Assembly: GCA_947626355.1 (NCBI GenBank)
Contig: CANQRV010000013.1
Span: 1-52,589, forward strand
Reading direction: 5' to 3'
DNA: 52,589 bases
Origin: an uncultured Muribaculaceae bacterium
GTDB taxonomy: Bacteria; Bacteroidota; Bacteroidia; Bacteroidales; Muribaculaceae
Shown: in pieces, positions 1 to 52,589 of the stretch
How the letters are laid out: every line of letters starts with the position of its first letter
How positions within the stretch are numbered: position 1 is the stretch's first letter
Notes under the pieces: model-generated
The model's database searches: none
Told to the model about the DNA's origin: nothing
The model's input: the letters and a program-made list of their open reading frames with translations, nothing else
Made by a program: the position numbers and the translations under genes

Positions 1-11
1 TGGGCCCGAAC

Positions 12-110
12 GTAGGGACATGCCTCCGGCATGTTTCGATGAGCGGCGAATCCGGGACCCGGGACGTGGGACGTGGGACGTGGGGAAACGTGCCGGAGGC
101 ACGTCCCTAC
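12..110. repeat. Palindromic interspersed repeat, family B copy 1
   Basis: Ends are GTAGGGAC (12-19) and GTCCCTAC (103-110), an inverted repeat. Each end carries its own small palindrome (ATGCCTCCGGCAT on the left, GTGCCGGAGGCAC on the right). The middle has a triplicated GGACGTGGG motif. Close copies lie at 17049-17135 and 21302-21398, and a right half at 23160-23211. It resembles REP/BIME-type elements; no transposase is seen in the window. Confidence 0.85.
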
Positions 111-175
111 AGACCGGTAAAGGCAGGGCCAGGAATGCAATAAATACATTGAAATATAAATCAACACAATACTTT

Positions 176-2305
176 ATGAACCGGATAAGCAAATATTTGT
201 TTGGAGCAGCCGCACTGGCGCTCCTCGCAGGCTGCAGCGACGAGATCGTCCACGACGACAACGGCAACGGCAGCGTCACCGACGACGGCCCGGGCCTCTA
301 CATCGGCGTCAACTTCTCCCTCCCGGGTGCCGGACAGGGAACACGAAGCACCACCGACGGCGACGACTCATCTGACGGCGGAGAGGAAATCGGCACGAAG
401 GTCGAGAACAACATCAACGAGGTGCTCCTGATTCTGGCGCGCCAGAACGACAACGGCCTCATAGCCTACACCATCGTGCCTGAGCAGAAGATCATCTACT
501 CCCCCGGCGCGGAGGATGTCAAGCCTTTCTACACGGCCACGGCGAAATTCTTCGAGAACGCGCTCGACGACTATTACGCCGACGCCACCACGGTGCCTCA
601 GCCGGGCCAGAACCGCGACGTCAACGTGTTTGTGGTCTGCAACCCCAACAACTGGATCCTCGACGAGCTGGAGAAGGCTCAATACGGCAGCACCGACTGG
701 ACCAACGCCCACAGCAAGGTCACCGTCAACGGCCAGCAGACAGAAGGAGTCATCTGGTCGAGCGGCAACGGCGGCAACTTCCTGATGAGCAACTCGCGCA
801 TCGCCACCCGCCAGATTCCCGCCGCCCTCGCGGCCTGGGACAACTACACCACCGAGGACAAATGCTTCCACCTCTCCGACACCAACGGCACAGGCGAGAA
901 CGTGATCGACAACAGCGCCGCAGGCAACGGCGGCGCCATCGACGTGCAGCGCGCGGCCGCCCGCTTCGACTTCAGGGACGGCTCCCCTTCCGACACACCC
1001 GACAACACCTACAACGTGGTGTTCCTCAAGGACGACTCCAACAAAGACGACACGAACAAGCCGGTGGTCAGCGTGACGCTCAACAAGATGGCGCTCGTCA
1101 ACATGACCAACGCCTGCTACTACTTCAAGCGCGTCTCCGCCAACGGCCTTCCGGCCGACGCACAGCTCTGCAGCCCGGAGAAGCCCTGGACCAACGGCTC
1201 CGGCGGCAACTACGTGGTGAGCTACTACAACGGCAGGACAGGATATACCATCCCGCTTGAGGGCAACTACAGCAATTTCTTCAACTACCCCTTCTTCAAC
1301 GAGGACGGCAGCATCGACAACACCTCCATCCAGAACGGCGACCGCTGGGGCACGGTACGCATCGAGGACGTGCTGAAAAGCACCGCCAATGATGCATCCA
1401 ATACCTACAAGATCTGGCGCTACTGCACGGAGAACGCCATTCCGGCAGGCAGCGGCCCCGACCAGAGCAAGAACGAGGTGAACGGCAACTCCACAGGCAT
1501 CGTGTTCAAGGCCAGGATCAACGGCAATGAGGCGCTGCTCAACGAGTCAGTCGACGAGTCGGTGAAAGACCTCATCCGCACACTCCAGAATCAGCCGAAA
1601 GAAAACACTCCGCTGACAGCTCCGCTGCATGACACCAACACAGACCCGATCCTCTATTCCTTCAACGGTCTCTTCTACGTGACATGGCCCAATGTGGTGA
1701 AGGCCGCCATCAAGGCTTCCTTCTCCTACACCGTGACCACAGCGGGAGCAATCGAGCCTGAATGGAACCGCTCCAACTCGCTCTACAAGGCAGTGTTCGG
1801 CGACGGCGGAGTCGGCAGATTCACGTGGACGATAAACGGCACCGAAACAACGCTCACCGATACTATGGAGCCTGACCCGAACTCACCGAACAGCATGTGG
1901 AACACCTGGAACGCCGCAGGACGCCCTGCCGACAATCCCGATGATGACAACGATTCCCACGACAACTTCAAGAAGGCCATGACCAACGCCGGCTTCACGC
2001 TCTACCAGAGCAGCAACGACGCCGACCAGGGCTGGGGCTACTACTGCTACTATTACTACTGGAACCGCCACAACGACAACCTCAACAACGGCGTCATGGG
2101 CCCGATGGAGTTCGCCGTGGTCCGCAACAACGTCTACAAGCTGGCCGTGACCGGCATCCACGCCGTAGGCCATCCCCGCATCTCGGAGAACGACCCCGAC
2201 AAGCCGACCCCCGACACTCCAGACGAGGACACGAAGCTGTACATCACCGTACAGTGCCGCGTGCTCCCGTGGGTAGTACGCAAAAACGACATCGTCTTCG
2301 ACTAA
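176..2305 (+). CDS. Mfa1-like major fimbrial subunit (lipoprotein)
   Basis: Predicted 709-aa secreted fimbrillin. The start at 176 gives a lipoprotein signal peptide with lipobox LLAGC (Cys20); an upstream in-frame ATG at 20 would translate a repeat and is rejected. After the lipobox comes an acidic linker and GTRST (Arg57), a plausible Arg-protease maturation site as known for Porphyromonas fimbrillins. The C-terminal stretch EFAVVRNNVYKL, then LPWVVRKNDIVFD, is typical of Mfa1-family major subunits, where the last strand is donated during polymerisation. It is first of four co-directional fimbrial genes and is followed by the anchor-type gene. No clear promoter was found; a family B repeat lies just upstream. 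The exact family is inferred from remembered motifs, not a search. Confidence 0.8.
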   Translation: MNRISKYLFGAAALALLAGCSDEIVHDDNGNGSVTDDGPGLYIGVNFSLPGAGQGTRSTTDGDDSSDGGEEIGTKVENNINEVLLILARQNDNGLIAYTIVPEQKIIYSPGAEDVKPFYTATAKFFENALDDYYADATTVPQPGQNRDVNVFVVCNPNNWILDELEKAQYGSTDWTNAHSKVTVNGQQTEGVIWSSGNGGNFLMSNSRIATRQIPAALAAWDNYTTEDKCFHLSDTNGTGENVIDNSAAGNGGAIDVQRAAARFDFRDGSPSDTPDNTYNVVFLKDDSNKDDTNKPVVSVTLNKMALVNMTNACYYFKRVSANGLPADAQLCSPEKPWTNGSGGNYVVSYYNGRTGYTIPLEGNYSNFFNYPFFNEDGSIDNTSIQNGDRWGTVRIEDVLKSTANDASNTYKIWRYCTENAIPAGSGPDQSKNEVNGNSTGIVFKARINGNEALLNESVDESVKDLIRTLQNQPKENTPLTAPLHDTNTDPILYSFNGLFYVTWPNVVKAAIKASFSYTVTTAGAIEPEWNRSNSLYKAVFGDGGVGRFTWTINGTETTLTDTMEPDPNSPNSMWNTWNAAGRPADNPDDDNDSHDNFKKAMTNAGFTLYQSSNDADQGWGYYCYYYYWNRHNDNLNNGVMGPMEFAVVRNNVYKLAVTGIHAVGHPRISENDPDKPTPDTPDEDTKLYITVQCRVLPWVVRKNDIVFD

Positions 2306-2465
2306 ACGAGTCATTGTCCTGACCCCCGAAGGTAATATGCCTTAACCAGCATGTAGGGAATGTTCGAGGAATCCGGGGACAGCGACACGATATAGCGGGC
2401 AGGGGCTTTGCGGCCCCTGACCGCACCAAAGTTAAACCGCCGGCAACGCCGGCCAAAGAAACATC

Positions 2466-3509
2466 ATGACAACAATGGAAATATTCAGACCATACGGTGT
2501 CAAAGGGCTGCTGAGGAGCGTCATGGCGGCTGCGGCGGCCATTACCGCCCCGGCCATGCTCACCTCATGCGATGCCGTGATCGACGACGCCCTTCCCGAG
2601 TGTCGCGAGGGGCTCGAGGTACGTTTCATCTACGACTACAACATGGAATGGGCCAACGCATTCCCGTCGCAGTCGCATTGCCTCACGCTTTACGTCTACG
2701 ATAAGGAAGGACGCCTGGTTAAGACCCAGAGCGAGGTGGGTGAACCGCTCGCCGACGAGAACTACCGGATGCACGTAGACCTCGAGCCGGGAGAATATAC
2801 CCTGATGGCATACAGCGGCATCGACTGCGCCGACGCCTCGTTCTCGTTCACCTCCGACCCGGAGACGACACTTCTCCCCGACCTCGACCTGCGCCTCAGG
2901 GTGTCGCTTCTCGAAGGGACGGAGGGGCATCGGCTCCACACCCTTCTCTGGGGGCGCGTGGAGGCCACAGTGCCCGAGGGGGAGACGCTGGAATACACCA
3001 CCGTCACTGTGCCGATGATGAAGGACACCAATAACATCCGCGTGATGCTCTGCAACCTCAGCGGCGAGCCGCTGGGCGAGGATGACTTCACCGTGGCCAT
3101 CACCGACGACAACACCCTGCTCTCGTCGGCCACCAACGACGTGCTCCCCGCGGGCGAGGTGACATACCGTCCCTGGACCAAGGGTACGGCATCGGCCGGC
3201 GTGCTTCCCGACGGAGCGGAGAGCGTGATCGCCTACTCCGAGCTGAGCACCTCGCGCCTGATCGCCGGCCATGACGCACGGCTTGTGGTGACCCGCACAC
3301 GCGATGACCGCAAGATCATCGACGTGCCCCTCATCAACTTCCTGCTGCTGCTGAAGAGCCAGGAATTCGAGAGGCTCGGAAGCCAGGAGTTCCTCGACCG
3401 CGAGAGCCGCTGGGCATTGACCTTCTTCCTTCAGGGTGATGGCTCATGGATGAACGTCTACATACGGATCAACGACTGGATAGTAAGAATCAACAACACT
3501 GAGTTCTGA
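2466..3509 (+). CDS. FimB/Mfa2-family fimbrial anchor subunit
   Basis: 347-aa lipoprotein, lipobox MLTSC (Cys35). The conserved opening after the Cys (CREGLEVRFIYDYNMEWANAF, then SQSHCLTLYVYDKEGRLV) is the hallmark of FimB/Mfa2 proteins, which anchor the fimbrial shaft to the outer membrane and limit its length. Two beta-sandwich halves are expected: YDLEPGEYTLMAY-like strands in the first, and an RPWTKG to VVTRTRDDRKI region in the second. The C-terminus, MNVYIRINDWIVRINNTEF, is a typical end strand. The stop overlaps the start of the next gene (TGATG), so translational coupling is likely. Start ATG 2466; ATG 2475 is an alternative. Confidence 0.87.
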   Translation: MTTMEIFRPYGVKGLLRSVMAAAAAITAPAMLTSCDAVIDDALPECREGLEVRFIYDYNMEWANAFPSQSHCLTLYVYDKEGRLVKTQSEVGEPLADENYRMHVDLEPGEYTLMAYSGIDCADASFSFTSDPETTLLPDLDLRLRVSLLEGTEGHRLHTLLWGRVEATVPEGETLEYTTVTVPMMKDTNNIRVMLCNLSGEPLGEDDFTVAITDDNTLLSSATNDVLPAGEVTYRPWTKGTASAGVLPDGAESVIAYSELSTSRLIAGHDARLVVTRTRDDRKIIDVPLINFLLLLKSQEFERLGSQEFLDRESRWALTFFLQGDGSWMNVYIRINDWIVRINNTEF

Positions 3510-4927
3510 TGATGCTGAATAGAGCAATAAGACATATAAGGCAGCTGCATGGTGGCGTGGCAAAGGCCTCCCGGCTGTCGGCATGGCTTCTTGTCGGCGG
3601 ATTCCTGCTGACGGGATGCTCGGCCGACACTCCCGACAGCCCGGCGAACGGCGAGGCGACGGAAGTCACCCTCTCGCTCAACGTCGCCGTGGCCGACAAC
3701 GGGCAGAAGCTCACCAGGGCGACAATTCCCGCCGACTCCGACAATCCTCAGGACGGCGATTATCAGGAGCCGGCCAACAACGCCGAGAAAATCAATACCC
3801 TTCGCGTCATCATCGTGGCGGCCGACGGCACTGTAGAGCACAACCGTGTGGTCAACTGTGATCAGGACGGCAACCCGGTCAACGACAACCTCCGCTTCCT
3901 CGTGAAGACGGAGACGCAGGACGGCAGCGGCAATTATCCGAAGAAGGACATCTACCTCTTCGCCAACGAACGAGCCGCCAACGCAGCGATCTACGAATCC
4001 CTGAAAAGCCTGATCAGCAATGACCCGGACAACCTCAACCCCGACCCCACGCAGCACGGGGGTATGCCGTTCGACCTCATCCGCCCCGGGCACCTGTTTC
4101 CGGCCGACCTCGTCAACGGCATAGTCTACGGACGCGAGGCCGGACAGCCGCTGATAGCCGTCACCGCCGATAAAAACGACGGCGTGGTCACTATTCCGGC
4201 AAAAGCCGACCAGTACATACCCATGAGCGAGCACTTCCAGCTGGAGGTGAGTCCGAAGACAGCGAAGCCGACTACAGAAAACGGCAGCAACCTGTCGCGC
4301 CTGGAGCAGACGGCCAACCTCTTCGTGACCCGCGCCGCCACGAAGTTCACGTTCCGTGCGAAATTGGGACAGGATTTCCCTGCCGGCTATGGCATGAGAA
4401 TCACATCAATAACAGTATCCCAGATTTCCGACAGGGAATACCTGCTGCCGCAGGCCACAGTCTACAATCCGACCAAGGACTTTGCAATCAATCCTGCCAA
4501 CACATACGAAGGACTTACAATTACCGGCTACACGACACCGGCCGGGGCAGGCAACAGCGGATACACCTTCACCCTTCCCGCTGAAGGGCTCGATGCATCG
4601 GCATATGCAGCCACGGCTCCCGCGAAGTATTCTCCTCTGGAATATCTGCCCGAGACCGGGATACTGAGCAGCGGAGCATTCACGGTGACGGTGACAGCCG
4701 ACCTCATAGCAGGCGGAACGGTATCCCCGATACAGGAGAACAGGACCTTCGGTCCCGAGACGCTGACAGGCATGCAGCAGTTCGGCAGCCGCTACGGCAT
4801 GCCGCGCAACACCCATGTCTATGTGGACCTCGAATTCCGGAATTATTCCGAACTGAACGCCACAGTGACCTTGGTGCCGTATATCGGAGTCTGGCTTAAT
4901 CCCGGCTTCGGCATCGACAGGGATTAA
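3509..4927 (+). CDS. Fimbrial accessory/minor subunit (fimbrillin-like lipoprotein)
   Basis: 472-aa predicted lipoprotein with lipobox LLTGC (Cys37). A beta-rich N-terminal domain starts TLSLNVAV and has an Arg in QKLTRATIP (Arg70) at the place where fimbrillins are cleaved during maturation. NTLRVIIVAADGTVEHNRVV is the usual first conserved strand pair of Mfa-like domains. The C-terminus (THVYVDLEFRNYSELNATVT, ending in WLNPGFGIDRD) differs from the major subunit, suggesting an accessory subunit rather than the shaft. The start overlaps the stop of the Mfa2-like gene and the next gene follows after 23 nt, so this is one operon. Assignment to Mfa3 or Mfa4 is not possible from sequence alone. 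Confidence 0.7.
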   Translation: MMLNRAIRHIRQLHGGVAKASRLSAWLLVGGFLLTGCSADTPDSPANGEATEVTLSLNVAVADNGQKLTRATIPADSDNPQDGDYQEPANNAEKINTLRVIIVAADGTVEHNRVVNCDQDGNPVNDNLRFLVKTETQDGSGNYPKKDIYLFANERAANAAIYESLKSLISNDPDNLNPDPTQHGGMPFDLIRPGHLFPADLVNGIVYGREAGQPLIAVTADKNDGVVTIPAKADQYIPMSEHFQLEVSPKTAKPTTENGSNLSRLEQTANLFVTRAATKFTFRAKLGQDFPAGYGMRITSITVSQISDREYLLPQATVYNPTKDFAINPANTYEGLTITGYTTPAGAGNSGYTFTLPAEGLDASAYAATAPAKYSPLEYLPETGILSSGAFTVTVTADLIAGGTVSPIQENRTFGPETLTGMQQFGSRYGMPRNTHVYVDLEFRNYSELNATVTLVPYIGVWLNPGFGIDRD

Positions 4928-4950
4928 AAATATAAACTCTCTTTGACAAC

Positions 4951-7900
4951 ATGAAACGTGATCTTTTAAAATATCTCGCCATTATCCTCCTGCAATTCCT
5001 GATGGTGGGTTGCATGGATGACCTTCTCGTTGATGAATATGACTACGGTGACGGGGAAGGATACATCACCGGAACCATCACCCTGACCAACGTGCCTAAC
5101 GACCTCAGCACGAGATCGGCCGATTATGCAGCGGTGGAAGGAGGCACGCCGGGAGACGCCATCGATAAGATCGAATCACTCTGCGTGGTGGTCTATGACG
5201 CCAAGGGTAACTATATCGATAAATTCTCCGACAAGCAACTCGGCAATTACAAGACAGAGACAATTGAGGAAACGTCCGACGAGTCCATATATCCCTCCGA
5301 CGGCGTGGGTGAAGGAGAGCATAAGGCACAGTCGAAGACCGTACGCGCGACATTCACACTCGGCAGCCCGGCGAAGAAATTCCCTTACGGAGCCTATCAT
5401 ATCTATGCTGTAGCCAATATGAACGATTTAGGGGGTCAGGACATCAGCACTGAAGAAAAGCTGAAGGGAATCATTCTTCAGTGGGATTCTGAACACATTG
5501 CCCGAAACAATCAGATGTTCGGATATTTCACAAACAAAGGCGAGGAAAAATCCGAGGGATTCGGGCCTGCAGTGGTCGCTGTAAAAGCTCCGACAACCGA
5601 GATACACTCCTGGATGAAGCGTGCTGTGTCGAAGGTGACCATCGCATTCGATGCCAGGAATCTGAAAGAGAACATCACCATATATCTGAAGTCGGCAAAA
5701 ATCGTCGACATACCCCGGACATGCTATCTCGGCGCCAACAATCCCGGGGATCCAGAAAACACAGGAGACGGCACTCAAGTGCAGTTTGCACAGAATAATA
5801 CACAGAAGTTTGTCTACGGCACCGGCACCGATTACGGAGAGAACTGGGCGGCACGCATCGCCAACGGACGCCCCATATACGGGTGCAACACAGAAGCGCT
5901 TAAAAACACGGAGCTGTCATGGGAGGATAAAATCAAAGCCCAGCATGAGGAAACGACCAATGCGTTCTATTTCTTCGAGAATCTCCAGGGGAAAGGAGTG
6001 AGCGGCACAGCGAGCGACAAACGTCAGGACGTGTCAGGCAAAAACACAAGCATATCCTACCCTGACGGCGGCAAAGGTGATGGAAACGAGGGCTGGAAGG
6101 ATGCCAAGAAATATGGATCCTATATCGAGGTGGAGGCATACTACATCTCCCAGAACCCCGGCGACGCCACTCGAGGCGATATCAAGTATCGTTTCATGCT
6201 CGGCAAGGACACACATCTCGACTACAACTCGGAGCGCAACTATCATTACAAGCTGACCCTGTGCTTCAACGGGTATGCCAATGATGTTGACTGGCATATC
6301 GACTACAACCGGGAGCAAAGGGATATCGAGGCTCCGAATCCCTACTACATCTCCTATCTCTACAACCACAGCATGATGATGCCGCTGAAAGTAAAGACGG
6401 GAAGCGCCACCATCACAAAAATCAACGCGGAGATTGTCAGCAACAGCTGGGCGCCGATTGCGGATATGAACAGCGCAGAAAAAGCATATCCATTTAATAC
6501 GACAGTAGCTGCAACACATTATGATGACTACATTCTGTTTTACGGCGGAAATGGCGTGTTGGATTCGAAGGCTTATGCCTGCAATGGATTTCTGTCTTTG
6601 CGCAAAACTACAGAAACAGTAATTACGGCAGCATATCCTTTGTCAATGGATAAAAATAAAACGTATTATGATCAAAACCCTGCCCGTTGGAAAGTAGAAT
6701 ATGAAGGGGAGAAGCTGAATACAGCTGACAAATCATTTGACTGGTGCATCAATAACGAGGCTCCTCACGTCGTACTGAAGAGTACTGATGGAGGCAATGT
6801 GTACGATGTAAATATTCCCATGTGGACACGAGCCAAGCAGCTGATCAAGCAAACCGCATACACCGGCAATAACCCTTACGTAGCATATCAGCGTGAGGCA
6901 AAGGTGAAAATCACAATTACGCTCAGCGACGGAAAGACAATCACTACCGGTATCAAGACCGACGGCAGCGACCCTCAGGAGGAGCCGATCACCATCAAGC
7001 AGGTGAGACGAATCGTGAATCCCAAGGGAGTTTGGAGAAGTGAGGGTAAAAATGAGCCGTTCCATGTAGTGCTGAAGATTCTTCCCAACGAGGAGGCGAC
7101 ACAATTCGAGCCGCTTGAATCTGACGGTCCCTGGCGTGCGTATGTATTGAGAAACACCGATGGATTGATAGATCTTGAGGGGTCGGCCAATACTACGACC
7201 GGAACGTATACCTACACTGACAAAAACAATAATACTGAAACGTTCAGTACAATCGAGGGCAAAACCCGCTCCAACATCGACTTCCATATAAAATTCAACA
7301 ACAAAGGAACCTATAATGACCCCAGTTATGCTGTGATCCGCGTGGAATACAATAACTACTCCTGCTATCACCTCATCTTCGTGAGACAGGGATTCGGGCC
7401 GGATGATCTCATTGAAGGACGCACAAGATGGTATACCGGAAACAACATCACGAAAAGTAAACGGGCGAGCAACCCACTCGATGAAGGCTCGATGTTCAAG
7501 TTCGGCAACTGGGACCAGCCCATAGCCGCTTCCAATAATGAGAACGGGAAATCTCCATGGACACGAATCACTCCTAATGATTTTAAAGATAATGCATCAC
7601 CTGCAAAATTAAAACTCGCAGGAAGTGGAGAAGCCTCATGGGGAGATATAACATCACAACCTTATTCATCAGGTTCTTTCGCTGACCAGCCGGATATGCG
7701 CGTAGCTCAGTATGAGGATTATCTTGCTCTCTATAAGAGCGATGATATTGAGATTGGATTTGGTGTGCTTTACGGAGATGGAGCTAAGGAAACTAAAACA
7801 AATATTTCCGACGTTTACGGCCACATGGGATCTCAATCCGACGAGATGGGAATGAGGGGTTGTTTTGTGTATAACTACAAGACAGGAAAGAATCTTTTCT

Positions 7901-8259
7901 TCCCGATTGGCAATTCCGGATATGGACATCGGAAGCATTCCCTTAATTCATATAGTGGGGTATTACGTTATAGCTGTAGTAGTAGATGGGGTTATTTCGA
8001 TGCTGGAGGTGATGGCACAGGCAATTATCCAGAAGGTGTCGCTGATGCTCCACTCTTTTTTGATATTTTCCGACGTCCGGGAGCTATTTATTGGTTGAAA
8101 AGCAATCATGTCAATAATGATATTGGAAACGGAGGTGAAGAGAACAATGTAGGATGGGATTTCAATTATTTCACATTTGATTTTTTCCCGATTTCACAAA
8201 GCAACGTATTCTCAGACAGCAGCTCGGATGCTATGTTTATCCGATGCGTAGTACCGTGA
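4951..8259 (+). CDS. Large fimbrial protein, DUF4906-like, possible tip adhesin
   Basis: 1102-aa lipoprotein, lipobox LMVGC (Cys21), followed by an acidic linker and DLSTRSADY (Arg55 as candidate maturation site). The first about 450 residues are fimbrillin-like (IESLCVVVYDAKGNYID, then YHIYAVANMNDLGG). The long C-terminal half ends in a compact segment (ALFFDIFRRPGAIYW-like region, then FPISQSNVFSDSSSDAMFIR) that I associate with DUF4906 proteins at the end of Bacteroidales fimbrial operons. Base composition is visibly more AT-rich than in the neighbours, especially 6480-8240, which suggests a separate history or diversifying selection. It is last in the operon and is followed by a strong terminator. 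The tip role is inferred from size and position. Confidence 0.72.
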   Translation: MKRDLLKYLAIILLQFLMVGCMDDLLVDEYDYGDGEGYITGTITLTNVPNDLSTRSADYAAVEGGTPGDAIDKIESLCVVVYDAKGNYIDKFSDKQLGNYKTETIEETSDESIYPSDGVGEGEHKAQSKTVRATFTLGSPAKKFPYGAYHIYAVANMNDLGGQDISTEEKLKGIILQWDSEHIARNNQMFGYFTNKGEEKSEGFGPAVVAVKAPTTEIHSWMKRAVSKVTIAFDARNLKENITIYLKSAKIVDIPRTCYLGANNPGDPENTGDGTQVQFAQNNTQKFVYGTGTDYGENWAARIANGRPIYGCNTEALKNTELSWEDKIKAQHEETTNAFYFFENLQGKGVSGTASDKRQDVSGKNTSISYPDGGKGDGNEGWKDAKKYGSYIEVEAYYISQNPGDATRGDIKYRFMLGKDTHLDYNSERNYHYKLTLCFNGYANDVDWHIDYNREQRDIEAPNPYYISYLYNHSMMMPLKVKTGSATITKINAEIVSNSWAPIADMNSAEKAYPFNTTVAATHYDDYILFYGGNGVLDSKAYACNGFLSLRKTTETVITAAYPLSMDKNKTYYDQNPARWKVEYEGEKLNTADKSFDWCINNEAPHVVLKSTDGGNVYDVNIPMWTRAKQLIKQTAYTGNNPYVAYQREAKVKITITLSDGKTITTGIKTDGSDPQEEPITIKQVRRIVNPKGVWRSEGKNEPFHVVLKILPNEEATQFEPLESDGPWRAYVLRNTDGLIDLEGSANTTTGTYTYTDKNNNTETFSTIEGKTRSNIDFHIKFNNKGTYNDPSYAVIRVEYNNYSCYHLIFVRQGFGPDDLIEGRTRWYTGNNITKSKRASNPLDEGSMFKFGNWDQPIAASNNENGKSPWTRITPNDFKDNASPAKLKLAGSGEASWGDITSQPYSSGSFADQPDMRVAQYEDYLALYKSDDIEIGFGVLYGDGAKETKTNISDVYGHMGSQSDEMGMRGCFVYNYKTGKNLFFPIGNSGYGHRKHSLNSYSGVLRYSCSSRWGYFDAGGDGTGNYPEGVADAPLFFDIFRRPGAIYWLKSNHVNNDIGNGGEENNVGWDFNYFTFDFFPISQSNVFSDSSSDAMFIRCVVP

Positions 8260-8307
8260 CGCTCTGCAGATCCGGGTGGTGCATGACGAGTAGACTGACA
8301 AAGAAAA

Positions 8308-8351
8308 GCCGAGGGGCAATCCGGGAGCGGGTTGCTCCTCGGCGCGCTTTT
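8308..8351 (+). terminator. Intrinsic terminator of the fimbrial operon
   Basis: A 12-bp stem GCCGAGGGGCAA / TTGCTCCTCGGC (one G-T pair) with a 12-nt loop, 48 nt after the last fimbrial stop, followed by GCGCTTTT. It is well formed but has a short T tract. Confidence 0.75.
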
Positions 8352-8352
8352 G

Positions 8353-8542
8353 GCACGCAAGAGTGAAGGCGGCGGGGTGGGATTGCCGGGCGACGCTGGC
8401 CGGGGGTGCGAAGTCGACTTCGCACCACACATATCTGCTGGTGCTTTCTGGCACCGCGGAAGATATGCCAGACACGCCTTCGCGAAGCGAGGCTACGTCG
8501 GCAATGATACCCTATGGACTCGCAGGGTGGCGGCGGAGTCAA
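8353..8542 (+). repeat. Degenerate family A repeat between convergent genes
   Basis: Carries the family A landmarks AAGAGTGAAGG, CGCCTTCGCGAAGCGAGGC and ACCCTATGGACTCGCAGG, but the flanking GGCGGCG palindromes are eroded and an extra GCGAAGTCGACTTCGC palindrome is present. It occupies the gap between the fimbrial operon and the terminase gene; I see no gene in it. Confidence 0.65.
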
Positions 8543-8572
8543 GCGGCAGAGCCGCAAGAGCGGCTTTGCCGC
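8543..8572 (-). terminator. Stem-loop flush with the terminase stop codon
   Basis: GCGGCAGAGCCGC and GCGGCTTTGCCGC form a 13-bp stem (one mismatch) around an AAGA loop, ending directly next to the stop codon of the leftward terminase gene. There is no T tract, so it may be an RNA-end stabiliser or an attenuated terminator rather than a classic terminator. Confidence 0.5.
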
Positions 8573-10651
8573 TCAGATTGTGGCGGCGGTGGAGGGGCGG
8601 GCGCGGGCGCTCACGGCCGCGAGGCGGCGACACCTGGCTACATGGCGCGGGGCCGGCATCTCGTGGAAGCAGATGTGGAGGGCGATGGCACGGGTCATCA
8701 ACAGGTCGTCGTGGCGCCCCGGAAGAGCGCCGTAGCTGCCGTTGGGGCGACGCTCATACGTCAGGTATTCGTCAAGACACGCCTCGTCGCGCTCGGCATA
8801 CAGCCGCTCACGTATCACCTTTATCAATGTGGAGATGATCATCGGCTTGGTGGCGACGTTGGTGTGGAAGCCGTATTTCGTGGGGATGCCCTGGCGGATG
8901 TCCTCCTCGCTGCGGCGCCGCGCATACAGGTTGGGATAGACGTCGCGCAGCTGGTTGAGGATGAAGCCCGACTGGTCGCCGTCGACCTGCCGGTCGCGGT
9001 CGCGGGTCTCGAGGGTGTTGCTCTCCACGACGAGGAGGGCCTCCTGATAGAAGGCGGCGATGCGCAGGGCGTTCCAGGCGAGGAGGTCCATGTCGGAGTG
9101 GCCGCGCCATTGGGCGACGAGGGCCGGGCGGCCGCCGTCGAGCATGAACTTGCGGTCGAAGACCGCCACCACCGACCAGTCGGCCTTGTCGGAACGGCCG
9201 CCGATGTCGACGACGGCGAGGTATCGGTCGGAGACAGAGCGGTCGGCGTCGGGGAGTGCCCAGACGGCGAGGCGGCCGCACTCATCCTCCACGAAGCGGA
9301 GCCCGGCGAGGGCGCCGCGTCCCTCCGGGGCATCCGAGCTCACCTCGCCGCGCCAGCGTGGCGCGCGGCATCCCCGCCGGAGGTCCTCCACCTTATATTT
9401 GTCGAAGACGCGTGCGCCGGAATGCACGAAGGCCTCGATGTCGTCGCTGGGATACTCGGCGGCCATGAGGCCGTGGTCGGAATACTTCATGCGCTCGTCG
9501 ACATACCAGCGGATGGCCTCGAGGGTGGCGCCCCGCTCCCAGAGCTGCCAGAGGTAGCGGCCGGGCTGCCGGCGGTCGGAGGTGGCCACGGTCTGGGCGC
9601 GCATGCGCAGCAGCTCGCCGGCGAAGGCGCGGGCTTCGGCGAGGGGCGCCGAATACTGCGGGATGGCGAACCAGGGGATGAAGAGGGGGCGGAACTGCGA
9701 GTCGCCGCGGCGCGCGGCCTCATACTCGCGATGGAAGAAATTGCCGGTGCCGTTGGCCGTCGACTCGAAGACGATCATCGTGAGCGGGCGCAGGAGCACC
9801 CCCGAGCATGCCGAACGAAGGAGCTGCTCGGGGGTCTTCTCTTTGGTGGCCTTCCAGATGCCGACCTCGGAGCAGTGCACGAGGTTGTAGTCGCCGCCGC
9901 GGCATGAGTCGGGGCGCTCGGCTGAGCCCACCTTCACCTTGCAGTTGCGGGCGGGGATGCGGAAGGCGGAGCCGGAGCGCCCCACGCGCTCCATGCGCTT
10001 CTCCCCTTTCGGGGGCTTCTCGCCGGGAGGATAGAGGAGAGTGGCGGGATAGGAGGCCATCATGCGGTCGAACATATCCTTGATCTCGTCGGTGGCGACG
10101 CCCTGGTGGGCGATGATGAGGGAGTTGAGCCCCTCGAGATGCACGAGCTGGAGCCACGCCATGTATAGCTGCACGCATGTGGATCCGCCCCACTGACGGG
10201 CCTTGAGGAGGATGAGGCGTATGGGCTCGCCGGCGCGCCGCTGGCTCTCGAGGGCCTCGACGAGGAGACGCTGGGGAGGGTTGAGGGTGAAGAGCACGTC
10301 CTCCCCTCCCCCTTTCCTCTTTATATATGCGCAGGTGGCGGCCCAGAAGGGGAAGTCGTGGCGCAGGCGGAGACGGCGGAACTCCTCGCGGGTCTTCGAG
10401 CGGAGCCACTCGGAGGGCTCGGCGCCGCGTGTCTTCTCGATATAGTCGTCGAGGGAGCCGGCGCGTAGCAGGGCGACGCAGAGGGGGTCGGCGAGCATGG
10501 GCTCGGGGAGCCAGAGGGGATGGGGAGAGAGGCCCGGGAGGTGGAAGGCGACGCGCGGGCCGTCGCCGGGATCGCCTGCGACGGGGTCGTAGGGGCGGAG
10601 AAGGACTTCGCGTCGGCGCTCGTTCTCGCGCAGGATGTCGTCGACGGTCAT
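8573..10651 (-). CDS. Phage-type terminase large subunit (TerL)
   Basis: 692-aa DNA-packaging motor. The N-terminal ATPase has a deviant Walker A KARQWGGST (150-158), then SLIIAHQG, a Walker-B-like YNLVHCSEVGIW (255-266) and the coupling motif ESTANG (296-301). The C-terminal RNase H-like nuclease keeps its acidic residues: VDIGG (Asp482), VVESN (Glu543) and GRHDD (Asp648, Asp649). In phages this protein pumps DNA into the prohead and cuts it. Its ATG overlaps the stop of the upstream 140-aa gene (ATGA), as small and large terminase genes often do. No portal gene follows; the fimbrial operon does. The intact frame and residues argue against a decaying remnant. Confidence 0.9.
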   Translation of the reverse strand: MTVDDILRENERRREVLLRPYDPVAGDPGDGPRVAFHLPGLSPHPLWLPEPMLADPLCVALLRAGSLDDYIEKTRGAEPSEWLRSKTREEFRRLRLRHDFPFWAATCAYIKRKGGGEDVLFTLNPPQRLLVEALESQRRAGEPIRLILLKARQWGGSTCVQLYMAWLQLVHLEGLNSLIIAHQGVATDEIKDMFDRMMASYPATLLYPPGEKPPKGEKRMERVGRSGSAFRIPARNCKVKVGSAERPDSCRGGDYNLVHCSEVGIWKATKEKTPEQLLRSACSGVLLRPLTMIVFESTANGTGNFFHREYEAARRGDSQFRPLFIPWFAIPQYSAPLAEARAFAGELLRMRAQTVATSDRRQPGRYLWQLWERGATLEAIRWYVDERMKYSDHGLMAAEYPSDDIEAFVHSGARVFDKYKVEDLRRGCRAPRWRGEVSSDAPEGRGALAGLRFVEDECGRLAVWALPDADRSVSDRYLAVVDIGGRSDKADWSVVAVFDRKFMLDGGRPALVAQWRGHSDMDLLAWNALRIAAFYQEALLVVESNTLETRDRDRQVDGDQSGFILNQLRDVYPNLYARRRSEEDIRQGIPTKYGFHTNVATKPMIISTLIKVIRERLYAERDEACLDEYLTYERRPNGSYGALPGRHDDLLMTRAIALHICFHEMPAPRHVARCRRLAAVSARARPSTAATI

Positions 10652-11070
10652 GGGCGCACTCCTTTCCGGCGCATGCAGCGCTCGCGGTAGATGATGCTCC
10701 GGGCAGTGGCCGGGGAGAGGTAGAAGCGCGGGGCGGCGGTGTTGACGACGCGGAAGGTGGCCTCGGTGAGGGAAAGCGATGGGTCGGCGTCGAGGAGATG
10801 CTGCACGCGCCGGTAGATCTCGGCGAACATCTCGCGTCGCTCGGGGTTCATGCCGGCGATGCTGACGCCGCGGCGCATGGCGCCGACGACGGCTGCGGCG
10901 CGGCGCTCGCTGACGTAGAAGCGGGAGGCGGGAGTAGCCACTACAGTATGAAACACGCGCGAGAGGTCGACGAGGCCGGTGTCGGCGGCGACGAGAGATG
11001 AGAATGCCTGAAGGAGGGCGGCGTTGCGCTCGCTCCCGAATTCAGTCTGATTGCCAATGTGTTTTGCCAT
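10648..11070 (-). CDS. Candidate small terminase subunit with internal duplication
   Basis: 140 aa, not recognised by family. It is called a candidate small terminase from position: directly upstream of TerL with an ATGA overlap. Residues 36-62 and 101-127 are two copies of the same 27-residue module (ATPASRFYVSERRAAAVV versus NTAAPRFYLSPATARSII), each looking like a helix-turn-helix-sized unit. Small terminases bind DNA to select packaging sites, so a tandem binding domain would fit, but this is inference. A well-formed promoter (11211-11241) lies about 140 nt upstream of the start. It could also be a regulator of the packaging operon. Confidence 0.6.
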   Translation of the reverse strand: MAKHIGNQTEFGSERNAALLQAFSSLVAADTGLVDLSRVFHTVVATPASRFYVSERRAAAVVGAMRRGVSIAGMNPERREMFAEIYRRVQHLLDADPSLSLTEATFRVVNTAAPRFYLSPATARSIIYRERCMRRKGVRP

Positions 11071-11111
11071 AATTCTGTTTTTTGTTTTTTGTTTTGGTTA
11101 GCTTTTTTCAA

Positions 11112-11156
11112 GATTAATCTTGATTAATCAGGAATAATCTTGATTAATCATGATTC
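11112..11156. repeat. Tandem 10-bp GATTAATC array, site 1
   Basis: GATTAATC occurs at 11112, 11122 and 11142, with GAATAATC filling the 11132 slot and GATTC at 11152. The period is exactly 10 bp, so all copies face the same side of the helix. It lies in the leader of the small-terminase transcript, between the divergent phage-type operons. Confidence 0.85.
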
Positions 11157-11210
11157 TCCCGAGAACCGTTAGTGCGCGAAGCGCCAAGCGTTGCTGTTGG
11201 AATCGCGATG

Positions 11211-11241
11211 CAAAGATAGTATGAAAATTGTAAAATAACAA
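11211..11241 (-). promoter_or_regulatory. Promoter of the leftward terminase operon
   Basis: Read leftward: ATTG (TTG at 11241-11239), 20 nt, then TATCTTTG (11218-11211), a match to the Bacteroidetes -33/-7 consensus. Transcription would start near 11204, running through the GATTAATC array. The -33 element is overlapped by the inverted repeat AATAGC-AAC-GCTATT (11240-11254). Confidence 0.75.
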
Positions 11242-11254
11242 TAGCAACGCTATT
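11240..11254. promoter_or_regulatory. Inverted repeat, candidate operator
   Basis: AATAGC-AAC-GCTATT is a perfect 6-bp inverted repeat centred on the -33 side of the terminase promoter and upstream of the rightward operon. Its position fits an operator, but no binding protein can be assigned. Confidence 0.45.
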
Positions 11255-11297
11255 ATTTAGTATTAAATTTGCAACGTCAAACAAAAACAGAAGAGTT

Positions 11298-11954
11298 ATG
11301 AACGACAACAACGCAAAGCAAATGAAAGAGAACGAAAAGGAGAGAGACACCCTGCTTGAGAAGATCGCGGGGCTCGTGAGGCGCCTTGGGCGCCGCGAGG
11401 GTGACACCCAAGGCGCTCTTGCGAGCGCCGAGCCGACCGAGGCGGCCGGTGAGGGCGAGCCGACCGGGGTGGCGGCGGGACGCCGCCTCTCCCAGGAAGA
11501 GCCGACCGAGGGCGACGCTCAGGGCTCCGAGAGCCCCGGGGCTGAGGAGAAGGAGGGGGCGTGCTGCAAGCTGCCGATGGTGATCAAGAGGAACATCGTC
11601 AACTCCATCGAGGAGGTGAGACGCTTCGCGGAGGAGCACGAGCTGGCGGTGACGGCCGTGGAGTCGGTGCTCGGAATGATCCTGGAGGTGGCGGTGGGAT
11701 GCGCCGAGGGAAAGGTGAGCCGGCAGATGCTGCTGTGGGCGCTGCGGGTGCTCAACTACGAGCGCGACAAGGCGGAGGCGCGCCGCAAGGGTGAGCTCGA
11801 CGGGCGCAACGCGGCGATAGAGGAGCGCTACTTCCGGGGTCGCCCGGAAGACGTGCCCTACCTGACGAGCGGCACGGACACTCCGCTCGGCGACGAGCAG
11901 GACGAGGACGACATCTTCGAGATGGCGCGAAGCGCGAGGAGCGCGAAGCGCTAA
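11298..11954 (+). CDS. Unknown protein upstream of capsid gene, possible scaffold
   Basis: 218 aa, not recognised. There is a charged N-terminal helix (1-30), then a low-complexity Ala/Gly/Glu stretch (about 31-85), a helical middle (VIKRNIVNSIEEVRRFAEEH, then MLLWALRVLNYERDKAEAR), and an acidic tail (DEQDEDDIFEMA). The position just before the capsid gene and the helical, acidic make-up fit a scaffolding protein, but that is inference. The DNA of the low-complexity part contains a family A palindrome in frame (11468-11495), encoding GVAAGRRLSQ. The stop TAA sits at the start of another repeat remnant (AAGAGTCAAGAGTGAAG). A weak TAAATTTG (11264-11271) lies upstream. Confidence 0.6.
   Translation: MNDNNAKQMKENEKERDTLLEKIAGLVRRLGRREGDTQGALASAEPTEAAGEGEPTGVAAGRRLSQEEPTEGDAQGSESPGAEEKEGACCKLPMVIKRNIVNSIEEVRRFAEEHELAVTAVESVLGMILEVAVGCAEGKVSRQMLLWALRVLNYERDKAEARRKGELDGRNAAIEERYFRGRPEDVPYLTSGTDTPLGDEQDEDDIFEMARSARSAKR
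11468..11495 (+). repeat. Family A half-palindrome inside a coding sequence
   Basis: GGTGGCGGCGGGACGCC then GCCTCTCCCAG matches the right arm of family A copies (for example around 14780-14805) and is translated in frame within the 218-aa gene. Confidence 0.7.
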
Positions 11955-12008
11955 GAGTCAAGAGTGAAGAGTGAAGTCACTGACCGGGCAGAACGTAGGG
12001 AGAGTCAA

Positions 12009-12036
12009 GATTAATCAAGATTATTCATGATTAATC
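12009..12036. repeat. Tandem 10-bp GATTAATC array, site 2
   Basis: GATTAATC (12009), GATTATTC (12019) and GATTAATC (12029) with exact 10-bp period, 51 nt before the capsid start codon. Confidence 0.85.
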
Positions 12037-12086
12037 TTGAAAAAACATCCAAATCAAAAAAAACAAATCAAAAACAAAACAGAATC

Positions 12087-13562
12087 ATGGAAAAGGAAAT
12101 GACCAACATCGCCGGGCAACCGGCAACCGTGAGCGCGGCCGCCGAGGCCACCAACGGCCTGGCTACAGGCAATTTCATACAGCCGGATATCGACGAGCAG
12201 CTGTTTCGCTTCAACAGCGAGGACACGCCGCTGATGAACCTCATGCTTCGCGCCAAGCGCGTGAAGGTGAACTCGCCGGAGGTGGACCACTATATGATCG
12301 ACGAGCCCCGCGCGGTGGTGACCACCACGGCGGCGGTGAGCGGCGACAACGCCTATCAGGTGGAGCTGCCGCTGGGGCCGGCCGACCAGAACCTGCCCCG
12401 CCCCTACACCACACTGCTGGTGGAGAGCGTCGACGGCTACAGCGCCGACGGACGCGAGCGCACGCCGGGGCGTCCGCTGATGCTCTTCGTGAAGGGGCGC
12501 TCCACCACCACCAACTATCCCGTGGTGACGGCCGTCAACGGCCCGCGCAACAGCGCCGACGACGAATACTGCACCATCCCGGAGATCCCCGCCGGCACGA
12601 GGATCGTAATCCTCGCCAACTCCCTCTACGAGACCCAGAAGGAGGTGGACCCCGACCTGACGGTGCCCCGCCCCACCCGCGTCTACCTCCAGAAGAGGGG
12701 GATGAACCAGGTGGTGAGCGACTACTTCGAGAGCCAGAAGAAGAGCATCCCCTTCTCGAAGGCGATCATCGCCGAGCAGGCGATCGCCAACTTCAAGATC
12801 CGAGGCAACCGCACCCTCTGGGCGGGACGTGCCGGGAAGTTCAAGCTCGACACCGGCAAGATGGGGCTCCAGACCGTCTACACCACGGAGGGGGTGAGAT
12901 GGCAGTTCAAGAGGGAGCTGCAGCACTCCGGACGCTGGACGGTGGAGAAGGTGATCGCCCTGGCGAAGATGTTCTTCACCGGCGAGGACGTGCCGAAGAC
13001 GGCGCTGCTGCTGGCGGGGAAGAACCTGCTGGAGCAGATACAGTGTATCGACTTCTCGAAGCACCCCGAGATCCAGATCACCACGAAGACCAACAGCATA
13101 GGGTGGACCGTCACCAACTTTCACACCGTATTCGGCGACATCGAGATCAAGCGGGAGCCGACGCTCGACCGTCTGGGATGGAGCAACAGCGGCGCCCTCA
13201 TCGGCGAGGACCGTCTGGTGCATTACGTCTACAGCACGGAGCACCGGTTTTCGGGGCGCATGGAGGGCGAGGAGGCGACGCGCAGCGGAATCCTCATCTG
13301 GGACGCCCTGGCCCTCAAGGGAAGCTGCCACATCTGGATCGACGGCGAGGGTGGCCAGCAAGGGAGCGAGGCCCTCGGCATGCGCCTCTGGGACAGCGAG
13401 GAGGCGCCCGGCGAAGACGATCTGGCAGGCGGCGTGGTGTTCTACCTGCTGCGCGACTGCCCCGGCATCGGGGCCGCGGCCCGCAGCGGCCAGATGTGGA
13501 CGGCCGTGAAGAGCGGGGGCGCCCTTGTCTGGAGCGAGTATGCGGGGGAGCAGGCGGTGTGA
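12087..13562 (+). CDS. Phage-type major capsid protein
   Basis: 491 aa from ATG 12087 (an in-frame ATG at 12027 would translate the GATTAATC array and a Lys/Asn-rich leader, so it is rejected). The N-terminal arm DIDEQLFRFNSEDTPLMNLM, then RAKRVKVNSPEVDHYMIDEP, and the later KIRGNRTLWAGRAGKF, VYTTEGVRWQFKREL and VFGDIEIKREPTLDRLGWSN motifs are those of HK97-fold capsid proteins of the kind found in Bacteroidetes phages. About 70 residues after the usual end (from GGQQGSEALG) look like an added beta-rich domain. The frame is intact, the position between a possible scaffold and accessory genes is normal for phages, and GC is as high as in neighbouring host genes. Confidence 0.82.
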   Translation: MEKEMTNIAGQPATVSAAAEATNGLATGNFIQPDIDEQLFRFNSEDTPLMNLMLRAKRVKVNSPEVDHYMIDEPRAVVTTTAAVSGDNAYQVELPLGPADQNLPRPYTTLLVESVDGYSADGRERTPGRPLMLFVKGRSTTTNYPVVTAVNGPRNSADDEYCTIPEIPAGTRIVILANSLYETQKEVDPDLTVPRPTRVYLQKRGMNQVVSDYFESQKKSIPFSKAIIAEQAIANFKIRGNRTLWAGRAGKFKLDTGKMGLQTVYTTEGVRWQFKRELQHSGRWTVEKVIALAKMFFTGEDVPKTALLLAGKNLLEQIQCIDFSKHPEIQITTKTNSIGWTVTNFHTVFGDIEIKREPTLDRLGWSNSGALIGEDRLVHYVYSTEHRFSGRMEGEEATRSGILIWDALALKGSCHIWIDGEGGQQGSEALGMRLWDSEEAPGEDDLAGGVVFYLLRDCPGIGAAARSGQMWTAVKSGGALVWSEYAGEQAV

Positions 13563-13600
13563 CGCCCGCCATTCATCAACCATAAAAACATTCAACAGCT

Positions 13601-14101
13601 ATGGACAAGACAATAAAGACCTACGGAGTGAACGGCCTGATGGAGTGGCACGCCCGGCTGCCGTTGGGGAAGACGACGCTGCTGGTGGACTTCACCGGGG
13701 GCAGCCTGACGGGCTACGGGGTGTCGCCGGCCACCTACACGACGGGCAACGAGGTGGTGCAGCGTGTGATCGAGAGCTCGCGCCCCTACCGCGAGGGTAA
13801 GATCAGGCTGCTGCGGAGCGTGGCGACGGCGAAGCCGCCCGCCGCCGGGGGCGCAGAACCAGTCGGACCAGTCGGGACGAGGAGGGAGACCGCTCCCTCC
13901 TCCCCTGCCCCGGCGCCACCGGCGGCCGCCGGTGGGCAGCCCGACCTCTTCAGCTACGAGGCCACCGACGAGGCCGACGCCGCCGACTACCTCAGCGGCA
14001 GCCACGGCGTAGCCTCGGAGAAGCTCAACAGCCGCGCCGACATCTTCCGCGAGGCGTCGCGCCTCGGCATAACGCTGACCATCGATGGCGACCGACGTTG
14101 A
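13601..14101 (+). CDS. Unknown phage-type accessory protein
   Basis: 166 aa, 38 nt after the capsid gene. The N-terminal about 70 residues are a beta-rich module (KTYGVNGLMEWHARLPLGKT, then LVDFTGGSLTGYG). A Pro/Ala linker (about 75-110) and a short helical C-terminal part (LNSRADIFREASRLGITLTI) follow. I do not recognise a named family. Position suggests a capsid decoration or assembly protein. It overlaps the next gene by 17 nt, so the two are probably translated together. Confidence 0.62.
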   Translation: MDKTIKTYGVNGLMEWHARLPLGKTTLLVDFTGGSLTGYGVSPATYTTGNEVVQRVIESSRPYREGKIRLLRSVATAKPPAAGGAEPVGPVGTRRETAPSSPAPAPPAAAGGQPDLFSYEATDEADAADYLSGSHGVASEKLNSRADIFREASRLGITLTIDGDRR

Positions 14102-14657
14102 ACTGCTGATCGACATGGCGCTGCGGCTCGCCGGCGAGTCGCCGGCCCACTGCGGCTACGGCGAGGAGGGTGGCGCACTCACAGTGCGCCGCCGGCTGCG
14201 CCAGCTGGTGGAGCCGGCGGCCGCGCAGGCGGTCCGCGAGGCGCCGGCGAGCGTCTTCGCCACGTGGCGCGAGCTCGACCCGGAGGGGGTGACGGTGGAG
14301 GCCGGCGGCTGCGGCTACGCACTGCTGCCCGCCGACTTCATGCGCCTGCTCTCCTTCCGGATGAGCGACTGGCGGGTGGCCGTGGAGCGCGTCGACGAGG
14401 CGCGAGGCGCCTGCATGGGGCGCCTCTACCCGGAGGCCTACGCCTCGCCGTCGCGGCCGGTGTGCCGCCTCGGGCAGCGCCCGGAGGGGCGCGCGCTCCT
14501 CTTCGCGGGCTCGCGCTCGCCGACGGCGACGCTGACGCAGGGGCTCTACGTGGCGCAGCCGCGCATCGACCGGCGCGGCACCATCGAGGTGCCCGAGGAG
14601 CTGCTCGCCGCGATTGCCAGCAAAATGCTTGCAATCGCAGCGAAGAGTGAAGGGTGA
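14085..14657 (+). CDS. Probable head-tail connector / adaptor protein
   Basis: 190 aa. Layout resembles tail-accessory/connector proteins of the P22 gp4 or crAss ring type: an N-terminal helix (ELLIDMALRLAGES), a helical pair (VRRRLRQLVEPAAAQAVREA), then a beta-rich half with LLPADFMRLLSFRMSDW and ends near IEVPEELLAAIASKML. Position after capsid and accessory genes supports this. The last codons K-S-E-G and the TGA stop are supplied by the start of a family A repeat (AAGAGTGAAGGGTGA at 14643), so the natural C-terminus has been replaced at the very end. Family assignment is by resemblance only. Confidence 0.62.
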   Translation: MATDVELLIDMALRLAGESPAHCGYGEEGGALTVRRRLRQLVEPAAAQAVREAPASVFATWRELDPEGVTVEAGGCGYALLPADFMRLLSFRMSDWRVAVERVDEARGACMGRLYPEAYASPSRPVCRLGQRPEGRALLFAGSRSPTATLTQGLYVAQPRIDRRGTIEVPEELLAAIASKMLAIAAKSEG

Positions 14658-14820
14658 TGCGCTTCGCGCAAGAGTGCGTAGCCCTTGGGAGTGGCGGCGT
14701 CCCGCCGCCTTCGCGAAGCGAGGCCACCCCGCGACGCCACCCGGCATGCCACCCGGCAAAAATACCTATGGGCTCGCAGGCTGGCGGCGGGACGCCGCCT
14801 CTCCCAAGGCACTCCGCGGG
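14643..14820 (+). repeat. Family A repeat, full copy, at a gene 3' end
   Basis: Starts AAGAGTGAAGGGTGA, includes TGGGAGTGGCGGCGTCCC, GCCGCCTTCGCGAAGCGAGG, ACCTATGGGCTCGCAGG and GGCGGCGGGACGCCGCCTC. Outer GGCGGCG arms form a large inverted repeat. It overlaps the last codons of the connector gene and runs straight into GATTAATC array 3. Confidence 0.9.
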
Positions 14821-14857
14821 GATTATCGGGATTAATCATGATTATTCATGATTATTC
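14821..14857. repeat. Tandem GATTAATC array, site 3
   Basis: GATTATCG (14821), GATTAATC (14830), GATTATTC (14840) and GATTATTC (14850): 9-, 10- and 10-bp spacing, ending 37 nt before the fibre start codon. Confidence 0.85.
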
Positions 14858-14894
14858 ATGAAAAATTGATTGCTAATTTCTAATTGCTAATTAA

Positions 14895-16526
14895 ATGAAG
14901 GATCTGCAATGCGTGGGTGACGCCTGCTTCCACCGCGACGTGACGGTGAAGGGATGGCTCGAGGCCGACAACATCACCGGCTTCCTGCGAGGGCTCTATC
15001 CCACTTACGATGAACTGAAGGAGAAGCTCCCGGAGCCGCACGAGGGATGGTGCGCGCTCGTCGGGGAGACACTGCCCGCGACGCTCTACCGCGCGTCGGG
15101 GCTGCAATGGCACAACACGGGCACCACGGCGGGCACGCCGACGGTGGCCTCACCGGCCACCACGGGGAGTACAGCTCGTCTCGACGCCGCGGAGAGGCGC
15201 CTCACGGAGGCGGAGAACCGCCTCGATGCCGACGAGACACGCCTCGCCGACACCGAGCGGCGCCTTGACGTCGGCGAGGAGCGGCTGACGGCCGCGGAGA
15301 GCGACCTGCGTAGCCACAGCCGACGGCTGCTGGAGCTGGAGCGGAGCGGAGCCACTCCGCAACAGCCCTCCACCGGTGAGGGCGCGACCGCGAAGCACCG
15401 TCTCAACGGGCGACGCCTCACGGTGATCGGCGGCGCGGGGAGCGTGGATGGCGGCTGGGCCACGAGGCTGGCGGCCGCCACGGGAATGAGCTTCGACGCC
15501 GAGGCCAACAGGAGCTACTGCTCGGAGGCGGGGCTCCTCGAGGAGGGAGCGTCGGCGCAGTGGCGCGCCTCGCGGCTGATCGCCGACACGCAGACGAGTC
15601 CCGACGTGATCATCATCGACGCGCCGACGGGAGCCCTCCCGGAGGGGAGCGCCGATGACGCCCCCTATTTCGCCGGGCCGCTGCATATAATAGCAGCCGG
15701 CGGGAGCGTCAACCGCACGGCGGCGCAGGCCGTGGCCGCCTTCAAGAAAAGCCTTGCCTCCATCGCGGGCACCACGCCGGGAGCGCACGGCACGCGCTAC
15801 GCCCTCCCTACCACGGCCACCGCGGGCTACACCGTTGCGCTGACCTCCGGCGCCAGCGTGTCGGGAAGCGTCATAATCAGCTACGGCGGACGCGAGCGGC
15901 ACGTGGGCGTGAGGGCCGGGGAGAGCGCCTCTGTCATCGCGTCGCGCCTGCGGAGCCTGGAATGGGAGGGGTTCACCGTCGGGGGAGACGGCGTCGCGCT
16001 GGTGTGGATGGCGATGGAGAGCGGCGCGGAGGCGCCGGAAATCCGTGGCAACGGCACCGGCGTCACCTCGGGCTCCGCGCAGACGGGCACCGGCTACAGC
16101 CACGTCACCGTCACCTTCACGGGCCACGACCCGGAGAAGTGGCTCGACCCAGACAGCTGGCAGCCCTTAGGGCAGATCAGCGCCGTGAGCGCCGTGAAGG
16201 GGATGGTCGACGCGCTGTCGGGGCGCTTCCCGGGCGCGGAGATAGTGTGGGTGGAGCTGCCGGGGTATGTCTTCAGCGCGGAGCATGAGAAATTCGTGCG
16301 CGGCGATGAGAGCGCGGACACGGAGGCCATCGAGACGACGCTCCGCGGCATATCGGGGGAGCCGCTGTGGCGGGCACTCGCGACACGCGGGATGCAGGCG
16401 CTCGACCTGCGGGAGGCGTCGGGCATCAACGCGGCCAACGCTTTCAGGCATTTCAAGGACTGGAGCGTAACATTCACGGAATCAGGCAGCGAGCGGATAT
16501 GCGAAGGATTTCTGAAAAAATTATGA
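14895..16526 (+). CDS. Coiled-coil tail-fibre-like protein with SGNH-like domain
   Basis: 543 aa. The N-terminal module (VTVKGWLEADNITGFLRGLY, then GWCALVGETLPATLYRASGL) is the kind seen at the start of Bacteroidetes phage fibres. Residues 95-150 are eight uninterrupted heptads of the form RLxxxEx, a probable trimeric coiled coil. From about 170 an alpha/beta domain begins with RRLTVIGGAGSVDGGWATRL, which looks like an SGNH/GDSL hydrolase opening in which GDS has become GAGS, so activity is doubtful. PDVIIIDAPTGAL fits the second strand of that fold. The gene is last in the rightward phage-type block. A receptor-binding or sugar-modifying role is inferred. Confidence 0.65.
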   Translation: MKDLQCVGDACFHRDVTVKGWLEADNITGFLRGLYPTYDELKEKLPEPHEGWCALVGETLPATLYRASGLQWHNTGTTAGTPTVASPATTGSTARLDAAERRLTEAENRLDADETRLADTERRLDVGEERLTAAESDLRSHSRRLLELERSGATPQQPSTGEGATAKHRLNGRRLTVIGGAGSVDGGWATRLAAATGMSFDAEANRSYCSEAGLLEEGASAQWRASRLIADTQTSPDVIIIDAPTGALPEGSADDAPYFAGPLHIIAAGGSVNRTAAQAVAAFKKSLASIAGTTPGAHGTRYALPTTATAGYTVALTSGASVSGSVIISYGGRERHVGVRAGESASVIASRLRSLEWEGFTVGGDGVALVWMAMESGAEAPEIRGNGTGVTSGSAQTGTGYSHVTVTFTGHDPEKWLDPDSWQPLGQISAVSAVKGMVDALSGRFPGAEIVWVELPGYVFSAEHEKFVRGDESADTEAIETTLRGISGEPLWRALATRGMQALDLREASGINAANAFRHFKDWSVTFTESGSERICEGFLKKL

Positions 16527-16556
16527 AAAATTTTTTTGAATTTTTTTGGTGAAATA

Positions 16557-16588
16557 TTTGGTGGGAATGAAAAAAGGTTGTAACTTTG
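16557..16588 (+). promoter_or_regulatory. Promoter of tRNA-Asp
   Basis: TTTG (16557-16560), 20-nt spacer, TAACTTTG (16581-16588): a consensus Bacteroidetes promoter 48 nt upstream of the tRNA. Confidence 0.85.
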
Positions 16589-16636
16589 CACTCGCAATCG
16601 GGAAACAAACCCCGGGCGCAAGAAAAAGACTCTAAA

Positions 16637-16711
16637 GGTGCGGTAGTTCAGCCTGGTTAGAATACATGCCTGTCACGCATGGGGTCGCGGGTTCGAGTCC
16701 CGTCCGCACCG
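16637..16711 (+). tRNA. tRNA-Asp (anticodon GTC)
   Basis: Complete cloverleaf: acceptor stem GGTGCGG / CCGCACC, D-arm GTTC / GAAT, anticodon stem CATGC / GCATG around CTGTCAC (anticodon GTC), T-arm GCGGG / CCCGT with TTCGAGT loop, discriminator G. CCA is not encoded. It decodes Asp codons. It sits right after the phage-type block, but no integrase or duplicated tRNA end (attachment site) is visible. Confidence 0.97.
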
Positions 16712-16725
16712 CCGAGGAGAGAGGA

Positions 16726-16767
16726 AGAGCAGCAGCGTAAACTTAGGTTTCCTGCTGCTCTTTTTTT
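16726..16767 (+). terminator. Terminator after tRNA-Asp
   Basis: 10-bp stem AGAGCAGCAG / CTGCTGCTCT, 16-nt loop, followed by a run of seven T. Confidence 0.9.
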
Positions 16768-16792
16768 GTATTTGCATTGAATCGGTTGGCCT

Positions 16793-16979
16793 GTAGGGAC
16801 GCTTTTCAAAGCGCCCGCCCGGCGAAAACCGGCAAAACCATCATTGTTGGGATGCACCCTGGTGCATCCGCCTCGCGCATCCCGACATGCAGCCCGAGGG
16901 GACCGTTCCTGACAGGCGGACGCATACCAACCGAGGGGACTGTTCCTGACAGGCGGACGCTTTGAAAAGCGTCCCTACA
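16793..16979. repeat. Compound GTAGGGAC-type repeat (family C)
   Basis: Left end GTAGGGACGCTTTTCAAAGC, right end GCTTTGAAAAGCGTCCCTAC, with a third hairpin GGATGCACC-CT-GGTGCATCC (16850-16869) and a duplicated GAGGGGAC(C/T)GTTCCTGACAGGC inside. The outer 8 bp match family B but the core palindromes differ. No gene is seen in this stretch. Confidence 0.85.
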
Positions 16980-17048
16980 GGTCGGTGGAGCCAAGGGTCA
17001 AGAGTGAAGAGCAAGGGTAAAGAGTCAAGGCAATGGCTGGGGCCGAAC

Positions 17049-17135
17049 GTAGGGACATGCCTCCGGCATGTTTCGATGGCCGGCGGGTCAGAGACATTCC
17101 TGACGGCGGGAAACGTGCCGGAGGCACGTCCCTAC
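17049..17135. repeat. Family B repeat, copy 2
   Basis: GTAGGGAC (17049-17056) to GTCCCTAC (17128-17135) with the CATGCCTCCGGCATG and GTGCCGGAGGCAC cores; 35 nt upstream of aroQ. The surrounding intergenic DNA (16980-17170) holds AAGAGTGAAGAGCAAG-type remnants and no gene. Confidence 0.9.
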
Positions 17136-17170
17136 ATGACGGTGAAAGCTGCAAGACATGAAGTGAGGAT

Positions 17171-17605
17171 ATGATACTGATAATAAACGGACCGAATCTG
17201 AATCTGACAGGTAAACGCGAGCCGGAGATCTACGGCTCGGAGACTTTCGAGAGCTATCTGACGCGCCTGCGTGCATCAATGCCGGAGGTGAGCATAGAGT
17301 ATTTCCAAAGCAACAGCGAGGGAGCACTGATCGACCGCGTGCAGGCGGCCGGCGCCGACGCCGGATGCGAGGGAATCGTGATCAATCCCGGCGGCTACTC
17401 CCACTACTCGATAGCGCTGGCCGACGCGCTGCGCGCCGTCGACACGCCCGCGATAGAGGTGCACATCTCCAATATACACGCGCGCGAAGGGTATCGCGCC
17501 ACGACAGTGACTGGCGCGGCGTGCCGAGGTGTGATCGCCGGCCTCGGGCTCGACGGATACCGGCTGGCGGTGGAGGCGCTGAAAGAGAGGTGGAAACGTG
17601 GCTAA
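17171..17605 (+). CDS. aroQ: Type II 3-dehydroquinate dehydratase
   Basis: 144 aa, normal size for the type II enzyme, which dehydrates 3-dehydroquinate to 3-dehydroshikimate in the shikimate pathway (cytoplasm). Visible motifs: IINGPNLNLTGKREPEIYG with the catalytic Tyr, FQSNSEGALID, NPGGYSHYSIALADAL and AIEVHISNIHAREGYR with the catalytic His. The usual Ala-Tyr-Thr-His of the NPGAYTH motif is Gly-Tyr-Ser-His here. The stop TAA shares its last base with the ATG opening the dinD remnant, so foreign DNA is fused flush to its end. It is flanked upstream by a family B repeat; no consensus promoter was seen. Confidence 0.95.
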   Translation: MILIINGPNLNLTGKREPEIYGSETFESYLTRLRASMPEVSIEYFQSNSEGALIDRVQAAGADAGCEGIVINPGGYSHYSIALADALRAVDTPAIEVHISNIHAREGYRATTVTGAACRGVIAGLGLDGYRLAVEALKERWKRG

Positions 17606-18033
17606 TGAGCCGCTATGTCTGCTATCTTGCCGTGCAGAACGCCAACCCCGCCAAAACGATTGTGGCTCAGGCACAAACATATTTTGCAGTGCAGACCCGC
17701 AGAGCTGAAAAATATCTCGATAATGTCTTCACTGAAGAGGAGGAGAAGAGGCTATTGCTCCGGAAGGAGAATCAACGCATACTGGACCACATGGGGAGCA
17801 CAGAACTTGCTGCCAATCTATTCCGCGCGACACAGACAGAAGATAAGCTACGCCGCGACAACATACAAGGGAAAGCCGCCGCCAACCGCACCCACTATGA
17901 AGTAGGCTAGAAAGTAAGGGACACCATCAGGGACCTGGGGGGAGTGATGCCAGAAGACCTACCCACTGCCGACAGTATCAAACGACTGGAGAGTAAGCAA
18001 AAAAGGCTTGAAGCAAAAGAGGATGAAGAGTGA
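17605..18033 (+). pseudogene. dinD: Remnant of DNA-damage-inducible protein D (dinD)
   Basis: Translation gives SRYVCYLAVQNANPAKTIVA, QTYFAVQTRRAEKYL, then ILDHMGSTELAANLFRATQT, NRTHYEVG, stop TAG (17908-17910), and in the same frame KVRDTIRDLGGVMPEDLPT. These match conserved DinD blocks, but the N-terminal domain is missing, the middle jumps from RKENQR straight to ILDHMG (an internal deletion), and the TAG replaces a Lys codon of the conserved GKKVR. The final TGA comes from the next family A repeat. DinD is SOS-controlled and inhibits RecA-mediated exchange in E. coli. Here it is surely broken. Confidence 0.85.
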
Positions 18034-18160
18034 AATTGGGTGTGGCGGCGTCCCGCCGCCTTCGCGAAGCGAGGACACCCGGCAAGCCAACCCAGCGAGG
18101 ATACCTATGGGCTCGCAGGCTGGCGGCGAGACGCCGCCTCTCCCAAAGCGCTCCGCGCCA
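18026..18160 (+). repeat. Family A repeat at the end of the dinD remnant
   Basis: Starts AAGAGTGAAATTGGG and its TGA stops the remnant; contains GTGGCGGCGTCCCGCCGCC, TTCGCGAAGCGAGG, ATACCTATGGGCTCGCAGG and GGCGGCGAGACGCCGCCTC. Confidence 0.9.
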
Positions 18161-18195
18161 AGAATGAATCTCTTCGAGATTCTCGAGATCTCCTC

Positions 18196-18240
18196 AATTA
18201 TCGGGATAATCGGGATAATCCTGATTAAGCATGATTAAAT
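18196..18240. repeat. Tandem GATTAATC-like array, site 4
   Basis: GATAATC at 18205 and 18214, GATTAAGC at 18223, GATTAAAT at 18233: spacing 9, 9, 10. It lies directly upstream of the methyltransferase and follows a family A repeat, as site 3 does. Confidence 0.75.
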
Positions 18241-18263
18241 AAAAACAACGATCTGACGAATCA

Positions 18264-19055
18264 ATGACTGACGAATTAGAGAGATATATAGAGGCGCATA
18301 TCGGGCGGGAGCCGGAGGAGCTCGGCCGCATCGACCGCGAGACAAACCTGCGGACGGTGAACGGCCGCATGTGTTCCGGCCACCTCCAGGGAAGACTCCT
18401 CAAGATGCTTGTGAGGATGATACGGCCGCGGCGCGTGCTGGAATTAGGCACGTTTACCGGCTACTCGGCGCTCTGCATGGCGGAGGGTCTCGAGGACGAC
18501 GCCTGCGTCGACACCCTCGAGGCCGACGACGAGCTGGAGGACATAATACGCGCCAATCTCGCCCGCGTGGAGTGGGGACGGCGCGTGAGGCTCCACATCG
18601 GAGACGCCGAGGAGCTGATGGCCTCGATGGAGCCGGGAAGCTACGACCTCGTCTTCATCGACGCCGACAAGCGGCGCTATCCGGCCTACTACGAGGCGGC
18701 GCGCCGCCTGACGCGCCCCGGCGGATATATCATCGCCGACAATACATTATGGGACGGCCACGTTACAGAAGAGGGCAAGCACGCGCCGCAGACGCGCGGG
18801 GTGATGGCCTTCAACGACATGGTGGCCTCCGACGAGGGTGTGGAGTGCGTGATTCTGCCGCTCCGCGACGGAATGAGCGTGATAAGAGTGAAATTGGGAG
18901 TGGCGGCGTCCCGCCGCCTTCGCGAAGCGAGGCTACCCGGCGAGAAGATACCTACGGACTCGCCGGGTGGCGGCGAGACGCCGCCTCTCCCAAACCAGGC
19001 CGGCCAGGGTGGCGGCGAGACGCCGCCTCTCCCAGGGCGCTTCGCGCAAGGGTGA
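18264..19055 (+). CDS. Class I SAM-dependent O-methyltransferase with repeat-encoded tail
   Basis: 263 aa; residues 1-209 are a complete caffeoyl-CoA-OMT-like enzyme: VLELGTFTGYSALCMAEGL (58-76, SAM site), LEADDE, LHIGDAEELM, VFIDADKRRYPAYYE (metal/SAM Asp), YIIADNTLWDG and GMSVIRVK as last strand. Family members methylate hydroxyl groups of small molecules; the substrate is unknown. The remaining about 54 residues (LGVAASRRLREARLPGEKIP onward, with repeated GGGETPPLP) are the translation of a family A repeat that removed the natural stop. The tail is Pro/Gly-rich and probably unstructured. The gene follows aroQ and the dinD remnant. Confidence 0.88.
   Translation: MTDELERYIEAHIGREPEELGRIDRETNLRTVNGRMCSGHLQGRLLKMLVRMIRPRRVLELGTFTGYSALCMAEGLEDDACVDTLEADDELEDIIRANLARVEWGRRVRLHIGDAEELMASMEPGSYDLVFIDADKRRYPAYYEAARRLTRPGGYIIADNTLWDGHVTEEGKHAPQTRGVMAFNDMVASDEGVECVILPLRDGMSVIRVKLGVAASRRLREARLPGEKIPTDSPGGGETPPLPNQAGQGGGETPPLPGRFAQG
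18884..19054 (+). repeat. Family A repeat translated into the methyltransferase tail
   Basis: Starts AAGAGTGAAATTGGGAGTGG; has the full inner part plus an extra copy of the right arm GGCGGCGAGACGCCGCCTC. The gene enters the repeat in the one frame without an early stop. Confidence 0.9.
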
Positions 19056-19118
19056 GGGGGGAAGATATTATAAATCTTATAAGAATCTTACAGACAATCA
19101 TTTAAAGAAACGAAATAT

Positions 19119-21158
19119 ATGGAAAGGAAATTCAAAAGGACCTTGATCACGTCGGCGCTGCCATACGCCAACGGCCCGGTGCATATCGGGCACCTGGCCG
19201 GCGTCTACGTGCCGGCCGACATCTACGCACGCTACCTCCGCTCCAAAGGCGAGGAGGTGATGTTTGTGGGGGGTAGCGACGAGCACGGCGTGCCCATCAC
19301 CATCAAGGCGCGCCGCGAGGGCGTCACCCCGCAGGACATCGTAGACCGCTACCATGCCATCATCCGCGACAGCTTCGAGGAGCTGGGCATCAGCTTCGAC
19401 GTCTACGGACGCACCACGTCGGCCACCCACCGCAAGACAGCCTCCGACTTCTTCCGCAAGCTCTACGAGAAGGGAGAATTCATCGAGAAGACCTCCGAGC
19501 AGCTTTACGATCCGGAGGCGGGGGAATTCCTCGCCGACCGCTACGTGACGGGCACGTGCCCGCGCTGCGGCAACGAGCACGCCTACGGCGACCAGTGCGA
19601 GGCCTGCGGCACCTCGCTGAGCCCCTCGGAGCTCATCAACCCCAAGTCGGCGCTCTCCGGCGCCACGCCGGTGCTCCGCGAGACCACCCACTGGTATCTG
19701 CCGCTCGACAAATGGGAGCCCCGCCTGCGCCAGTGGATCCTCGAGGAGCACAAGGAGTGGAAGCCCAACGTCTACGGGCAGTGCAAGTCGTGGCTCGACC
19801 TCGGCCTTCAGCCGCGCGCCGTGAGCCGTGACCTGAAATGGGGCATCCCCGTGCCCGTGGAGGGAGCCGAGGGGAAGGTGCTCTACGTATGGTTTGACGC
19901 CCCGATCGGCTATATCTCCAACACCATCGACGCCGTGGGCGACGACTGGGAGCGTTGGTGGAAAGACCCCGAGACACGCATGCTCCACTTCATCGGCAAG
20001 GACAACATCGTGTTCCACTGCATCGTCTTCCCGGCCATGCTGATGGCCGACGGCAGCTACAACCTCCCCGACAACGTGCCGGCCAACGAATTCCTCAACC
20101 TCGAGGACGACAAGATCTCGACCTCGCGCAACTGGGCCGTATGGCTCCACGAATACCTGCGCGAGCTGCCGGGCAAGCAGGACGTGCTCCGCTACGTGCT
20201 GACGGCCAACGCCCCGGAGACCAAGGACAACAACTTCACCTGGCGCGACTTCCAGGCCCGCAACAACAACGAGCTTGTGGCCATCCTCGGCAACTTCGTC
20301 AACCGCGCGATGGTGCTCGTGCATAAATACTACGACGGCGTGACGCCGGAGGCCGGCGAGCTTCAGGAGATCGACCGCGAGGCCATCGACGAGGTGAGGA
20401 GGAGCATCGCGGAGGCCGCGCGCAACCTCGACGCCTTCCACTTCCGCGAGGCGCTGAAAGACGTGATGAACGTTGCGCGCGTCGGCAACAAGTACCTGGC
20501 AGACACGGAGCCCTGGAAGCTCATCAAGACCGACCCGGCTCGCACGGCGACGATCCTCAACACGGCGCTCCAGATCTGCGCCAACCTCGCCATCGTGATG
20601 GAGCCCTTCACGCCCTTCATGTCGCATCGTCTGGCTCCGTGGCTGGGCCTCGGGGAGCTGCGCTGGAGCGACGCCGGGAGGTTCGACCTCGTGCCTGCCG
20701 GCTACGTCATCGCGAAGCCGGAGCTCCTCTTCGAGCGCATCGACGACAGCGTGGTGGAGGCCCAGGTGGCCAAGCTTCAGGCCGCCAAGGATAAGAACGC
20801 CGCCGAGGCATGGACGCCCGACCCGGTGAAAGCCGAGGTCGACTTCCCCACCTTCGAGAAGATGGACATCCGCGTGGGGAAGGTGACGGCCTGCGAGAAG
20901 GTGCCGAAGGCCGACAAGCTGCTCAAGCTGACGATCGACGACGGCATGGGCGGCCGCACGATAGTGAGCGGCATCGCGAAATACTACAGGCCGGAGGAGC
21001 TCGTGGGCCAGGAAGTGTGCTTCATGGCCAACTTCGCGCCGCGTAAGCTTCGCGGGGTGGAGTCGCAGGGTATGGTGCTGAGCGCCGTGGATGCCGACGG
21101 GCGTCTGGTGGTGATCGGCCCCAACGGCAGCGTGCGCCCCGGGGCATCCGTAGGATGA
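19119..21158 (+). CDS. metG: Methionyl-tRNA synthetase
   Basis: 679 aa, normal size for the long form. Charges tRNA-Met with methionine in the cytoplasm. Motifs: HIGH (22-25) in [20 protein letters not shown], zinc-knuckle [18 protein letters not shown], the KMSKS counterpart DKISTSR, and a C-terminal EMAP/Trbp111-like tRNA-binding domain ([20 protein letters not shown], then [25 protein letters not shown]). The TGA stop is at the junction with a family A repeat whose first base is the last base of the stop. Start ATG 19119 is preceded by AT-rich DNA but no consensus promoter. Confidence 0.97.
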
Positions 21159-21285
21159 AGAGTCAAATTGGGAGTGGCGGCGTCCCGCCGCCTTCGCGAA
21201 GCGAGGCCACCCGGCAAGAATACCTATGGACTCGCAGGCTGGCGGCGAGACGCCGCCTCTCCCAGAGTGCTTCGCGTCAGGAGTG
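21158..21285 (+). repeat. Family A repeat at the metG stop codon
   Basis: AAGAGTCAAATTGGGAGTGG start abuts metG; complete copy with TTCGCGAAGCGAGG, AATACCTATGGACTCGC and GGCGGCGAGACGCCGCCTC. Confidence 0.9.
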
Positions 21286-21301
21286 AACACCTACACCGAA
21301 C

Positions 21302-21398
21302 GTAGGGACATGCCTCCGGCATGTTTCGAGGGCCGGTGGGTCAGAGGCATTCCTGACGGTGGGGCCGGTGGGGAAACGTGCCGAAGGCACGTCCCTAC
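21302..21398. repeat. Family B repeat, copy 3
   Basis: GTAGGGAC (21302-21309) to GTCCCTAC (21391-21398), cores as in copy 2. It lies between metG and the convergent locus-2 genes; nothing else is seen in 21286-21431. Confidence 0.9.
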
Positions 21399-21431
21399 AA
21401 GACGGGAAGGCGCTCCGCGTAAGGGTGAGGG

Positions 21432-21947
21432 TCAGATGGGTGAGAGGCGGCGGGGGCGCGCGGGGGGCCGGGCGAGGACCCGGAGCGAGACCCGGGCCGC
21501 GTCGAGACGCTCGCTGAGCGGGGCGACGACGTCCGGCGCCACCGCCTCCAGACGCCTCAGCAATACATACGTCACCACGAAATCGGTGACCACGGCCCTC
21601 AGCCGCTCCCTCCTCCAGAGAGGAAACGGCAGCCCGGCGGCGGGAAGCAGGATCCAACCCTGCTTCCCGCCTTCCGTTTCCGGGGTAGAACCTGCTGACG
21701 CATGACCGCCTTCCGTTTCCGGGGGCGCGACGATGACGGCCTGACGCCCAAAAAGGGCGGCCGCCTCCGAGAAGGCGAGGCGCAGCATGGCCGTGACCCA
21801 CGGCATGTTGTCGTCGTCGCAGATGTCGGCGAGCTGATGGAGGCGATGGGGAGTGTAGGAGCCCTCGAGGATGTCGGCCTGCACAAACGCTGCGTCGGCG
21901 ATGTCGGCCGTCAGGGAGTCGAGGGGCCAGAAGATATGGGCGTCCAT
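21432..21947 (-). CDS. Unknown helical protein, third gene of repressor-linked cluster
   Basis: 171 aa, not recognised. Mostly alpha-helical (DSLTADIADAAFVQADILEG, HRLHQLADICDDDNMPWVTA, MLRLAFSEAAALFGR), then a linker with an in-frame duplication (PETEGGHASAGST then PETEGG, from a 19-bp DNA direct repeat at 21667 and 21706), and a last helix RLRAVVTDFVVTYVLLRRLE. The basic C-terminus (RPPARPRRLSPI) is charge-rich. The start follows the previous stop by 3 nt, so it shares a transcript with the next two genes. No function is proposed beyond membership of the phage-like cluster. Confidence 0.65.
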   Translation of the reverse strand: MDAHIFWPLDSLTADIADAAFVQADILEGSYTPHRLHQLADICDDDNMPWVTAMLRLAFSEAAALFGRQAVIVAPPETEGGHASAGSTPETEGGKQGWILLPAAGLPFPLWRRERLRAVVTDFVVTYVLLRRLEAVAPDVVAPLSERLDAARVSLRVLARPPARPRRLSPI

Positions 21948-21950
21948 GGC

Positions 21951-22442
21951 TCAGGAGGCGGCGGGGCGACGCGGCCTCACGCGGCGGCACAGGGCTACGT
22001 CGAGCGCCGAGAGCGCCCTCTCGGCGGCCTCCGCATAGTCGGAGGCGTCGCTCTTGTCGGTGATCACAAACCAGTCGGCCACGGCGCGGGCCACGATGAA
22101 ATCGTGGGCCGAGGCGGCGATGGCCTCGAGAGAGGCCGTATTGTAGTTGGAGGGCATCGCCAGCAGGAGCACCACAGAGCCCGCGGCCTCCTGAAGCGAA
22201 TTGCGGGCCGACGTGGCGTCGACCGTGAGATACTCCCCCACCCTGGTCTTGAGCTGCGCCAGCGCCGTGGAGACGCTGCGGCGCACCTGGTCGAGGTTCT
22301 CCTCGTCGTCATTGGCCTGCATCGCGGCCACGCGCTCGTGGCTCAGGGCGTCGGAGCGGCTGCGGCCGGTGAGATAGGTCTTGTTCTGGATATCGAAGAT
22401 GATCTCGGCGATATCGAGTGTGATTGAGATTGACTTTTTCAT
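21951..22442 (-). CDS. Unknown helical protein, second gene of repressor-linked cluster
   Basis: 163 aa from ATG at 22442 (start of MKKSISITLDIAEIIFDIQN; longer starts would translate AT-rich intergenic DNA). It opens with a short strand, then KTYLTGRSRSD and helices (MQANDDEENLDQVRRSVSTA, LAQLKTRVGEYL, then SLEAIAASAHDFIVARAVAD). Size, strand-then-helices layout and spacing resemble the neighbouring 150-aa protein, suggesting distant paralogues. I recall similar unannotated proteins in other Bacteroidales but cannot verify it. A structural (tail/baseplate) role would be a guess. Confidence 0.68.
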   Translation of the reverse strand: MKKSISITLDIAEIIFDIQNKTYLTGRSRSDALSHERVAAMQANDDEENLDQVRRSVSTALAQLKTRVGEYLTVDATSARNSLQEAAGSVVLLLAMPSNYNTASLEAIAASAHDFIVARAVADWFVITDKSDASDYAEAAERALSALDVALCRRVRPRRPAAS

Positions 22443-22507
22443 TCTGCCTGGATAATTAATTATAAGATTTAGACTTATAAGATTTATACAATTTATAAAT
22501 CGGAGCC

Positions 22508-22960
22508 TCATGCGGCGCCGCCGCGCCTCTGCGGGCGGCGGCGGTGGGTGCAGCGGGCGGCGGCGGCCTCGAGGAGGGCGTCGGCCTTGGCCTGCATGGC
22601 CGGGGCGGCGGGCTTGTTGGCCATCGCATACCACTGTGCGGTGACGGAGGCCACCATCGATGAATAGATGTCGCGGGAGAGGGAATTGCTCTGTGCGTCG
22701 TCGTAGGCCGAGGAGAGGGAGAGCACCATGGCGAAAGAGCCGAGGGCGTAGTCGACGCTGACGATGAAGTCGCGCAGACGGGCGGCGACAACGGCCGCGG
22801 CCTCGGTCCAGAACAGGTTCAGCATCTCGAGGGCACCCTCGTCGGCGGCTATGCGGTCGACGGCATCGGGGTCGGCGGCGCGTCCGGCGGCGAAAGCGGA
22901 GGTGCGGGCGGCGTCGGCCACGACGTCGTCGCGCAGGATCTGGATTTTCACAGTCTTCAT
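22508..22960 (-). CDS. Unknown helical protein, first gene of repressor-linked cluster
   Basis: 150 aa from ATG at 22960 (MKTVKIQILRDDVVADAART). Strand, then helices with AFAAGRAADPDAVDRIAADE, EMLNLFWTEAAAVVAARLRD, FIVSVDYALGSFAMVLSLSS and a Lys/Ala-rich end that turns strongly basic (HRRRPQRRGGAA). It is first in a three-gene leftward unit; a leftward TATCTTTG (23062-23055) lies about 100 nt upstream. The unit faces the repressor gene, so regulation by that repressor is likely. No family is recognised. Confidence 0.68.
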   Translation of the reverse strand: MKTVKIQILRDDVVADAARTSAFAAGRAADPDAVDRIAADEGALEMLNLFWTEAAAVVAARLRDFIVSVDYALGSFAMVLSLSSAYDDAQSNSLSRDIYSSMVASVTAQWYAMANKPAAPAMQAKADALLEAAAARCTHRRRPQRRGGAA

Positions 22961-22997
22961 AATTTTGCTATTAAAGGTTGAAAAATCGGTTTGGAAA

Positions 22998-23029
22998 ATT
23001 TGCATAATCGTGTGATTATGGCTATCTTT
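22998..23029 (+). promoter_or_regulatory. Promoter reading toward the S24 repressor
   Basis: TTTG (22998-23001), 20-nt spacer, TATCTTTG (23022-23029): consensus spacing and sequence. The leader to the repressor start would be about 285 nt and includes family A, B and C repeat pieces. Confidence 0.75.
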
Positions 23030-23063
23030 GTGGTGCAAAGAATGATTTACGGCACAAAGATAG
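23021..23063. promoter_or_regulatory. 11-bp inverted repeat joining two facing promoters
   Basis: CTATCTTTGTG (23021-23031) and CACAAAGATAG (23053-23063) are perfect inverted copies 21 nt apart. Each arm is a -7 element, so rightward (repressor) and leftward (three-gene unit) transcription would start face to face. The leftward one lacks a clear -33. It is a candidate operator/switch. Confidence 0.6.
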
Positions 23064-23124
23064 GCGCCGCGACCGGGCGGCGAACATTATTTTACAACTT
23101 TGCTATACGCTTCGCGCATAGCAA

Positions 23125-23264
23125 AAGAGTGAAGGGTGAAATTGGGAGAGGCGGCGGCATTCCTGCCGGTGGGGACGGTGGGGAAACGTGCCGGAGGCAC
23201 GTCCCTACAGGCCGGGCATAGTGACGGTTTTCGCCGGGCGGACGCTTTGAAAAGCGTCCCTACA
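23125..23264. repeat. Hybrid of family A, B and C repeat pieces
   Basis: AAGAGTGAAGGGTGAAATTGGG (family A start, 23125), then a family B right half ending GTCCCTAC (23201-23208), then a family C end GGACGCTTTGAAAAGCGTCC (23240-23259). It fills the gap before the repressor. Confidence 0.8.
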
Positions 23265-23318
23265 GGCCGGGCACAGGCCGTAAACAGATATTTAAGCAAG
23301 TAAGAAAGGAGAATAGAT

Positions 23319-23981
23319 ATGAAGACAGAGAATGGACGCGACCTGACGACCGTGAAGGGACGCCTGATGGAGTTTCTGCGCACGCGGAAAATCAGCCGTA
23401 AGGAATTCTCGGAAGCCATGGGCCTCTCTCTCAACTATGTGGGCGCAATCCGCAAATCGCTCCCCGCGGAGCGCATGCGGCGGCTGATGGAGCTCTACCC
23501 GGAGCTCAACCGCGACTGGCTGCTCTACGGCGAGGGGGAGATGCTCAACGACAGGGATGGGACGCCGGCGACTGCCGACGGCTACGCCGTGCCGCTGCTC
23601 CCCGTGGAGGCGAGCGCCGGCACCATGTCGCAGATCTCGGCGGGGGTGATGCCCTACGAGTGCGAGACGATAATGTCGCCGGTGAGGGGCGTCGACATGG
23701 CCATCAAGGTGTGTGGCGACAGCATGGAGCCCACCTTCAGCAACGGCGACACATTACTGATTAAGAAAATCAACGACAAGGCCTTCATCCCGTGGGGCCA
23801 TCCGGTGGTGATCGACACGGAGAACGGGGTGCTGGTGAAGGCGCTCTACCCCGGCGACACACCCGGGGAGGTGCAGGCGCGGAGCCACAACCCGGCCTAT
23901 CCGCCTCTCGACATCCCGAAATCCACGGTCTACGGCCTCTACAAGATCATCGGGAGGATTTCCCTTTACCAGTCGTACTGA
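23319..23981 (+). CDS. LexA/cI-like repressor: HTH plus S24 peptidase
   Basis: 220 aa. N-terminal DNA-binding helices (VKGRLMEFLRTRKISRKEFS, EAMGLSLNYVGAIRK), a linker, then a complete S24 autopeptidase domain: candidate cleavage site EASAGT (Ala100-Gly101), Ser135 in VCGDSMEPTF and Lys174 in GVLVKALYPGD. Such repressors self-cleave when RecA is activated by DNA damage, releasing phage genes. The start ATG 23319 has a strong AAGGAG ribosome site, unusual for Bacteroidetes. The gene is opposite the three-gene phage-like unit and shares its control region. The 3' end overlaps the convergent kinase gene by 35 nt. Confidence 0.9.
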   Translation: MKTENGRDLTTVKGRLMEFLRTRKISRKEFSEAMGLSLNYVGAIRKSLPAERMRRLMELYPELNRDWLLYGEGEMLNDRDGTPATADGYAVPLLPVEASAGTMSQISAGVMPYECETIMSPVRGVDMAIKVCGDSMEPTFSNGDTLLIKKINDKAFIPWGHPVVIDTENGVLVKALYPGDTPGEVQARSHNPAYPPLDIPKSTVYGLYKIIGRISLYQSY

Positions 23982-25224
23982 CCTTGGCATGGTCGGCCGA
24001 GGGGAGCTCGATGCGGAACACGGTGCCCTTTCCGAGCTCCGACTCCTTGACGAAGATGCGGCCGCCGTGATAGTCTTCGATGATGCGCTTCACGAGAGTG
24101 AGGCCGAGGCCCCATCCGCGCTTCTTGGTGGTGAAGCCGGGTGAGAACACATTCTTGAAATTCTTTCGGGCGATTCCCTTTCCGGTGTCGGCCACCTCTA
24201 TCCATACCCGGTCGCGGTCGGAGCCGGTGGAGATGGTGATGCGCCCCTCGCCGTCCATGGCGTCGACGGCGTTTTTCGAGAGATTCTCCATCACCCACTC
24301 GAAGAGGGGCGTGGAGAGCATCAGGCCATGGTCGTCGGGCGACAGCCGCATCACGATGTCGACCTTGCCGGAGACGCGGCCGCGCATGTAGTCGAGGCTG
24401 CGCTCCACCGTCTCATTGACATATTCGAGCTGCATCTCGGGCCGCGAGCCGATCTTCGAGAATCGGTCGGCGATGACCGAGAGCCGGCGCACGTCCTTGT
24501 CGATCTCGGCGGTGACCATGGGGTCGGTGCCCGAAGCCTCGAGATACTGGCTCCAGGCCATGAGCGAGGAGATGGGAGTGCCGAGCTGGTGGGCCGTCTC
24601 CTTGGAGAGGCCGGCCCAGACGCGGTTCTGCTCCGCCTTCTTCGAATAGATCACCGCGAAATAGATCACCAGCGCGATGATGAGCATCACCACAAGCTGC
24701 ACGTAGGGATATAGGCTCAGGCGGCGCAGCAGTATTGAATCCTCGTAATAGATATACTGATAGGTGTCGGCGTAGATCTCCACCTCGATGAAGTGGTGGT
24801 TGCCCTCGCGCGCGAGCTTCTGGAGGGGCACGCCTCCGGCGGCCTTCTCGAGGCGGGAGGCGAGCCAGCGCTGGTTGCGCTGCGAGAGGTCGGCGAAGGC
24901 CTCGCCGGCTCCCTCCTTGTCGGGGAGGGAGAAATTGCGGTATTCGAGGATATTGTGGTCGGCGTCGGCCACAAGCACAGGTATGGAGTTGTTCTGGGCT
25001 ATTATGGCGAGGAGGAAATCGAAATCGGAGTCGATGTCAGACTTGGCGAGGCGCTCGGTGGCCTTCGCCCAGATGTCCATGCGCTCGCGCTCCTGCTGGG
25101 CGAGCTCCTTCACTATGGAATTGGAGATGAGGAGAAAGACCACGATGGCCGCCATCGAGAGGGCGAGGAAGACGTATTTCGCCGTCTGGCGGCGCTCGTA
25201 GAGTCCGGAGTATATCCTGCTCAT
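23947..25224 (-). CDS. Membrane sensor histidine kinase
   Basis: 425 aa. TM1 about 17-35, a periplasmic sensor of about 135 residues, TM2 about 172-194, then a dimerisation helix with H-box KETAHQLGTPISSL (His212; note HQLGTP rather than HELRTP), N-box MENLSKNAVDAM, G1 DTGKGIA, and G2 GWGLGLTLVKRI. It phosphorylates an unknown response regulator; none is adjacent. It is last in the phospholipid operon psd-pssA-DUF4834-HAD-kinase, with ATGA overlap to the HAD gene, so it may respond to envelope or lipid state (inference). The 3' end overlaps the repressor gene on the other strand. Confidence 0.93.
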   Translation of the reverse strand: MSRIYSGLYERRQTAKYVFLALSMAAIVVFLLISNSIVKELAQQERERMDIWAKATERLAKSDIDSDFDFLLAIIAQNNSIPVLVADADHNILEYRNFSLPDKEGAGEAFADLSQRNQRWLASRLEKAAGGVPLQKLAREGNHHFIEVEIYADTYQYIYYEDSILLRRLSLYPYVQLVVMLIIALVIYFAVIYSKKAEQNRVWAGLSKETAHQLGTPISSLMAWSQYLEASGTDPMVTAEIDKDVRRLSVIADRFSKIGSRPEMQLEYVNETVERSLDYMRGRVSGKVDIVMRLSPDDHGLMLSTPLFEWVMENLSKNAVDAMDGEGRITISTGSDRDRVWIEVADTGKGIARKNFKNVFSPGFTTKKRGWGLGLTLVKRIIEDYHGGRIFVKESELGKGTVFRIELPSADHAKVSTTGKGKSSR

Positions 25225-26126
25225 GGCTTACGGGAAAGGAGGGAGGCGCGGAGGGCGCCCCCCGATTGGTAATCGCGGAGAATGAAGCGGGCCACGGAGT
25301 CGGAGGTGTTGGGGCCGATCACTATGTCGGCGGCCTCCCTCACCTCGGGCACGGCGTTGCCGACGGCCACGGCCACATCGGCCGCGCGCAGCAGCGGGAG
25401 GTCGTTGACGTTGTCGCCGAAGGCCACCACGCGCCGGGCGCCGCAGGCGTCGCGCAGGCGCCGGGCCGCATCGGCCTTGGTGGCATTGCGGGCGAAGACC
25501 TCCATCACGGCCGTGTCGGGGCCGAAGATGTCGTGGTAGTAGAGGGGCGTGCAGTCGTCGCGGCCGCGTATGTCGCGCCACACGGCGGCGGCCTTCGCGT
25601 CGGGCTGCATCGAATAGAGCAGAGCCACGTCGTGGAGCGGCCAGGGAATCTCCGAGAAGCCGGAGGGGGGCACGAGGAAGCGCTTGTAGCGGCTGCCGGA
25701 GCGCTCCTCCATAAACCGGCGCTCCACATCCGAGAGGGGGCCGCGGTGATAGATGTCGATATGGTCTTCCACGAAGACGTAGATGAAGAGCGACATGTCG
25801 TGGCGGGCGTATGCCTCGAGGAGCCCGGCGGCCGTAGCGTCGGGAATCGGCACCCGGCCGGAGAGGGAGCGCGTGTCCTGATCCCAGAGGGCGGCGCCCG
25901 TCATCACGATGGCGGGGAGCCTGAGGGTGACGCGGGCCATCAGCGTCTCGACCGTGGCTGGCGTGCGCGCCGTGGCTATGCTGAAGAGGGCTCCGGCCGC
26001 CACCGCCTCGCGCAGCATGAGCGCCGACGGCTCCGACATGCGGCCGTCGGCGCCGAGAAGGGTGCCGTCGAGGTCGCTGAGATATAACGTGGGCTCCATA
26101 GCCGGGGAGATGATATGCGGTGTCAT
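25221..26126 (-). CDS. HAD-superfamily (Cof-like) phosphatase
   Basis: 301 aa from ATG 26126, chosen because it overlaps the upstream stop as ATGA; ATG 26099 (MEPTLYLSDLDGT) is a plausible shorter start. Motif I is DLDGTL, motif II lies in the SIATARTP segment, and motif IV is GDNVNDLPLLRAADVAVAVG; the cap in the middle makes it a type IIB Cof/SupH-like enzyme. These dephosphorylate sugar phosphates or cofactors; the substrate here is unknown. It is the fourth gene of the phospholipid operon, overlapping the kinase start by 4 nt. Confidence 0.9.
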   Translation of the reverse strand: MTPHIISPAMEPTLYLSDLDGTLLGADGRMSEPSALMLREAVAAGALFSIATARTPATVETLMARVTLRLPAIVMTGAALWDQDTRSLSGRVPIPDATAAGLLEAYARHDMSLFIYVFVEDHIDIYHRGPLSDVERRFMEERSGSRYKRFLVPPSGFSEIPWPLHDVALLYSMQPDAKAAAVWRDIRGRDDCTPLYYHDIFGPDTAVMEVFARNATKADAARRLRDACGARRVVAFGDNVNDLPLLRAADVAVAVGNAVPEVREAADIVIGPNTSDSVARFILRDYQSGGALRASLLSRKP

Positions 26127-26521
26127 TTGCGTCGGCGCGGCTTGATCTCCTCCCACTCGGCGTCGCTAACCTGACTCTCCTCGCGCCACGTCACCTTGCC
26201 GTCGTCGCGGCTCTCCGGGCGCGAATATTCCTTTATCTCTACAAACTCCACATCCTCGGCATACTCCGGCGGGATGATGGGCCCCTGCCGCCGGCCATAG
26301 GAGCGGCGGGAGCCGCGTGTGTCGCCGCCGCGGGAGTAAGCCTCCTGACGGCGTCCCGGGTCGCCGCGGCGCTTCTTTCCGCGCGGGGGCATGCCGGCGG
26401 CGCGGCGCATGTAGTCTTCGGCCTTGCGCGCCATGTAGCGCATGAGCAGCGGGCGCAGCAGCCGGGCGAGGAGCGGCAGCAGCGCGAAGACCGCTATGAA
26501 TATTATAAGCAGCACTCCCAT
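26123..26521 (-). CDS. DUF4834-like small membrane protein
   Basis: 132 aa from ATG 26521 (MGVLLIIFIAVFALLPLLAR). One N-terminal membrane segment, then a basic Arg-rich region (about 40-80) and an acidic end with EDVEFVEIKEY, a pattern I associate with the uncharacterised DUF4834 family of Bacteroidetes. The gap to pssA is 1 nt and the 3' end overlaps the HAD gene by 4 nt. Function unknown; the operon position suggests envelope or phospholipid work. Confidence 0.72.
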   Translation of the reverse strand: MGVLLIIFIAVFALLPLLARLLRPLLMRYMARKAEDYMRRAAGMPPRGKKRRGDPGRRQEAYSRGGDTRGSRRSYGRRQGPIIPPEYAEDVEFVEIKEYSRPESRDDGKVTWREESQVSDAEWEEIKPRRRK

Positions 26522-26522
26522 A

Positions 26523-27221
26523 TCACGAAGGGCGCACGGCCAGAGACAGGACCACATAGAACACCATCAGCCAGAGGAGGCCTCCGACGCCGAGGCAGAA
26601 GACGCAGACCGGGGCGGCGGCTATGAGCAGCCAGCGGGAGGCGTTGCCGCGCCATCCCCAGGAGTGGAACTTCAGCGAGATGATGCGCACTGGGCTGAGC
26701 ATCAGCCAGCACTCCAGCAGGAGCACCGGGATGAAGACATACCACAGCGTCAGAAACGAGACCCCGGAGAGGGCGAGCGCCACGTAGCCGATCCAGAAGA
26801 TGGCGTTGGCGGGCACGGGGAGGCCGATGAAGGTGACGCTCTGGCGGGTGTCGATGTTGAAGCGGGCGAGGCGCAGGGCGCAGGCCACGGGTATGAGCAA
26901 GGCACCCCAGGCGAGGGGGCCGGCGCCGAGCGTGGAGAGGGCGTTGAGCAGTATCATGGCCGGAGCCACGCCGAAGCTCACGAGGTCGCAGAGCGAGTCG
27001 AGCTCCTTGCCGACATTGCTGTAGGCATGGAGCAGACGGGCGGCGAAGCCGTCGAGGAAGTCGGCCACGGCGGCGATGCCGATGAAGATATAGGCCCACT
27101 CGAAGCCTGAGAGGCCCCACAGGGGCGCCGCGCCGCGCCAGGCGCAGATCACGGCGATGCATCCCGAAAGGATATTGAGACACGTGATGCAGTTTGGTAT
27201 CTGACGAATCACAGCATTCAT
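26523..27221 (-). CDS. pssA: CDP-diacylglycerol-serine O-phosphatidyltransferase
   Basis: 232 aa integral membrane enzyme making phosphatidylserine from CDP-diacylglycerol and serine. The CDP-alcohol phosphotransferase motif is perfect: Asp54, Asp57-Gly58, Ala61-Arg62, Gly71, Asp75 and Asp79. About six to seven hydrophobic segments surround it. It follows psd by 11 nt, which places both steps of phosphatidylethanolamine synthesis in one transcript. ATG 27221. Confidence 0.95.
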   Translation of the reverse strand: MNAVIRQIPNCITCLNILSGCIAVICAWRGAAPLWGLSGFEWAYIFIGIAAVADFLDGFAARLLHAYSNVGKELDSLCDLVSFGVAPAMILLNALSTLGAGPLAWGALLIPVACALRLARFNIDTRQSVTFIGLPVPANAIFWIGYVALALSGVSFLTLWYVFIPVLLLECWLMLSPVRIISLKFHSWGWRGNASRWLLIAAAPVCVFCLGVGGLLWLMVFYVVLSLAVRPS

Positions 27222-27232
27222 AATCTATCACA

Positions 27233-27898
27233 TTATATACGGGCCACGCGGGCCACGGGAGTGACGCCCCCCTTCACGTTCTGCCCCATGGCCACGAGCA
27301 CCTCGGCGTCGAGCGGGAGGTAGAGGTCGACGCGGCTGCCGAACTTTATGAAGCCCATGTGGCCGTCGATGTCGGCGCGGTGGCCGCGGCGGGCGTAGGT
27401 GACGATGCGGCGGGCCATGGCGCCGGCGATCTGGCGGGCGGCGATGCGGCGCCCGTTGTCCATCACCATCCCGATGGTGCAGCGCTCGTTCTCCGAGCTG
27501 GCCTTCGGAAGATAGGCGGAGAGGAAGCGGCCGCGGCGGTGGCGCACATACTCCACGGTGCCGTCGACGGGATACCAGTTGGCATGGACATTGAGCGGCG
27601 ACATAAAGACGGAGAGCATCAGGGCGTCGCCGCCGATATACTCATCCTCGCGCACGCGCTCGATGGCCACCACATGGCCATCGACCGACGACACCACATG
27701 GTCGCGCCGATCCCCGCGGTAGGTGCGCTTCGGAGACCGGAAGAAATTGAAGACGAAAAGGTAGACCACCGCCGAGGCCACGGTGAAGACCAGCGGGATG
27801 ACCACCGGCGGCATGAAGAGCCACACCGGCACGTTGAGCGCCGTGAGCACCAGGAACAGTAGTATCAGTATATTTGTGCCTTCGCGGTGTATTTTCAC
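27233..27898 (-). CDS. psd: Phosphatidylserine decarboxylase (GTG start)
   Basis: 221 aa from GTG 27898 (KIHREG follows, the usual opening of the short Bacteroidetes form); a longer frame would translate the promoter. Two membrane segments lie near residues 10-50. The pyruvoyl-forming site is FIKFGSRVDLYLP (Gly187-Ser188, self-cleavage between them). Asp73 in SSVDGHV and His105 in SPLNVHANW complete the catalytic triad. It makes phosphatidylethanolamine from phosphatidylserine. It is first of a five-gene leftward operon with a consensus promoter 46 nt upstream. Confidence 0.95.
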   Translation of the reverse strand: MKIHREGTNILILLFLVLTALNVPVWLFMPPVVIPLVFTVASAVVYLFVFNFFRSPKRTYRGDRRDHVVSSVDGHVVAIERVREDEYIGGDALMLSVFMSPLNVHANWYPVDGTVEYVRHRRGRFLSAYLPKASSENERCTIGMVMDNGRRIAARQIAGAMARRIVTYARRGHRADIDGHMGFIKFGSRVDLYLPLDAEVLVAMGQNVKGGVTPVARVARI

Positions 27899-27943
27899 AT
27901 TCAGGGATGGGGCCCGGTGGTGGAGGGCGCCCGAGAGTAGATG

Positions 27944-27975
27944 CAAAATTACACATTTTCCCGATATATCACAAA
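27944..27975 (-). promoter_or_regulatory. Promoter of the psd operon
   Basis: Read leftward: TTTG (27975-27972), 20-nt spacer, TAATTTTG (27951-27944). Consensus match. Confidence 0.85.
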
Positions 27976-27990
27976 TTTTTGATAACTTTG
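27960..27990 (+). promoter_or_regulatory. Promoter of the lipid-kinase gene, interleaved with psd promoter
   Basis: TAACTTTG at 27983-27990 with a poor -33 (TTTC at 27957-27960). The region overlaps the psd -33 box, so the two RNA polymerases would compete. Confidence 0.6.
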
Positions 27991-28071
27991 CAGCCGGAAG
28001 CGCCCCGGCGCCGCCGACCCACCTGAAATTATCCACAGCAAAAACCAACAACACCAGCACCAGAAGCCAAG

Positions 28072-29055
28072 ATGCCGACCACGACCACCACCCCGAAAGC
28101 CATGCTCATCATCAACCCGATAGCCGGCACACGCCCGAAGCAGGGAGTGGCCCAGCACGTGGGCACCCGGCTCGGCGAGGCCGGCTACACCGTCGACATC
28201 CTCGAGACGCAGGGTCCAGGCGACGCCCGGCGCTTCGCGGCGCGCGGGGCGGCCGAAGGCTACGACATGGTGATAGCCGCGGGGGGCGACGGCACGGTCA
28301 ACCAGGCGGCCTCGGCGCTCTGCGGCACGCAGACCCCCCTGGGCATCGTGCCCCTCGGCTCCGGCAACGGCCTCGCACGCTCCTTAGGCATCCCCTCCGA
28401 CCTCCGGTATGCCACCGACATCCTGCTGCGGGGCAACGTGATGACCTGCGACCACGGAAGGGTGAACGGCCGCGACTTCTTCTGCACCTTCGGCGTGGGC
28501 TTCGACGCCGCCGTCAGCGAGCGCTTCGCACAGGAGCGCCACCGAGGGCGCACCACCTACGTCAAGAACGTGATCCGCGAGTTCCTTAAATACAGCCCGG
28601 AGTCGTATGCCATCTCCATCGGCGGCCGCGTCGTGACGGAAAGGGCCTTCCTGATCGCCGTCTGCAACGCCTCGCAATACGGCAACAACGCCTACATCGC
28701 GCCCATGGCGCGCCTCGACGACGGATTCCTCGACATGATAGTGGTGCATTCCGGCAATGTGCTCGAGAAGGCGCTGGTGGGCGTCGACCTGCTCACCGGC
28801 TACATCGACCGCAACACGCTCATCGAGTCGTTCCGCATATCGTCAGCGGCCATCAGCAGGCTCGAGGCAGGCCCGGCGCATATCGACGGCGAGCCCGCGG
28901 AGCTGGGGACGGTGATCGACGTGGAATGCCGTCCCGCATCCCTCCGGATCCTCACTCCCGACAAAGAGTCACCGTTCAGGCCCATCATCTCGCCCGTGAA
29001 ATCATTTTTCGATGACATACGCTACGACCTCCGGGCCCTTATCAGGCGCCAGTAG
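28072..29055 (+). CDS. Diacylglycerol-kinase-family lipid kinase
   Basis: 327 aa. Motifs of the DAGK/sphingosine-kinase fold: LIINPIAGTRPKQG, GGDGTVNQ (71-78), PLGSGNGLARSLG (94-106), and the C-terminal DGEPAELGTVIDVECRPASL. The family phosphorylates diacylglycerol or related lipids (YegS/DgkB type), recycling them into phospholipid synthesis. It is divergent from the psd/pssA operon, which supports a lipid role. ATG 28072; leader about 75 nt. Confidence 0.92.
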   Translation: MPTTTTTPKAMLIINPIAGTRPKQGVAQHVGTRLGEAGYTVDILETQGPGDARRFAARGAAEGYDMVIAAGGDGTVNQAASALCGTQTPLGIVPLGSGNGLARSLGIPSDLRYATDILLRGNVMTCDHGRVNGRDFFCTFGVGFDAAVSERFAQERHRGRTTYVKNVIREFLKYSPESYAISIGGRVVTERAFLIAVCNASQYGNNAYIAPMARLDDGFLDMIVVHSGNVLEKALVGVDLLTGYIDRNTLIESFRISSAAISRLEAGPAHIDGEPAELGTVIDVECRPASLRILTPDKESPFRPIISPVKSFFDDIRYDLRALIRRQ

Positions 29056-29056
29056 G

Positions 29057-29088
29057 GGCAGACGGGAGATTTCTGCCATAAGATTTTT
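29057..29088 (+). terminator. Weak terminator after lipid kinase
   Basis: GGCAGA / TCTGCC 6-bp stem with 9-nt loop, then ATAAGATTTTTT. Confidence 0.5.
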
Positions 29089-29162
29089 TAACATTTGACA
29101 TTGAAATTAATCAAAGAAAACTATAAAAACCACAAAAAAACAAAACTTTTCTTTAAAATCTC

Positions 29163-29193
29163 TTGTTTTTAAAAATGAAAAGTAATACTTTTG
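29163..29193 (+). promoter_or_regulatory. Promoter of the first T9SS-type giant gene
   Basis: TTG (29163-29165), 20-nt spacer, TACTTTTG (29186-29193). The leader to ATG 29374 is about 175 nt and includes a GAGGCGG-centred inverted repeat (29314-29332); no riboswitch was recognised. Confidence 0.75.
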
Positions 29194-29373
29194 TGGTGAT
29201 TTAATGCACGGCGACACGCGGAGGCTCCGGCCTCGACGCCATCCGCCGCGCCGATTATCCTACGTAAACAGCTACACCGAAGGTTGAATATCATCCCTGA
29301 CATACAGAAACCGGAGGCGGCCCGGCCGCCTCACAGACGAGACTAACAATTACCTATTTATAAACCAACACTT

Positions 29374-32300
29374 ATGCAGATGAAAAAATTCATTACATTG
29401 TGTCTGTCGGCTGCCTTACTGGGCGGCGCCCTCTCAGCGGAGGCCGTCACCCCTGACGAGGCACGCGCGATGATCAAGGAAGGGAAAGCCCTCAAGCTGC
29501 GTCACAACGGCTTCAGAAGCGCCCCCACCGGCATCCAGAACGCTCCCGGCACAACCGGCGTATCAAGAATCGACAACGGCAGGAACGTCAATCCTCTGGC
29601 AAAGAAGGCCCCGCAGCGCATCACTGCCGGCGGCTCCGAAATCTACGCCTGGAGCGTCTATGACGTCAACCAGACCCCTCCGGGCCTCTATCAGGTAGAC
29701 GAGTCATCACTCAGCCTGATGTGGAACGACCCCTTCTACACCGACAACCAGTACACGCTATCGTCGGGCTACCTCAAGGACGACAAGATCTACGGCGCCG
29801 CCGTAGACACATTCTTGGGCATGATCTACGCCTACACACAGGTAGTATGGGACTTCCAGACAGGCGAGGTGCTCTCGCAGGAGGAACTCGACCTCAACAC
29901 GATGCCCTACTTCGCACGTATGGCCTACAACCCCGATGACGACTGCATCTACGGCACAGGCCTCTACGCACCCTACGACGGAGGCGCCACACAGCTGCTC
30001 CTCAAGGCTCAGGCCGACGACTGGAGCCAGGTGGAGGTGCTCGCCGAGCTCTCCAACGAGTCCGCCCTCGGCTCCATATGCTACAACGGCGTTGACGGCT
30101 GCCTCTACGGTGTGGACATGAACGGCGAGTTCGTGAAAATCACCACCGAGGGCGAGATGACTCCCCTCTTCCCCCTCGGCCTCGAGAGCCTCGGCTTCAA
30201 CCCCGGCTACTACTTCGGCCTCATCTACAGCCCGGTGGAGAACGTCTTCTACGCCAACCCCAACGCGGAGACAACATCCTGGATCGTCACCATCGACCCG
30301 GCATCGGAGAGCGTAAACATCCAGTATGAGCTCGCTGGCGGCAACCAGCTCGCCCAGATGTTCACCACCGACGAGGTCGTGACCGACCCGCTGAAGCCCG
30401 CACGCCCCTCGCTGGTGCGCAACGTCTTCATGCAGGGCTCCACAAGCGGCTGGAACATCTACGAGATGCCGACCGAGCTCGCTGACGGCACACCCATCCA
30501 GGGCAACATCAGATACACCGCCCTTCTCGACGGCGAGGTCTACAAGACCGGCAACGCCCGTCCCGGCCAGCAGGTGCGCGTGGTCTACAGGAAGCTCAAC
30601 GAAGGTCCCCGCAACTTCGGCATGTATGTCGATGTAGACGGCCACCAGAGCAACACCCTGTCGAAGAAGGTATGGATCGGCTTCGACACACCCGCAGCTC
30701 CGCAGAACGTGAAGATCGACGGCGACCAGCTCACATGGGACGCTGTCTACAGCAGTGAGAACGGCGGCTACGTCAACTATTCCGACGTGACCTACACCGT
30801 TTACTTCAACGGCGAGATCTTCGAGGGCATCAAGGGCACAAGCTGGACACTCGACCTCCCCGAGGAGGGCGACCTGGCAGTGTATGACGCCATCGTGCTC
30901 GCATGCTACAAGGGCAGCGAGTCGGCCGGCACCCACTCCAACAGCGTGATCGTGGGCCAGCCCCTCACCCTCCCCTACACCATCGTGCCCACCGCCGAGC
31001 AGGCCGCCATCTGCTCCGTGGTCGACGCCAACCAGGACGGAATCCGCTGGACCTACAGCGCTGACAACGAGGCATTCATGATGGGCTACTCGGCAGCCGA
31101 AGTAGAGAACGACGACTGGGTGATCCTTCCTCCGTTCAAGCTTGAGAACGCCGGCAGGTATATCTCCATGGCATTCGACGTGGCAATCCGCTCCACCTAC
31201 TATACCGCCGAGGAGATCGCCGTATATCTCGGCACATCCAACGACCCCGAGTCGATGACGACATGCCTCGTAGAGCCCTTCCAGCCCATGGACGGCGAGA
31301 GCAGCGCCTTCCAGAACATCAACACCATCTTCAAGTGTGAAGAGGCCGGCACATACTACATCGGCTTCCGCTGCACCTCCGCTCCCGACCAGATGGGTCT
31401 CCTCCTGAAGAACATCACCGTGGAGGACAACAACATCACCGACAAGTCTCCCGCAGCCGTCACCAATCTCGAGGCCGACGCAGCCGAGGAGGGCGAGCTC
31501 TCCGCCACCATCGGCTTCAACATGCCTTCGAAGGATATGCTCGGCAACGACCTCGCATCCGACGCAGAGCTCGTGGCTACCGTGATATCTCCCGTTGAGA
31601 CCAAGACAGTGAAAGGCGCTCCCGGCAGCCGCCAGAGCCTCGACATCGCCACCGTGCAGAGCATGAACCAGATCACCGTCTATGCTTCGCAGGGCGCGCT
31701 CAACAGCCCGAAGGAGACTGTGGGCGTCTACACCGGCGTTTACGCCCCCGCAACTCCCCAGATCACTTCCGTGACTGTAGCCGACGACATGTCGAGCATG
31801 ACAATCGAGTGGGCTCCCGTGACCGAGGCAGCCGAGCCCGGAGCATACGTGGGCGACAACATCACCTACACCACCTACGAGGGTGTTGAGAGCATCTTCG
31901 GCACAATGTGGTATGAGCTCGAGAGCGGCCTCACCGAGTGCAGCTACACCTACTCCGTAGAGGAAGGCGCTCCTATGGCGCTCGCCGCCATCGGCGTGGC
32001 ATCGTTCAACGAGGCCGGCAGCACCGGCGACCTGACCTACGGCCAGGGCCTCGTGGGCACGGCCTACACTCTCCCGATCGAGAACGACTTCACAGCCGGC
32101 GAGCTCGCTATCTCGCCCTGGATGTTCTACCGTCCGACAGAGGACTTCACAGGCTCATGGGCCTGGCTCGAGGACATCACGCCGTTCGGCTATGAGGAAG
32201 GCCTCTACGCCCTCGGCGCTACAGGCGAACAGGGTGCGAAGGCAGGTATCTCCATCCCGCGCTTCTCTACAAAGGACGTTGAAAACGCTACCGTTGTTCT

Positions 32301-32766
32301 CCACTTCTACGCTGACTGCAAGGTGACACTCGACGCCATGTGGGTAGGCCAGGGCGATGCGGAGAACATCCAGCTCGGCGAATTCAACGGCGATAACAGC
32401 CCTCGCGAAATCGAGGTATCGCTCCCGACCGAACTGCTCGGCAAGGACTGGGTACAGGTCAACATCATCTGCGAATTCACAGGCGAGGCCCAGACATTCG
32501 CGATGACATACGTAGGCGTGACCGACCAGGCTCCGCAGGGCGGCACGGTATCCGTAGGCAACGTGAAGGCCTCCACCGGCATCTTCGGCGGCAAGGGCAT
32601 GATCACAGTCCAGGGCCTCGAGGGCTCCGACGTGACCATCTCCAACGTCAACGGCGCAGTGGTAGCCAACGGCACGGTACGCTCCAACAACGCCGTCTAC
32701 ACTCTCGACAAGGGTGTATACGTAGTGAAGGCAGGTAAGAAAGAGGCCAAGGTGATCGTTCGCTAA
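29374..32766 (+). CDS. Large secreted protein with T9SS-like C-terminal tail
   Basis: 1130 aa. Signal peptide (KKFITLCLSAALLGGALSAEA). Residues about 60-330 form a repeated beta layout (SLSLMWNDPFYTDNQYTLSS, CIYGTGLYAPYDGGATQLLL), possibly propeller-like. Fibronectin-III-like segments follow (PAAPQNVKIDGDQLTWDAVY), then a jelly-roll, choice-of-anchor-like domain (DDWVILPPFKLENAGRYISM). The last about 70 residues (GGKGMITVQGLEGSDVTISN, ending GVYVVKAGKKEAKVIVR) look like a type A T9SS sorting domain, so export and surface attachment are expected. Either ATG 29374 or 29380 may start it. It shares architecture with the 1485-aa protein at 43581. The binding partner is unknown. Confidence 0.8.
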   Translation: MQMKKFITLCLSAALLGGALSAEAVTPDEARAMIKEGKALKLRHNGFRSAPTGIQNAPGTTGVSRIDNGRNVNPLAKKAPQRITAGGSEIYAWSVYDVNQTPPGLYQVDESSLSLMWNDPFYTDNQYTLSSGYLKDDKIYGAAVDTFLGMIYAYTQVVWDFQTGEVLSQEELDLNTMPYFARMAYNPDDDCIYGTGLYAPYDGGATQLLLKAQADDWSQVEVLAELSNESALGSICYNGVDGCLYGVDMNGEFVKITTEGEMTPLFPLGLESLGFNPGYYFGLIYSPVENVFYANPNAETTSWIVTIDPASESVNIQYELAGGNQLAQMFTTDEVVTDPLKPARPSLVRNVFMQGSTSGWNIYEMPTELADGTPIQGNIRYTALLDGEVYKTGNARPGQQVRVVYRKLNEGPRNFGMYVDVDGHQSNTLSKKVWIGFDTPAAPQNVKIDGDQLTWDAVYSSENGGYVNYSDVTYTVYFNGEIFEGIKGTSWTLDLPEEGDLAVYDAIVLACYKGSESAGTHSNSVIVGQPLTLPYTIVPTAEQAAICSVVDANQDGIRWTYSADNEAFMMGYSAAEVENDDWVILPPFKLENAGRYISMAFDVAIRSTYYTAEEIAVYLGTSNDPESMTTCLVEPFQPMDGESSAFQNINTIFKCEEAGTYYIGFRCTSAPDQMGLLLKNITVEDNNITDKSPAAVTNLEADAAEEGELSATIGFNMPSKDMLGNDLASDAELVATVISPVETKTVKGAPGSRQSLDIATVQSMNQITVYASQGALNSPKETVGVYTGVYAPATPQITSVTVADDMSSMTIEWAPVTEAAEPGAYVGDNITYTTYEGVESIFGTMWYELESGLTECSYTYSVEEGAPMALAAIGVASFNEAGSTGDLTYGQGLVGTAYTLPIENDFTAGELAISPWMFYRPTEDFTGSWAWLEDITPFGYEEGLYALGATGEQGAKAGISIPRFSTKDVENATVVLHFYADCKVTLDAMWVGQGDAENIQLGEFNGDNSPREIEVSLPTELLGKDWVQVNIICEFTGEAQTFAMTYVGVTDQAPQGGTVSVGNVKASTGIFGGKGMITVQGLEGSDVTISNVNGAVVANGTVRSNNAVYTLDKGVYVVKAGKKEAKVIVR

Positions 32767-32792
32767 GCCACTTCCCTACTCCCCATAATCGG

Positions 32793-32821
32793 AAAGGCGC
32801 CTCCGGGCGCCTTTCTTTTTT
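32793..32821 (+). terminator. Strong intrinsic terminator
   Basis: AAAGGCGCC-TCCG-GGCGCCTTT stem (9 bp, tetraloop) followed by CTTTTTT, 26 nt after the 1130-aa gene. Confidence 0.95.
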
Positions 32822-32822
32822 A

Positions 32823-32852
32823 TTGCATACTGATGAAAATTGAGTAACTTTG
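32823..32852 (+). promoter_or_regulatory. Promoter of rnpA
   Basis: TTG (32823-32825), 19-nt spacer, TAACTTTG (32845-32852). The start codon follows only 4 nt later, so the transcript is nearly or fully leaderless. Confidence 0.75.
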
Positions 32853-32856
32853 CAGC

Positions 32857-33309
32857 GTGGAAGACAATCATGAGACAACGGCGCCCCGGCGGCACACGCT
32901 GCGCAAGGAGGAGAAGCTCCGCCACCGCTCCCTCGTGTCGCCCCTCTTCACGGAGGGGAAGAGCCTCTATGCCTACCCGCTGCGCCTCCAGGTCAGGAGG
33001 GTGACGCCCGAGAGGCTGGAGGCATCCTTCCGCGACGCGCCCCCACGGGGCATCGGCCCGCTGCAGATGCTCGTCACCGTGCCGAAGAAGAAGCGGCGCC
33101 ACGCCGTCGACCGCGTGCTCATGCGCCGCCGCATCCGCGAGGCATACCGGCTGCTGCGCCTGCCGCTCAAGGAGCTGGCCGCGGCCGATTCCGACACGGC
33201 GACGCTCTCGCTCGCCTTCATATACCTCGCCGCCGACAACGCCCCCTACGCCACCATCGCCCGCAGCATGGAGACCCTGCTCCGCAAGGCCGCCAAACTC
33301 CTAAGTTGA
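32857..33309 (+). CDS. rnpA: Ribonuclease P protein component (GTG start)
   Basis: 150 aa from GTG 32857. Protein subunit that helps the RNase P RNA trim tRNA 5' ends. Visible: LRKEEKLRHRSLVSPLFTEG at the N-terminus, MLVTVPKKKRRHAVDR and the RNR-type basic motif LMRRRIREAYRLLR. Size is normal for Bacteroidetes RnpA with a C-terminal extension. The promoter is so close that translation may be leaderless, matching the absence of a ribosome site. The last 9 nt overlap the convergent xerD. Confidence 0.95.
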   Translation: MEDNHETTAPRRHTLRKEEKLRHRSLVSPLFTEGKSLYAYPLRLQVRRVTPERLEASFRDAPPRGIGPLQMLVTVPKKKRRHAVDRVLMRRRIREAYRLLRLPLKELAAADSDTATLSLAFIYLAADNAPYATIARSMETLLRKAAKLLS

Positions 33310-34233
33310 TTTGTAGTGGGGATGGTGGCTGAGGAGCTCGCGGCGCAGACCGCCGCGGTCGAGATGAAGGTAGATCTCCGTGGTCTGTATCGACTCGTGG
33401 CCCAGCATCTCCTGGATGGCCCTCAGATTGGCGCCCCCCTCCAGCAGATGGGTGGCGAACGAATGGCGCAGCGTGTGCGGGCTCACCGTCTTCGAGATGC
33501 CGGCCGCCCGCGCGAGGTCGCGGATGATGTAGAACACCATCACCCTCGTCAGCGGCCTGCCGCGACGGTTGAGAAAGAGGACGTCGCTCCCCTCCGGCCT
33601 GATGTCGAGACGCGCCCGCTGCGGCAGGTATAGCTCGATGAGCGCCACCGACGCCGGCGACAGCGGCACCATGCGCTGCTTGCTTCCCTTACCCTCAACA
33701 ATCACCACACCCTCCTCGAGGCCGAGAAGCGACAGCCGCAGGGCCACCAGCTCGCTGACGCGGAGCCCGCTGCCGTAGAGGGTCTCGATGATGGCCTGGT
33801 TGCGCGTGCTCTCCTCCTTCGAGGGGTCGATGGCACGGATCATGTCGTCGATCTCCTCCACCGAGAGCACGTCGGGGATATGGCGCTCGAGGCGCGGCGC
33901 CTCGAGAAGGGCCGCCGGGTCGCCCTCTATGATCTTCTCCAGACGCAGGTAGCGGAAGAAGGCGCGCACGCCGCTGAGCAGCCGCGCCATAGTGCGCGGC
34001 GCCACACCCATAAGGGCCACCTCGCGCATGAATTCGTGGAGCAAAGCGGCATCGACCTCCGTGAGGGGCGTCTGGCGCTCCTCAAGGAAACCGATAAGAT
34101 GGCCGATGTCGACACTGTAGGCCTCGAGTGTATTGTCGGCGAGTCCGCGCTCCAGCGAGAGATAGGCGAGGAAATCCCCGCGCAGCCTCCGCATATCGCC
34201 GAGCGCCCCGCCCCTTCGCATATCCATCACCAT
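33301..34233 (-). CDS. xerD: Tyrosine recombinase XerD
   Basis: 310 aa (an internal ATG at 34194 is an alternative start). Site-specific recombinase resolving chromosome dimers at dif with XerC. SAM-like N-terminal domain (FLAYLSLERGLADNTLEAY), then the catalytic set Arg158 (GLRVSEL), Lys182 (GKGSK), His253 and Arg256 (HTLRHSF), His279 (LGHESIQTT) and Tyr288 (EIYLHLD). Standard length and no phage-integrase features, so it is taken as the housekeeping enzyme and not as a prophage integrase. Confidence 0.94.
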   Translation of the reverse strand: MVMDMRRGGALGDMRRLRGDFLAYLSLERGLADNTLEAYSVDIGHLIGFLEERQTPLTEVDAALLHEFMREVALMGVAPRTMARLLSGVRAFFRYLRLEKIIEGDPAALLEAPRLERHIPDVLSVEEIDDMIRAIDPSKEESTRNQAIIETLYGSGLRVSELVALRLSLLGLEEGVVIVEGKGSKQRMVPLSPASVALIELYLPQRARLDIRPEGSDVLFLNRRGRPLTRVMVFYIIRDLARAAGISKTVSPHTLRHSFATHLLEGGANLRAIQEMLGHESIQTTEIYLHLDRGGLRRELLSHHPHYKST

Positions 34234-34240
34234 TCAATAC

Positions 34241-34315
34241 CTATTGCCGGAACCTTGCTTCGCAAAGGCGGCGAGACGCCGCCACTCCCATTCTTCACCC
34301 TTCACGACTCTTGAC
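34241..34315 (-). repeat. Family A repeat, left part, minus orientation
   Basis: Read leftward: AAGAGTCGTGAAGGGTGAAG, then TGGGAGTGGCGGCGTCTCGC and CGCCTTTGCGAAGCAAGG. Again 3' of a gene (the 185-aa gene). Next to it, three 7-bp AATCT repeats (34316-34339). Confidence 0.8.
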
Positions 34316-34339
34316 TAATTAATCTTTAATCTTCAATCT

Positions 34340-34897
34340 TTATAGAACAAGGTAATGCACCGGCGCCATCTCGTAGCGTGGAATGATGATCGACCAGCGT
34401 CGACCCTCCAGCCACACGCCGCATCCATTCGCCTTGAAGCAGGCCTCGAGGGTAGCATGGTCCACATTATCGTGGCAGGCCATGACCGGGATGTGGCGTC
34501 TGATGGCTCCCTCCATCGCCAGCCAGCTGCTCTTGAGATACGCCACTATGAGGTCGGCATCCCTGGGATCTTCGGGATATAGCGCGTCTCTGTAGACGGC
34601 GCTGGCTGCATCCTCGAGAGCATGCGGCACCCTCACATCGAGAAAGACGTCTCTGGTGTTGAGGAAGGCGCAGAGACGCAGGAGCAGGCAGCCGTCCTTG
34701 ATGTCGCGCCGCACGGCCTCCGGCCTTGAGTATTCACGGGCGGTCTTCTCCACCTCGGCATAGCCGTAGTAGGTGACGCCTCTGGGATTAAGCACCGTCA
34801 TGACGAGCTTATAGGCATACGGGGAATGCACGCCGAAGCCGTGGGTGTGGCGCCAGCGCAGGTAGTACTCCGCGAGCCGACTGAATAAGGAGCTCAT
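34340..34897 (-). CDS. Conserved Bacteroidetes protein, degenerate methyltransferase-like
   Basis: 185 aa from ATG 34897 (MSSLFSRLAEYYLRWRHTHG), which overlaps the YfhO-like stop as ATGA. The opening RWRHTHGFGVHSPYAYKLVM is a conserved Bacteroidetes signature found at the start of proteins annotated as class I methyltransferase-like. Later DADLIVAYLKSSWLAMEGAI and IPVMACHDNVDHATLEACF fit alternating strands and helices, but no SAM-binding Gly motif is visible. It is the third gene of the lrp-yfhO unit. Function unknown. Confidence 0.7.
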   Translation of the reverse strand: MSSLFSRLAEYYLRWRHTHGFGVHSPYAYKLVMTVLNPRGVTYYGYAEVEKTAREYSRPEAVRRDIKDGCLLLRLCAFLNTRDVFLDVRVPHALEDAASAVYRDALYPEDPRDADLIVAYLKSSWLAMEGAIRRHIPVMACHDNVDHATLEACFKANGCGVWLEGRRWSIIIPRYEMAPVHYLVL

Positions 34898-37362
34898 CTC
34901 TCCTCCTTTCTGCCACGGGGGCGTATGAGGGGCAACGCGACCCAGACAAGGGCCATGCCACACAGCACATAGATGAGCACTACCGAGACGGTGGCCATCG
35001 TGTTGGTGGTGCGCACCGACCGGGGGTCGAAGGCCATCACCACCTCATGGCTGCCGGCAGGCAGCTTAATGGCGCGGAGCACGTAGTCGACCCTGCCGAC
35101 GGGCACCGTCTTTCCGTCGACGGTGGCTGTCCATCCCCACGGGAAGTAGACCTCGCTGAAGACGGCGAGACCGCCGCGGGCGCTCTTCGACTTATACGAA
35201 AGGCGGTTGGGGGCGTAATGCGTCAGCCATATGGAGTCGCCCGGCTGACGGGGCGACGTCCCGGCGCCGAGCACCTTGCTGAAGGCGCGGTCAGCCACGG
35301 CCACCCGTCCCGGCGTGAGCGTGTCGAGCGCTGCCATCTCGGCATCGGCGCCGTCGACATAGAAGAGGGAGTCGACAAACCATGCGTTGCCGAGGGCCCC
35401 GGGATTGAGCTGATACTCCTCGCCGTTGAGGAAATACTTGGCGTTGAGCATGTCGAGCACGTTGAGGTTGGGGGTCTGCGAGAGCTGGCGTGTTATGAGG
35501 TCGTTGTAGCGGGTGAGCTTGGCGGCATGGTATCCGCCGATCGTCTTATGGAAATAGGAGGAGCGGGCGTCGGAGAAGCCGCCGATGTCCATCACGCGGT
35601 AGTAGGAGGTGTCGGCGAGGATGGCGCGGTCGGCGTCGGTCATGCGGAAGCTCTCCTCCATGGGGGCCGGAGCTGTGAAGCTGGCGGTGTCGACGTAGCG
35701 CTTGCCCACGGGATAGAGGTCGATGATCGCCACGCCGGCGAGGGCGCAGGCGAAGAGGGCCTTGTTGCGGAAGGCGCCCTTGAGATATAGCAGGGTGACG
35801 CCCGCACCGAGGAGGATGAAGATGAGCGAGCGGAGGCAGTCGGCGCTGACGAGGCTGAGACGCGTCTCGCGCACGGCATTGATGACGCCGGCATACTGCG
35901 GATTGCCGAAGAGACCCATCTGGGAGAGCTGCTCGGTCTCCATGGCGGAGAAGGGGGAGCCGAAGACGGAGGGAGAGAGCCACCCCGCGAGGCAGATGAG
36001 GGCGCCAAGGCCGGCCACGCTGTAGACGGTCCACTTATAACGGCTGAGGAAGTCGGGGGTCTCCATCATCCTGCGCACGCACATCACGGCGAGCAACGGC
36101 ACGGTGAACTCCACGACCACGAGGATGCTGGCCACGGCGCGGAAGCGGTTGTAGCCTGGGAAGTTGTCGATGAAGAAGTCGGTGAGCGGGGCGAAGTTAT
36201 GTCCCCAGGAGAGAGCGAGAGCGAGCACCGAGGCGGCGAAGAGGGCCCATTTCATGGGGCCTTCCACCACGAAGAGGGCCAGCACGGCGAGCACGAGCAC
36301 GAAGGCGCCGACATAGACGGGCCCGTTGGTCATCGGCTGGTCGCCGAAATACTGCGGGAACTGGCCGATAAACCGACGCTCCTCCATCGAGAGGGGAAGC
36401 TCGTCGGCCTTAGGTGTCTGATCGACGCCGAGGAGGCTGTTCTCGCCGGCCACAGGCTTGATGGTGGCGCCACCCTTCACGTTGGGCACCAGCAGGGAGA
36501 ACGACTCGTCGAGGCCGTAGCTCCAGGCGGTGATCGCCTGGCGGTCCATGCCGCCGGTGGCGGCTCCGGCTCTTTCGGCGGGCGTCAGGTCGGTGGCGCG
36601 GCCACGCACCGTCTCGCGGGCATACTCATAGCTGTTGTAGAGGCTGGGCGAATTGGCGGCCACGGCGAGGCAGCCGGCGAAGACCACGCAGAGCGTGGCG
36701 AGGACCCACACCTTAAGCTTATGCGCCTTCCATGCTGTCCATAGCCAGGCGAGCATCATGAGGACCACCACCATCATGAAATAGTAAGACATCTGGGGAT
36801 GGTTGCTCATGAGCTGGAGCGCTCCGAAGAGGGAGGCCACCGCCATGCCGGCGAGGTAGCGCCCCCGGTAGCAGAGCGCGATGCCTCCGATGGTGGGCGG
36901 GATATAGACGAGGGTGACGAATTTCCAGATGTGTCCGGCGCCTATGATGATGATGAAGTAGGACGAGAAGCCCCAGGCCAGGGAGGCGAAAAGGGCGTTA
37001 TACCACTTGAACTTCAGGCAGAGGCACATGATGAAGAAGCCGAGCATCATGGAGAAGAGGAGGTTGGCCGGCGAGGGAAGCCAGAGGCCGAAGGCCTTTC
37101 CCACCCAGTCGAGGGCCCTGTTGGCCGGATAAGACGGGGCGATCTGGAAATTGGGCATACCGGAGAAGAGGGAGTTGGTCCAGCGGGTGGTCTCGCCGGT
37201 CTCTTCATGAAACAGCTTACCCTCCTGGCCGTTGGCCAGGCCCTGCATGATGTCGTGCTGCCGGAGCACATTGCCCTCGACATCATCGGGATAGAAAAAC
37301 AAAAAGGCCACTACTGCCAGAAGCAGAGCAGCCAATACGGTGTAGACGACGTTGCGTTTCAT
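34894..37362 (-). CDS. YfhO-family integral membrane protein
   Basis: 822 aa with about 12-13 hydrophobic segments, starting VVYTVLAALLLAVVAFLFFY. The periplasmic loop FHEETGETTRWTNSLFSGMP and later AYGLDESFSLL-like and TRYNDLITRQLSQTPNLNVL segments are typical of YfhO proteins. In Bacillus YfhO helps glycosylate lipoteichoic acid; in Bacteroidetes the substrate is unknown, but a lipid-linked sugar transfer at the envelope is expected. ATGA overlap with the upstream Lrp-type regulator gene. Confidence 0.9.
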   Translation of the reverse strand: MKRNVVYTVLAALLLAVVAFLFFYPDDVEGNVLRQHDIMQGLANGQEGKLFHEETGETTRWTNSLFSGMPNFQIAPSYPANRALDWVGKAFGLWLPSPANLLFSMMLGFFIMCLCLKFKWYNALFASLAWGFSSYFIIIIGAGHIWKFVTLVYIPPTIGGIALCYRGRYLAGMAVASLFGALQLMSNHPQMSYYFMMVVVLMMLAWLWTAWKAHKLKVWVLATLCVVFAGCLAVAANSPSLYNSYEYARETVRGRATDLTPAERAGAATGGMDRQAITAWSYGLDESFSLLVPNVKGGATIKPVAGENSLLGVDQTPKADELPLSMEERRFIGQFPQYFGDQPMTNGPVYVGAFVLVLAVLALFVVEGPMKWALFAASVLALALSWGHNFAPLTDFFIDNFPGYNRFRAVASILVVVEFTVPLLAVMCVRRMMETPDFLSRYKWTVYSVAGLGALICLAGWLSPSVFGSPFSAMETEQLSQMGLFGNPQYAGVINAVRETRLSLVSADCLRSLIFILLGAGVTLLYLKGAFRNKALFACALAGVAIIDLYPVGKRYVDTASFTAPAPMEESFRMTDADRAILADTSYYRVMDIGGFSDARSSYFHKTIGGYHAAKLTRYNDLITRQLSQTPNLNVLDMLNAKYFLNGEEYQLNPGALGNAWFVDSLFYVDGADAEMAALDTLTPGRVAVADRAFSKVLGAGTSPRQPGDSIWLTHYAPNRLSYKSKSARGGLAVFSEVYFPWGWTATVDGKTVPVGRVDYVLRAIKLPAGSHEVVMAFDPRSVRTTNTMATVSVVLIYVLCGMALVWVALPLIRPRGRKEER

Positions 37363-37826
37363 TTATTGTCGATTTTGATCTGAATCTGCCGGTTGAGACT
37401 CTGCTCGAGAGAGATGAGGGTCTCGGTCTCAGTGACGCCGGGGATGTGCTGGATGCGGTCGTTGAGCAGCTCCATGAGGTGCTGGTTGTCCTGGGCATAC
37501 ACCTTGATGAGCATGGAGTAGGGGCCTGTGGTGAAATGGCACTCCACGACTTCGGGGATGTTCTCGAGCTCACGCACCACCTCGCGATACATAGAGCCCT
37601 TCTCGAGACGGACGCCCACGTATGTGCAGGTGTTGTAGCCGAGGGTCTTGGGGTTGACGTTGTAGCCCGAGCCGGTGATGACCTTGAGGTCGATGAGGCG
37701 CTGGATGCGCTGGTGGATGGCGGCACGCGACACGCCGCACTCTATGGCGACGTCTTTCGACGCGATGCGCGCGTTCTTCATTATGATGTTAAGGATTTTC
37801 TTGTCGAGGTTGTCGATACGGTCCAT
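37359..37826 (-). CDS. Lrp/AsnC-family transcriptional regulator
   Basis: 155 aa. N-terminal HTH (NLDKKILNIIMKNARIASKD, VAIECGVSRAAIHQRIQRL) and C-terminal RAM ligand-binding domain (YVGVRLEKGSMYREVVREL, CHFTTGPYSMLIKVYAQDN). Typical full length. Members respond to amino acids and bind DNA as octamers. It is first of the lrp-yfhO-185-aa unit, so it may control its own operon; the ligand is unknown. Confidence 0.95.
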   Translation of the reverse strand: MDRIDNLDKKILNIIMKNARIASKDVAIECGVSRAAIHQRIQRLIDLKVITGSGYNVNPKTLGYNTCTYVGVRLEKGSMYREVVRELENIPEVVECHFTTGPYSMLIKVYAQDNQHLMELLNDRIQHIPGVTETETLISLEQSLNRQIQIKIDNK

Positions 37827-37912
37827 GATTCAAGGTTAAAGATGAGGTTGGTGTTAAACGGTTATTATGGGTATATGGAGGAAGAAATGGCACAAGTCCA
37901 TTCTTTGTGACG

Positions 37913-37944
37913 CAAATTTATAAAACAATACCGGAATATGCAAA
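37913..37944 (-). promoter_or_regulatory. Promoter of the lrp-yfhO operon
   Basis: Read leftward: TTTG (37944-37941), 20-nt spacer, TAAATTTG (37920-37913). Consensus; leader about 80 nt. Confidence 0.85.
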
Positions 37945-38014
37945 AATGCGCATAAAAAAATGGCAATAAGCATTGTTTTCCCGACATTTGCAACCTTTGC
38001 ATCAGTGCGGAGGG

Positions 38015-38746
38015 TCAGTCGAGGGGGAAAGTCACCTCCTTGAAGGCGTAGGCGCGCGAGGAGCCGTCGGCGAGGCGCAGGGTGAGGGTGCCGTCGGGAG
38101 CTATCCCGTGGATGGAGGCGCGGATACGGCTCTTCTCCCGGCAGTCGACAAACGGCCACTCGCCGACGCCGCGCCAGAGGCGCGACATGTAGAGCGAGTG
38201 GAGGGCGCCGAAGTCGCGGCGCTCGAGCTGCGCGAGCCTCGCCTCCATGGCGTCGGCCACACGCGCGCAGACCTCCTCAAGCGGAAACGGACGCCCCGCA
38301 AGCGCAGCCATCGACACCGGGTTGGGGGCGTCGCCGTGAAACACGAGCTGGTTGACGTTGAGCCCCACGCCGATGACGGAGTGGCTGATGGCGGCGCCGA
38401 GCAGCGAGTGCTCGATGAGGATGCCGCAGATCTTGAGGTCGCCGGCATAGATGTCGTTGGGCCACTTCACGGAGGCGCTTATGCCGAAAGAGGCGAGCGT
38501 GTCGCAGACGGCGAGGGCCACGGCCTCGGAGAGCATGAACTGCTCGCGCGGGGCTATGGCAAGGGGATGATAGAGCACGCTGAAGGTGAGGTTGCTCCCG
38601 GGCTCAGACTCCCAGGAGTTGCCGCGCTGGCCGCGTCCGGCGGTCTGGCGCCGGGCCGCCACCATCAGCGTGCCGGCCACGGCCGGGGCCTCCCGGCGCA
38701 GCCAGCTGTTGGTGGAGTCGACCTCCTCGAGCCATTCCACCCTCAT
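38015..38746 (-). CDS. birA: Biotin-protein ligase (BirA catalytic form)
   Basis: 243 aa from ATG 38746, overlapping tsaE as ATGA. Attaches biotin to carboxylase carrier domains via biotinyl-AMP. Motifs: EEVDSTNSWLRRE, GRGQRGNSWESEPGSNL (nucleotide loop), VKWPNDIYAGDLKICGILIE and GVGLNVNQL. It lacks the N-terminal DNA-binding domain of E. coli BirA, so it is a pure enzyme. Confidence 0.93.
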   Translation of the reverse strand: MRVEWLEEVDSTNSWLRREAPAVAGTLMVAARRQTAGRGQRGNSWESEPGSNLTFSVLYHPLAIAPREQFMLSEAVALAVCDTLASFGISASVKWPNDIYAGDLKICGILIEHSLLGAAISHSVIGVGLNVNQLVFHGDAPNPVSMAALAGRPFPLEEVCARVADAMEARLAQLERRDFGALHSLYMSRLWRGVGEWPFVDCREKSRIRASIHGIAPDGTLTLRLADGSSRAYAFKEVTFPLD

Positions 38747-39156
38747 GGCAGCGTGATCCTGCGTGAGCCGCCGGGCATCTCCTCGATGGTCACCTCCACG
38801 GCGTCGGGTGGCAGCAGCTGGCCGATGCGCTCCGGCCACTCTATGAAGCAGGGGCGCCCGCTGTAGAAATAAACCTCAACGCCGATGTCGAGCGCCTCCT
38901 GCGGCGACTCCAGACGGTAGAAGTCAAAATGATAGACCGGCAGGCCGTCGGCATCGAGATACTCGTTGACGATGCTGAACGTGGGGCTGGCGGCCTCCTC
39001 GCGGCATCCCAGCCGACGGCACACCTCGGCGATGAAGGTGGTCTTCCCGGCCCCCATCGGGCCCCGGAAGGCGAAGACGCCACGCGCTCCCGTGGCCTCC
39101 ACAAAACGGCGGGCGGCCTCCGGCAGCCCCGCCTCGTTGATGCATTGAATCTCCAT
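38743..39156 (-). CDS. tsaE: tRNA threonylcarbamoyladenosine ATPase TsaE
   Basis: 137 aa. P-loop ATPase that, with TsaB and TsaD, completes t6A modification at position 37 of ANN-decoding tRNAs. Walker A GPMGAGKTT (32-40), SPTFSIVNEY, and VYHFDFYRLESPQEALDIG are diagnostic. It precedes birA with a 4-nt overlap. A leftward TATATTTG (39171-39164) lies 8 nt upstream of the start, so the transcript is probably almost leaderless. Confidence 0.95.
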   Translation of the reverse strand: MEIQCINEAGLPEAARRFVEATGARGVFAFRGPMGAGKTTFIAEVCRRLGCREEAASPTFSIVNEYLDADGLPVYHFDFYRLESPQEALDIGVEVYFYSGRPCFIEWPERIGQLLPPDAVEVTIEEMPGGSRRITLP

Positions 39157-39215
39157 AACGCTGCAAATATACGCATTTTAATCGGTTCACTTACCCAAGT
39201 GTGAAACTTATTTTG

Positions 39216-39223
39216 TAATTTTG
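39216..39223 (+). promoter_or_regulatory. -7 element of the flippase-like operon
   Basis: TAATTTTG at 39216-39223, 6 nt before ATG 39230; the -33 is poor. It faces away from the tsaE -7 element (39164-39171). Confidence 0.55.
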
Positions 39224-39229
39224 CACCCT

Positions 39230-40303
39230 ATGGAGACAAATCAGAGCAAAGACAGCGGCGCCCCGACGGCGCCTGAGGGCAAGATGAAGCGGGTGGTGAG
39301 GCTCGCTCTGCAGTATCTCATACCGCTCGCGCTCACCGTGCTGCTGGTGTGGTATATGTTCCGCAAGGTCAACTTCTCGGAGATGATGTCCATCATCGAG
39401 AAGGGGGTAGACCTCTGGTGGATACTGCTGGCCATGGGCATCAGCATCTTCTCCCATGTCTTCAGGGCGGCGCGGTGGCGGCTCCAGCTCCGGGCCACCG
39501 GCATCCGCCCCCCCTTCATGGCGCTCTGCTGCTCCATCTTCGGCTGCTACGCCTTGAACCTGGTGTTTCCCCGCCTCGGCGAGATATGGCGGTGCAGCTA
39601 CATAGCGGGCAAGGAGAAGGCTCCATTCACCACCGTGGTGGGCACGATGGTGACCGACCGCCTCGCCGACACGCTGATGGTGCTCACGCTCTTCCTGCTG
39701 ACATGCGTGGTGGCCAACGGTGCGATCAACGCATTCCTCGCCAAGTACCCCGTAGGGCGCGACCTCATAGGGCTCGCCGGGCAATGGTGGACCTGGGCCC
39801 TCCTCGTGGCGGCAATCGCGCTGGGGGCATGGCTGCTCCACGTCTTCCGCGCCACAAAGGCCGTGGCCAAGCTCCGTGAATGGTGGCTCAATATCTGGAA
39901 CGGCATGTCGGTGGTGGCGCGGATGAAGGGCAAGTGGCTCTTCTTCTGGCTCACACTCTGCATCTGGGGCTGCTATTTCTTCCAGCTCTACGTGGCCTTC
40001 TACGCCTTCCCCTTTACCCGCGCCCTCTGCACGGAGCCCTACGCCTGGGGCCTGACGCCATGCCTCGTGGCCTTCGTGCTCTCCTCGATCGGCATGGCGG
40101 TGCCCAGCAACGGCGGCCTCGGCCCCTGGAACATCGCCGTGATGTTCGGCCTCGCCGTCTTCGGCATCTCCGACGCCGAAGGCACCGCGTTCTCCATGCT
40201 CCAGTGGTCGGGACAGACCGTGATGCTCATCATCCTCGGCATCTACACCATGGCCTACATCGCCCTCTCGGGCATGAGGAAGCGGAAAGCGGTGATGCCC
40301 TGA
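39230..40303 (+). CDS. Flippase-like (LPG synthase TM / UPF0104) membrane protein
   Basis: 357 aa from ATG 39230; a TTG nine nt upstream is rejected because it lies in the -7 element. About eight hydrophobic segments, starting LALQYLIPLALTVLLVWYMF. Family hallmarks: RAARWRLQLRATGIRPPFMA, NLVFPRLGEIWRCSYIAGKE, GTMVTDRLADTLMVL and SIGMAVPSNGGLGPWNIAVM. Members resemble the membrane domain of MprF and are thought to move lipids across the membrane. First of three co-directional genes. Confidence 0.88.
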   Translation: METNQSKDSGAPTAPEGKMKRVVRLALQYLIPLALTVLLVWYMFRKVNFSEMMSIIEKGVDLWWILLAMGISIFSHVFRAARWRLQLRATGIRPPFMALCCSIFGCYALNLVFPRLGEIWRCSYIAGKEKAPFTTVVGTMVTDRLADTLMVLTLFLLTCVVANGAINAFLAKYPVGRDLIGLAGQWWTWALLVAAIALGAWLLHVFRATKAVAKLREWWLNIWNGMSVVARMKGKWLFFWLTLCIWGCYFFQLYVAFYAFPFTRALCTEPYAWGLTPCLVAFVLSSIGMAVPSNGGLGPWNIAVMFGLAVFGISDAEGTAFSMLQWSGQTVMLIILGIYTMAYIALSGMRKRKAVMP

Positions 40304-40346
40304 CATCTGCAACCCTATATAAATCCATACACACCTACAACAGCAA

Positions 40347-40964
40347 ATGCATTTTGACTTAGGCAAAGACCCGGAAAACGACCGGGAAGACTATTTTGAA
40401 TATAACGGCGAGCCCGAGGAGGAGAAGGCGCCGGAGCCTAAAAAGCCCGCGCTGAAGCCCGACGACCCCGCCTACTGGGAGGAGGACGAGTCGCAGTGGG
40501 AATACCTCAGGCCACGCCGCCGCACCGCCATATGGCTCTGGGCCGGAGGCTCGCTCGCCGCGGCCCTGCTGCTCGTGCTCCTCTGGACGAGGTTCTTCTC
40601 CCCATATGTGGAAGACGCAACGCAATACGGATATGTGGAGTCGATAGAGCGGCGCGGCTCCATCTTCAAGACCTTCGAGGGGGTGCTCATACCCTATAAG
40701 GAGCTCTACGACACCACCCGCCTGTATCAGCGCGACTTCCTCTTCACCGCCGCCGACCTCGAGACCGCCAAGCAGCTCAAGCGCATGATGGTCGACGCCC
40801 GCCCGGTGAGGGTGGAATACAAGCGCTATCACGCCACCGTGCCATGGCGCGGCTCAAGCAAGATCGTGGTGACGGCCGTCGACACCGCCGACCCCGCGAA
40901 GATCCTCCCCCCGGAGTTCACACCCGGGAGATTCAAGACATCAACCGATAAGCAATCCGATTAA
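40347..40964 (+). CDS. Conserved Bacteroidales single-pass membrane protein
   Basis: 205 aa. Acidic, Pro/Glu-rich cytoplasmic N-terminus (1-55), a membrane segment (about 61-82, IWLWAGGSLAAALLLVLLW), then a soluble domain with TQYGYVESIERRGSIFKTFE and GVLIPYKELYDTTRLYQRDF, conserved as far as I recall among Bacteroidales. No catalytic motif is recognised. It lies 43 nt after the flippase-like gene and 3 nt before the LRR gene. Confidence 0.68.
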   Translation: MHFDLGKDPENDREDYFEYNGEPEEEKAPEPKKPALKPDDPAYWEEDESQWEYLRPRRRTAIWLWAGGSLAAALLLVLLWTRFFSPYVEDATQYGYVESIERRGSIFKTFEGVLIPYKELYDTTRLYQRDFLFTAADLETAKQLKRMMVDARPVRVEYKRYHATVPWRGSSKIVVTAVDTADPAKILPPEFTPGRFKTSTDKQSD

Positions 40965-40967
40965 GCC

Positions 40968-41699
40968 ATGCCACGCCTCATCACCATCCTCCTGACAGTC
41001 ATGTCCATGCTGTGCGGCATCGGCACCGCCGAGGCGCAGCAGCCCGCGGAGCTGATGGAGCTGCTCCCCGACTTCGCCCGCTCGGTGTGCGGATGGAACG
41101 AGGGCGACGACCAGATCATCGTGCCCGACGGGGTGACGGAGCTCCCCGATTTCGCCTTCTACGAGATGCAGGGGGTGCGCTCGGTGTCGCTGCCTCCCTC
41201 GCTCACGCGCATCGGCCGCTCGGCGTTTGCCTGGATGGGCGACCTCGAGGAGGTGAACCTCCCCGGCAACCTCTCCGACATAGGCGCACATGCCTTCGCC
41301 TATTGCGCGAGGCTGCGCGCCATATCGCTGCCTGAGGGGCTGACGCATATCGGCAACAACGCCTTCAGCCGATGCGAGAGCCTCGGCGACGTCAGGATGC
41401 CGCTGTCGCTGACAGAGCTCGAGTCGTATGCCTTCTCCGACTGCTTCTCGCTGCGCGCGGCATCGCTGCCGGCCAACGACTCGCTGCTCGGCGAGCTGAT
41501 CTTCAGCGGCTGCCGGCGTCTCTCGCGCCTCGAGTGCCTCTCGCCGACGCCACCGCCTTTCGACTGCCGGAGCTTCATCTTCGAGCCCGACGACTCGACG
41601 GCCTACAGGCGCTGCCGGCTCACCGTGCCGGCCGATGCCGCCGACGCGTATTCCCACGCCCCCGGCTGGAAGCTCTTCCCCGTAATCCTCGGCTTATAA
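40968..41699 (+). CDS. Secreted BspA-type leucine-rich-repeat protein
   Basis: 243 aa. Signal peptide (PRLITILLTVMSMLCGIGTA, cleavage near AEA-QQ). Five to six LRR_5-type repeats with the ITxIGxxAFxxC pattern: LTRIGRSAFAWMGDLEEVNL, LSDIGAHAFAYCARLRAISL, LTHIGNNAFSRCESLGDVRM and ESYAFSDCFSLRAASL. Such repeats mediate protein or cell binding at the surface. It is the last gene of the three-gene unit and convergent with the TPR regulator (stops 11 nt apart). Confidence 0.88.
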   Translation: MPRLITILLTVMSMLCGIGTAEAQQPAELMELLPDFARSVCGWNEGDDQIIVPDGVTELPDFAFYEMQGVRSVSLPPSLTRIGRSAFAWMGDLEEVNLPGNLSDIGAHAFAYCARLRAISLPEGLTHIGNNAFSRCESLGDVRMPLSLTELESYAFSDCFSLRAASLPANDSLLGELIFSGCRRLSRLECLSPTPPPFDCRSFIFEPDDSTAYRRCRLTVPADAADAYSHAPGWKLFPVILGL

Positions 41700-41710
41700 T
41701 CGGAGGCCCG

Positions 41711-43297
41711 TCAGTCGGCGGCTTTGGCGCGCAGACGGCTGCGGAGCGTGCGTATCGCATTGGGACTCACCCCGAAAATCTCCTGAATCTCGGCATCGCT
41801 CTTGCCGATGTGCTCAAGGATAAGGAAGAGCCGGTTTTTCGACGTCAGCCCCCTGTACATCGTATCCAGCTCCGTCATGTAGGCCATATCAAGCATCGAG
41901 TAATACTCCACACAGTCGTCGATATCCTTCTTGCTCCAGCGCACTATCGGCGTGCCCGCCTCCACCTCCGCAAACCGCGCATGACCGTTGGCGTAGATCT
42001 CCGCCTGACGCCCCTTCATCTCCCCGAGCCTCTTGCGCAGCCGCTCTATCTCCACCTCCGACACCTTCGAGTCGCTGGCCGCCTTCAACTCCAGCTCGGC
42101 GATGCGGCGCGACAGGGCCTCCGCCGACAGCCGCTCCATGGCGAGCGCCTCGTTCATGCGTGCCCGGCGGTAGAAGAACCACAGCCCCACCACAGCCGCC
42201 ACCAGCAGCGACACCACCACCATATACAGGAGCATCCGCATGTCGGAGAGCGTCTTGCGGCGCTCCAGATTGTGGTCCCATTCCAGCTGCAGGGCGTAGA
42301 CATCGCTTTCGACGGCATCGCGGGCTATGCTGTCGTTGCAGGCTATCAGCCGCACGGCCGCGTCGCAGGCGTCGCGATAGCTCCCCTCATTCATACGAAA
42401 GCGGAAGATGTCGCCGAGAATCTCCGACTGCAGCTGGAGGCTGGCCCCGCGCATCGCCCTGCGCCAAAGCGAGTCGGCCACCTCCATGCGCCCATCGCCG
42501 GCATTGATGAGCGCGAGGTTGGCGAGCGCCGTGCTGATGGGCATATATGAGATCGCCTTCTCGAAATAGCCGCGGGCCTCGCCGGGCACAGAATCGAGCA
42601 ATACGAAGCCGATGTTGTTGTAGAGTCCCGCCTTGTCGCGCACCCGCAGCCCTGGGGCCAGCGACACCGCCGACTGCATCAGGCGCGTGGCCTCCCCTTT
42701 CCGGCCGAGGCTGCGAAGCGCCGCCGTGCGGTAGGTGATCGACTTATAGACCTTCACCGTGTCGCGCATCGACACCCCGAGGTCGTAGGCATGGCGGGCA
42801 TAGCTGTCGGCAAGCCCCTTGTCGCCGTAATATTGGTTGACATGGAAAAGCATTTTCGTCACATACCACTCCAGAGCGGAATCGGGATTCTCGCGGAGAC
42901 GCTGCTGCGCCTCCTTCAGGGCCATCGTGGCGTCCTTGAGCTGCTTGTGGCGGTAATGGGTCTTCCCGAGATAATAGAGCGCGACGACGGCCCGGCGTGT
43001 GTCGCCGGCATCGTCAAACGCCTCCACCTTCTCCTCGAAATAGGAAGTGCCGGGAGCCGAGTCGCCGCCCTCCGCGAGCAACAGCGCCTCCGCGAAGCCA
43101 TAGCCGGGCTTGCAGCGCTCCAGCATCTTCCTGATGGCCGCGGTGTCGCCGTCGAGCGCAAGCTGCTCCACATCCGAGAGCGGAGCCGCCTGACGCCTGC
43201 CGCAGGATGCGGCGCCGATCACCACCGCCCCCAGCACGGCTACAATCCACAATAATATCTTCAGGGTCTTCTTCATCTTCATCATCTCCTCCCGCAT
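41711..43297 (-). CDS. Membrane TPR protein with cytoplasmic HTH (one-component regulator)
   Basis: About 528 aa; start uncertain (43342, 43297 or 43276 possible). N-terminal hydrophobic segment ending in IGAASC, then a periplasmic helical-repeat region (TPR-like: VVALYYLGKTHYRHKQLKDA, AGLYNNIGFVLLDSVPGEAR), a second membrane segment (LLYMVVVSLLVAAVVGLWFF), a coiled coil (ELELKAASDSKVSEVEIERL) and a C-terminal HTH (KSDAEIQEIFGVSPNAIRTL). This layout suits a Bacteroidetes membrane-bound one-component regulator. It is divergent from the 1485-aa secreted gene, with a 20-bp palindrome between them. Confidence 0.78.
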   Translation of the reverse strand: MREEMMKMKKTLKILLWIVAVLGAVVIGAASCGRRQAAPLSDVEQLALDGDTAAIRKMLERCKPGYGFAEALLLAEGGDSAPGTSYFEEKVEAFDDAGDTRRAVVALYYLGKTHYRHKQLKDATMALKEAQQRLRENPDSALEWYVTKMLFHVNQYYGDKGLADSYARHAYDLGVSMRDTVKVYKSITYRTAALRSLGRKGEATRLMQSAVSLAPGLRVRDKAGLYNNIGFVLLDSVPGEARGYFEKAISYMPISTALANLALINAGDGRMEVADSLWRRAMRGASLQLQSEILGDIFRFRMNEGSYRDACDAAVRLIACNDSIARDAVESDVYALQLEWDHNLERRKTLSDMRMLLYMVVVSLLVAAVVGLWFFYRRARMNEALAMERLSAEALSRRIAELELKAASDSKVSEVEIERLRKRLGEMKGRQAEIYANGHARFAEVEAGTPIVRWSKKDIDDCVEYYSMLDMAYMTELDTMYRGLTSKNRLFLILEHIGKSDAEIQEIFGVSPNAIRTLRSRLRAKAAD

Positions 43298-43459
43298 GTC
43301 TCCGGCGGTCGATGACTGCATAACAACCGAAGCCGGGACCATTGCCTCGCAAAGATAATAAAAATCGTTTCCATATCCCCCACACAGTTACAAAAAAATG
43401 CGCCACGGCGTTACAGACAAAGCCCCGCCGGCTGACAGCCAAAGGCTTACCTCTTTTGT

Positions 43460-43479
43460 GATTTGTAACATTACAAATC
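43460..43479. promoter_or_regulatory. Palindrome between divergent regulator and giant gene
   Basis: GATTTGTAA-CA-TTACAAATC is a perfect 9-bp inverted repeat with a 2-nt centre, about 100 nt upstream of the 1485-aa gene. Size and symmetry fit an operator; the binding protein could be the adjacent HTH regulator. Confidence 0.55.
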
Positions 43480-43580
43480 GCAGGGCTATTGCTTTTTTGA
43501 AATATTTTTCATTATTTTGCATCAAGAAACACAACCGACACCAACTACGGAATTTCTGACCACTCATACAATTACCGCTT

Positions 43581-46500
43581 ATGAACAACCTTACACTTAC
43601 CTCCGCGCTCTCCGTGCTGCTGCTCGCAGCCGGAGCGACGGCAGCCCTGCACCAGGCACCGGCCGCCGACACAGCGCCGCAAAAACCGAAAGGCACGCCC
43701 TCCATGCAGAAATGGCAGCGGCAGGCTCCCGAATTCCGCAAGAAGGGTGAGGCCGCAGCTCCCGGCATCGGCAATGCCGCCATCCCCTTGAGGAAAGAGA
43801 GCAGGACGATAACCCTCGCCGGAGCCCTCCACTTCTCCAAGGCATGGACCGACTATGCCCACCCCGGGCTCTACTCCTTCACCACGGCGCCCGACGGCGG
43901 CGACAACGTGGAGCTCATCGGCGAGTACTACTTCTTCAGCACCGGAAACGGCGCCGTCTACGACAACGCCATCCACTCGGTGGACTTCAACGAATATGAC
44001 GGGCAGCTCTACGTCAACTACAACAAAGTGGACCTCGCCACCGGCGACTATGTGGACTACGAGTCGCTCCCCGACCTCTCCCTCTATCCCTACGACTGCG
44101 ACTACGACCCCATCAGCACCGGCGTCGTCGGCTGCTTCTCCAATGCCGAGAACACCGCCATCGAGCTGGCCGTCGTGGAATATGACACACGCTACCGCAA
44201 GGCGATATGCACGCTGCCCGAGGCGCTCAGCTGCGTGGCCGTAAACAGCAAGGGCGAGGTGTTCGGCATCGACTCCAACGGCACCCTGCGCAAATACTCG
44301 CGCACCGACGGCGCCGCCGAGACAATCATGGAGACCGGTCTGAAACCCCGCTATATGCAGTCGGCGACCTTCGACCGCTCGACCGACCTCCTCTACTGGG
44401 CCTTCACCGACGGCGAGGCAAGCGCCCTCTACGAGATAGACGTGGAGGCCTCATCCATCGAGAAGGTGTATGACTTCGCCAACGCCGAGGAATTCACCTG
44501 CATCTACGTCAACGAGGCGCGGAACACCGGCGTCCCCGCCGCTCCCCAGAACTTCACACTCGACTTCGGCCCCGACAACAACGGCAAGGCGATATTCACC
44601 GCTCCCGCCACGACAGCCGGCGGCGACGCCCTCTCCGGCAACGTAGATTACACGCTGACCGCCAACGCTGAGGTGATCGCCTCCGGCACAGCCTCCGCCG
44701 GCGAGGAAGTTGCCCTCGACATTACTCCCGCCTATGGCGAGAACATGTTCGCCCTCACCTGCTCCAACGGCGAGGGCGTCTCGGTGCCCGTGAGGGCATT
44801 TAAATGGATCGGCCGCGGAGTGCCATACGCTCCCGCCGGAGTCACCAAGACCGTCGACGGCGATGAGATCACCGTCAGCTGGGAGGCTCCGACAGAGGGC
44901 ATCGACGGCGCTTACGTCAATCCCGACGAGCTGACCTATACAGTGACAAGATATCCCGACGCGACGGTAGTGGCCGACGGCCTCCGCGCGACTACCTTCA
45001 CCGACCGGGTGGCCGTAGAGGAACCCCTGGTGATGTGGTATGAGGTAACGGCCCTCAACGACACCTACCGCAGCGCCCCGGGCGCAACCGAAAAGTTCAA
45101 CATGGGCGATGCCTTCAACGCGCCCTATTACGAGGACTTCGAGAACCCAGACACCTTCCAGCTCTTCACCGTGCTCGACAACAACAACGACGGCCGCGTG
45201 TGGATGGTGGGCCTCCACCAGGGCTTCAACCCCACCGGCTTCGCCTTCTGCAACACCAACAAATACGGCCTCGAAGGGATAGAATTCAGCGACGACTGGC
45301 TGCTCACCCCGAAGATCAACCTCACGCCCGACAACATCTACGAGTTCACATTCATAGCATGGAACATGTGGGGCAACCCGGAGACACTCGCCGTGGCCTT
45401 CGGCCAGGGTGAGGACCCCACCGACGCCTCGGCCTACGCCACCATCATCGAGCCCACGACAGTGTCCAATCCGTATGAGAACGCCCACCACTATTCCAAC
45501 GTCATCATGCCGCGGACAGAAGGGCAGTATAGGGTGGCATTCCACGGTCTCACCGGCATCAAGGGCTCGGTCTTCAACATCGACGAGCTCAGCCTCAAGG
45601 CCGTGGGCAAGACAGAAGGCCCCGGCGCCGTCACAGGCCTGAAGGCGGATCCCGACCATAACGGCGAGGCGAAGGCCACCATCTCCTTCACCACTCCGAC
45701 ACGCAACGCACTCGACAACGCCGACGTCGCCACGCTCACCTCCGTAACGCTGATGCGCGACGGAGAGACAATCAACACCTGGAGCGACGTCGCCGCCGGC
45801 ACCGCGCTCTCGTTCCTCGACGAGACCGTCAGCGGAGGCAGCCACACCTACCGCGTGGCATGCGCCACCGACAAGGGTACCGGCATGTTTGCCGATGTCA
45901 AGACATTCATCGGCATCGACACTCCCGTCATTCCGCCGGCATTCAAGGCCGCCGACAACGGCAAGGAGATAGTGCTCACATGGGAGAATCCCGGCGAGAC
46001 CGGCGCCAACAACGGCTATGTGGATCCCGCGAAGATGCTCTACACCGTCTACACTGTGGAAAGTGGGGTCGCCACTGAGATCGCCACAGAAATCGCTAAT
46101 CCCACCTACAGCGTCGATGTCCTGGCCAACGAGGGTGAGCAGGAGCTCGCCTACTACGGAGTCTGCGCTTACGTCGGCGACGTGCTCGGCAACATTGCCG
46201 TCTCCAACCCCGTGATTCTGGGCGCGCCACACACCCTCCCTTTCATGGAGACCTTCAACATGGCGAAATTCGACAACACCGGCTGGTGGCAGATCGGCGA
46301 CATGGAGCATATCTTCTACACCTACGCCGACTACAGCTCCGACGAGGGCAGCACGGCCATGATGTGGAAGCCCGAGCTCGGCTACACCGAGACATGGCTC
46401 AACTCCGGCAAGATCACCCTCGGCAACGCCACGCACCCAATGCTCATCTTCGACTGGATGGCCAATCCCGGCATCGACGCCGGAATCGAGGTCTACGCCG

Positions 46501-48038
46501 TTAACGGCGGCTGCGACGAGAAGCTCATCGGCACCCTCGACTTCAACGACCGGGACGGCGAGGCTTCCTGGCAGACAGAGATGATAGCACTCGACGACTT
46601 CATCGGCAGCAACTCGATGATGATAAAGTTCCGCGCTTACGGCAAAGCCTACGGCGAGCCCATCTATCTCGACCGCATCCAGGTGCGCAACGTGCTCGAC
46701 AAGGACATGCTCGTGAAGCTCTCCTGCCCGGGTCATCTCACGGCCGGAAAGAAGAACCAGGTGACGGTCATCGCCGAGAACAACAGCCTCAAGCCCGGCG
46801 ACCCCTATAAGGTGACCCTCTATGCCGACGGCGATGTGATCGCCACCGCCGACGGAGAAGCTCTCGAAGCCCTCGGCAGCAAGTCGTTCACTTTCGACGT
46901 GACACCCTCCGTCACAGCCACAGGCAACGTCATCGTCACAGCCGAGGTGGAATATCCCGGCGACGAGGACGAGGACAACAACATCACCGAGCCCTTCTGG
47001 GCCGACCTGATCTATCCCTCCTACCACCGCCCCGAGCACCTCAAGCTGACTGAAGACGAGACCGGCCTGCTCCTCGGCTGGGACGCCCCCGCCATCGACA
47101 CCGGCGAGGTGACCGAAGATTTCGAGAACTACGACAACGGCGACCTCTCCTTCGGCGACTGGCAGACCTATGACGGCGACAAGGGCCTCGCATGCGGAAT
47201 CAACGGCGTCGACATCCCCCACTGGAAAGAGCCCTGGGCATTCATGGTGTTCAATCCCGAGGAGACCGGCATCGACACCTCCTCCCGCCCGATGTTCGCT
47301 CCCGAGTCGGGCGACCAGTACCTGATCGCTCAGGTGGGATACTACGGCGAGCTCGACCACAGCGACGACTGGCTGATCTCGCCGGAGCTCTCCGGCGACG
47401 CCCAGACCATCAGGATGTATATGAGGAAAGACGCCGACCAGTATGACGAGACCTTCGAGATCTACTACTCCACCACCGACGCCGCAATCGAGTCGATGCA
47501 GCTGCTCGCCTCCGGAAGCGTGGATCCCGCCGACTGGACCGAATATACCTTCGACCTCCCCGAAGGAGCCCTCTTCTTCGCCCTCCGCTACAACGCCGTA
47601 GACCAGTTCATGATCATGATCGACGACATCGTCTACACTCCGGCCCGGCTCGTGCTCAAGGGCTACAACGTATACTGCGACGACGAGCTGATCGGCACCA
47701 CCGACACAGCCACGGAGTTCAGGCTCAACGGCACCGACGACTACCTCGGCAAGACATTCTTCGTGACGGCCCTCTACACTGTGGGCGAGTCGATGCCCTC
47801 CAACAAGGTGGAATACACCAGCGTGGATGAGCTGGCCGCCTCCCGCTGCGCAGTGACGGGCGGCAACGGCTTCATCAGCATAGCCGGGCTTACCGGGAAG
47901 GGCGTGGCCGTCAGCACCGTCGACGGCAAGCTTGTCTACTCCGACGCCGAGGCCACCGGCGAGCTGAGGATCAGCGCCGAGCCGGGCGTTTATCTGGTGA
48001 AGGCAGACCGACTCACCGTCAAGGTGATCGTGCGCTGA
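43581..48038 (+). CDS. Very large secreted protein with T9SS-like C-terminal tail
   Basis: 1485 aa. Signal peptide (NNLTLTSALSVLLLAAGATA). The N-terminal part matches the layout of the 1130-aa protein (YDGQLYVNYNKVDLATGDYV, VGCFSNAENTAIELAVVEYD). Then fibronectin-III-like units (AGVTKTVDGDEITVSWEAPT) alternate with at least three jelly-roll, choice-of-anchor-J-like domains (DDWLLTPKINLTPDNIYEFT, then the 46.3 kb region, then DDWLISPELSGDAQTIRMYM). The C-terminal sorting-type tail ends GVYLVKADRLTVKVIVR. Export by T9SS and a surface adhesin or glycan-binding role are inferred. A terminator follows. Confidence 0.8.
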   Translation: MNNLTLTSALSVLLLAAGATAALHQAPAADTAPQKPKGTPSMQKWQRQAPEFRKKGEAAAPGIGNAAIPLRKESRTITLAGALHFSKAWTDYAHPGLYSFTTAPDGGDNVELIGEYYFFSTGNGAVYDNAIHSVDFNEYDGQLYVNYNKVDLATGDYVDYESLPDLSLYPYDCDYDPISTGVVGCFSNAENTAIELAVVEYDTRYRKAICTLPEALSCVAVNSKGEVFGIDSNGTLRKYSRTDGAAETIMETGLKPRYMQSATFDRSTDLLYWAFTDGEASALYEIDVEASSIEKVYDFANAEEFTCIYVNEARNTGVPAAPQNFTLDFGPDNNGKAIFTAPATTAGGDALSGNVDYTLTANAEVIASGTASAGEEVALDITPAYGENMFALTCSNGEGVSVPVRAFKWIGRGVPYAPAGVTKTVDGDEITVSWEAPTEGIDGAYVNPDELTYTVTRYPDATVVADGLRATTFTDRVAVEEPLVMWYEVTALNDTYRSAPGATEKFNMGDAFNAPYYEDFENPDTFQLFTVLDNNNDGRVWMVGLHQGFNPTGFAFCNTNKYGLEGIEFSDDWLLTPKINLTPDNIYEFTFIAWNMWGNPETLAVAFGQGEDPTDASAYATIIEPTTVSNPYENAHHYSNVIMPRTEGQYRVAFHGLTGIKGSVFNIDELSLKAVGKTEGPGAVTGLKADPDHNGEAKATISFTTPTRNALDNADVATLTSVTLMRDGETINTWSDVAAGTALSFLDETVSGGSHTYRVACATDKGTGMFADVKTFIGIDTPVIPPAFKAADNGKEIVLTWENPGETGANNGYVDPAKMLYTVYTVESGVATEIATEIANPTYSVDVLANEGEQELAYYGVCAYVGDVLGNIAVSNPVILGAPHTLPFMETFNMAKFDNTGWWQIGDMEHIFYTYADYSSDEGSTAMMWKPELGYTETWLNSGKITLGNATHPMLIFDWMANPGIDAGIEVYAVNGGCDEKLIGTLDFNDRDGEASWQTEMIALDDFIGSNSMMIKFRAYGKAYGEPIYLDRIQVRNVLDKDMLVKLSCPGHLTAGKKNQVTVIAENNSLKPGDPYKVTLYADGDVIATADGEALEALGSKSFTFDVTPSVTATGNVIVTAEVEYPGDEDEDNNITEPFWADLIYPSYHRPEHLKLTEDETGLLLGWDAPAIDTGEVTEDFENYDNGDLSFGDWQTYDGDKGLACGINGVDIPHWKEPWAFMVFNPEETGIDTSSRPMFAPESGDQYLIAQVGYYGELDHSDDWLISPELSGDAQTIRMYMRKDADQYDETFEIYYSTTDAAIESMQLLASGSVDPADWTEYTFDLPEGALFFALRYNAVDQFMIMIDDIVYTPARLVLKGYNVYCDDELIGTTDTATEFRLNGTDDYLGKTFFVTALYTVGESMPSNKVEYTSVDELAASRCAVTGGNGFISIAGLTGKGVAVSTVDGKLVYSDAEATGELRISAEPGVYLVKADRLTVKVIVR

Positions 48039-48076
48039 GCATAGGATTCTTTACAATCATCCATTGATCAACCGAC

Positions 48077-48117
48077 AGCGGGGGTGGAGCCTGAGAAGGG
48101 TTTCACCCCCGCTTTTC
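48077..48117 (+). terminator. Strong intrinsic terminator
   Basis: AGCGGGGGTG / CACCCCCGCT, 10-bp perfect stem with 17-nt loop, followed by TTTT. Confidence 0.92.
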
Positions 48118-48183
48118 ATCCCCTTCGCTCCCCATTTAGGGAAATTTATGAATAGGATTTATGCATCATTCACAAAAAATCGC

Positions 48184-48191
48184 TAAATTTG
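48184..48191 (+). promoter_or_regulatory. -7 element upstream of saccharopine-dehydrogenase-like gene
   Basis: TAAATTTG at 48184-48191; a -33 (TTTATG near 48158) is imperfect. Confidence 0.5.
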
Positions 48192-48248
48192 TCGGATTAT
48201 GCCGGATCTGCCGGTGAGTTTATTGTTTACCTTTTTAACTATTTCAAC

Positions 48249-49445
<1,197 letters not shown>

Positions 49446-49472
49446 CCGCGACCCAATTATTCCGACATCATT

Positions 49473-51872
49473 ATGAAGACATTCCATTTAAGCTGCGCCG
49501 TGATGGCGGCTTCGGCCGCCATCGCCGCCGGCGTAAGCCACGAGGGCCCCACGTGGACCGTGGCCACCGGGAAAGGCGAGGTGGCCGTCACACCCCTCAC
49601 CGACAACATCTTCCATATCGCCACCTTCAGCCGCAAGGGCGCGGAGATGCTCCCCGCATCCCAGAGCGCCGTGCTCGAGCCGGGAGCTGCAAGCATACGC
49701 ACCGCCCTCGACGACAACTCCTTCTGGCTATACTCCCCCACAACCACCGTGAGGGTCGACCGCTCCACGGGGCGCGTCTCCTTCATGACTCCCGACGGCG
49801 ACACCCTCCTCTCCGAGGCCGGAGGCATCGACAACTCCGGCGACGTGAAGACCGTGACCTTCACCTCCCGGGCCGATGAGACATTCTACGGCGCCGGAGA
49901 GCGCGGCCACCGCCTGAGGCTCAACGGAGACTCCCTCTCCATGTACAACCGCCAGAACTACGGCTACACCGGCTCCGACCCCAGGATCTCGCAGATGGGT
50001 ATCTCCGTGCCCTACTTCGCATCCGATGCCGGATACGGCGTGCTCTTCGACGACTATAACAAGGCCGCCCTCGAGCTGCGCGACACCATCACCTACACCT
50101 CAGACACCCCGCTGCCGCTGTCTTACTACTTCATCAACGGCGGCAAGACCCTGGCCGGCACCACCGAGGGATACACGCGCCTCACAGGACGCCAGGACCT
50201 CCCCCCCTTCTGGGCGCTCGGATACGTGACCTCCAAATACGGATACCACAACCAGAAGGAGGCACTCGGAGCCATCGACTCGCTGAAGACGCGCGGATAC
50301 CCGCTCGACGGCATCGTTTTCGACCTCTACTGGTATGGCGTGGAGACCGACATGGGACGCCTCGCATGGGACGCCACACAGTGGCCCGACCACCGGCAGA
50401 TGCTTCGCGACCTCGACAGCCTCGGCGTCAACCTCGTGATGATCACCCAGCCATACGTCAACAAGAAGGGGGCCATCGACAACTACAACTACCTCTCGGA
50501 GCGCGGCATGCTCGCCAAGGACTCCCTGGGACGCACCCACGACGTCACCACATGGGTGGGCGACGCCGGAATGATCGACGTCAGCAATCCCGAGACACGC
50601 GAATGGCTCTGGCAGCGACTCAGGCCTCTCACCGGGGAAGGCGTCTACGGCTGGTGGGGCGACCTCGGCGAGCCTGAGGTGCATCCCCTCTCCATACGCC
50701 ACGCCAACGGCCAGACAGCCTCCCAATACCACAACGTCTACGGCAACGAGTGGAGCCGCATCCTCTACGAAGGGCTCCGCCGCGACTTCCCCGACCGACG
50801 CCCGCTCCTTATGATGCGCGGCGGCACGGCCGGGCTCCAGCGTTACTCCGTATTCCCCTGGACCACCGATGTCTCCCGCTCCTGGGGAGGCCTTGAGCCG
50901 CAGGTCAACCTCATGCTCGGCTCCGGCCTCTCCGGCCTCGCATACATGAGCTCCGACCTCGGCGGTTTCGCCGTAGACCCCGCCGACCCCATCGACCCCG
51001 AGCTTTACGTGAGATGGGTGGGGATGGGAGCCTTCACCCCTTTCATGCGCACCCACGCCCAGCTCATGCCCGAGCCTTACCATTATCCCGAGCAGGATCC
51101 GCTCATAAGGAAGTTCATCAGGATGCGCTATGAATGGCTCCCCTACAACTACACGCTGGCCTACGAGAACGCCGCTTTCGGATATCCCCTGGCGCGCCCC
51201 CTCAATTTCCGGGGCGACAATCCCGACCGCCGGTATGCCGACCTCAGCGATGAATACCTCTGGGGCGACAATGTGCTCGTGGCCCCCGTCATGAAGAAGG
51301 GAGCCACAAGCCGCAAGGTGCTCTTCCCGGCCGGCGAATGGATAGACTGGCGCGACGCCTCCCGCCGCTACCGGGGAGGCACGGAGGCAACCGTCAGCGC
51401 CCCGCTCTCCGACCTCCCCCTCTTCGTCAGGGCTGGAAGCTTCATCCCCCAGTATCCCGACAGAATCGAAAACGTGAGGCAGTATGACCCCTCGCGCCTC
51501 TGGGTGAGGTATTACCCCGCCGACACCGTCAGCCGCTACACCCTCTATGACGACAACCGCCTGAGCCCCACCTCGCTCGCCAACGGCGACTACCAGCTGA
51601 TCAACTTCAGCGGAAGCCGCGCCGACGGTGCGATTACGGTACACCTCTCCTCGGAAGGGAAATATGCCGGCATGCCGGCCGTCAGGATGATCACCTTCGA
51701 GATTCCCGGCGTGGCGCGTCCGTCGCAGGTCATGCTCGGCGACATCCGTCTCGAGGAGGCCGTCTCCCCCAAGGCCATCCGCCAGTATGGCTACAGCTAC
51801 GACCAGGCCACGCGCACGCTCTACGTGCGCTTCCCCTTCGACGGGAAGCCGGCCACCTTCAGCGTACGCTGA
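49473..51872 (+). CDS. GH31 family alpha-glucosidase, secreted
   Basis: 799 aa. Signal peptide (KTFHLSCAVMAASAAIAAGV). N-terminal beta-sandwich, then the (beta/alpha)8 barrel: DETFYGAGERGHRLRLNGDS, PPFWALGYVTSKYGYHNQKE, IVFDLYWYGVETDMG, nucleophile Asp397 in GWWGDLGEPEVHP and acid/base Asp466 in PWTTDVSRSWGGL, then VGMGAFTPFMRTHAQ. The C-terminal beta domain ends in TLYVRFPFDGKPATFSVR. Hydrolyses alpha-glucosidic or xylosidic bonds in the periplasm or on the surface. The last 14 nt overlap the convergent endolysin gene. Confidence 0.93.
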   Translation: MKTFHLSCAVMAASAAIAAGVSHEGPTWTVATGKGEVAVTPLTDNIFHIATFSRKGAEMLPASQSAVLEPGAASIRTALDDNSFWLYSPTTTVRVDRSTGRVSFMTPDGDTLLSEAGGIDNSGDVKTVTFTSRADETFYGAGERGHRLRLNGDSLSMYNRQNYGYTGSDPRISQMGISVPYFASDAGYGVLFDDYNKAALELRDTITYTSDTPLPLSYYFINGGKTLAGTTEGYTRLTGRQDLPPFWALGYVTSKYGYHNQKEALGAIDSLKTRGYPLDGIVFDLYWYGVETDMGRLAWDATQWPDHRQMLRDLDSLGVNLVMITQPYVNKKGAIDNYNYLSERGMLAKDSLGRTHDVTTWVGDAGMIDVSNPETREWLWQRLRPLTGEGVYGWWGDLGEPEVHPLSIRHANGQTASQYHNVYGNEWSRILYEGLRRDFPDRRPLLMMRGGTAGLQRYSVFPWTTDVSRSWGGLEPQVNLMLGSGLSGLAYMSSDLGGFAVDPADPIDPELYVRWVGMGAFTPFMRTHAQLMPEPYHYPEQDPLIRKFIRMRYEWLPYNYTLAYENAAFGYPLARPLNFRGDNPDRRYADLSDEYLWGDNVLVAPVMKKGATSRKVLFPAGEWIDWRDASRRYRGGTEATVSAPLSDLPLFVRAGSFIPQYPDRIENVRQYDPSRLWVRYYPADTVSRYTLYDDNRLSPTSLANGDYQLINFSGSRADGAITVHLSSEGKYAGMPAVRMITFEIPGVARPSQVMLGDIRLEEAVSPKAIRQYGYSYDQATRTLYVRFPFDGKPATFSVR

Positions 51873-52467
51873 GGGACGAGCCGAACGTCAATATGCGGCG
51901 CCGCCAGCCGCGCAGCCATTTACGCTGCGCGGGGCGGCGCCTCACTATATCATCCACCCAGCGCAGGCGGTCGTCGGTGAGCCGCGCGAGCAGGGCGGCG
52001 GGCTCACGCGAGGCCACGGCGGCGAGAGTGGCCGGCCCCACGATACCGTCGGCCCTGACGCCGAGAAGGCGCTGCGGCCTCTTCACGCCCACGGCTCCGC
52101 TCGCCCACACATAGTCGACGAGCATCTCGGCCACCTCCTGCGAGGCTATGACGTCGGCCCGCCAGCGATTCCAGTACCCCTCGCGGAGCACGTCGAGCCA
52201 CTCGTCGTAGGTGATGGCCCGCAGCATCGCCGCCGTGGGCGCCGGCTGCGAACGGCGCCGCCGGTAGGCGCGGTAAGAAGCCAGCGTGACGCCACACATC
52301 GTGGCTCCACCGCTGTCGAGCGCGTCGCAGCTCCACCCCGTGCGACGCGCAAGAGCGAAGAGACGCCTGTTGCGGGCGTCGGAAGAGGGATCGGGGATCG
52401 GGTCGCCGAGTGGCGTCCCCGCTTCGAAATGGAGTATCTTCTCCACAATCTTTTCTATATCTGCCAT
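51859..52467 (-). CDS. Phage-type endolysin, GH108-like muramidase with PG-binding end
   Basis: 202 aa from ATG 52467. Candidate catalytic Glu15 in ILHFEAG, the DSGGATMCGVTLASYRAYR stretch (51-69) that matches the conserved DxGGxTxxGVT of GH108 lysozymes, ITYDEWLDVLREGYWNRWRA, and a PG_binding_3-like end (LLGVRADGIVGPATLAAVAS). About 20 extra residues (SSDARNRRLFALARRTGW) separate Glu15 from the DxGG motif. No signal peptide, so a holin or lysis would be needed for access; none is visible. It stands alone, 28 kb from the other phage-type genes. Confidence 0.85.
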   Translation of the reverse strand: MADIEKIVEKILHFEAGTPLGDPIPDPSSDARNRRLFALARRTGWSCDALDSGGATMCGVTLASYRAYRRRRSQPAPTAAMLRAITYDEWLDVLREGYWNRWRADVIASQEVAEMLVDYVWASGAVGVKRPQRLLGVRADGIVGPATLAAVASREPAALLARLTDDRLRWVDDIVRRRPAQRKWLRGWRRRILTFGSSLSVR

Positions 52468-52565
52468 ATTGCTCTGAGTTTGGTTTTTCCGCCCGCTAAG
52501 GTAGGGATCGTCCACTGTCTAGTCCTGAAAAATCTTGACTAAAAAGTTAAAGATTTTAACGGACA

Positions 52566-52589
52566 ATGAGTGAAGAAATCAAAAAAATC
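52566..52589 (+). CDS. Possible start of a truncated rightward gene
   Basis: ATG AGT GAA GAA ATC AAA AAA ATC runs off the window (MSEEIKKI), after an AT-rich intergenic stretch (52468-52565). Too short to identify. Confidence 0.3.

What the first reader, a model, noticed from the sequence alone, without database searches (positions are those of the whole stretch)
8573..52467. Scattered, intact phage-type genes: candidate gene-transfer agent or domesticated phage
Packaging (TerL, candidate TerS), capsid, connector and fibre genes (8.5-16.5 kb), a small-protein unit with an SOS-type repressor (21.4-24.0 kb) and a lone endolysin (51.9-52.5 kb) are separated by tRNA-Asp, aroQ, metG, lipid, rnpA and xerD genes. 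Their frames are open and the TerL nuclease and repressor peptidase residues are kept. No integrase, attachment sites, replication genes or portal are near. Dispersal of phage genes among core genes with no mobility functions is the known signature of gene-transfer agents (RcGTA type). The linkage of the three loci into one system is inference.
Basis: partly seen in the sequence, partly recalled or inferred. Interest (0 to 1): 0.85.

Follow-up and report, generated by a model that had tools for sequence, protein, structure and literature searches.

The report
Scattered domesticated phage packaging genes
A family of common gut bacteria carries intact-looking virus head and DNA-packaging genes that are scattered over the chromosome and inherited like ordinary bacterial genes, probably to build particles that carry the bacterium's own DNA; this has not been shown by experiment.

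Summary
The window carries intact TerL, TerS, scaffold-like, SU10-type capsid, two small head genes, a fibre, three small phage proteins, an S24 repressor and a GH108 endolysin, split by host genes. The missing portal is on another contig of the same genome. In five relatives the terminase, capsid and repressor units are contiguous, so they belong to one system. Across the host family (Muribaculaceae by record titles) TerL is in 363 of 397 genomes, portal in 231 of 247, capsid in 227 of 247 (true prophages included), TerL and portal up to about 0.95 Mb apart. The TerL tree follows host genera; near pairs show purifying selection. The window's capsid and terminase types are each one clade beside a radiation of temperate phages, with shortened portal and scaffold. 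So two domestications: an old family-wide set and a second in the window's genus. A gene-transfer agent is the best-supported function; particles, packaged DNA and transfer are untested.

The parts
8573..10651 (-). TerL, large terminase (ATPase + nuclease), 692 aa
   Evidence: phrog_2 E 1.7e-15; 61% to temperate phage BS-TP4; catalytic columns invariant in 10 rows; TerL match in 94 of 111 genus genomes, prophages included
10648..11070 (-). TerS candidate, 140 aa, overlapping TerL start
   Evidence: phrog_27246 E 1.4e-29, a family of unknown function; homologue found in 19 of 20 TerL loci of the genus; role inferred from position
11298..11954 (+). scaffold-like gene before the capsid, 218 aa
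   Evidence: phrog_22323, unknown function; same position before the capsid in relatives and phages; role inferred from position
12087..13562 (+). major capsid protein, SU10/DUF5309 type, 491 aa
   Evidence: PF17236; match in 74 of 111 genus genomes; one clade of domesticated capsids
13601..14101 (+). small head gene (g166), usually shortened in the domesticated clade (69-145 aa in 27 loci; 166 aa here)
   Evidence: role inferred from position
14085..14657 (+). head-completion/connector-like gene (g190)
   Evidence: phrog_22135 E 4e-18, unknown function; homologues in 44 of the genomes and phages read; no solved relative; role inferred from position
14895..16526 (+). tail-fibre-like protein, N-terminus homologous to phage BS-TP4 gp14
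   Evidence: BLAST and iterated profile
21432..21947 (-). small phage protein sA
   Evidence: same family as BS-TP4 gp23-25
21951..22442 (-). small phage protein sB
   Evidence: phrog_19255 E 2.9e-41; BS-TP4 homologues
22508..22960 (-). small phage protein sC (likely start 22960; ORF runs to 23038)
   Evidence: phrog_35482 E 1.1e-19
23319..23981 (+). LexA/CI-type repressor with S24 peptidase; Ala-Gly site, Ser135 and Lys174 kept
   Evidence: PF00717 E 8.5e-12; 11 of 11 rows; in 14 of 27 domesticated loci and 0 of 90 others
51859..52467 (-). GH108 endolysin with peptidoglycan-binding domain
   Evidence: PF05838 E 1.6e-14, PF09374 E 2.1e-14; sits beside the GH31 gene next to which TerL or TerS lies in G106, G095, G029 and fibre-TerS in G055

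Best explanation
These are the head, packaging and lysis genes of a former temperate podovirus-like phage, taken over by the bacterium and kept as a dispersed, vertically inherited gene set. They most likely build small DNA-filled particles that package host DNA: a gene-transfer agent. Steps: (1) an SOS-cleavable repressor is lost on DNA damage and the scattered operons are switched on (inferred); (2) capsid and scaffold assemble on the portal, which is encoded elsewhere (inferred from homology); (3) TerS/TerL fill heads with chromosomal DNA by a headful mechanism (the family-wide TerL profile matches T4 gp17; packaging of host DNA is inferred, since the genes lie up to about a megabase apart in relatives and could not be packaged together); (4) the endolysin frees the particles (inferred); (5) the fibre and the gp26-like protein deliver DNA to kin (speculative). 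Shown here: gene identity, dispersal, family-wide conservation, vertical inheritance, purifying selection in near pairs, absence of the giant phage protein from this genome, and two separate domestications.
For: Gene identities. Portal with gp26-like gene on another contig. Units contiguous in G062, G108, G028, G077 and G001; in G086 three other frames part TerS/TerL from the rest. The same host genes (secG, TPR, lptE, sigma-54 regulator, acyltransferase) beside the portal in G000, G002, G029, G054 and G106, and all but the acyltransferase, a little farther off, in G019. Family-wide: TerL 363/397, portal 231/247, capsid 227/247; near-complete genomes 210/222, 164/171, 163/171; 29 of 30 genera each. 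TerL and portal about 954 kb apart in G117, about 648 kb in G200, about 755 kb in G165 if its contig is circular. TerL tree of 69 rows: 17 genus changes, minimum 16, shuffled mean 43.4. rpoB and TerL agree on two subclades of the window genus. Nearest-pair dN/dS: TerL 0.07 and 0.14, capsid 0.05, portal 0.05. Domesticated capsids: one clade of 34 rows, support 99; domesticated TerLs: one clade of 29 rows against 31 phage rows, support 99. Best viral-contig identity to the family-wide TerL 45% among the 80 kept. C-terminal part of the giant phage protein matched in 17 of 111 genus genomes, not in G000.
Against: No experiment: particles, DNA content and transfer are unknown. No tail tube or tape measure was recognised among the genes read (the ancestor looks podovirus-like). 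The giant protein next to the portal in phages, perhaps needed for DNA delivery, has no match in G000. In 14 of 14 searched genomes of the same genus that carry the old type, the TerL match lacks a recognisable nuclease, which does not fit headful packaging there. In the sparser TerL tree the window-type TerLs were not one clade (G055, G056 and G061 fell outside BS-TP4); with many phage rows they are. The repressor is found in only 14 of 27 domesticated loci (loci differ in reach). dN/dS could not be measured for the gp26-like gene (no near pair), and small genes gave higher values (scaffold 0.19-0.50, window capsid against G003 0.31 at dS 0.79). Some genomes lack one hallmark gene.
Confidence: 0.6

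Rival explanations
1. A domesticated particle with another use: a PBSX-like killer particle that packages host DNA but delivers none.
For: The same gene anatomy would do; fibre and lysis genes are present; PBSX packages random 13-kb host DNA without transfer (passages of PMC7667829).
Against: No immunity gene or contractile tail set was noticed in the loci read (no dedicated search was made); conservation across 29 of 30 genera would be unusual for a strain-specific killer.
Confidence: 0.15
2. Kept as anti-phage decoys: packaging and head proteins that poison assembly of incoming BS-TP4-like phages.
For: Related prophages occur in the same genus and order; head proteins are shortened; 14 genomes keep a TerL match without recognisable nuclease.
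Against: Nuclease and ATPase residues and the endolysin are kept in the window type and scaffold and portal genes are present; a decoy needs no lysis gene.
Confidence: 0.12
3. Leftover prophage fragments without function.
For: No integrase or replication genes were seen near; phage relatives exist.
Against: Frames without internal stops in nearly all listed places at about 55-75% protein identity; neutral simulation gives about 16 stops in TerL at 30% divergence, none of 500 runs with zero; near-pair dN/dS mostly 0.05-0.25; genus-congruent tree.
Confidence: 0.05
4. A still mobile phage or satellite whose parts only look scattered because of draft assembly.
For: Many genomes are metagenome assemblies; capsid relatives at up to 70% are in viral contigs.
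Against: Separation holds inside long contigs and in a cultured isolate, G002/Isolate-036: TerL and capsid in the interior of a 505-kb contig, portal in the interior of a 62-kb contig. 41 of 60 viral loci have a portal of 600 aa or more (some others are cut by contig ends), domesticated loci 432-517.
Confidence: 0.05

Closest known systems
Temperate Bacteroides phages BS-TP4, BKO1-TP3, BF1-TP2 (GenBank PQ571277, PQ571269, PQ571263)
   Same: TerL 61-62% (BF1-TP2 46%), capsid about 24%; BS-TP4 portal 48-52%, and its gp26, fibre and small proteins are homologous; same divergent TerL/capsid layout in the two records read
   Different: BS-TP4 has an integrase, replication genes and a 5391-aa protein in one 64-kb genome, BF1-TP2 a tyrosine recombinase and a 3633-aa protein (BKO1-TP3 not read); the bacterial set is split and the giant protein has no match in G000
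RcGTA-like gene-transfer agents of Alphaproteobacteria
   Same: Structural genes kept by vertical descent and dispersed (dispersal of GTA operons: PMC12946183 passage); headful-type terminase (PMC7947584 passages)
   Different: Apparently separate origin: SU10-type capsid and P22-type portal; no RcGTA chain among matches to solved structures; here the core head and packaging genes themselves are split up
FpGTA of Faecalibacterium (PMC12946183)
   Same: Gut bacterium; TerS, TerL, portal, scaffold, capsid (passages)
   Different: A 10.5-kb operon of ten frames in Bacillota, with packaged-DNA and mass-spectrometry evidence; here a dispersed set in Bacteroidota without particle evidence
PBSX of Bacillus subtilis
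   Same: Domesticated phage that packages host DNA
   Different: One contiguous defective prophage (recalled); acts like a bacteriocin and does not transfer DNA

Membership tests
Gene-transfer agent | Phage-derived head and packaging genes in a bacterial chromosome | tested here: met
Gene-transfer agent | Genes dispersed, no autonomous phage genome | tested here: met
   TerL and portal up to about 954 kb apart; C-terminal part of the giant phage protein not found in G000; integrase and replication genes were not searched genome-wide
Gene-transfer agent | Vertical inheritance under purifying selection | tested here: met
   dS saturated for most pairs, so selection rests on near pairs and open frames
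Gene-transfer agent | Host-linked regulation and lysis gene | tested here: inconclusive
   S24 repressor residues kept and endolysin present; induction not testable
Gene-transfer agent | Particles are made | not testable with these tools
   needs culture and microscopy
Gene-transfer agent | Particles hold random host DNA, less than the encoding genes | not testable with these tools
   needs sequencing of packaged DNA
Gene-transfer agent | DNA is delivered to recipients | not testable with these tools
   needs marker transfer
BS-TP4-like temperate phage | Contiguous genome with about 650-aa portal and giant protein | tested here: not met
   portal 435 aa on another contig; giant protein not found; length contrast
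RcGTA lineage | Homology of capsid/portal/TerL to RcGTA proteins | tested here: inconclusive
   none among matches to solved chains at E up to 1; no direct comparison with RcGTA was run

The most novel reading that the evidence does not exclude
A gene-transfer agent of a dominant gut Bacteroidota family, older than the family's genera and perhaps shared with sister families, whose parts are scattered over the whole chromosome; in the window's genus the old set has been replaced by a fresh domestication of a related phage, a case of gene-transfer-agent turnover.
Probability: 0.45. Interest if true: 0.93.

Novelty: new variant of a known kind. Interest (0 to 1): 0.85.

Why it matters
If it is a gene-transfer agent, a bacterial family common in the mouse gut has a built-in, vertically kept route for moving its own DNA, in a phylum for which my searches of an open-licence library listed none described. 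A mouse-gut study reported possible generalised-transduction or gene-transfer-agent patterns in 46 contigs of its particle DNA comparison, with Bacteroidetes the largest group among its contigs (PMC7667829, passages); this gives a concrete candidate. Two domestications with living phage relatives also open the birth and replacement of such systems to direct study.

Tried and rejected
Prophage scar: rejected, because shared frames are open in nearly all listed places and the TerL tree follows the genera. Draft-assembly illusion: rejected by long contigs and an isolate genome. Window type as the same lineage as the family-wide type: not supported; the TerL tree puts it with phages on a long branch and the capsid is 18-21% identical to the four old-type capsids aligned. 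dN/dS for distant pairs: not usable, dS saturated; ratios up to about 1.57 were printed there. The g190 profile found no solved relative. Shared upstream motif: AT-rich GATTAATC-type clusters precede three of the window's operons, but also a host gene, and were not seen at the repressor, endolysin or portal loci, so I draw nothing from it. Paper on gnotobiotic mouse viromes (PMC10892684, passages): nothing on this system. Structure prediction: five tries, the queue was full each time; no model was made. A labelling flaw: TerL and TerS fell under one cluster label; families were redone by profile. In one search rows under 480 aa were left out, and the rows of G001, G016 and G089 are their prophage copies. 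Three rows labelled domesticated by length (L110, L119, L354) fell outside the main capsid clade; the length comparison used clade membership, not the length label. Rows dropped: near-identical capsids (103 kept); rows of unsure type, TerLs under 600 aa, near-identical rows and every second phage row (60 kept).
Full report
WHAT IS THERE. The window is one whole contig (C13, 52,589 bases) of a 3.09-Mb draft genome of 148 contigs. The phage-type genes are real and intact: TerL (phrog_2), a TerS candidate (phrog_27246, unknown function), a scaffold-position gene, an SU10-type capsid (PF17236), two small head genes, a fibre, three small phage proteins, an S24-peptidase repressor (PF00717) and a GH108 endolysin (PF05838). 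The repressor keeps the Ala-Gly cleavage site, Ser135 and Lys174 in 11 of 11 aligned rows (roles recalled from LexA/CI); TerL keeps its Walker and nuclease residues in 10 of 10 (motifs recalled).

THE MISSING PORTAL. A search of the same genome with the portal of the temperate phage BS-TP4 found it on contig C39 (48-52% in two pieces): a 435-aa P22-type portal (PF16510 E 2.1e-27), overlapping by 4 bases a 770-aa gene that is homologous to BS-TP4 gp26, a putative structural protein. The C-terminal 1173 residues of the BS-TP4 giant protein had no match in G000 and a match in 17 of 111 genus genomes, several of them weak.

THE UNITS BELONG TOGETHER. In four relatives (G062, G108, G028, G077) and a fifth (G001) the small proteins, the repressor, the capsid group, TerS and TerL are contiguous, in one order; in G001 the portal follows too. 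In G086 the same group is there but three other frames part TerS/TerL from the scaffold gene. The endolysin lies next to a GH31 gene; TerL or TerS lies beside the same GH31 gene in G095, G029 and G106, and fibre and TerS in G055.

DISPERSAL AND FIXED SITES. The portal lies beside the secG - TPR - lptE - sigma-54 regulator - acyltransferase block (names) in G000, G106, G029, G054 and G002 (in G000 the gp26-like gene is in between), and near it in G019, where the acyltransferase is missing from that place. In the isolate genome G002 TerL and capsid are deep inside a 505-kb contig and the portal deep inside a 62-kb contig. In the family-wide type, TerL is often alone or only with the gp26-like gene, while scaffold - capsid - g190 - portal form a second cluster in most of the 20 loci read. 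Distances inside single contigs: G117 about 954 kb, G200 about 648 kb, G120 about 101 kb, G161 about 72 kb; G165 about 755 kb if its 3.31-Mb contig is circular.

HOW WIDESPREAD. Genus: TerL 94 of 111, capsid (window-type query) 74 of 111, portal 87 of 111. Family: TerL 363 of 397, portal 231 of 247, capsid 227 of 247; among near-complete genomes 210 of 222, 164 of 171, 163 of 171; 29 of 30 genera in each. These counts include true prophages of the related phage lineage, which some genomes carry beside the domesticated set (for example G089, G016, G001). By eye, most rows list one match, some two or three (prophage copies or split alignments). Order: TerL of the family-wide type in 20 of 247 genomes, 11 of 166 genera; four hits are from the own family, sixteen from seven other families, six of which (f18, f24, f54, f61, f80, f99) were hit two or three times; the list of non-hits was cut, so I cannot give rates. 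Of 15 such TerL loci read, 11 show TerL without another gene of the set in reach (one of them, L239, has a distant TerS match, and L240 is only 5.8 kb long is also counted); L231, L232, L241 and L246 have other phage genes near.

VERTICAL INHERITANCE AND SELECTION. A tree of 69 TerLs needs 17 changes of genus label, the minimum being 16 and the shuffled mean 43.4. It is a quick tree with SH-aLRT support only. Within the window's genus rpoB and TerL agree on two subclades, {G000, G062, G077, G086, G028} and {G019, G002, G027, G003, G095, G106, G029} (rpoB was found in 25 of 30 genomes asked); other placements (G011, G055, G056) do not agree closely. Near pairs: TerL dN/dS 0.07 and 0.14, capsid 0.05 and 0.23-0.24, portal 0.05 and 0.13-0.18; the window against G008, TerL 0.25 at dS 1.1, and against G003, capsid 0.31 at dS 0.79. 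For most pairs dS is saturated and I do not use the ratios; the gp26-like gene had no near pair. Under unconstrained change TerL would collect about 16 stops at 30% divergence (500 simulations, none with zero).

TWO DOMESTICATIONS. The window-type TerLs group with phages BS-TP4 and BF1-TP2 on a long branch, apart from the family-wide TerLs; the capsid is 18-21% identical to the four old-type capsids aligned. In a capsid tree of 103 rows (54 labelled phage by a portal of 600 aa or more, 37 domesticated, 12 unsure) 34 window-type rows form one clade (support 99) nested among phage capsids; three rows labelled domesticated by length lie elsewhere. For TerL the first tree, with only two isolated phages and three prophages, left G055, G056 and G061 outside the BS-TP4 branch, which would speak against one origin; a tree with 31 phage rows puts all 29 domesticated rows in one clade (support 99). 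Lengths differ by type: portal median 464 (15 of 27 domesticated loci have one in reach) against 657 (78 of 90 others); g166 83 against 190; scaffold 201.5 against 247. The repressor is in 14 of 27 domesticated loci and 0 of 90 others. So the family-wide set is old, and the window's genus made or received a second one. Genomes of the same genus with the old type (14 of 14 searched) have a TerL match that stops after the ATPase part; a separate nuclease-like piece was seen in G110 only, which may be a prophage remnant.

MECHANISM. Best reading: a gene-transfer agent. The family-wide TerL profile matches T4 gp17, a headful packaging enzyme (packaging mode recalled), and the portal profile matches solved phage portals. 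Damage-induced release of the repressor, assembly, headful filling with chromosomal DNA and lysis follow from the families; delivery is the weakest step. Known GTAs as listed in passages of PMC12946183 (outline, abstract and passages seen) are in Rhodobacterales, Desulfovibrio, Brachyspira, Bartonella, Caulobacter and Methanococcus, plus the new FpGTA in Faecalibacterium; its abstract names lateral transduction for Bacteroides and GTA activity for Oscillospiraceae and Ruminococcaceae. Searches for papers with 'gene transfer agent' and Bacteroidetes (74 papers, 20 listed), Muribaculaceae (0), Bacteroidales (13) and Bacteroidota (15) showed no such system in the listings; the library holds open-licence papers only. 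PMC7667829 (passages only) found possible generalised-transduction or GTA patterns in 46 contigs of a mouse gut sample, where Bacteroidetes was the largest group of contigs (805, of which 83 with some transduction pattern); it does not name these hosts in the passages seen.

LIMITS. Many genomes are metagenome assemblies; genus and family codes are the tool's; no structure model was made; no RcGTA protein was compared directly; trees are quick ones; function is inferred.

Noticed in passing
G004, G014, G016, G033-G035, G037, G050, G052, G053, G076, G107, G109, G110 (L060-L062, L243): In 14 of 14 searched genomes of the window's genus with the old type, the TerL match covers only the ATPase part; no recognisable nuclease domain follows, although most matches have no internal stop.
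   Followed up: partly
window 11112-11150, 12009-12037, 14830-14858, 18204-18231: Clusters of GATTAATC-like repeats upstream of the TerS/scaffold, capsid and fibre genes, and of a host O-methyltransferase gene.
   Followed up: partly
PQ571277, PQ571269 and PQ571263 (phage records): Their TerL is annotated as 'tail spike protein' in GenBank.
   Followed up: no
L041 near 17131 (own genome C39 end): The contig with the portal ends in what looks like a 5S rRNA gene right behind the portal (read by eye).
   Followed up: no
window 4951-8259: A 1102-aa gene in a low-G+C stretch (about 47-54%) with a weak DUF4906 match, just below its cut-off, next to TerL; perhaps a surface protein acquired separately.
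   Followed up: no
L195-L197 (genus g18) and L044: In the three g18 loci read a small gene behind the capsid looks like an M15-type peptidase (from its motif, recalled), while some relatives in the window's genus have an Amidase_2 gene behind the capsid group: the lysis gene type changes between lineages.
   Followed up: partly
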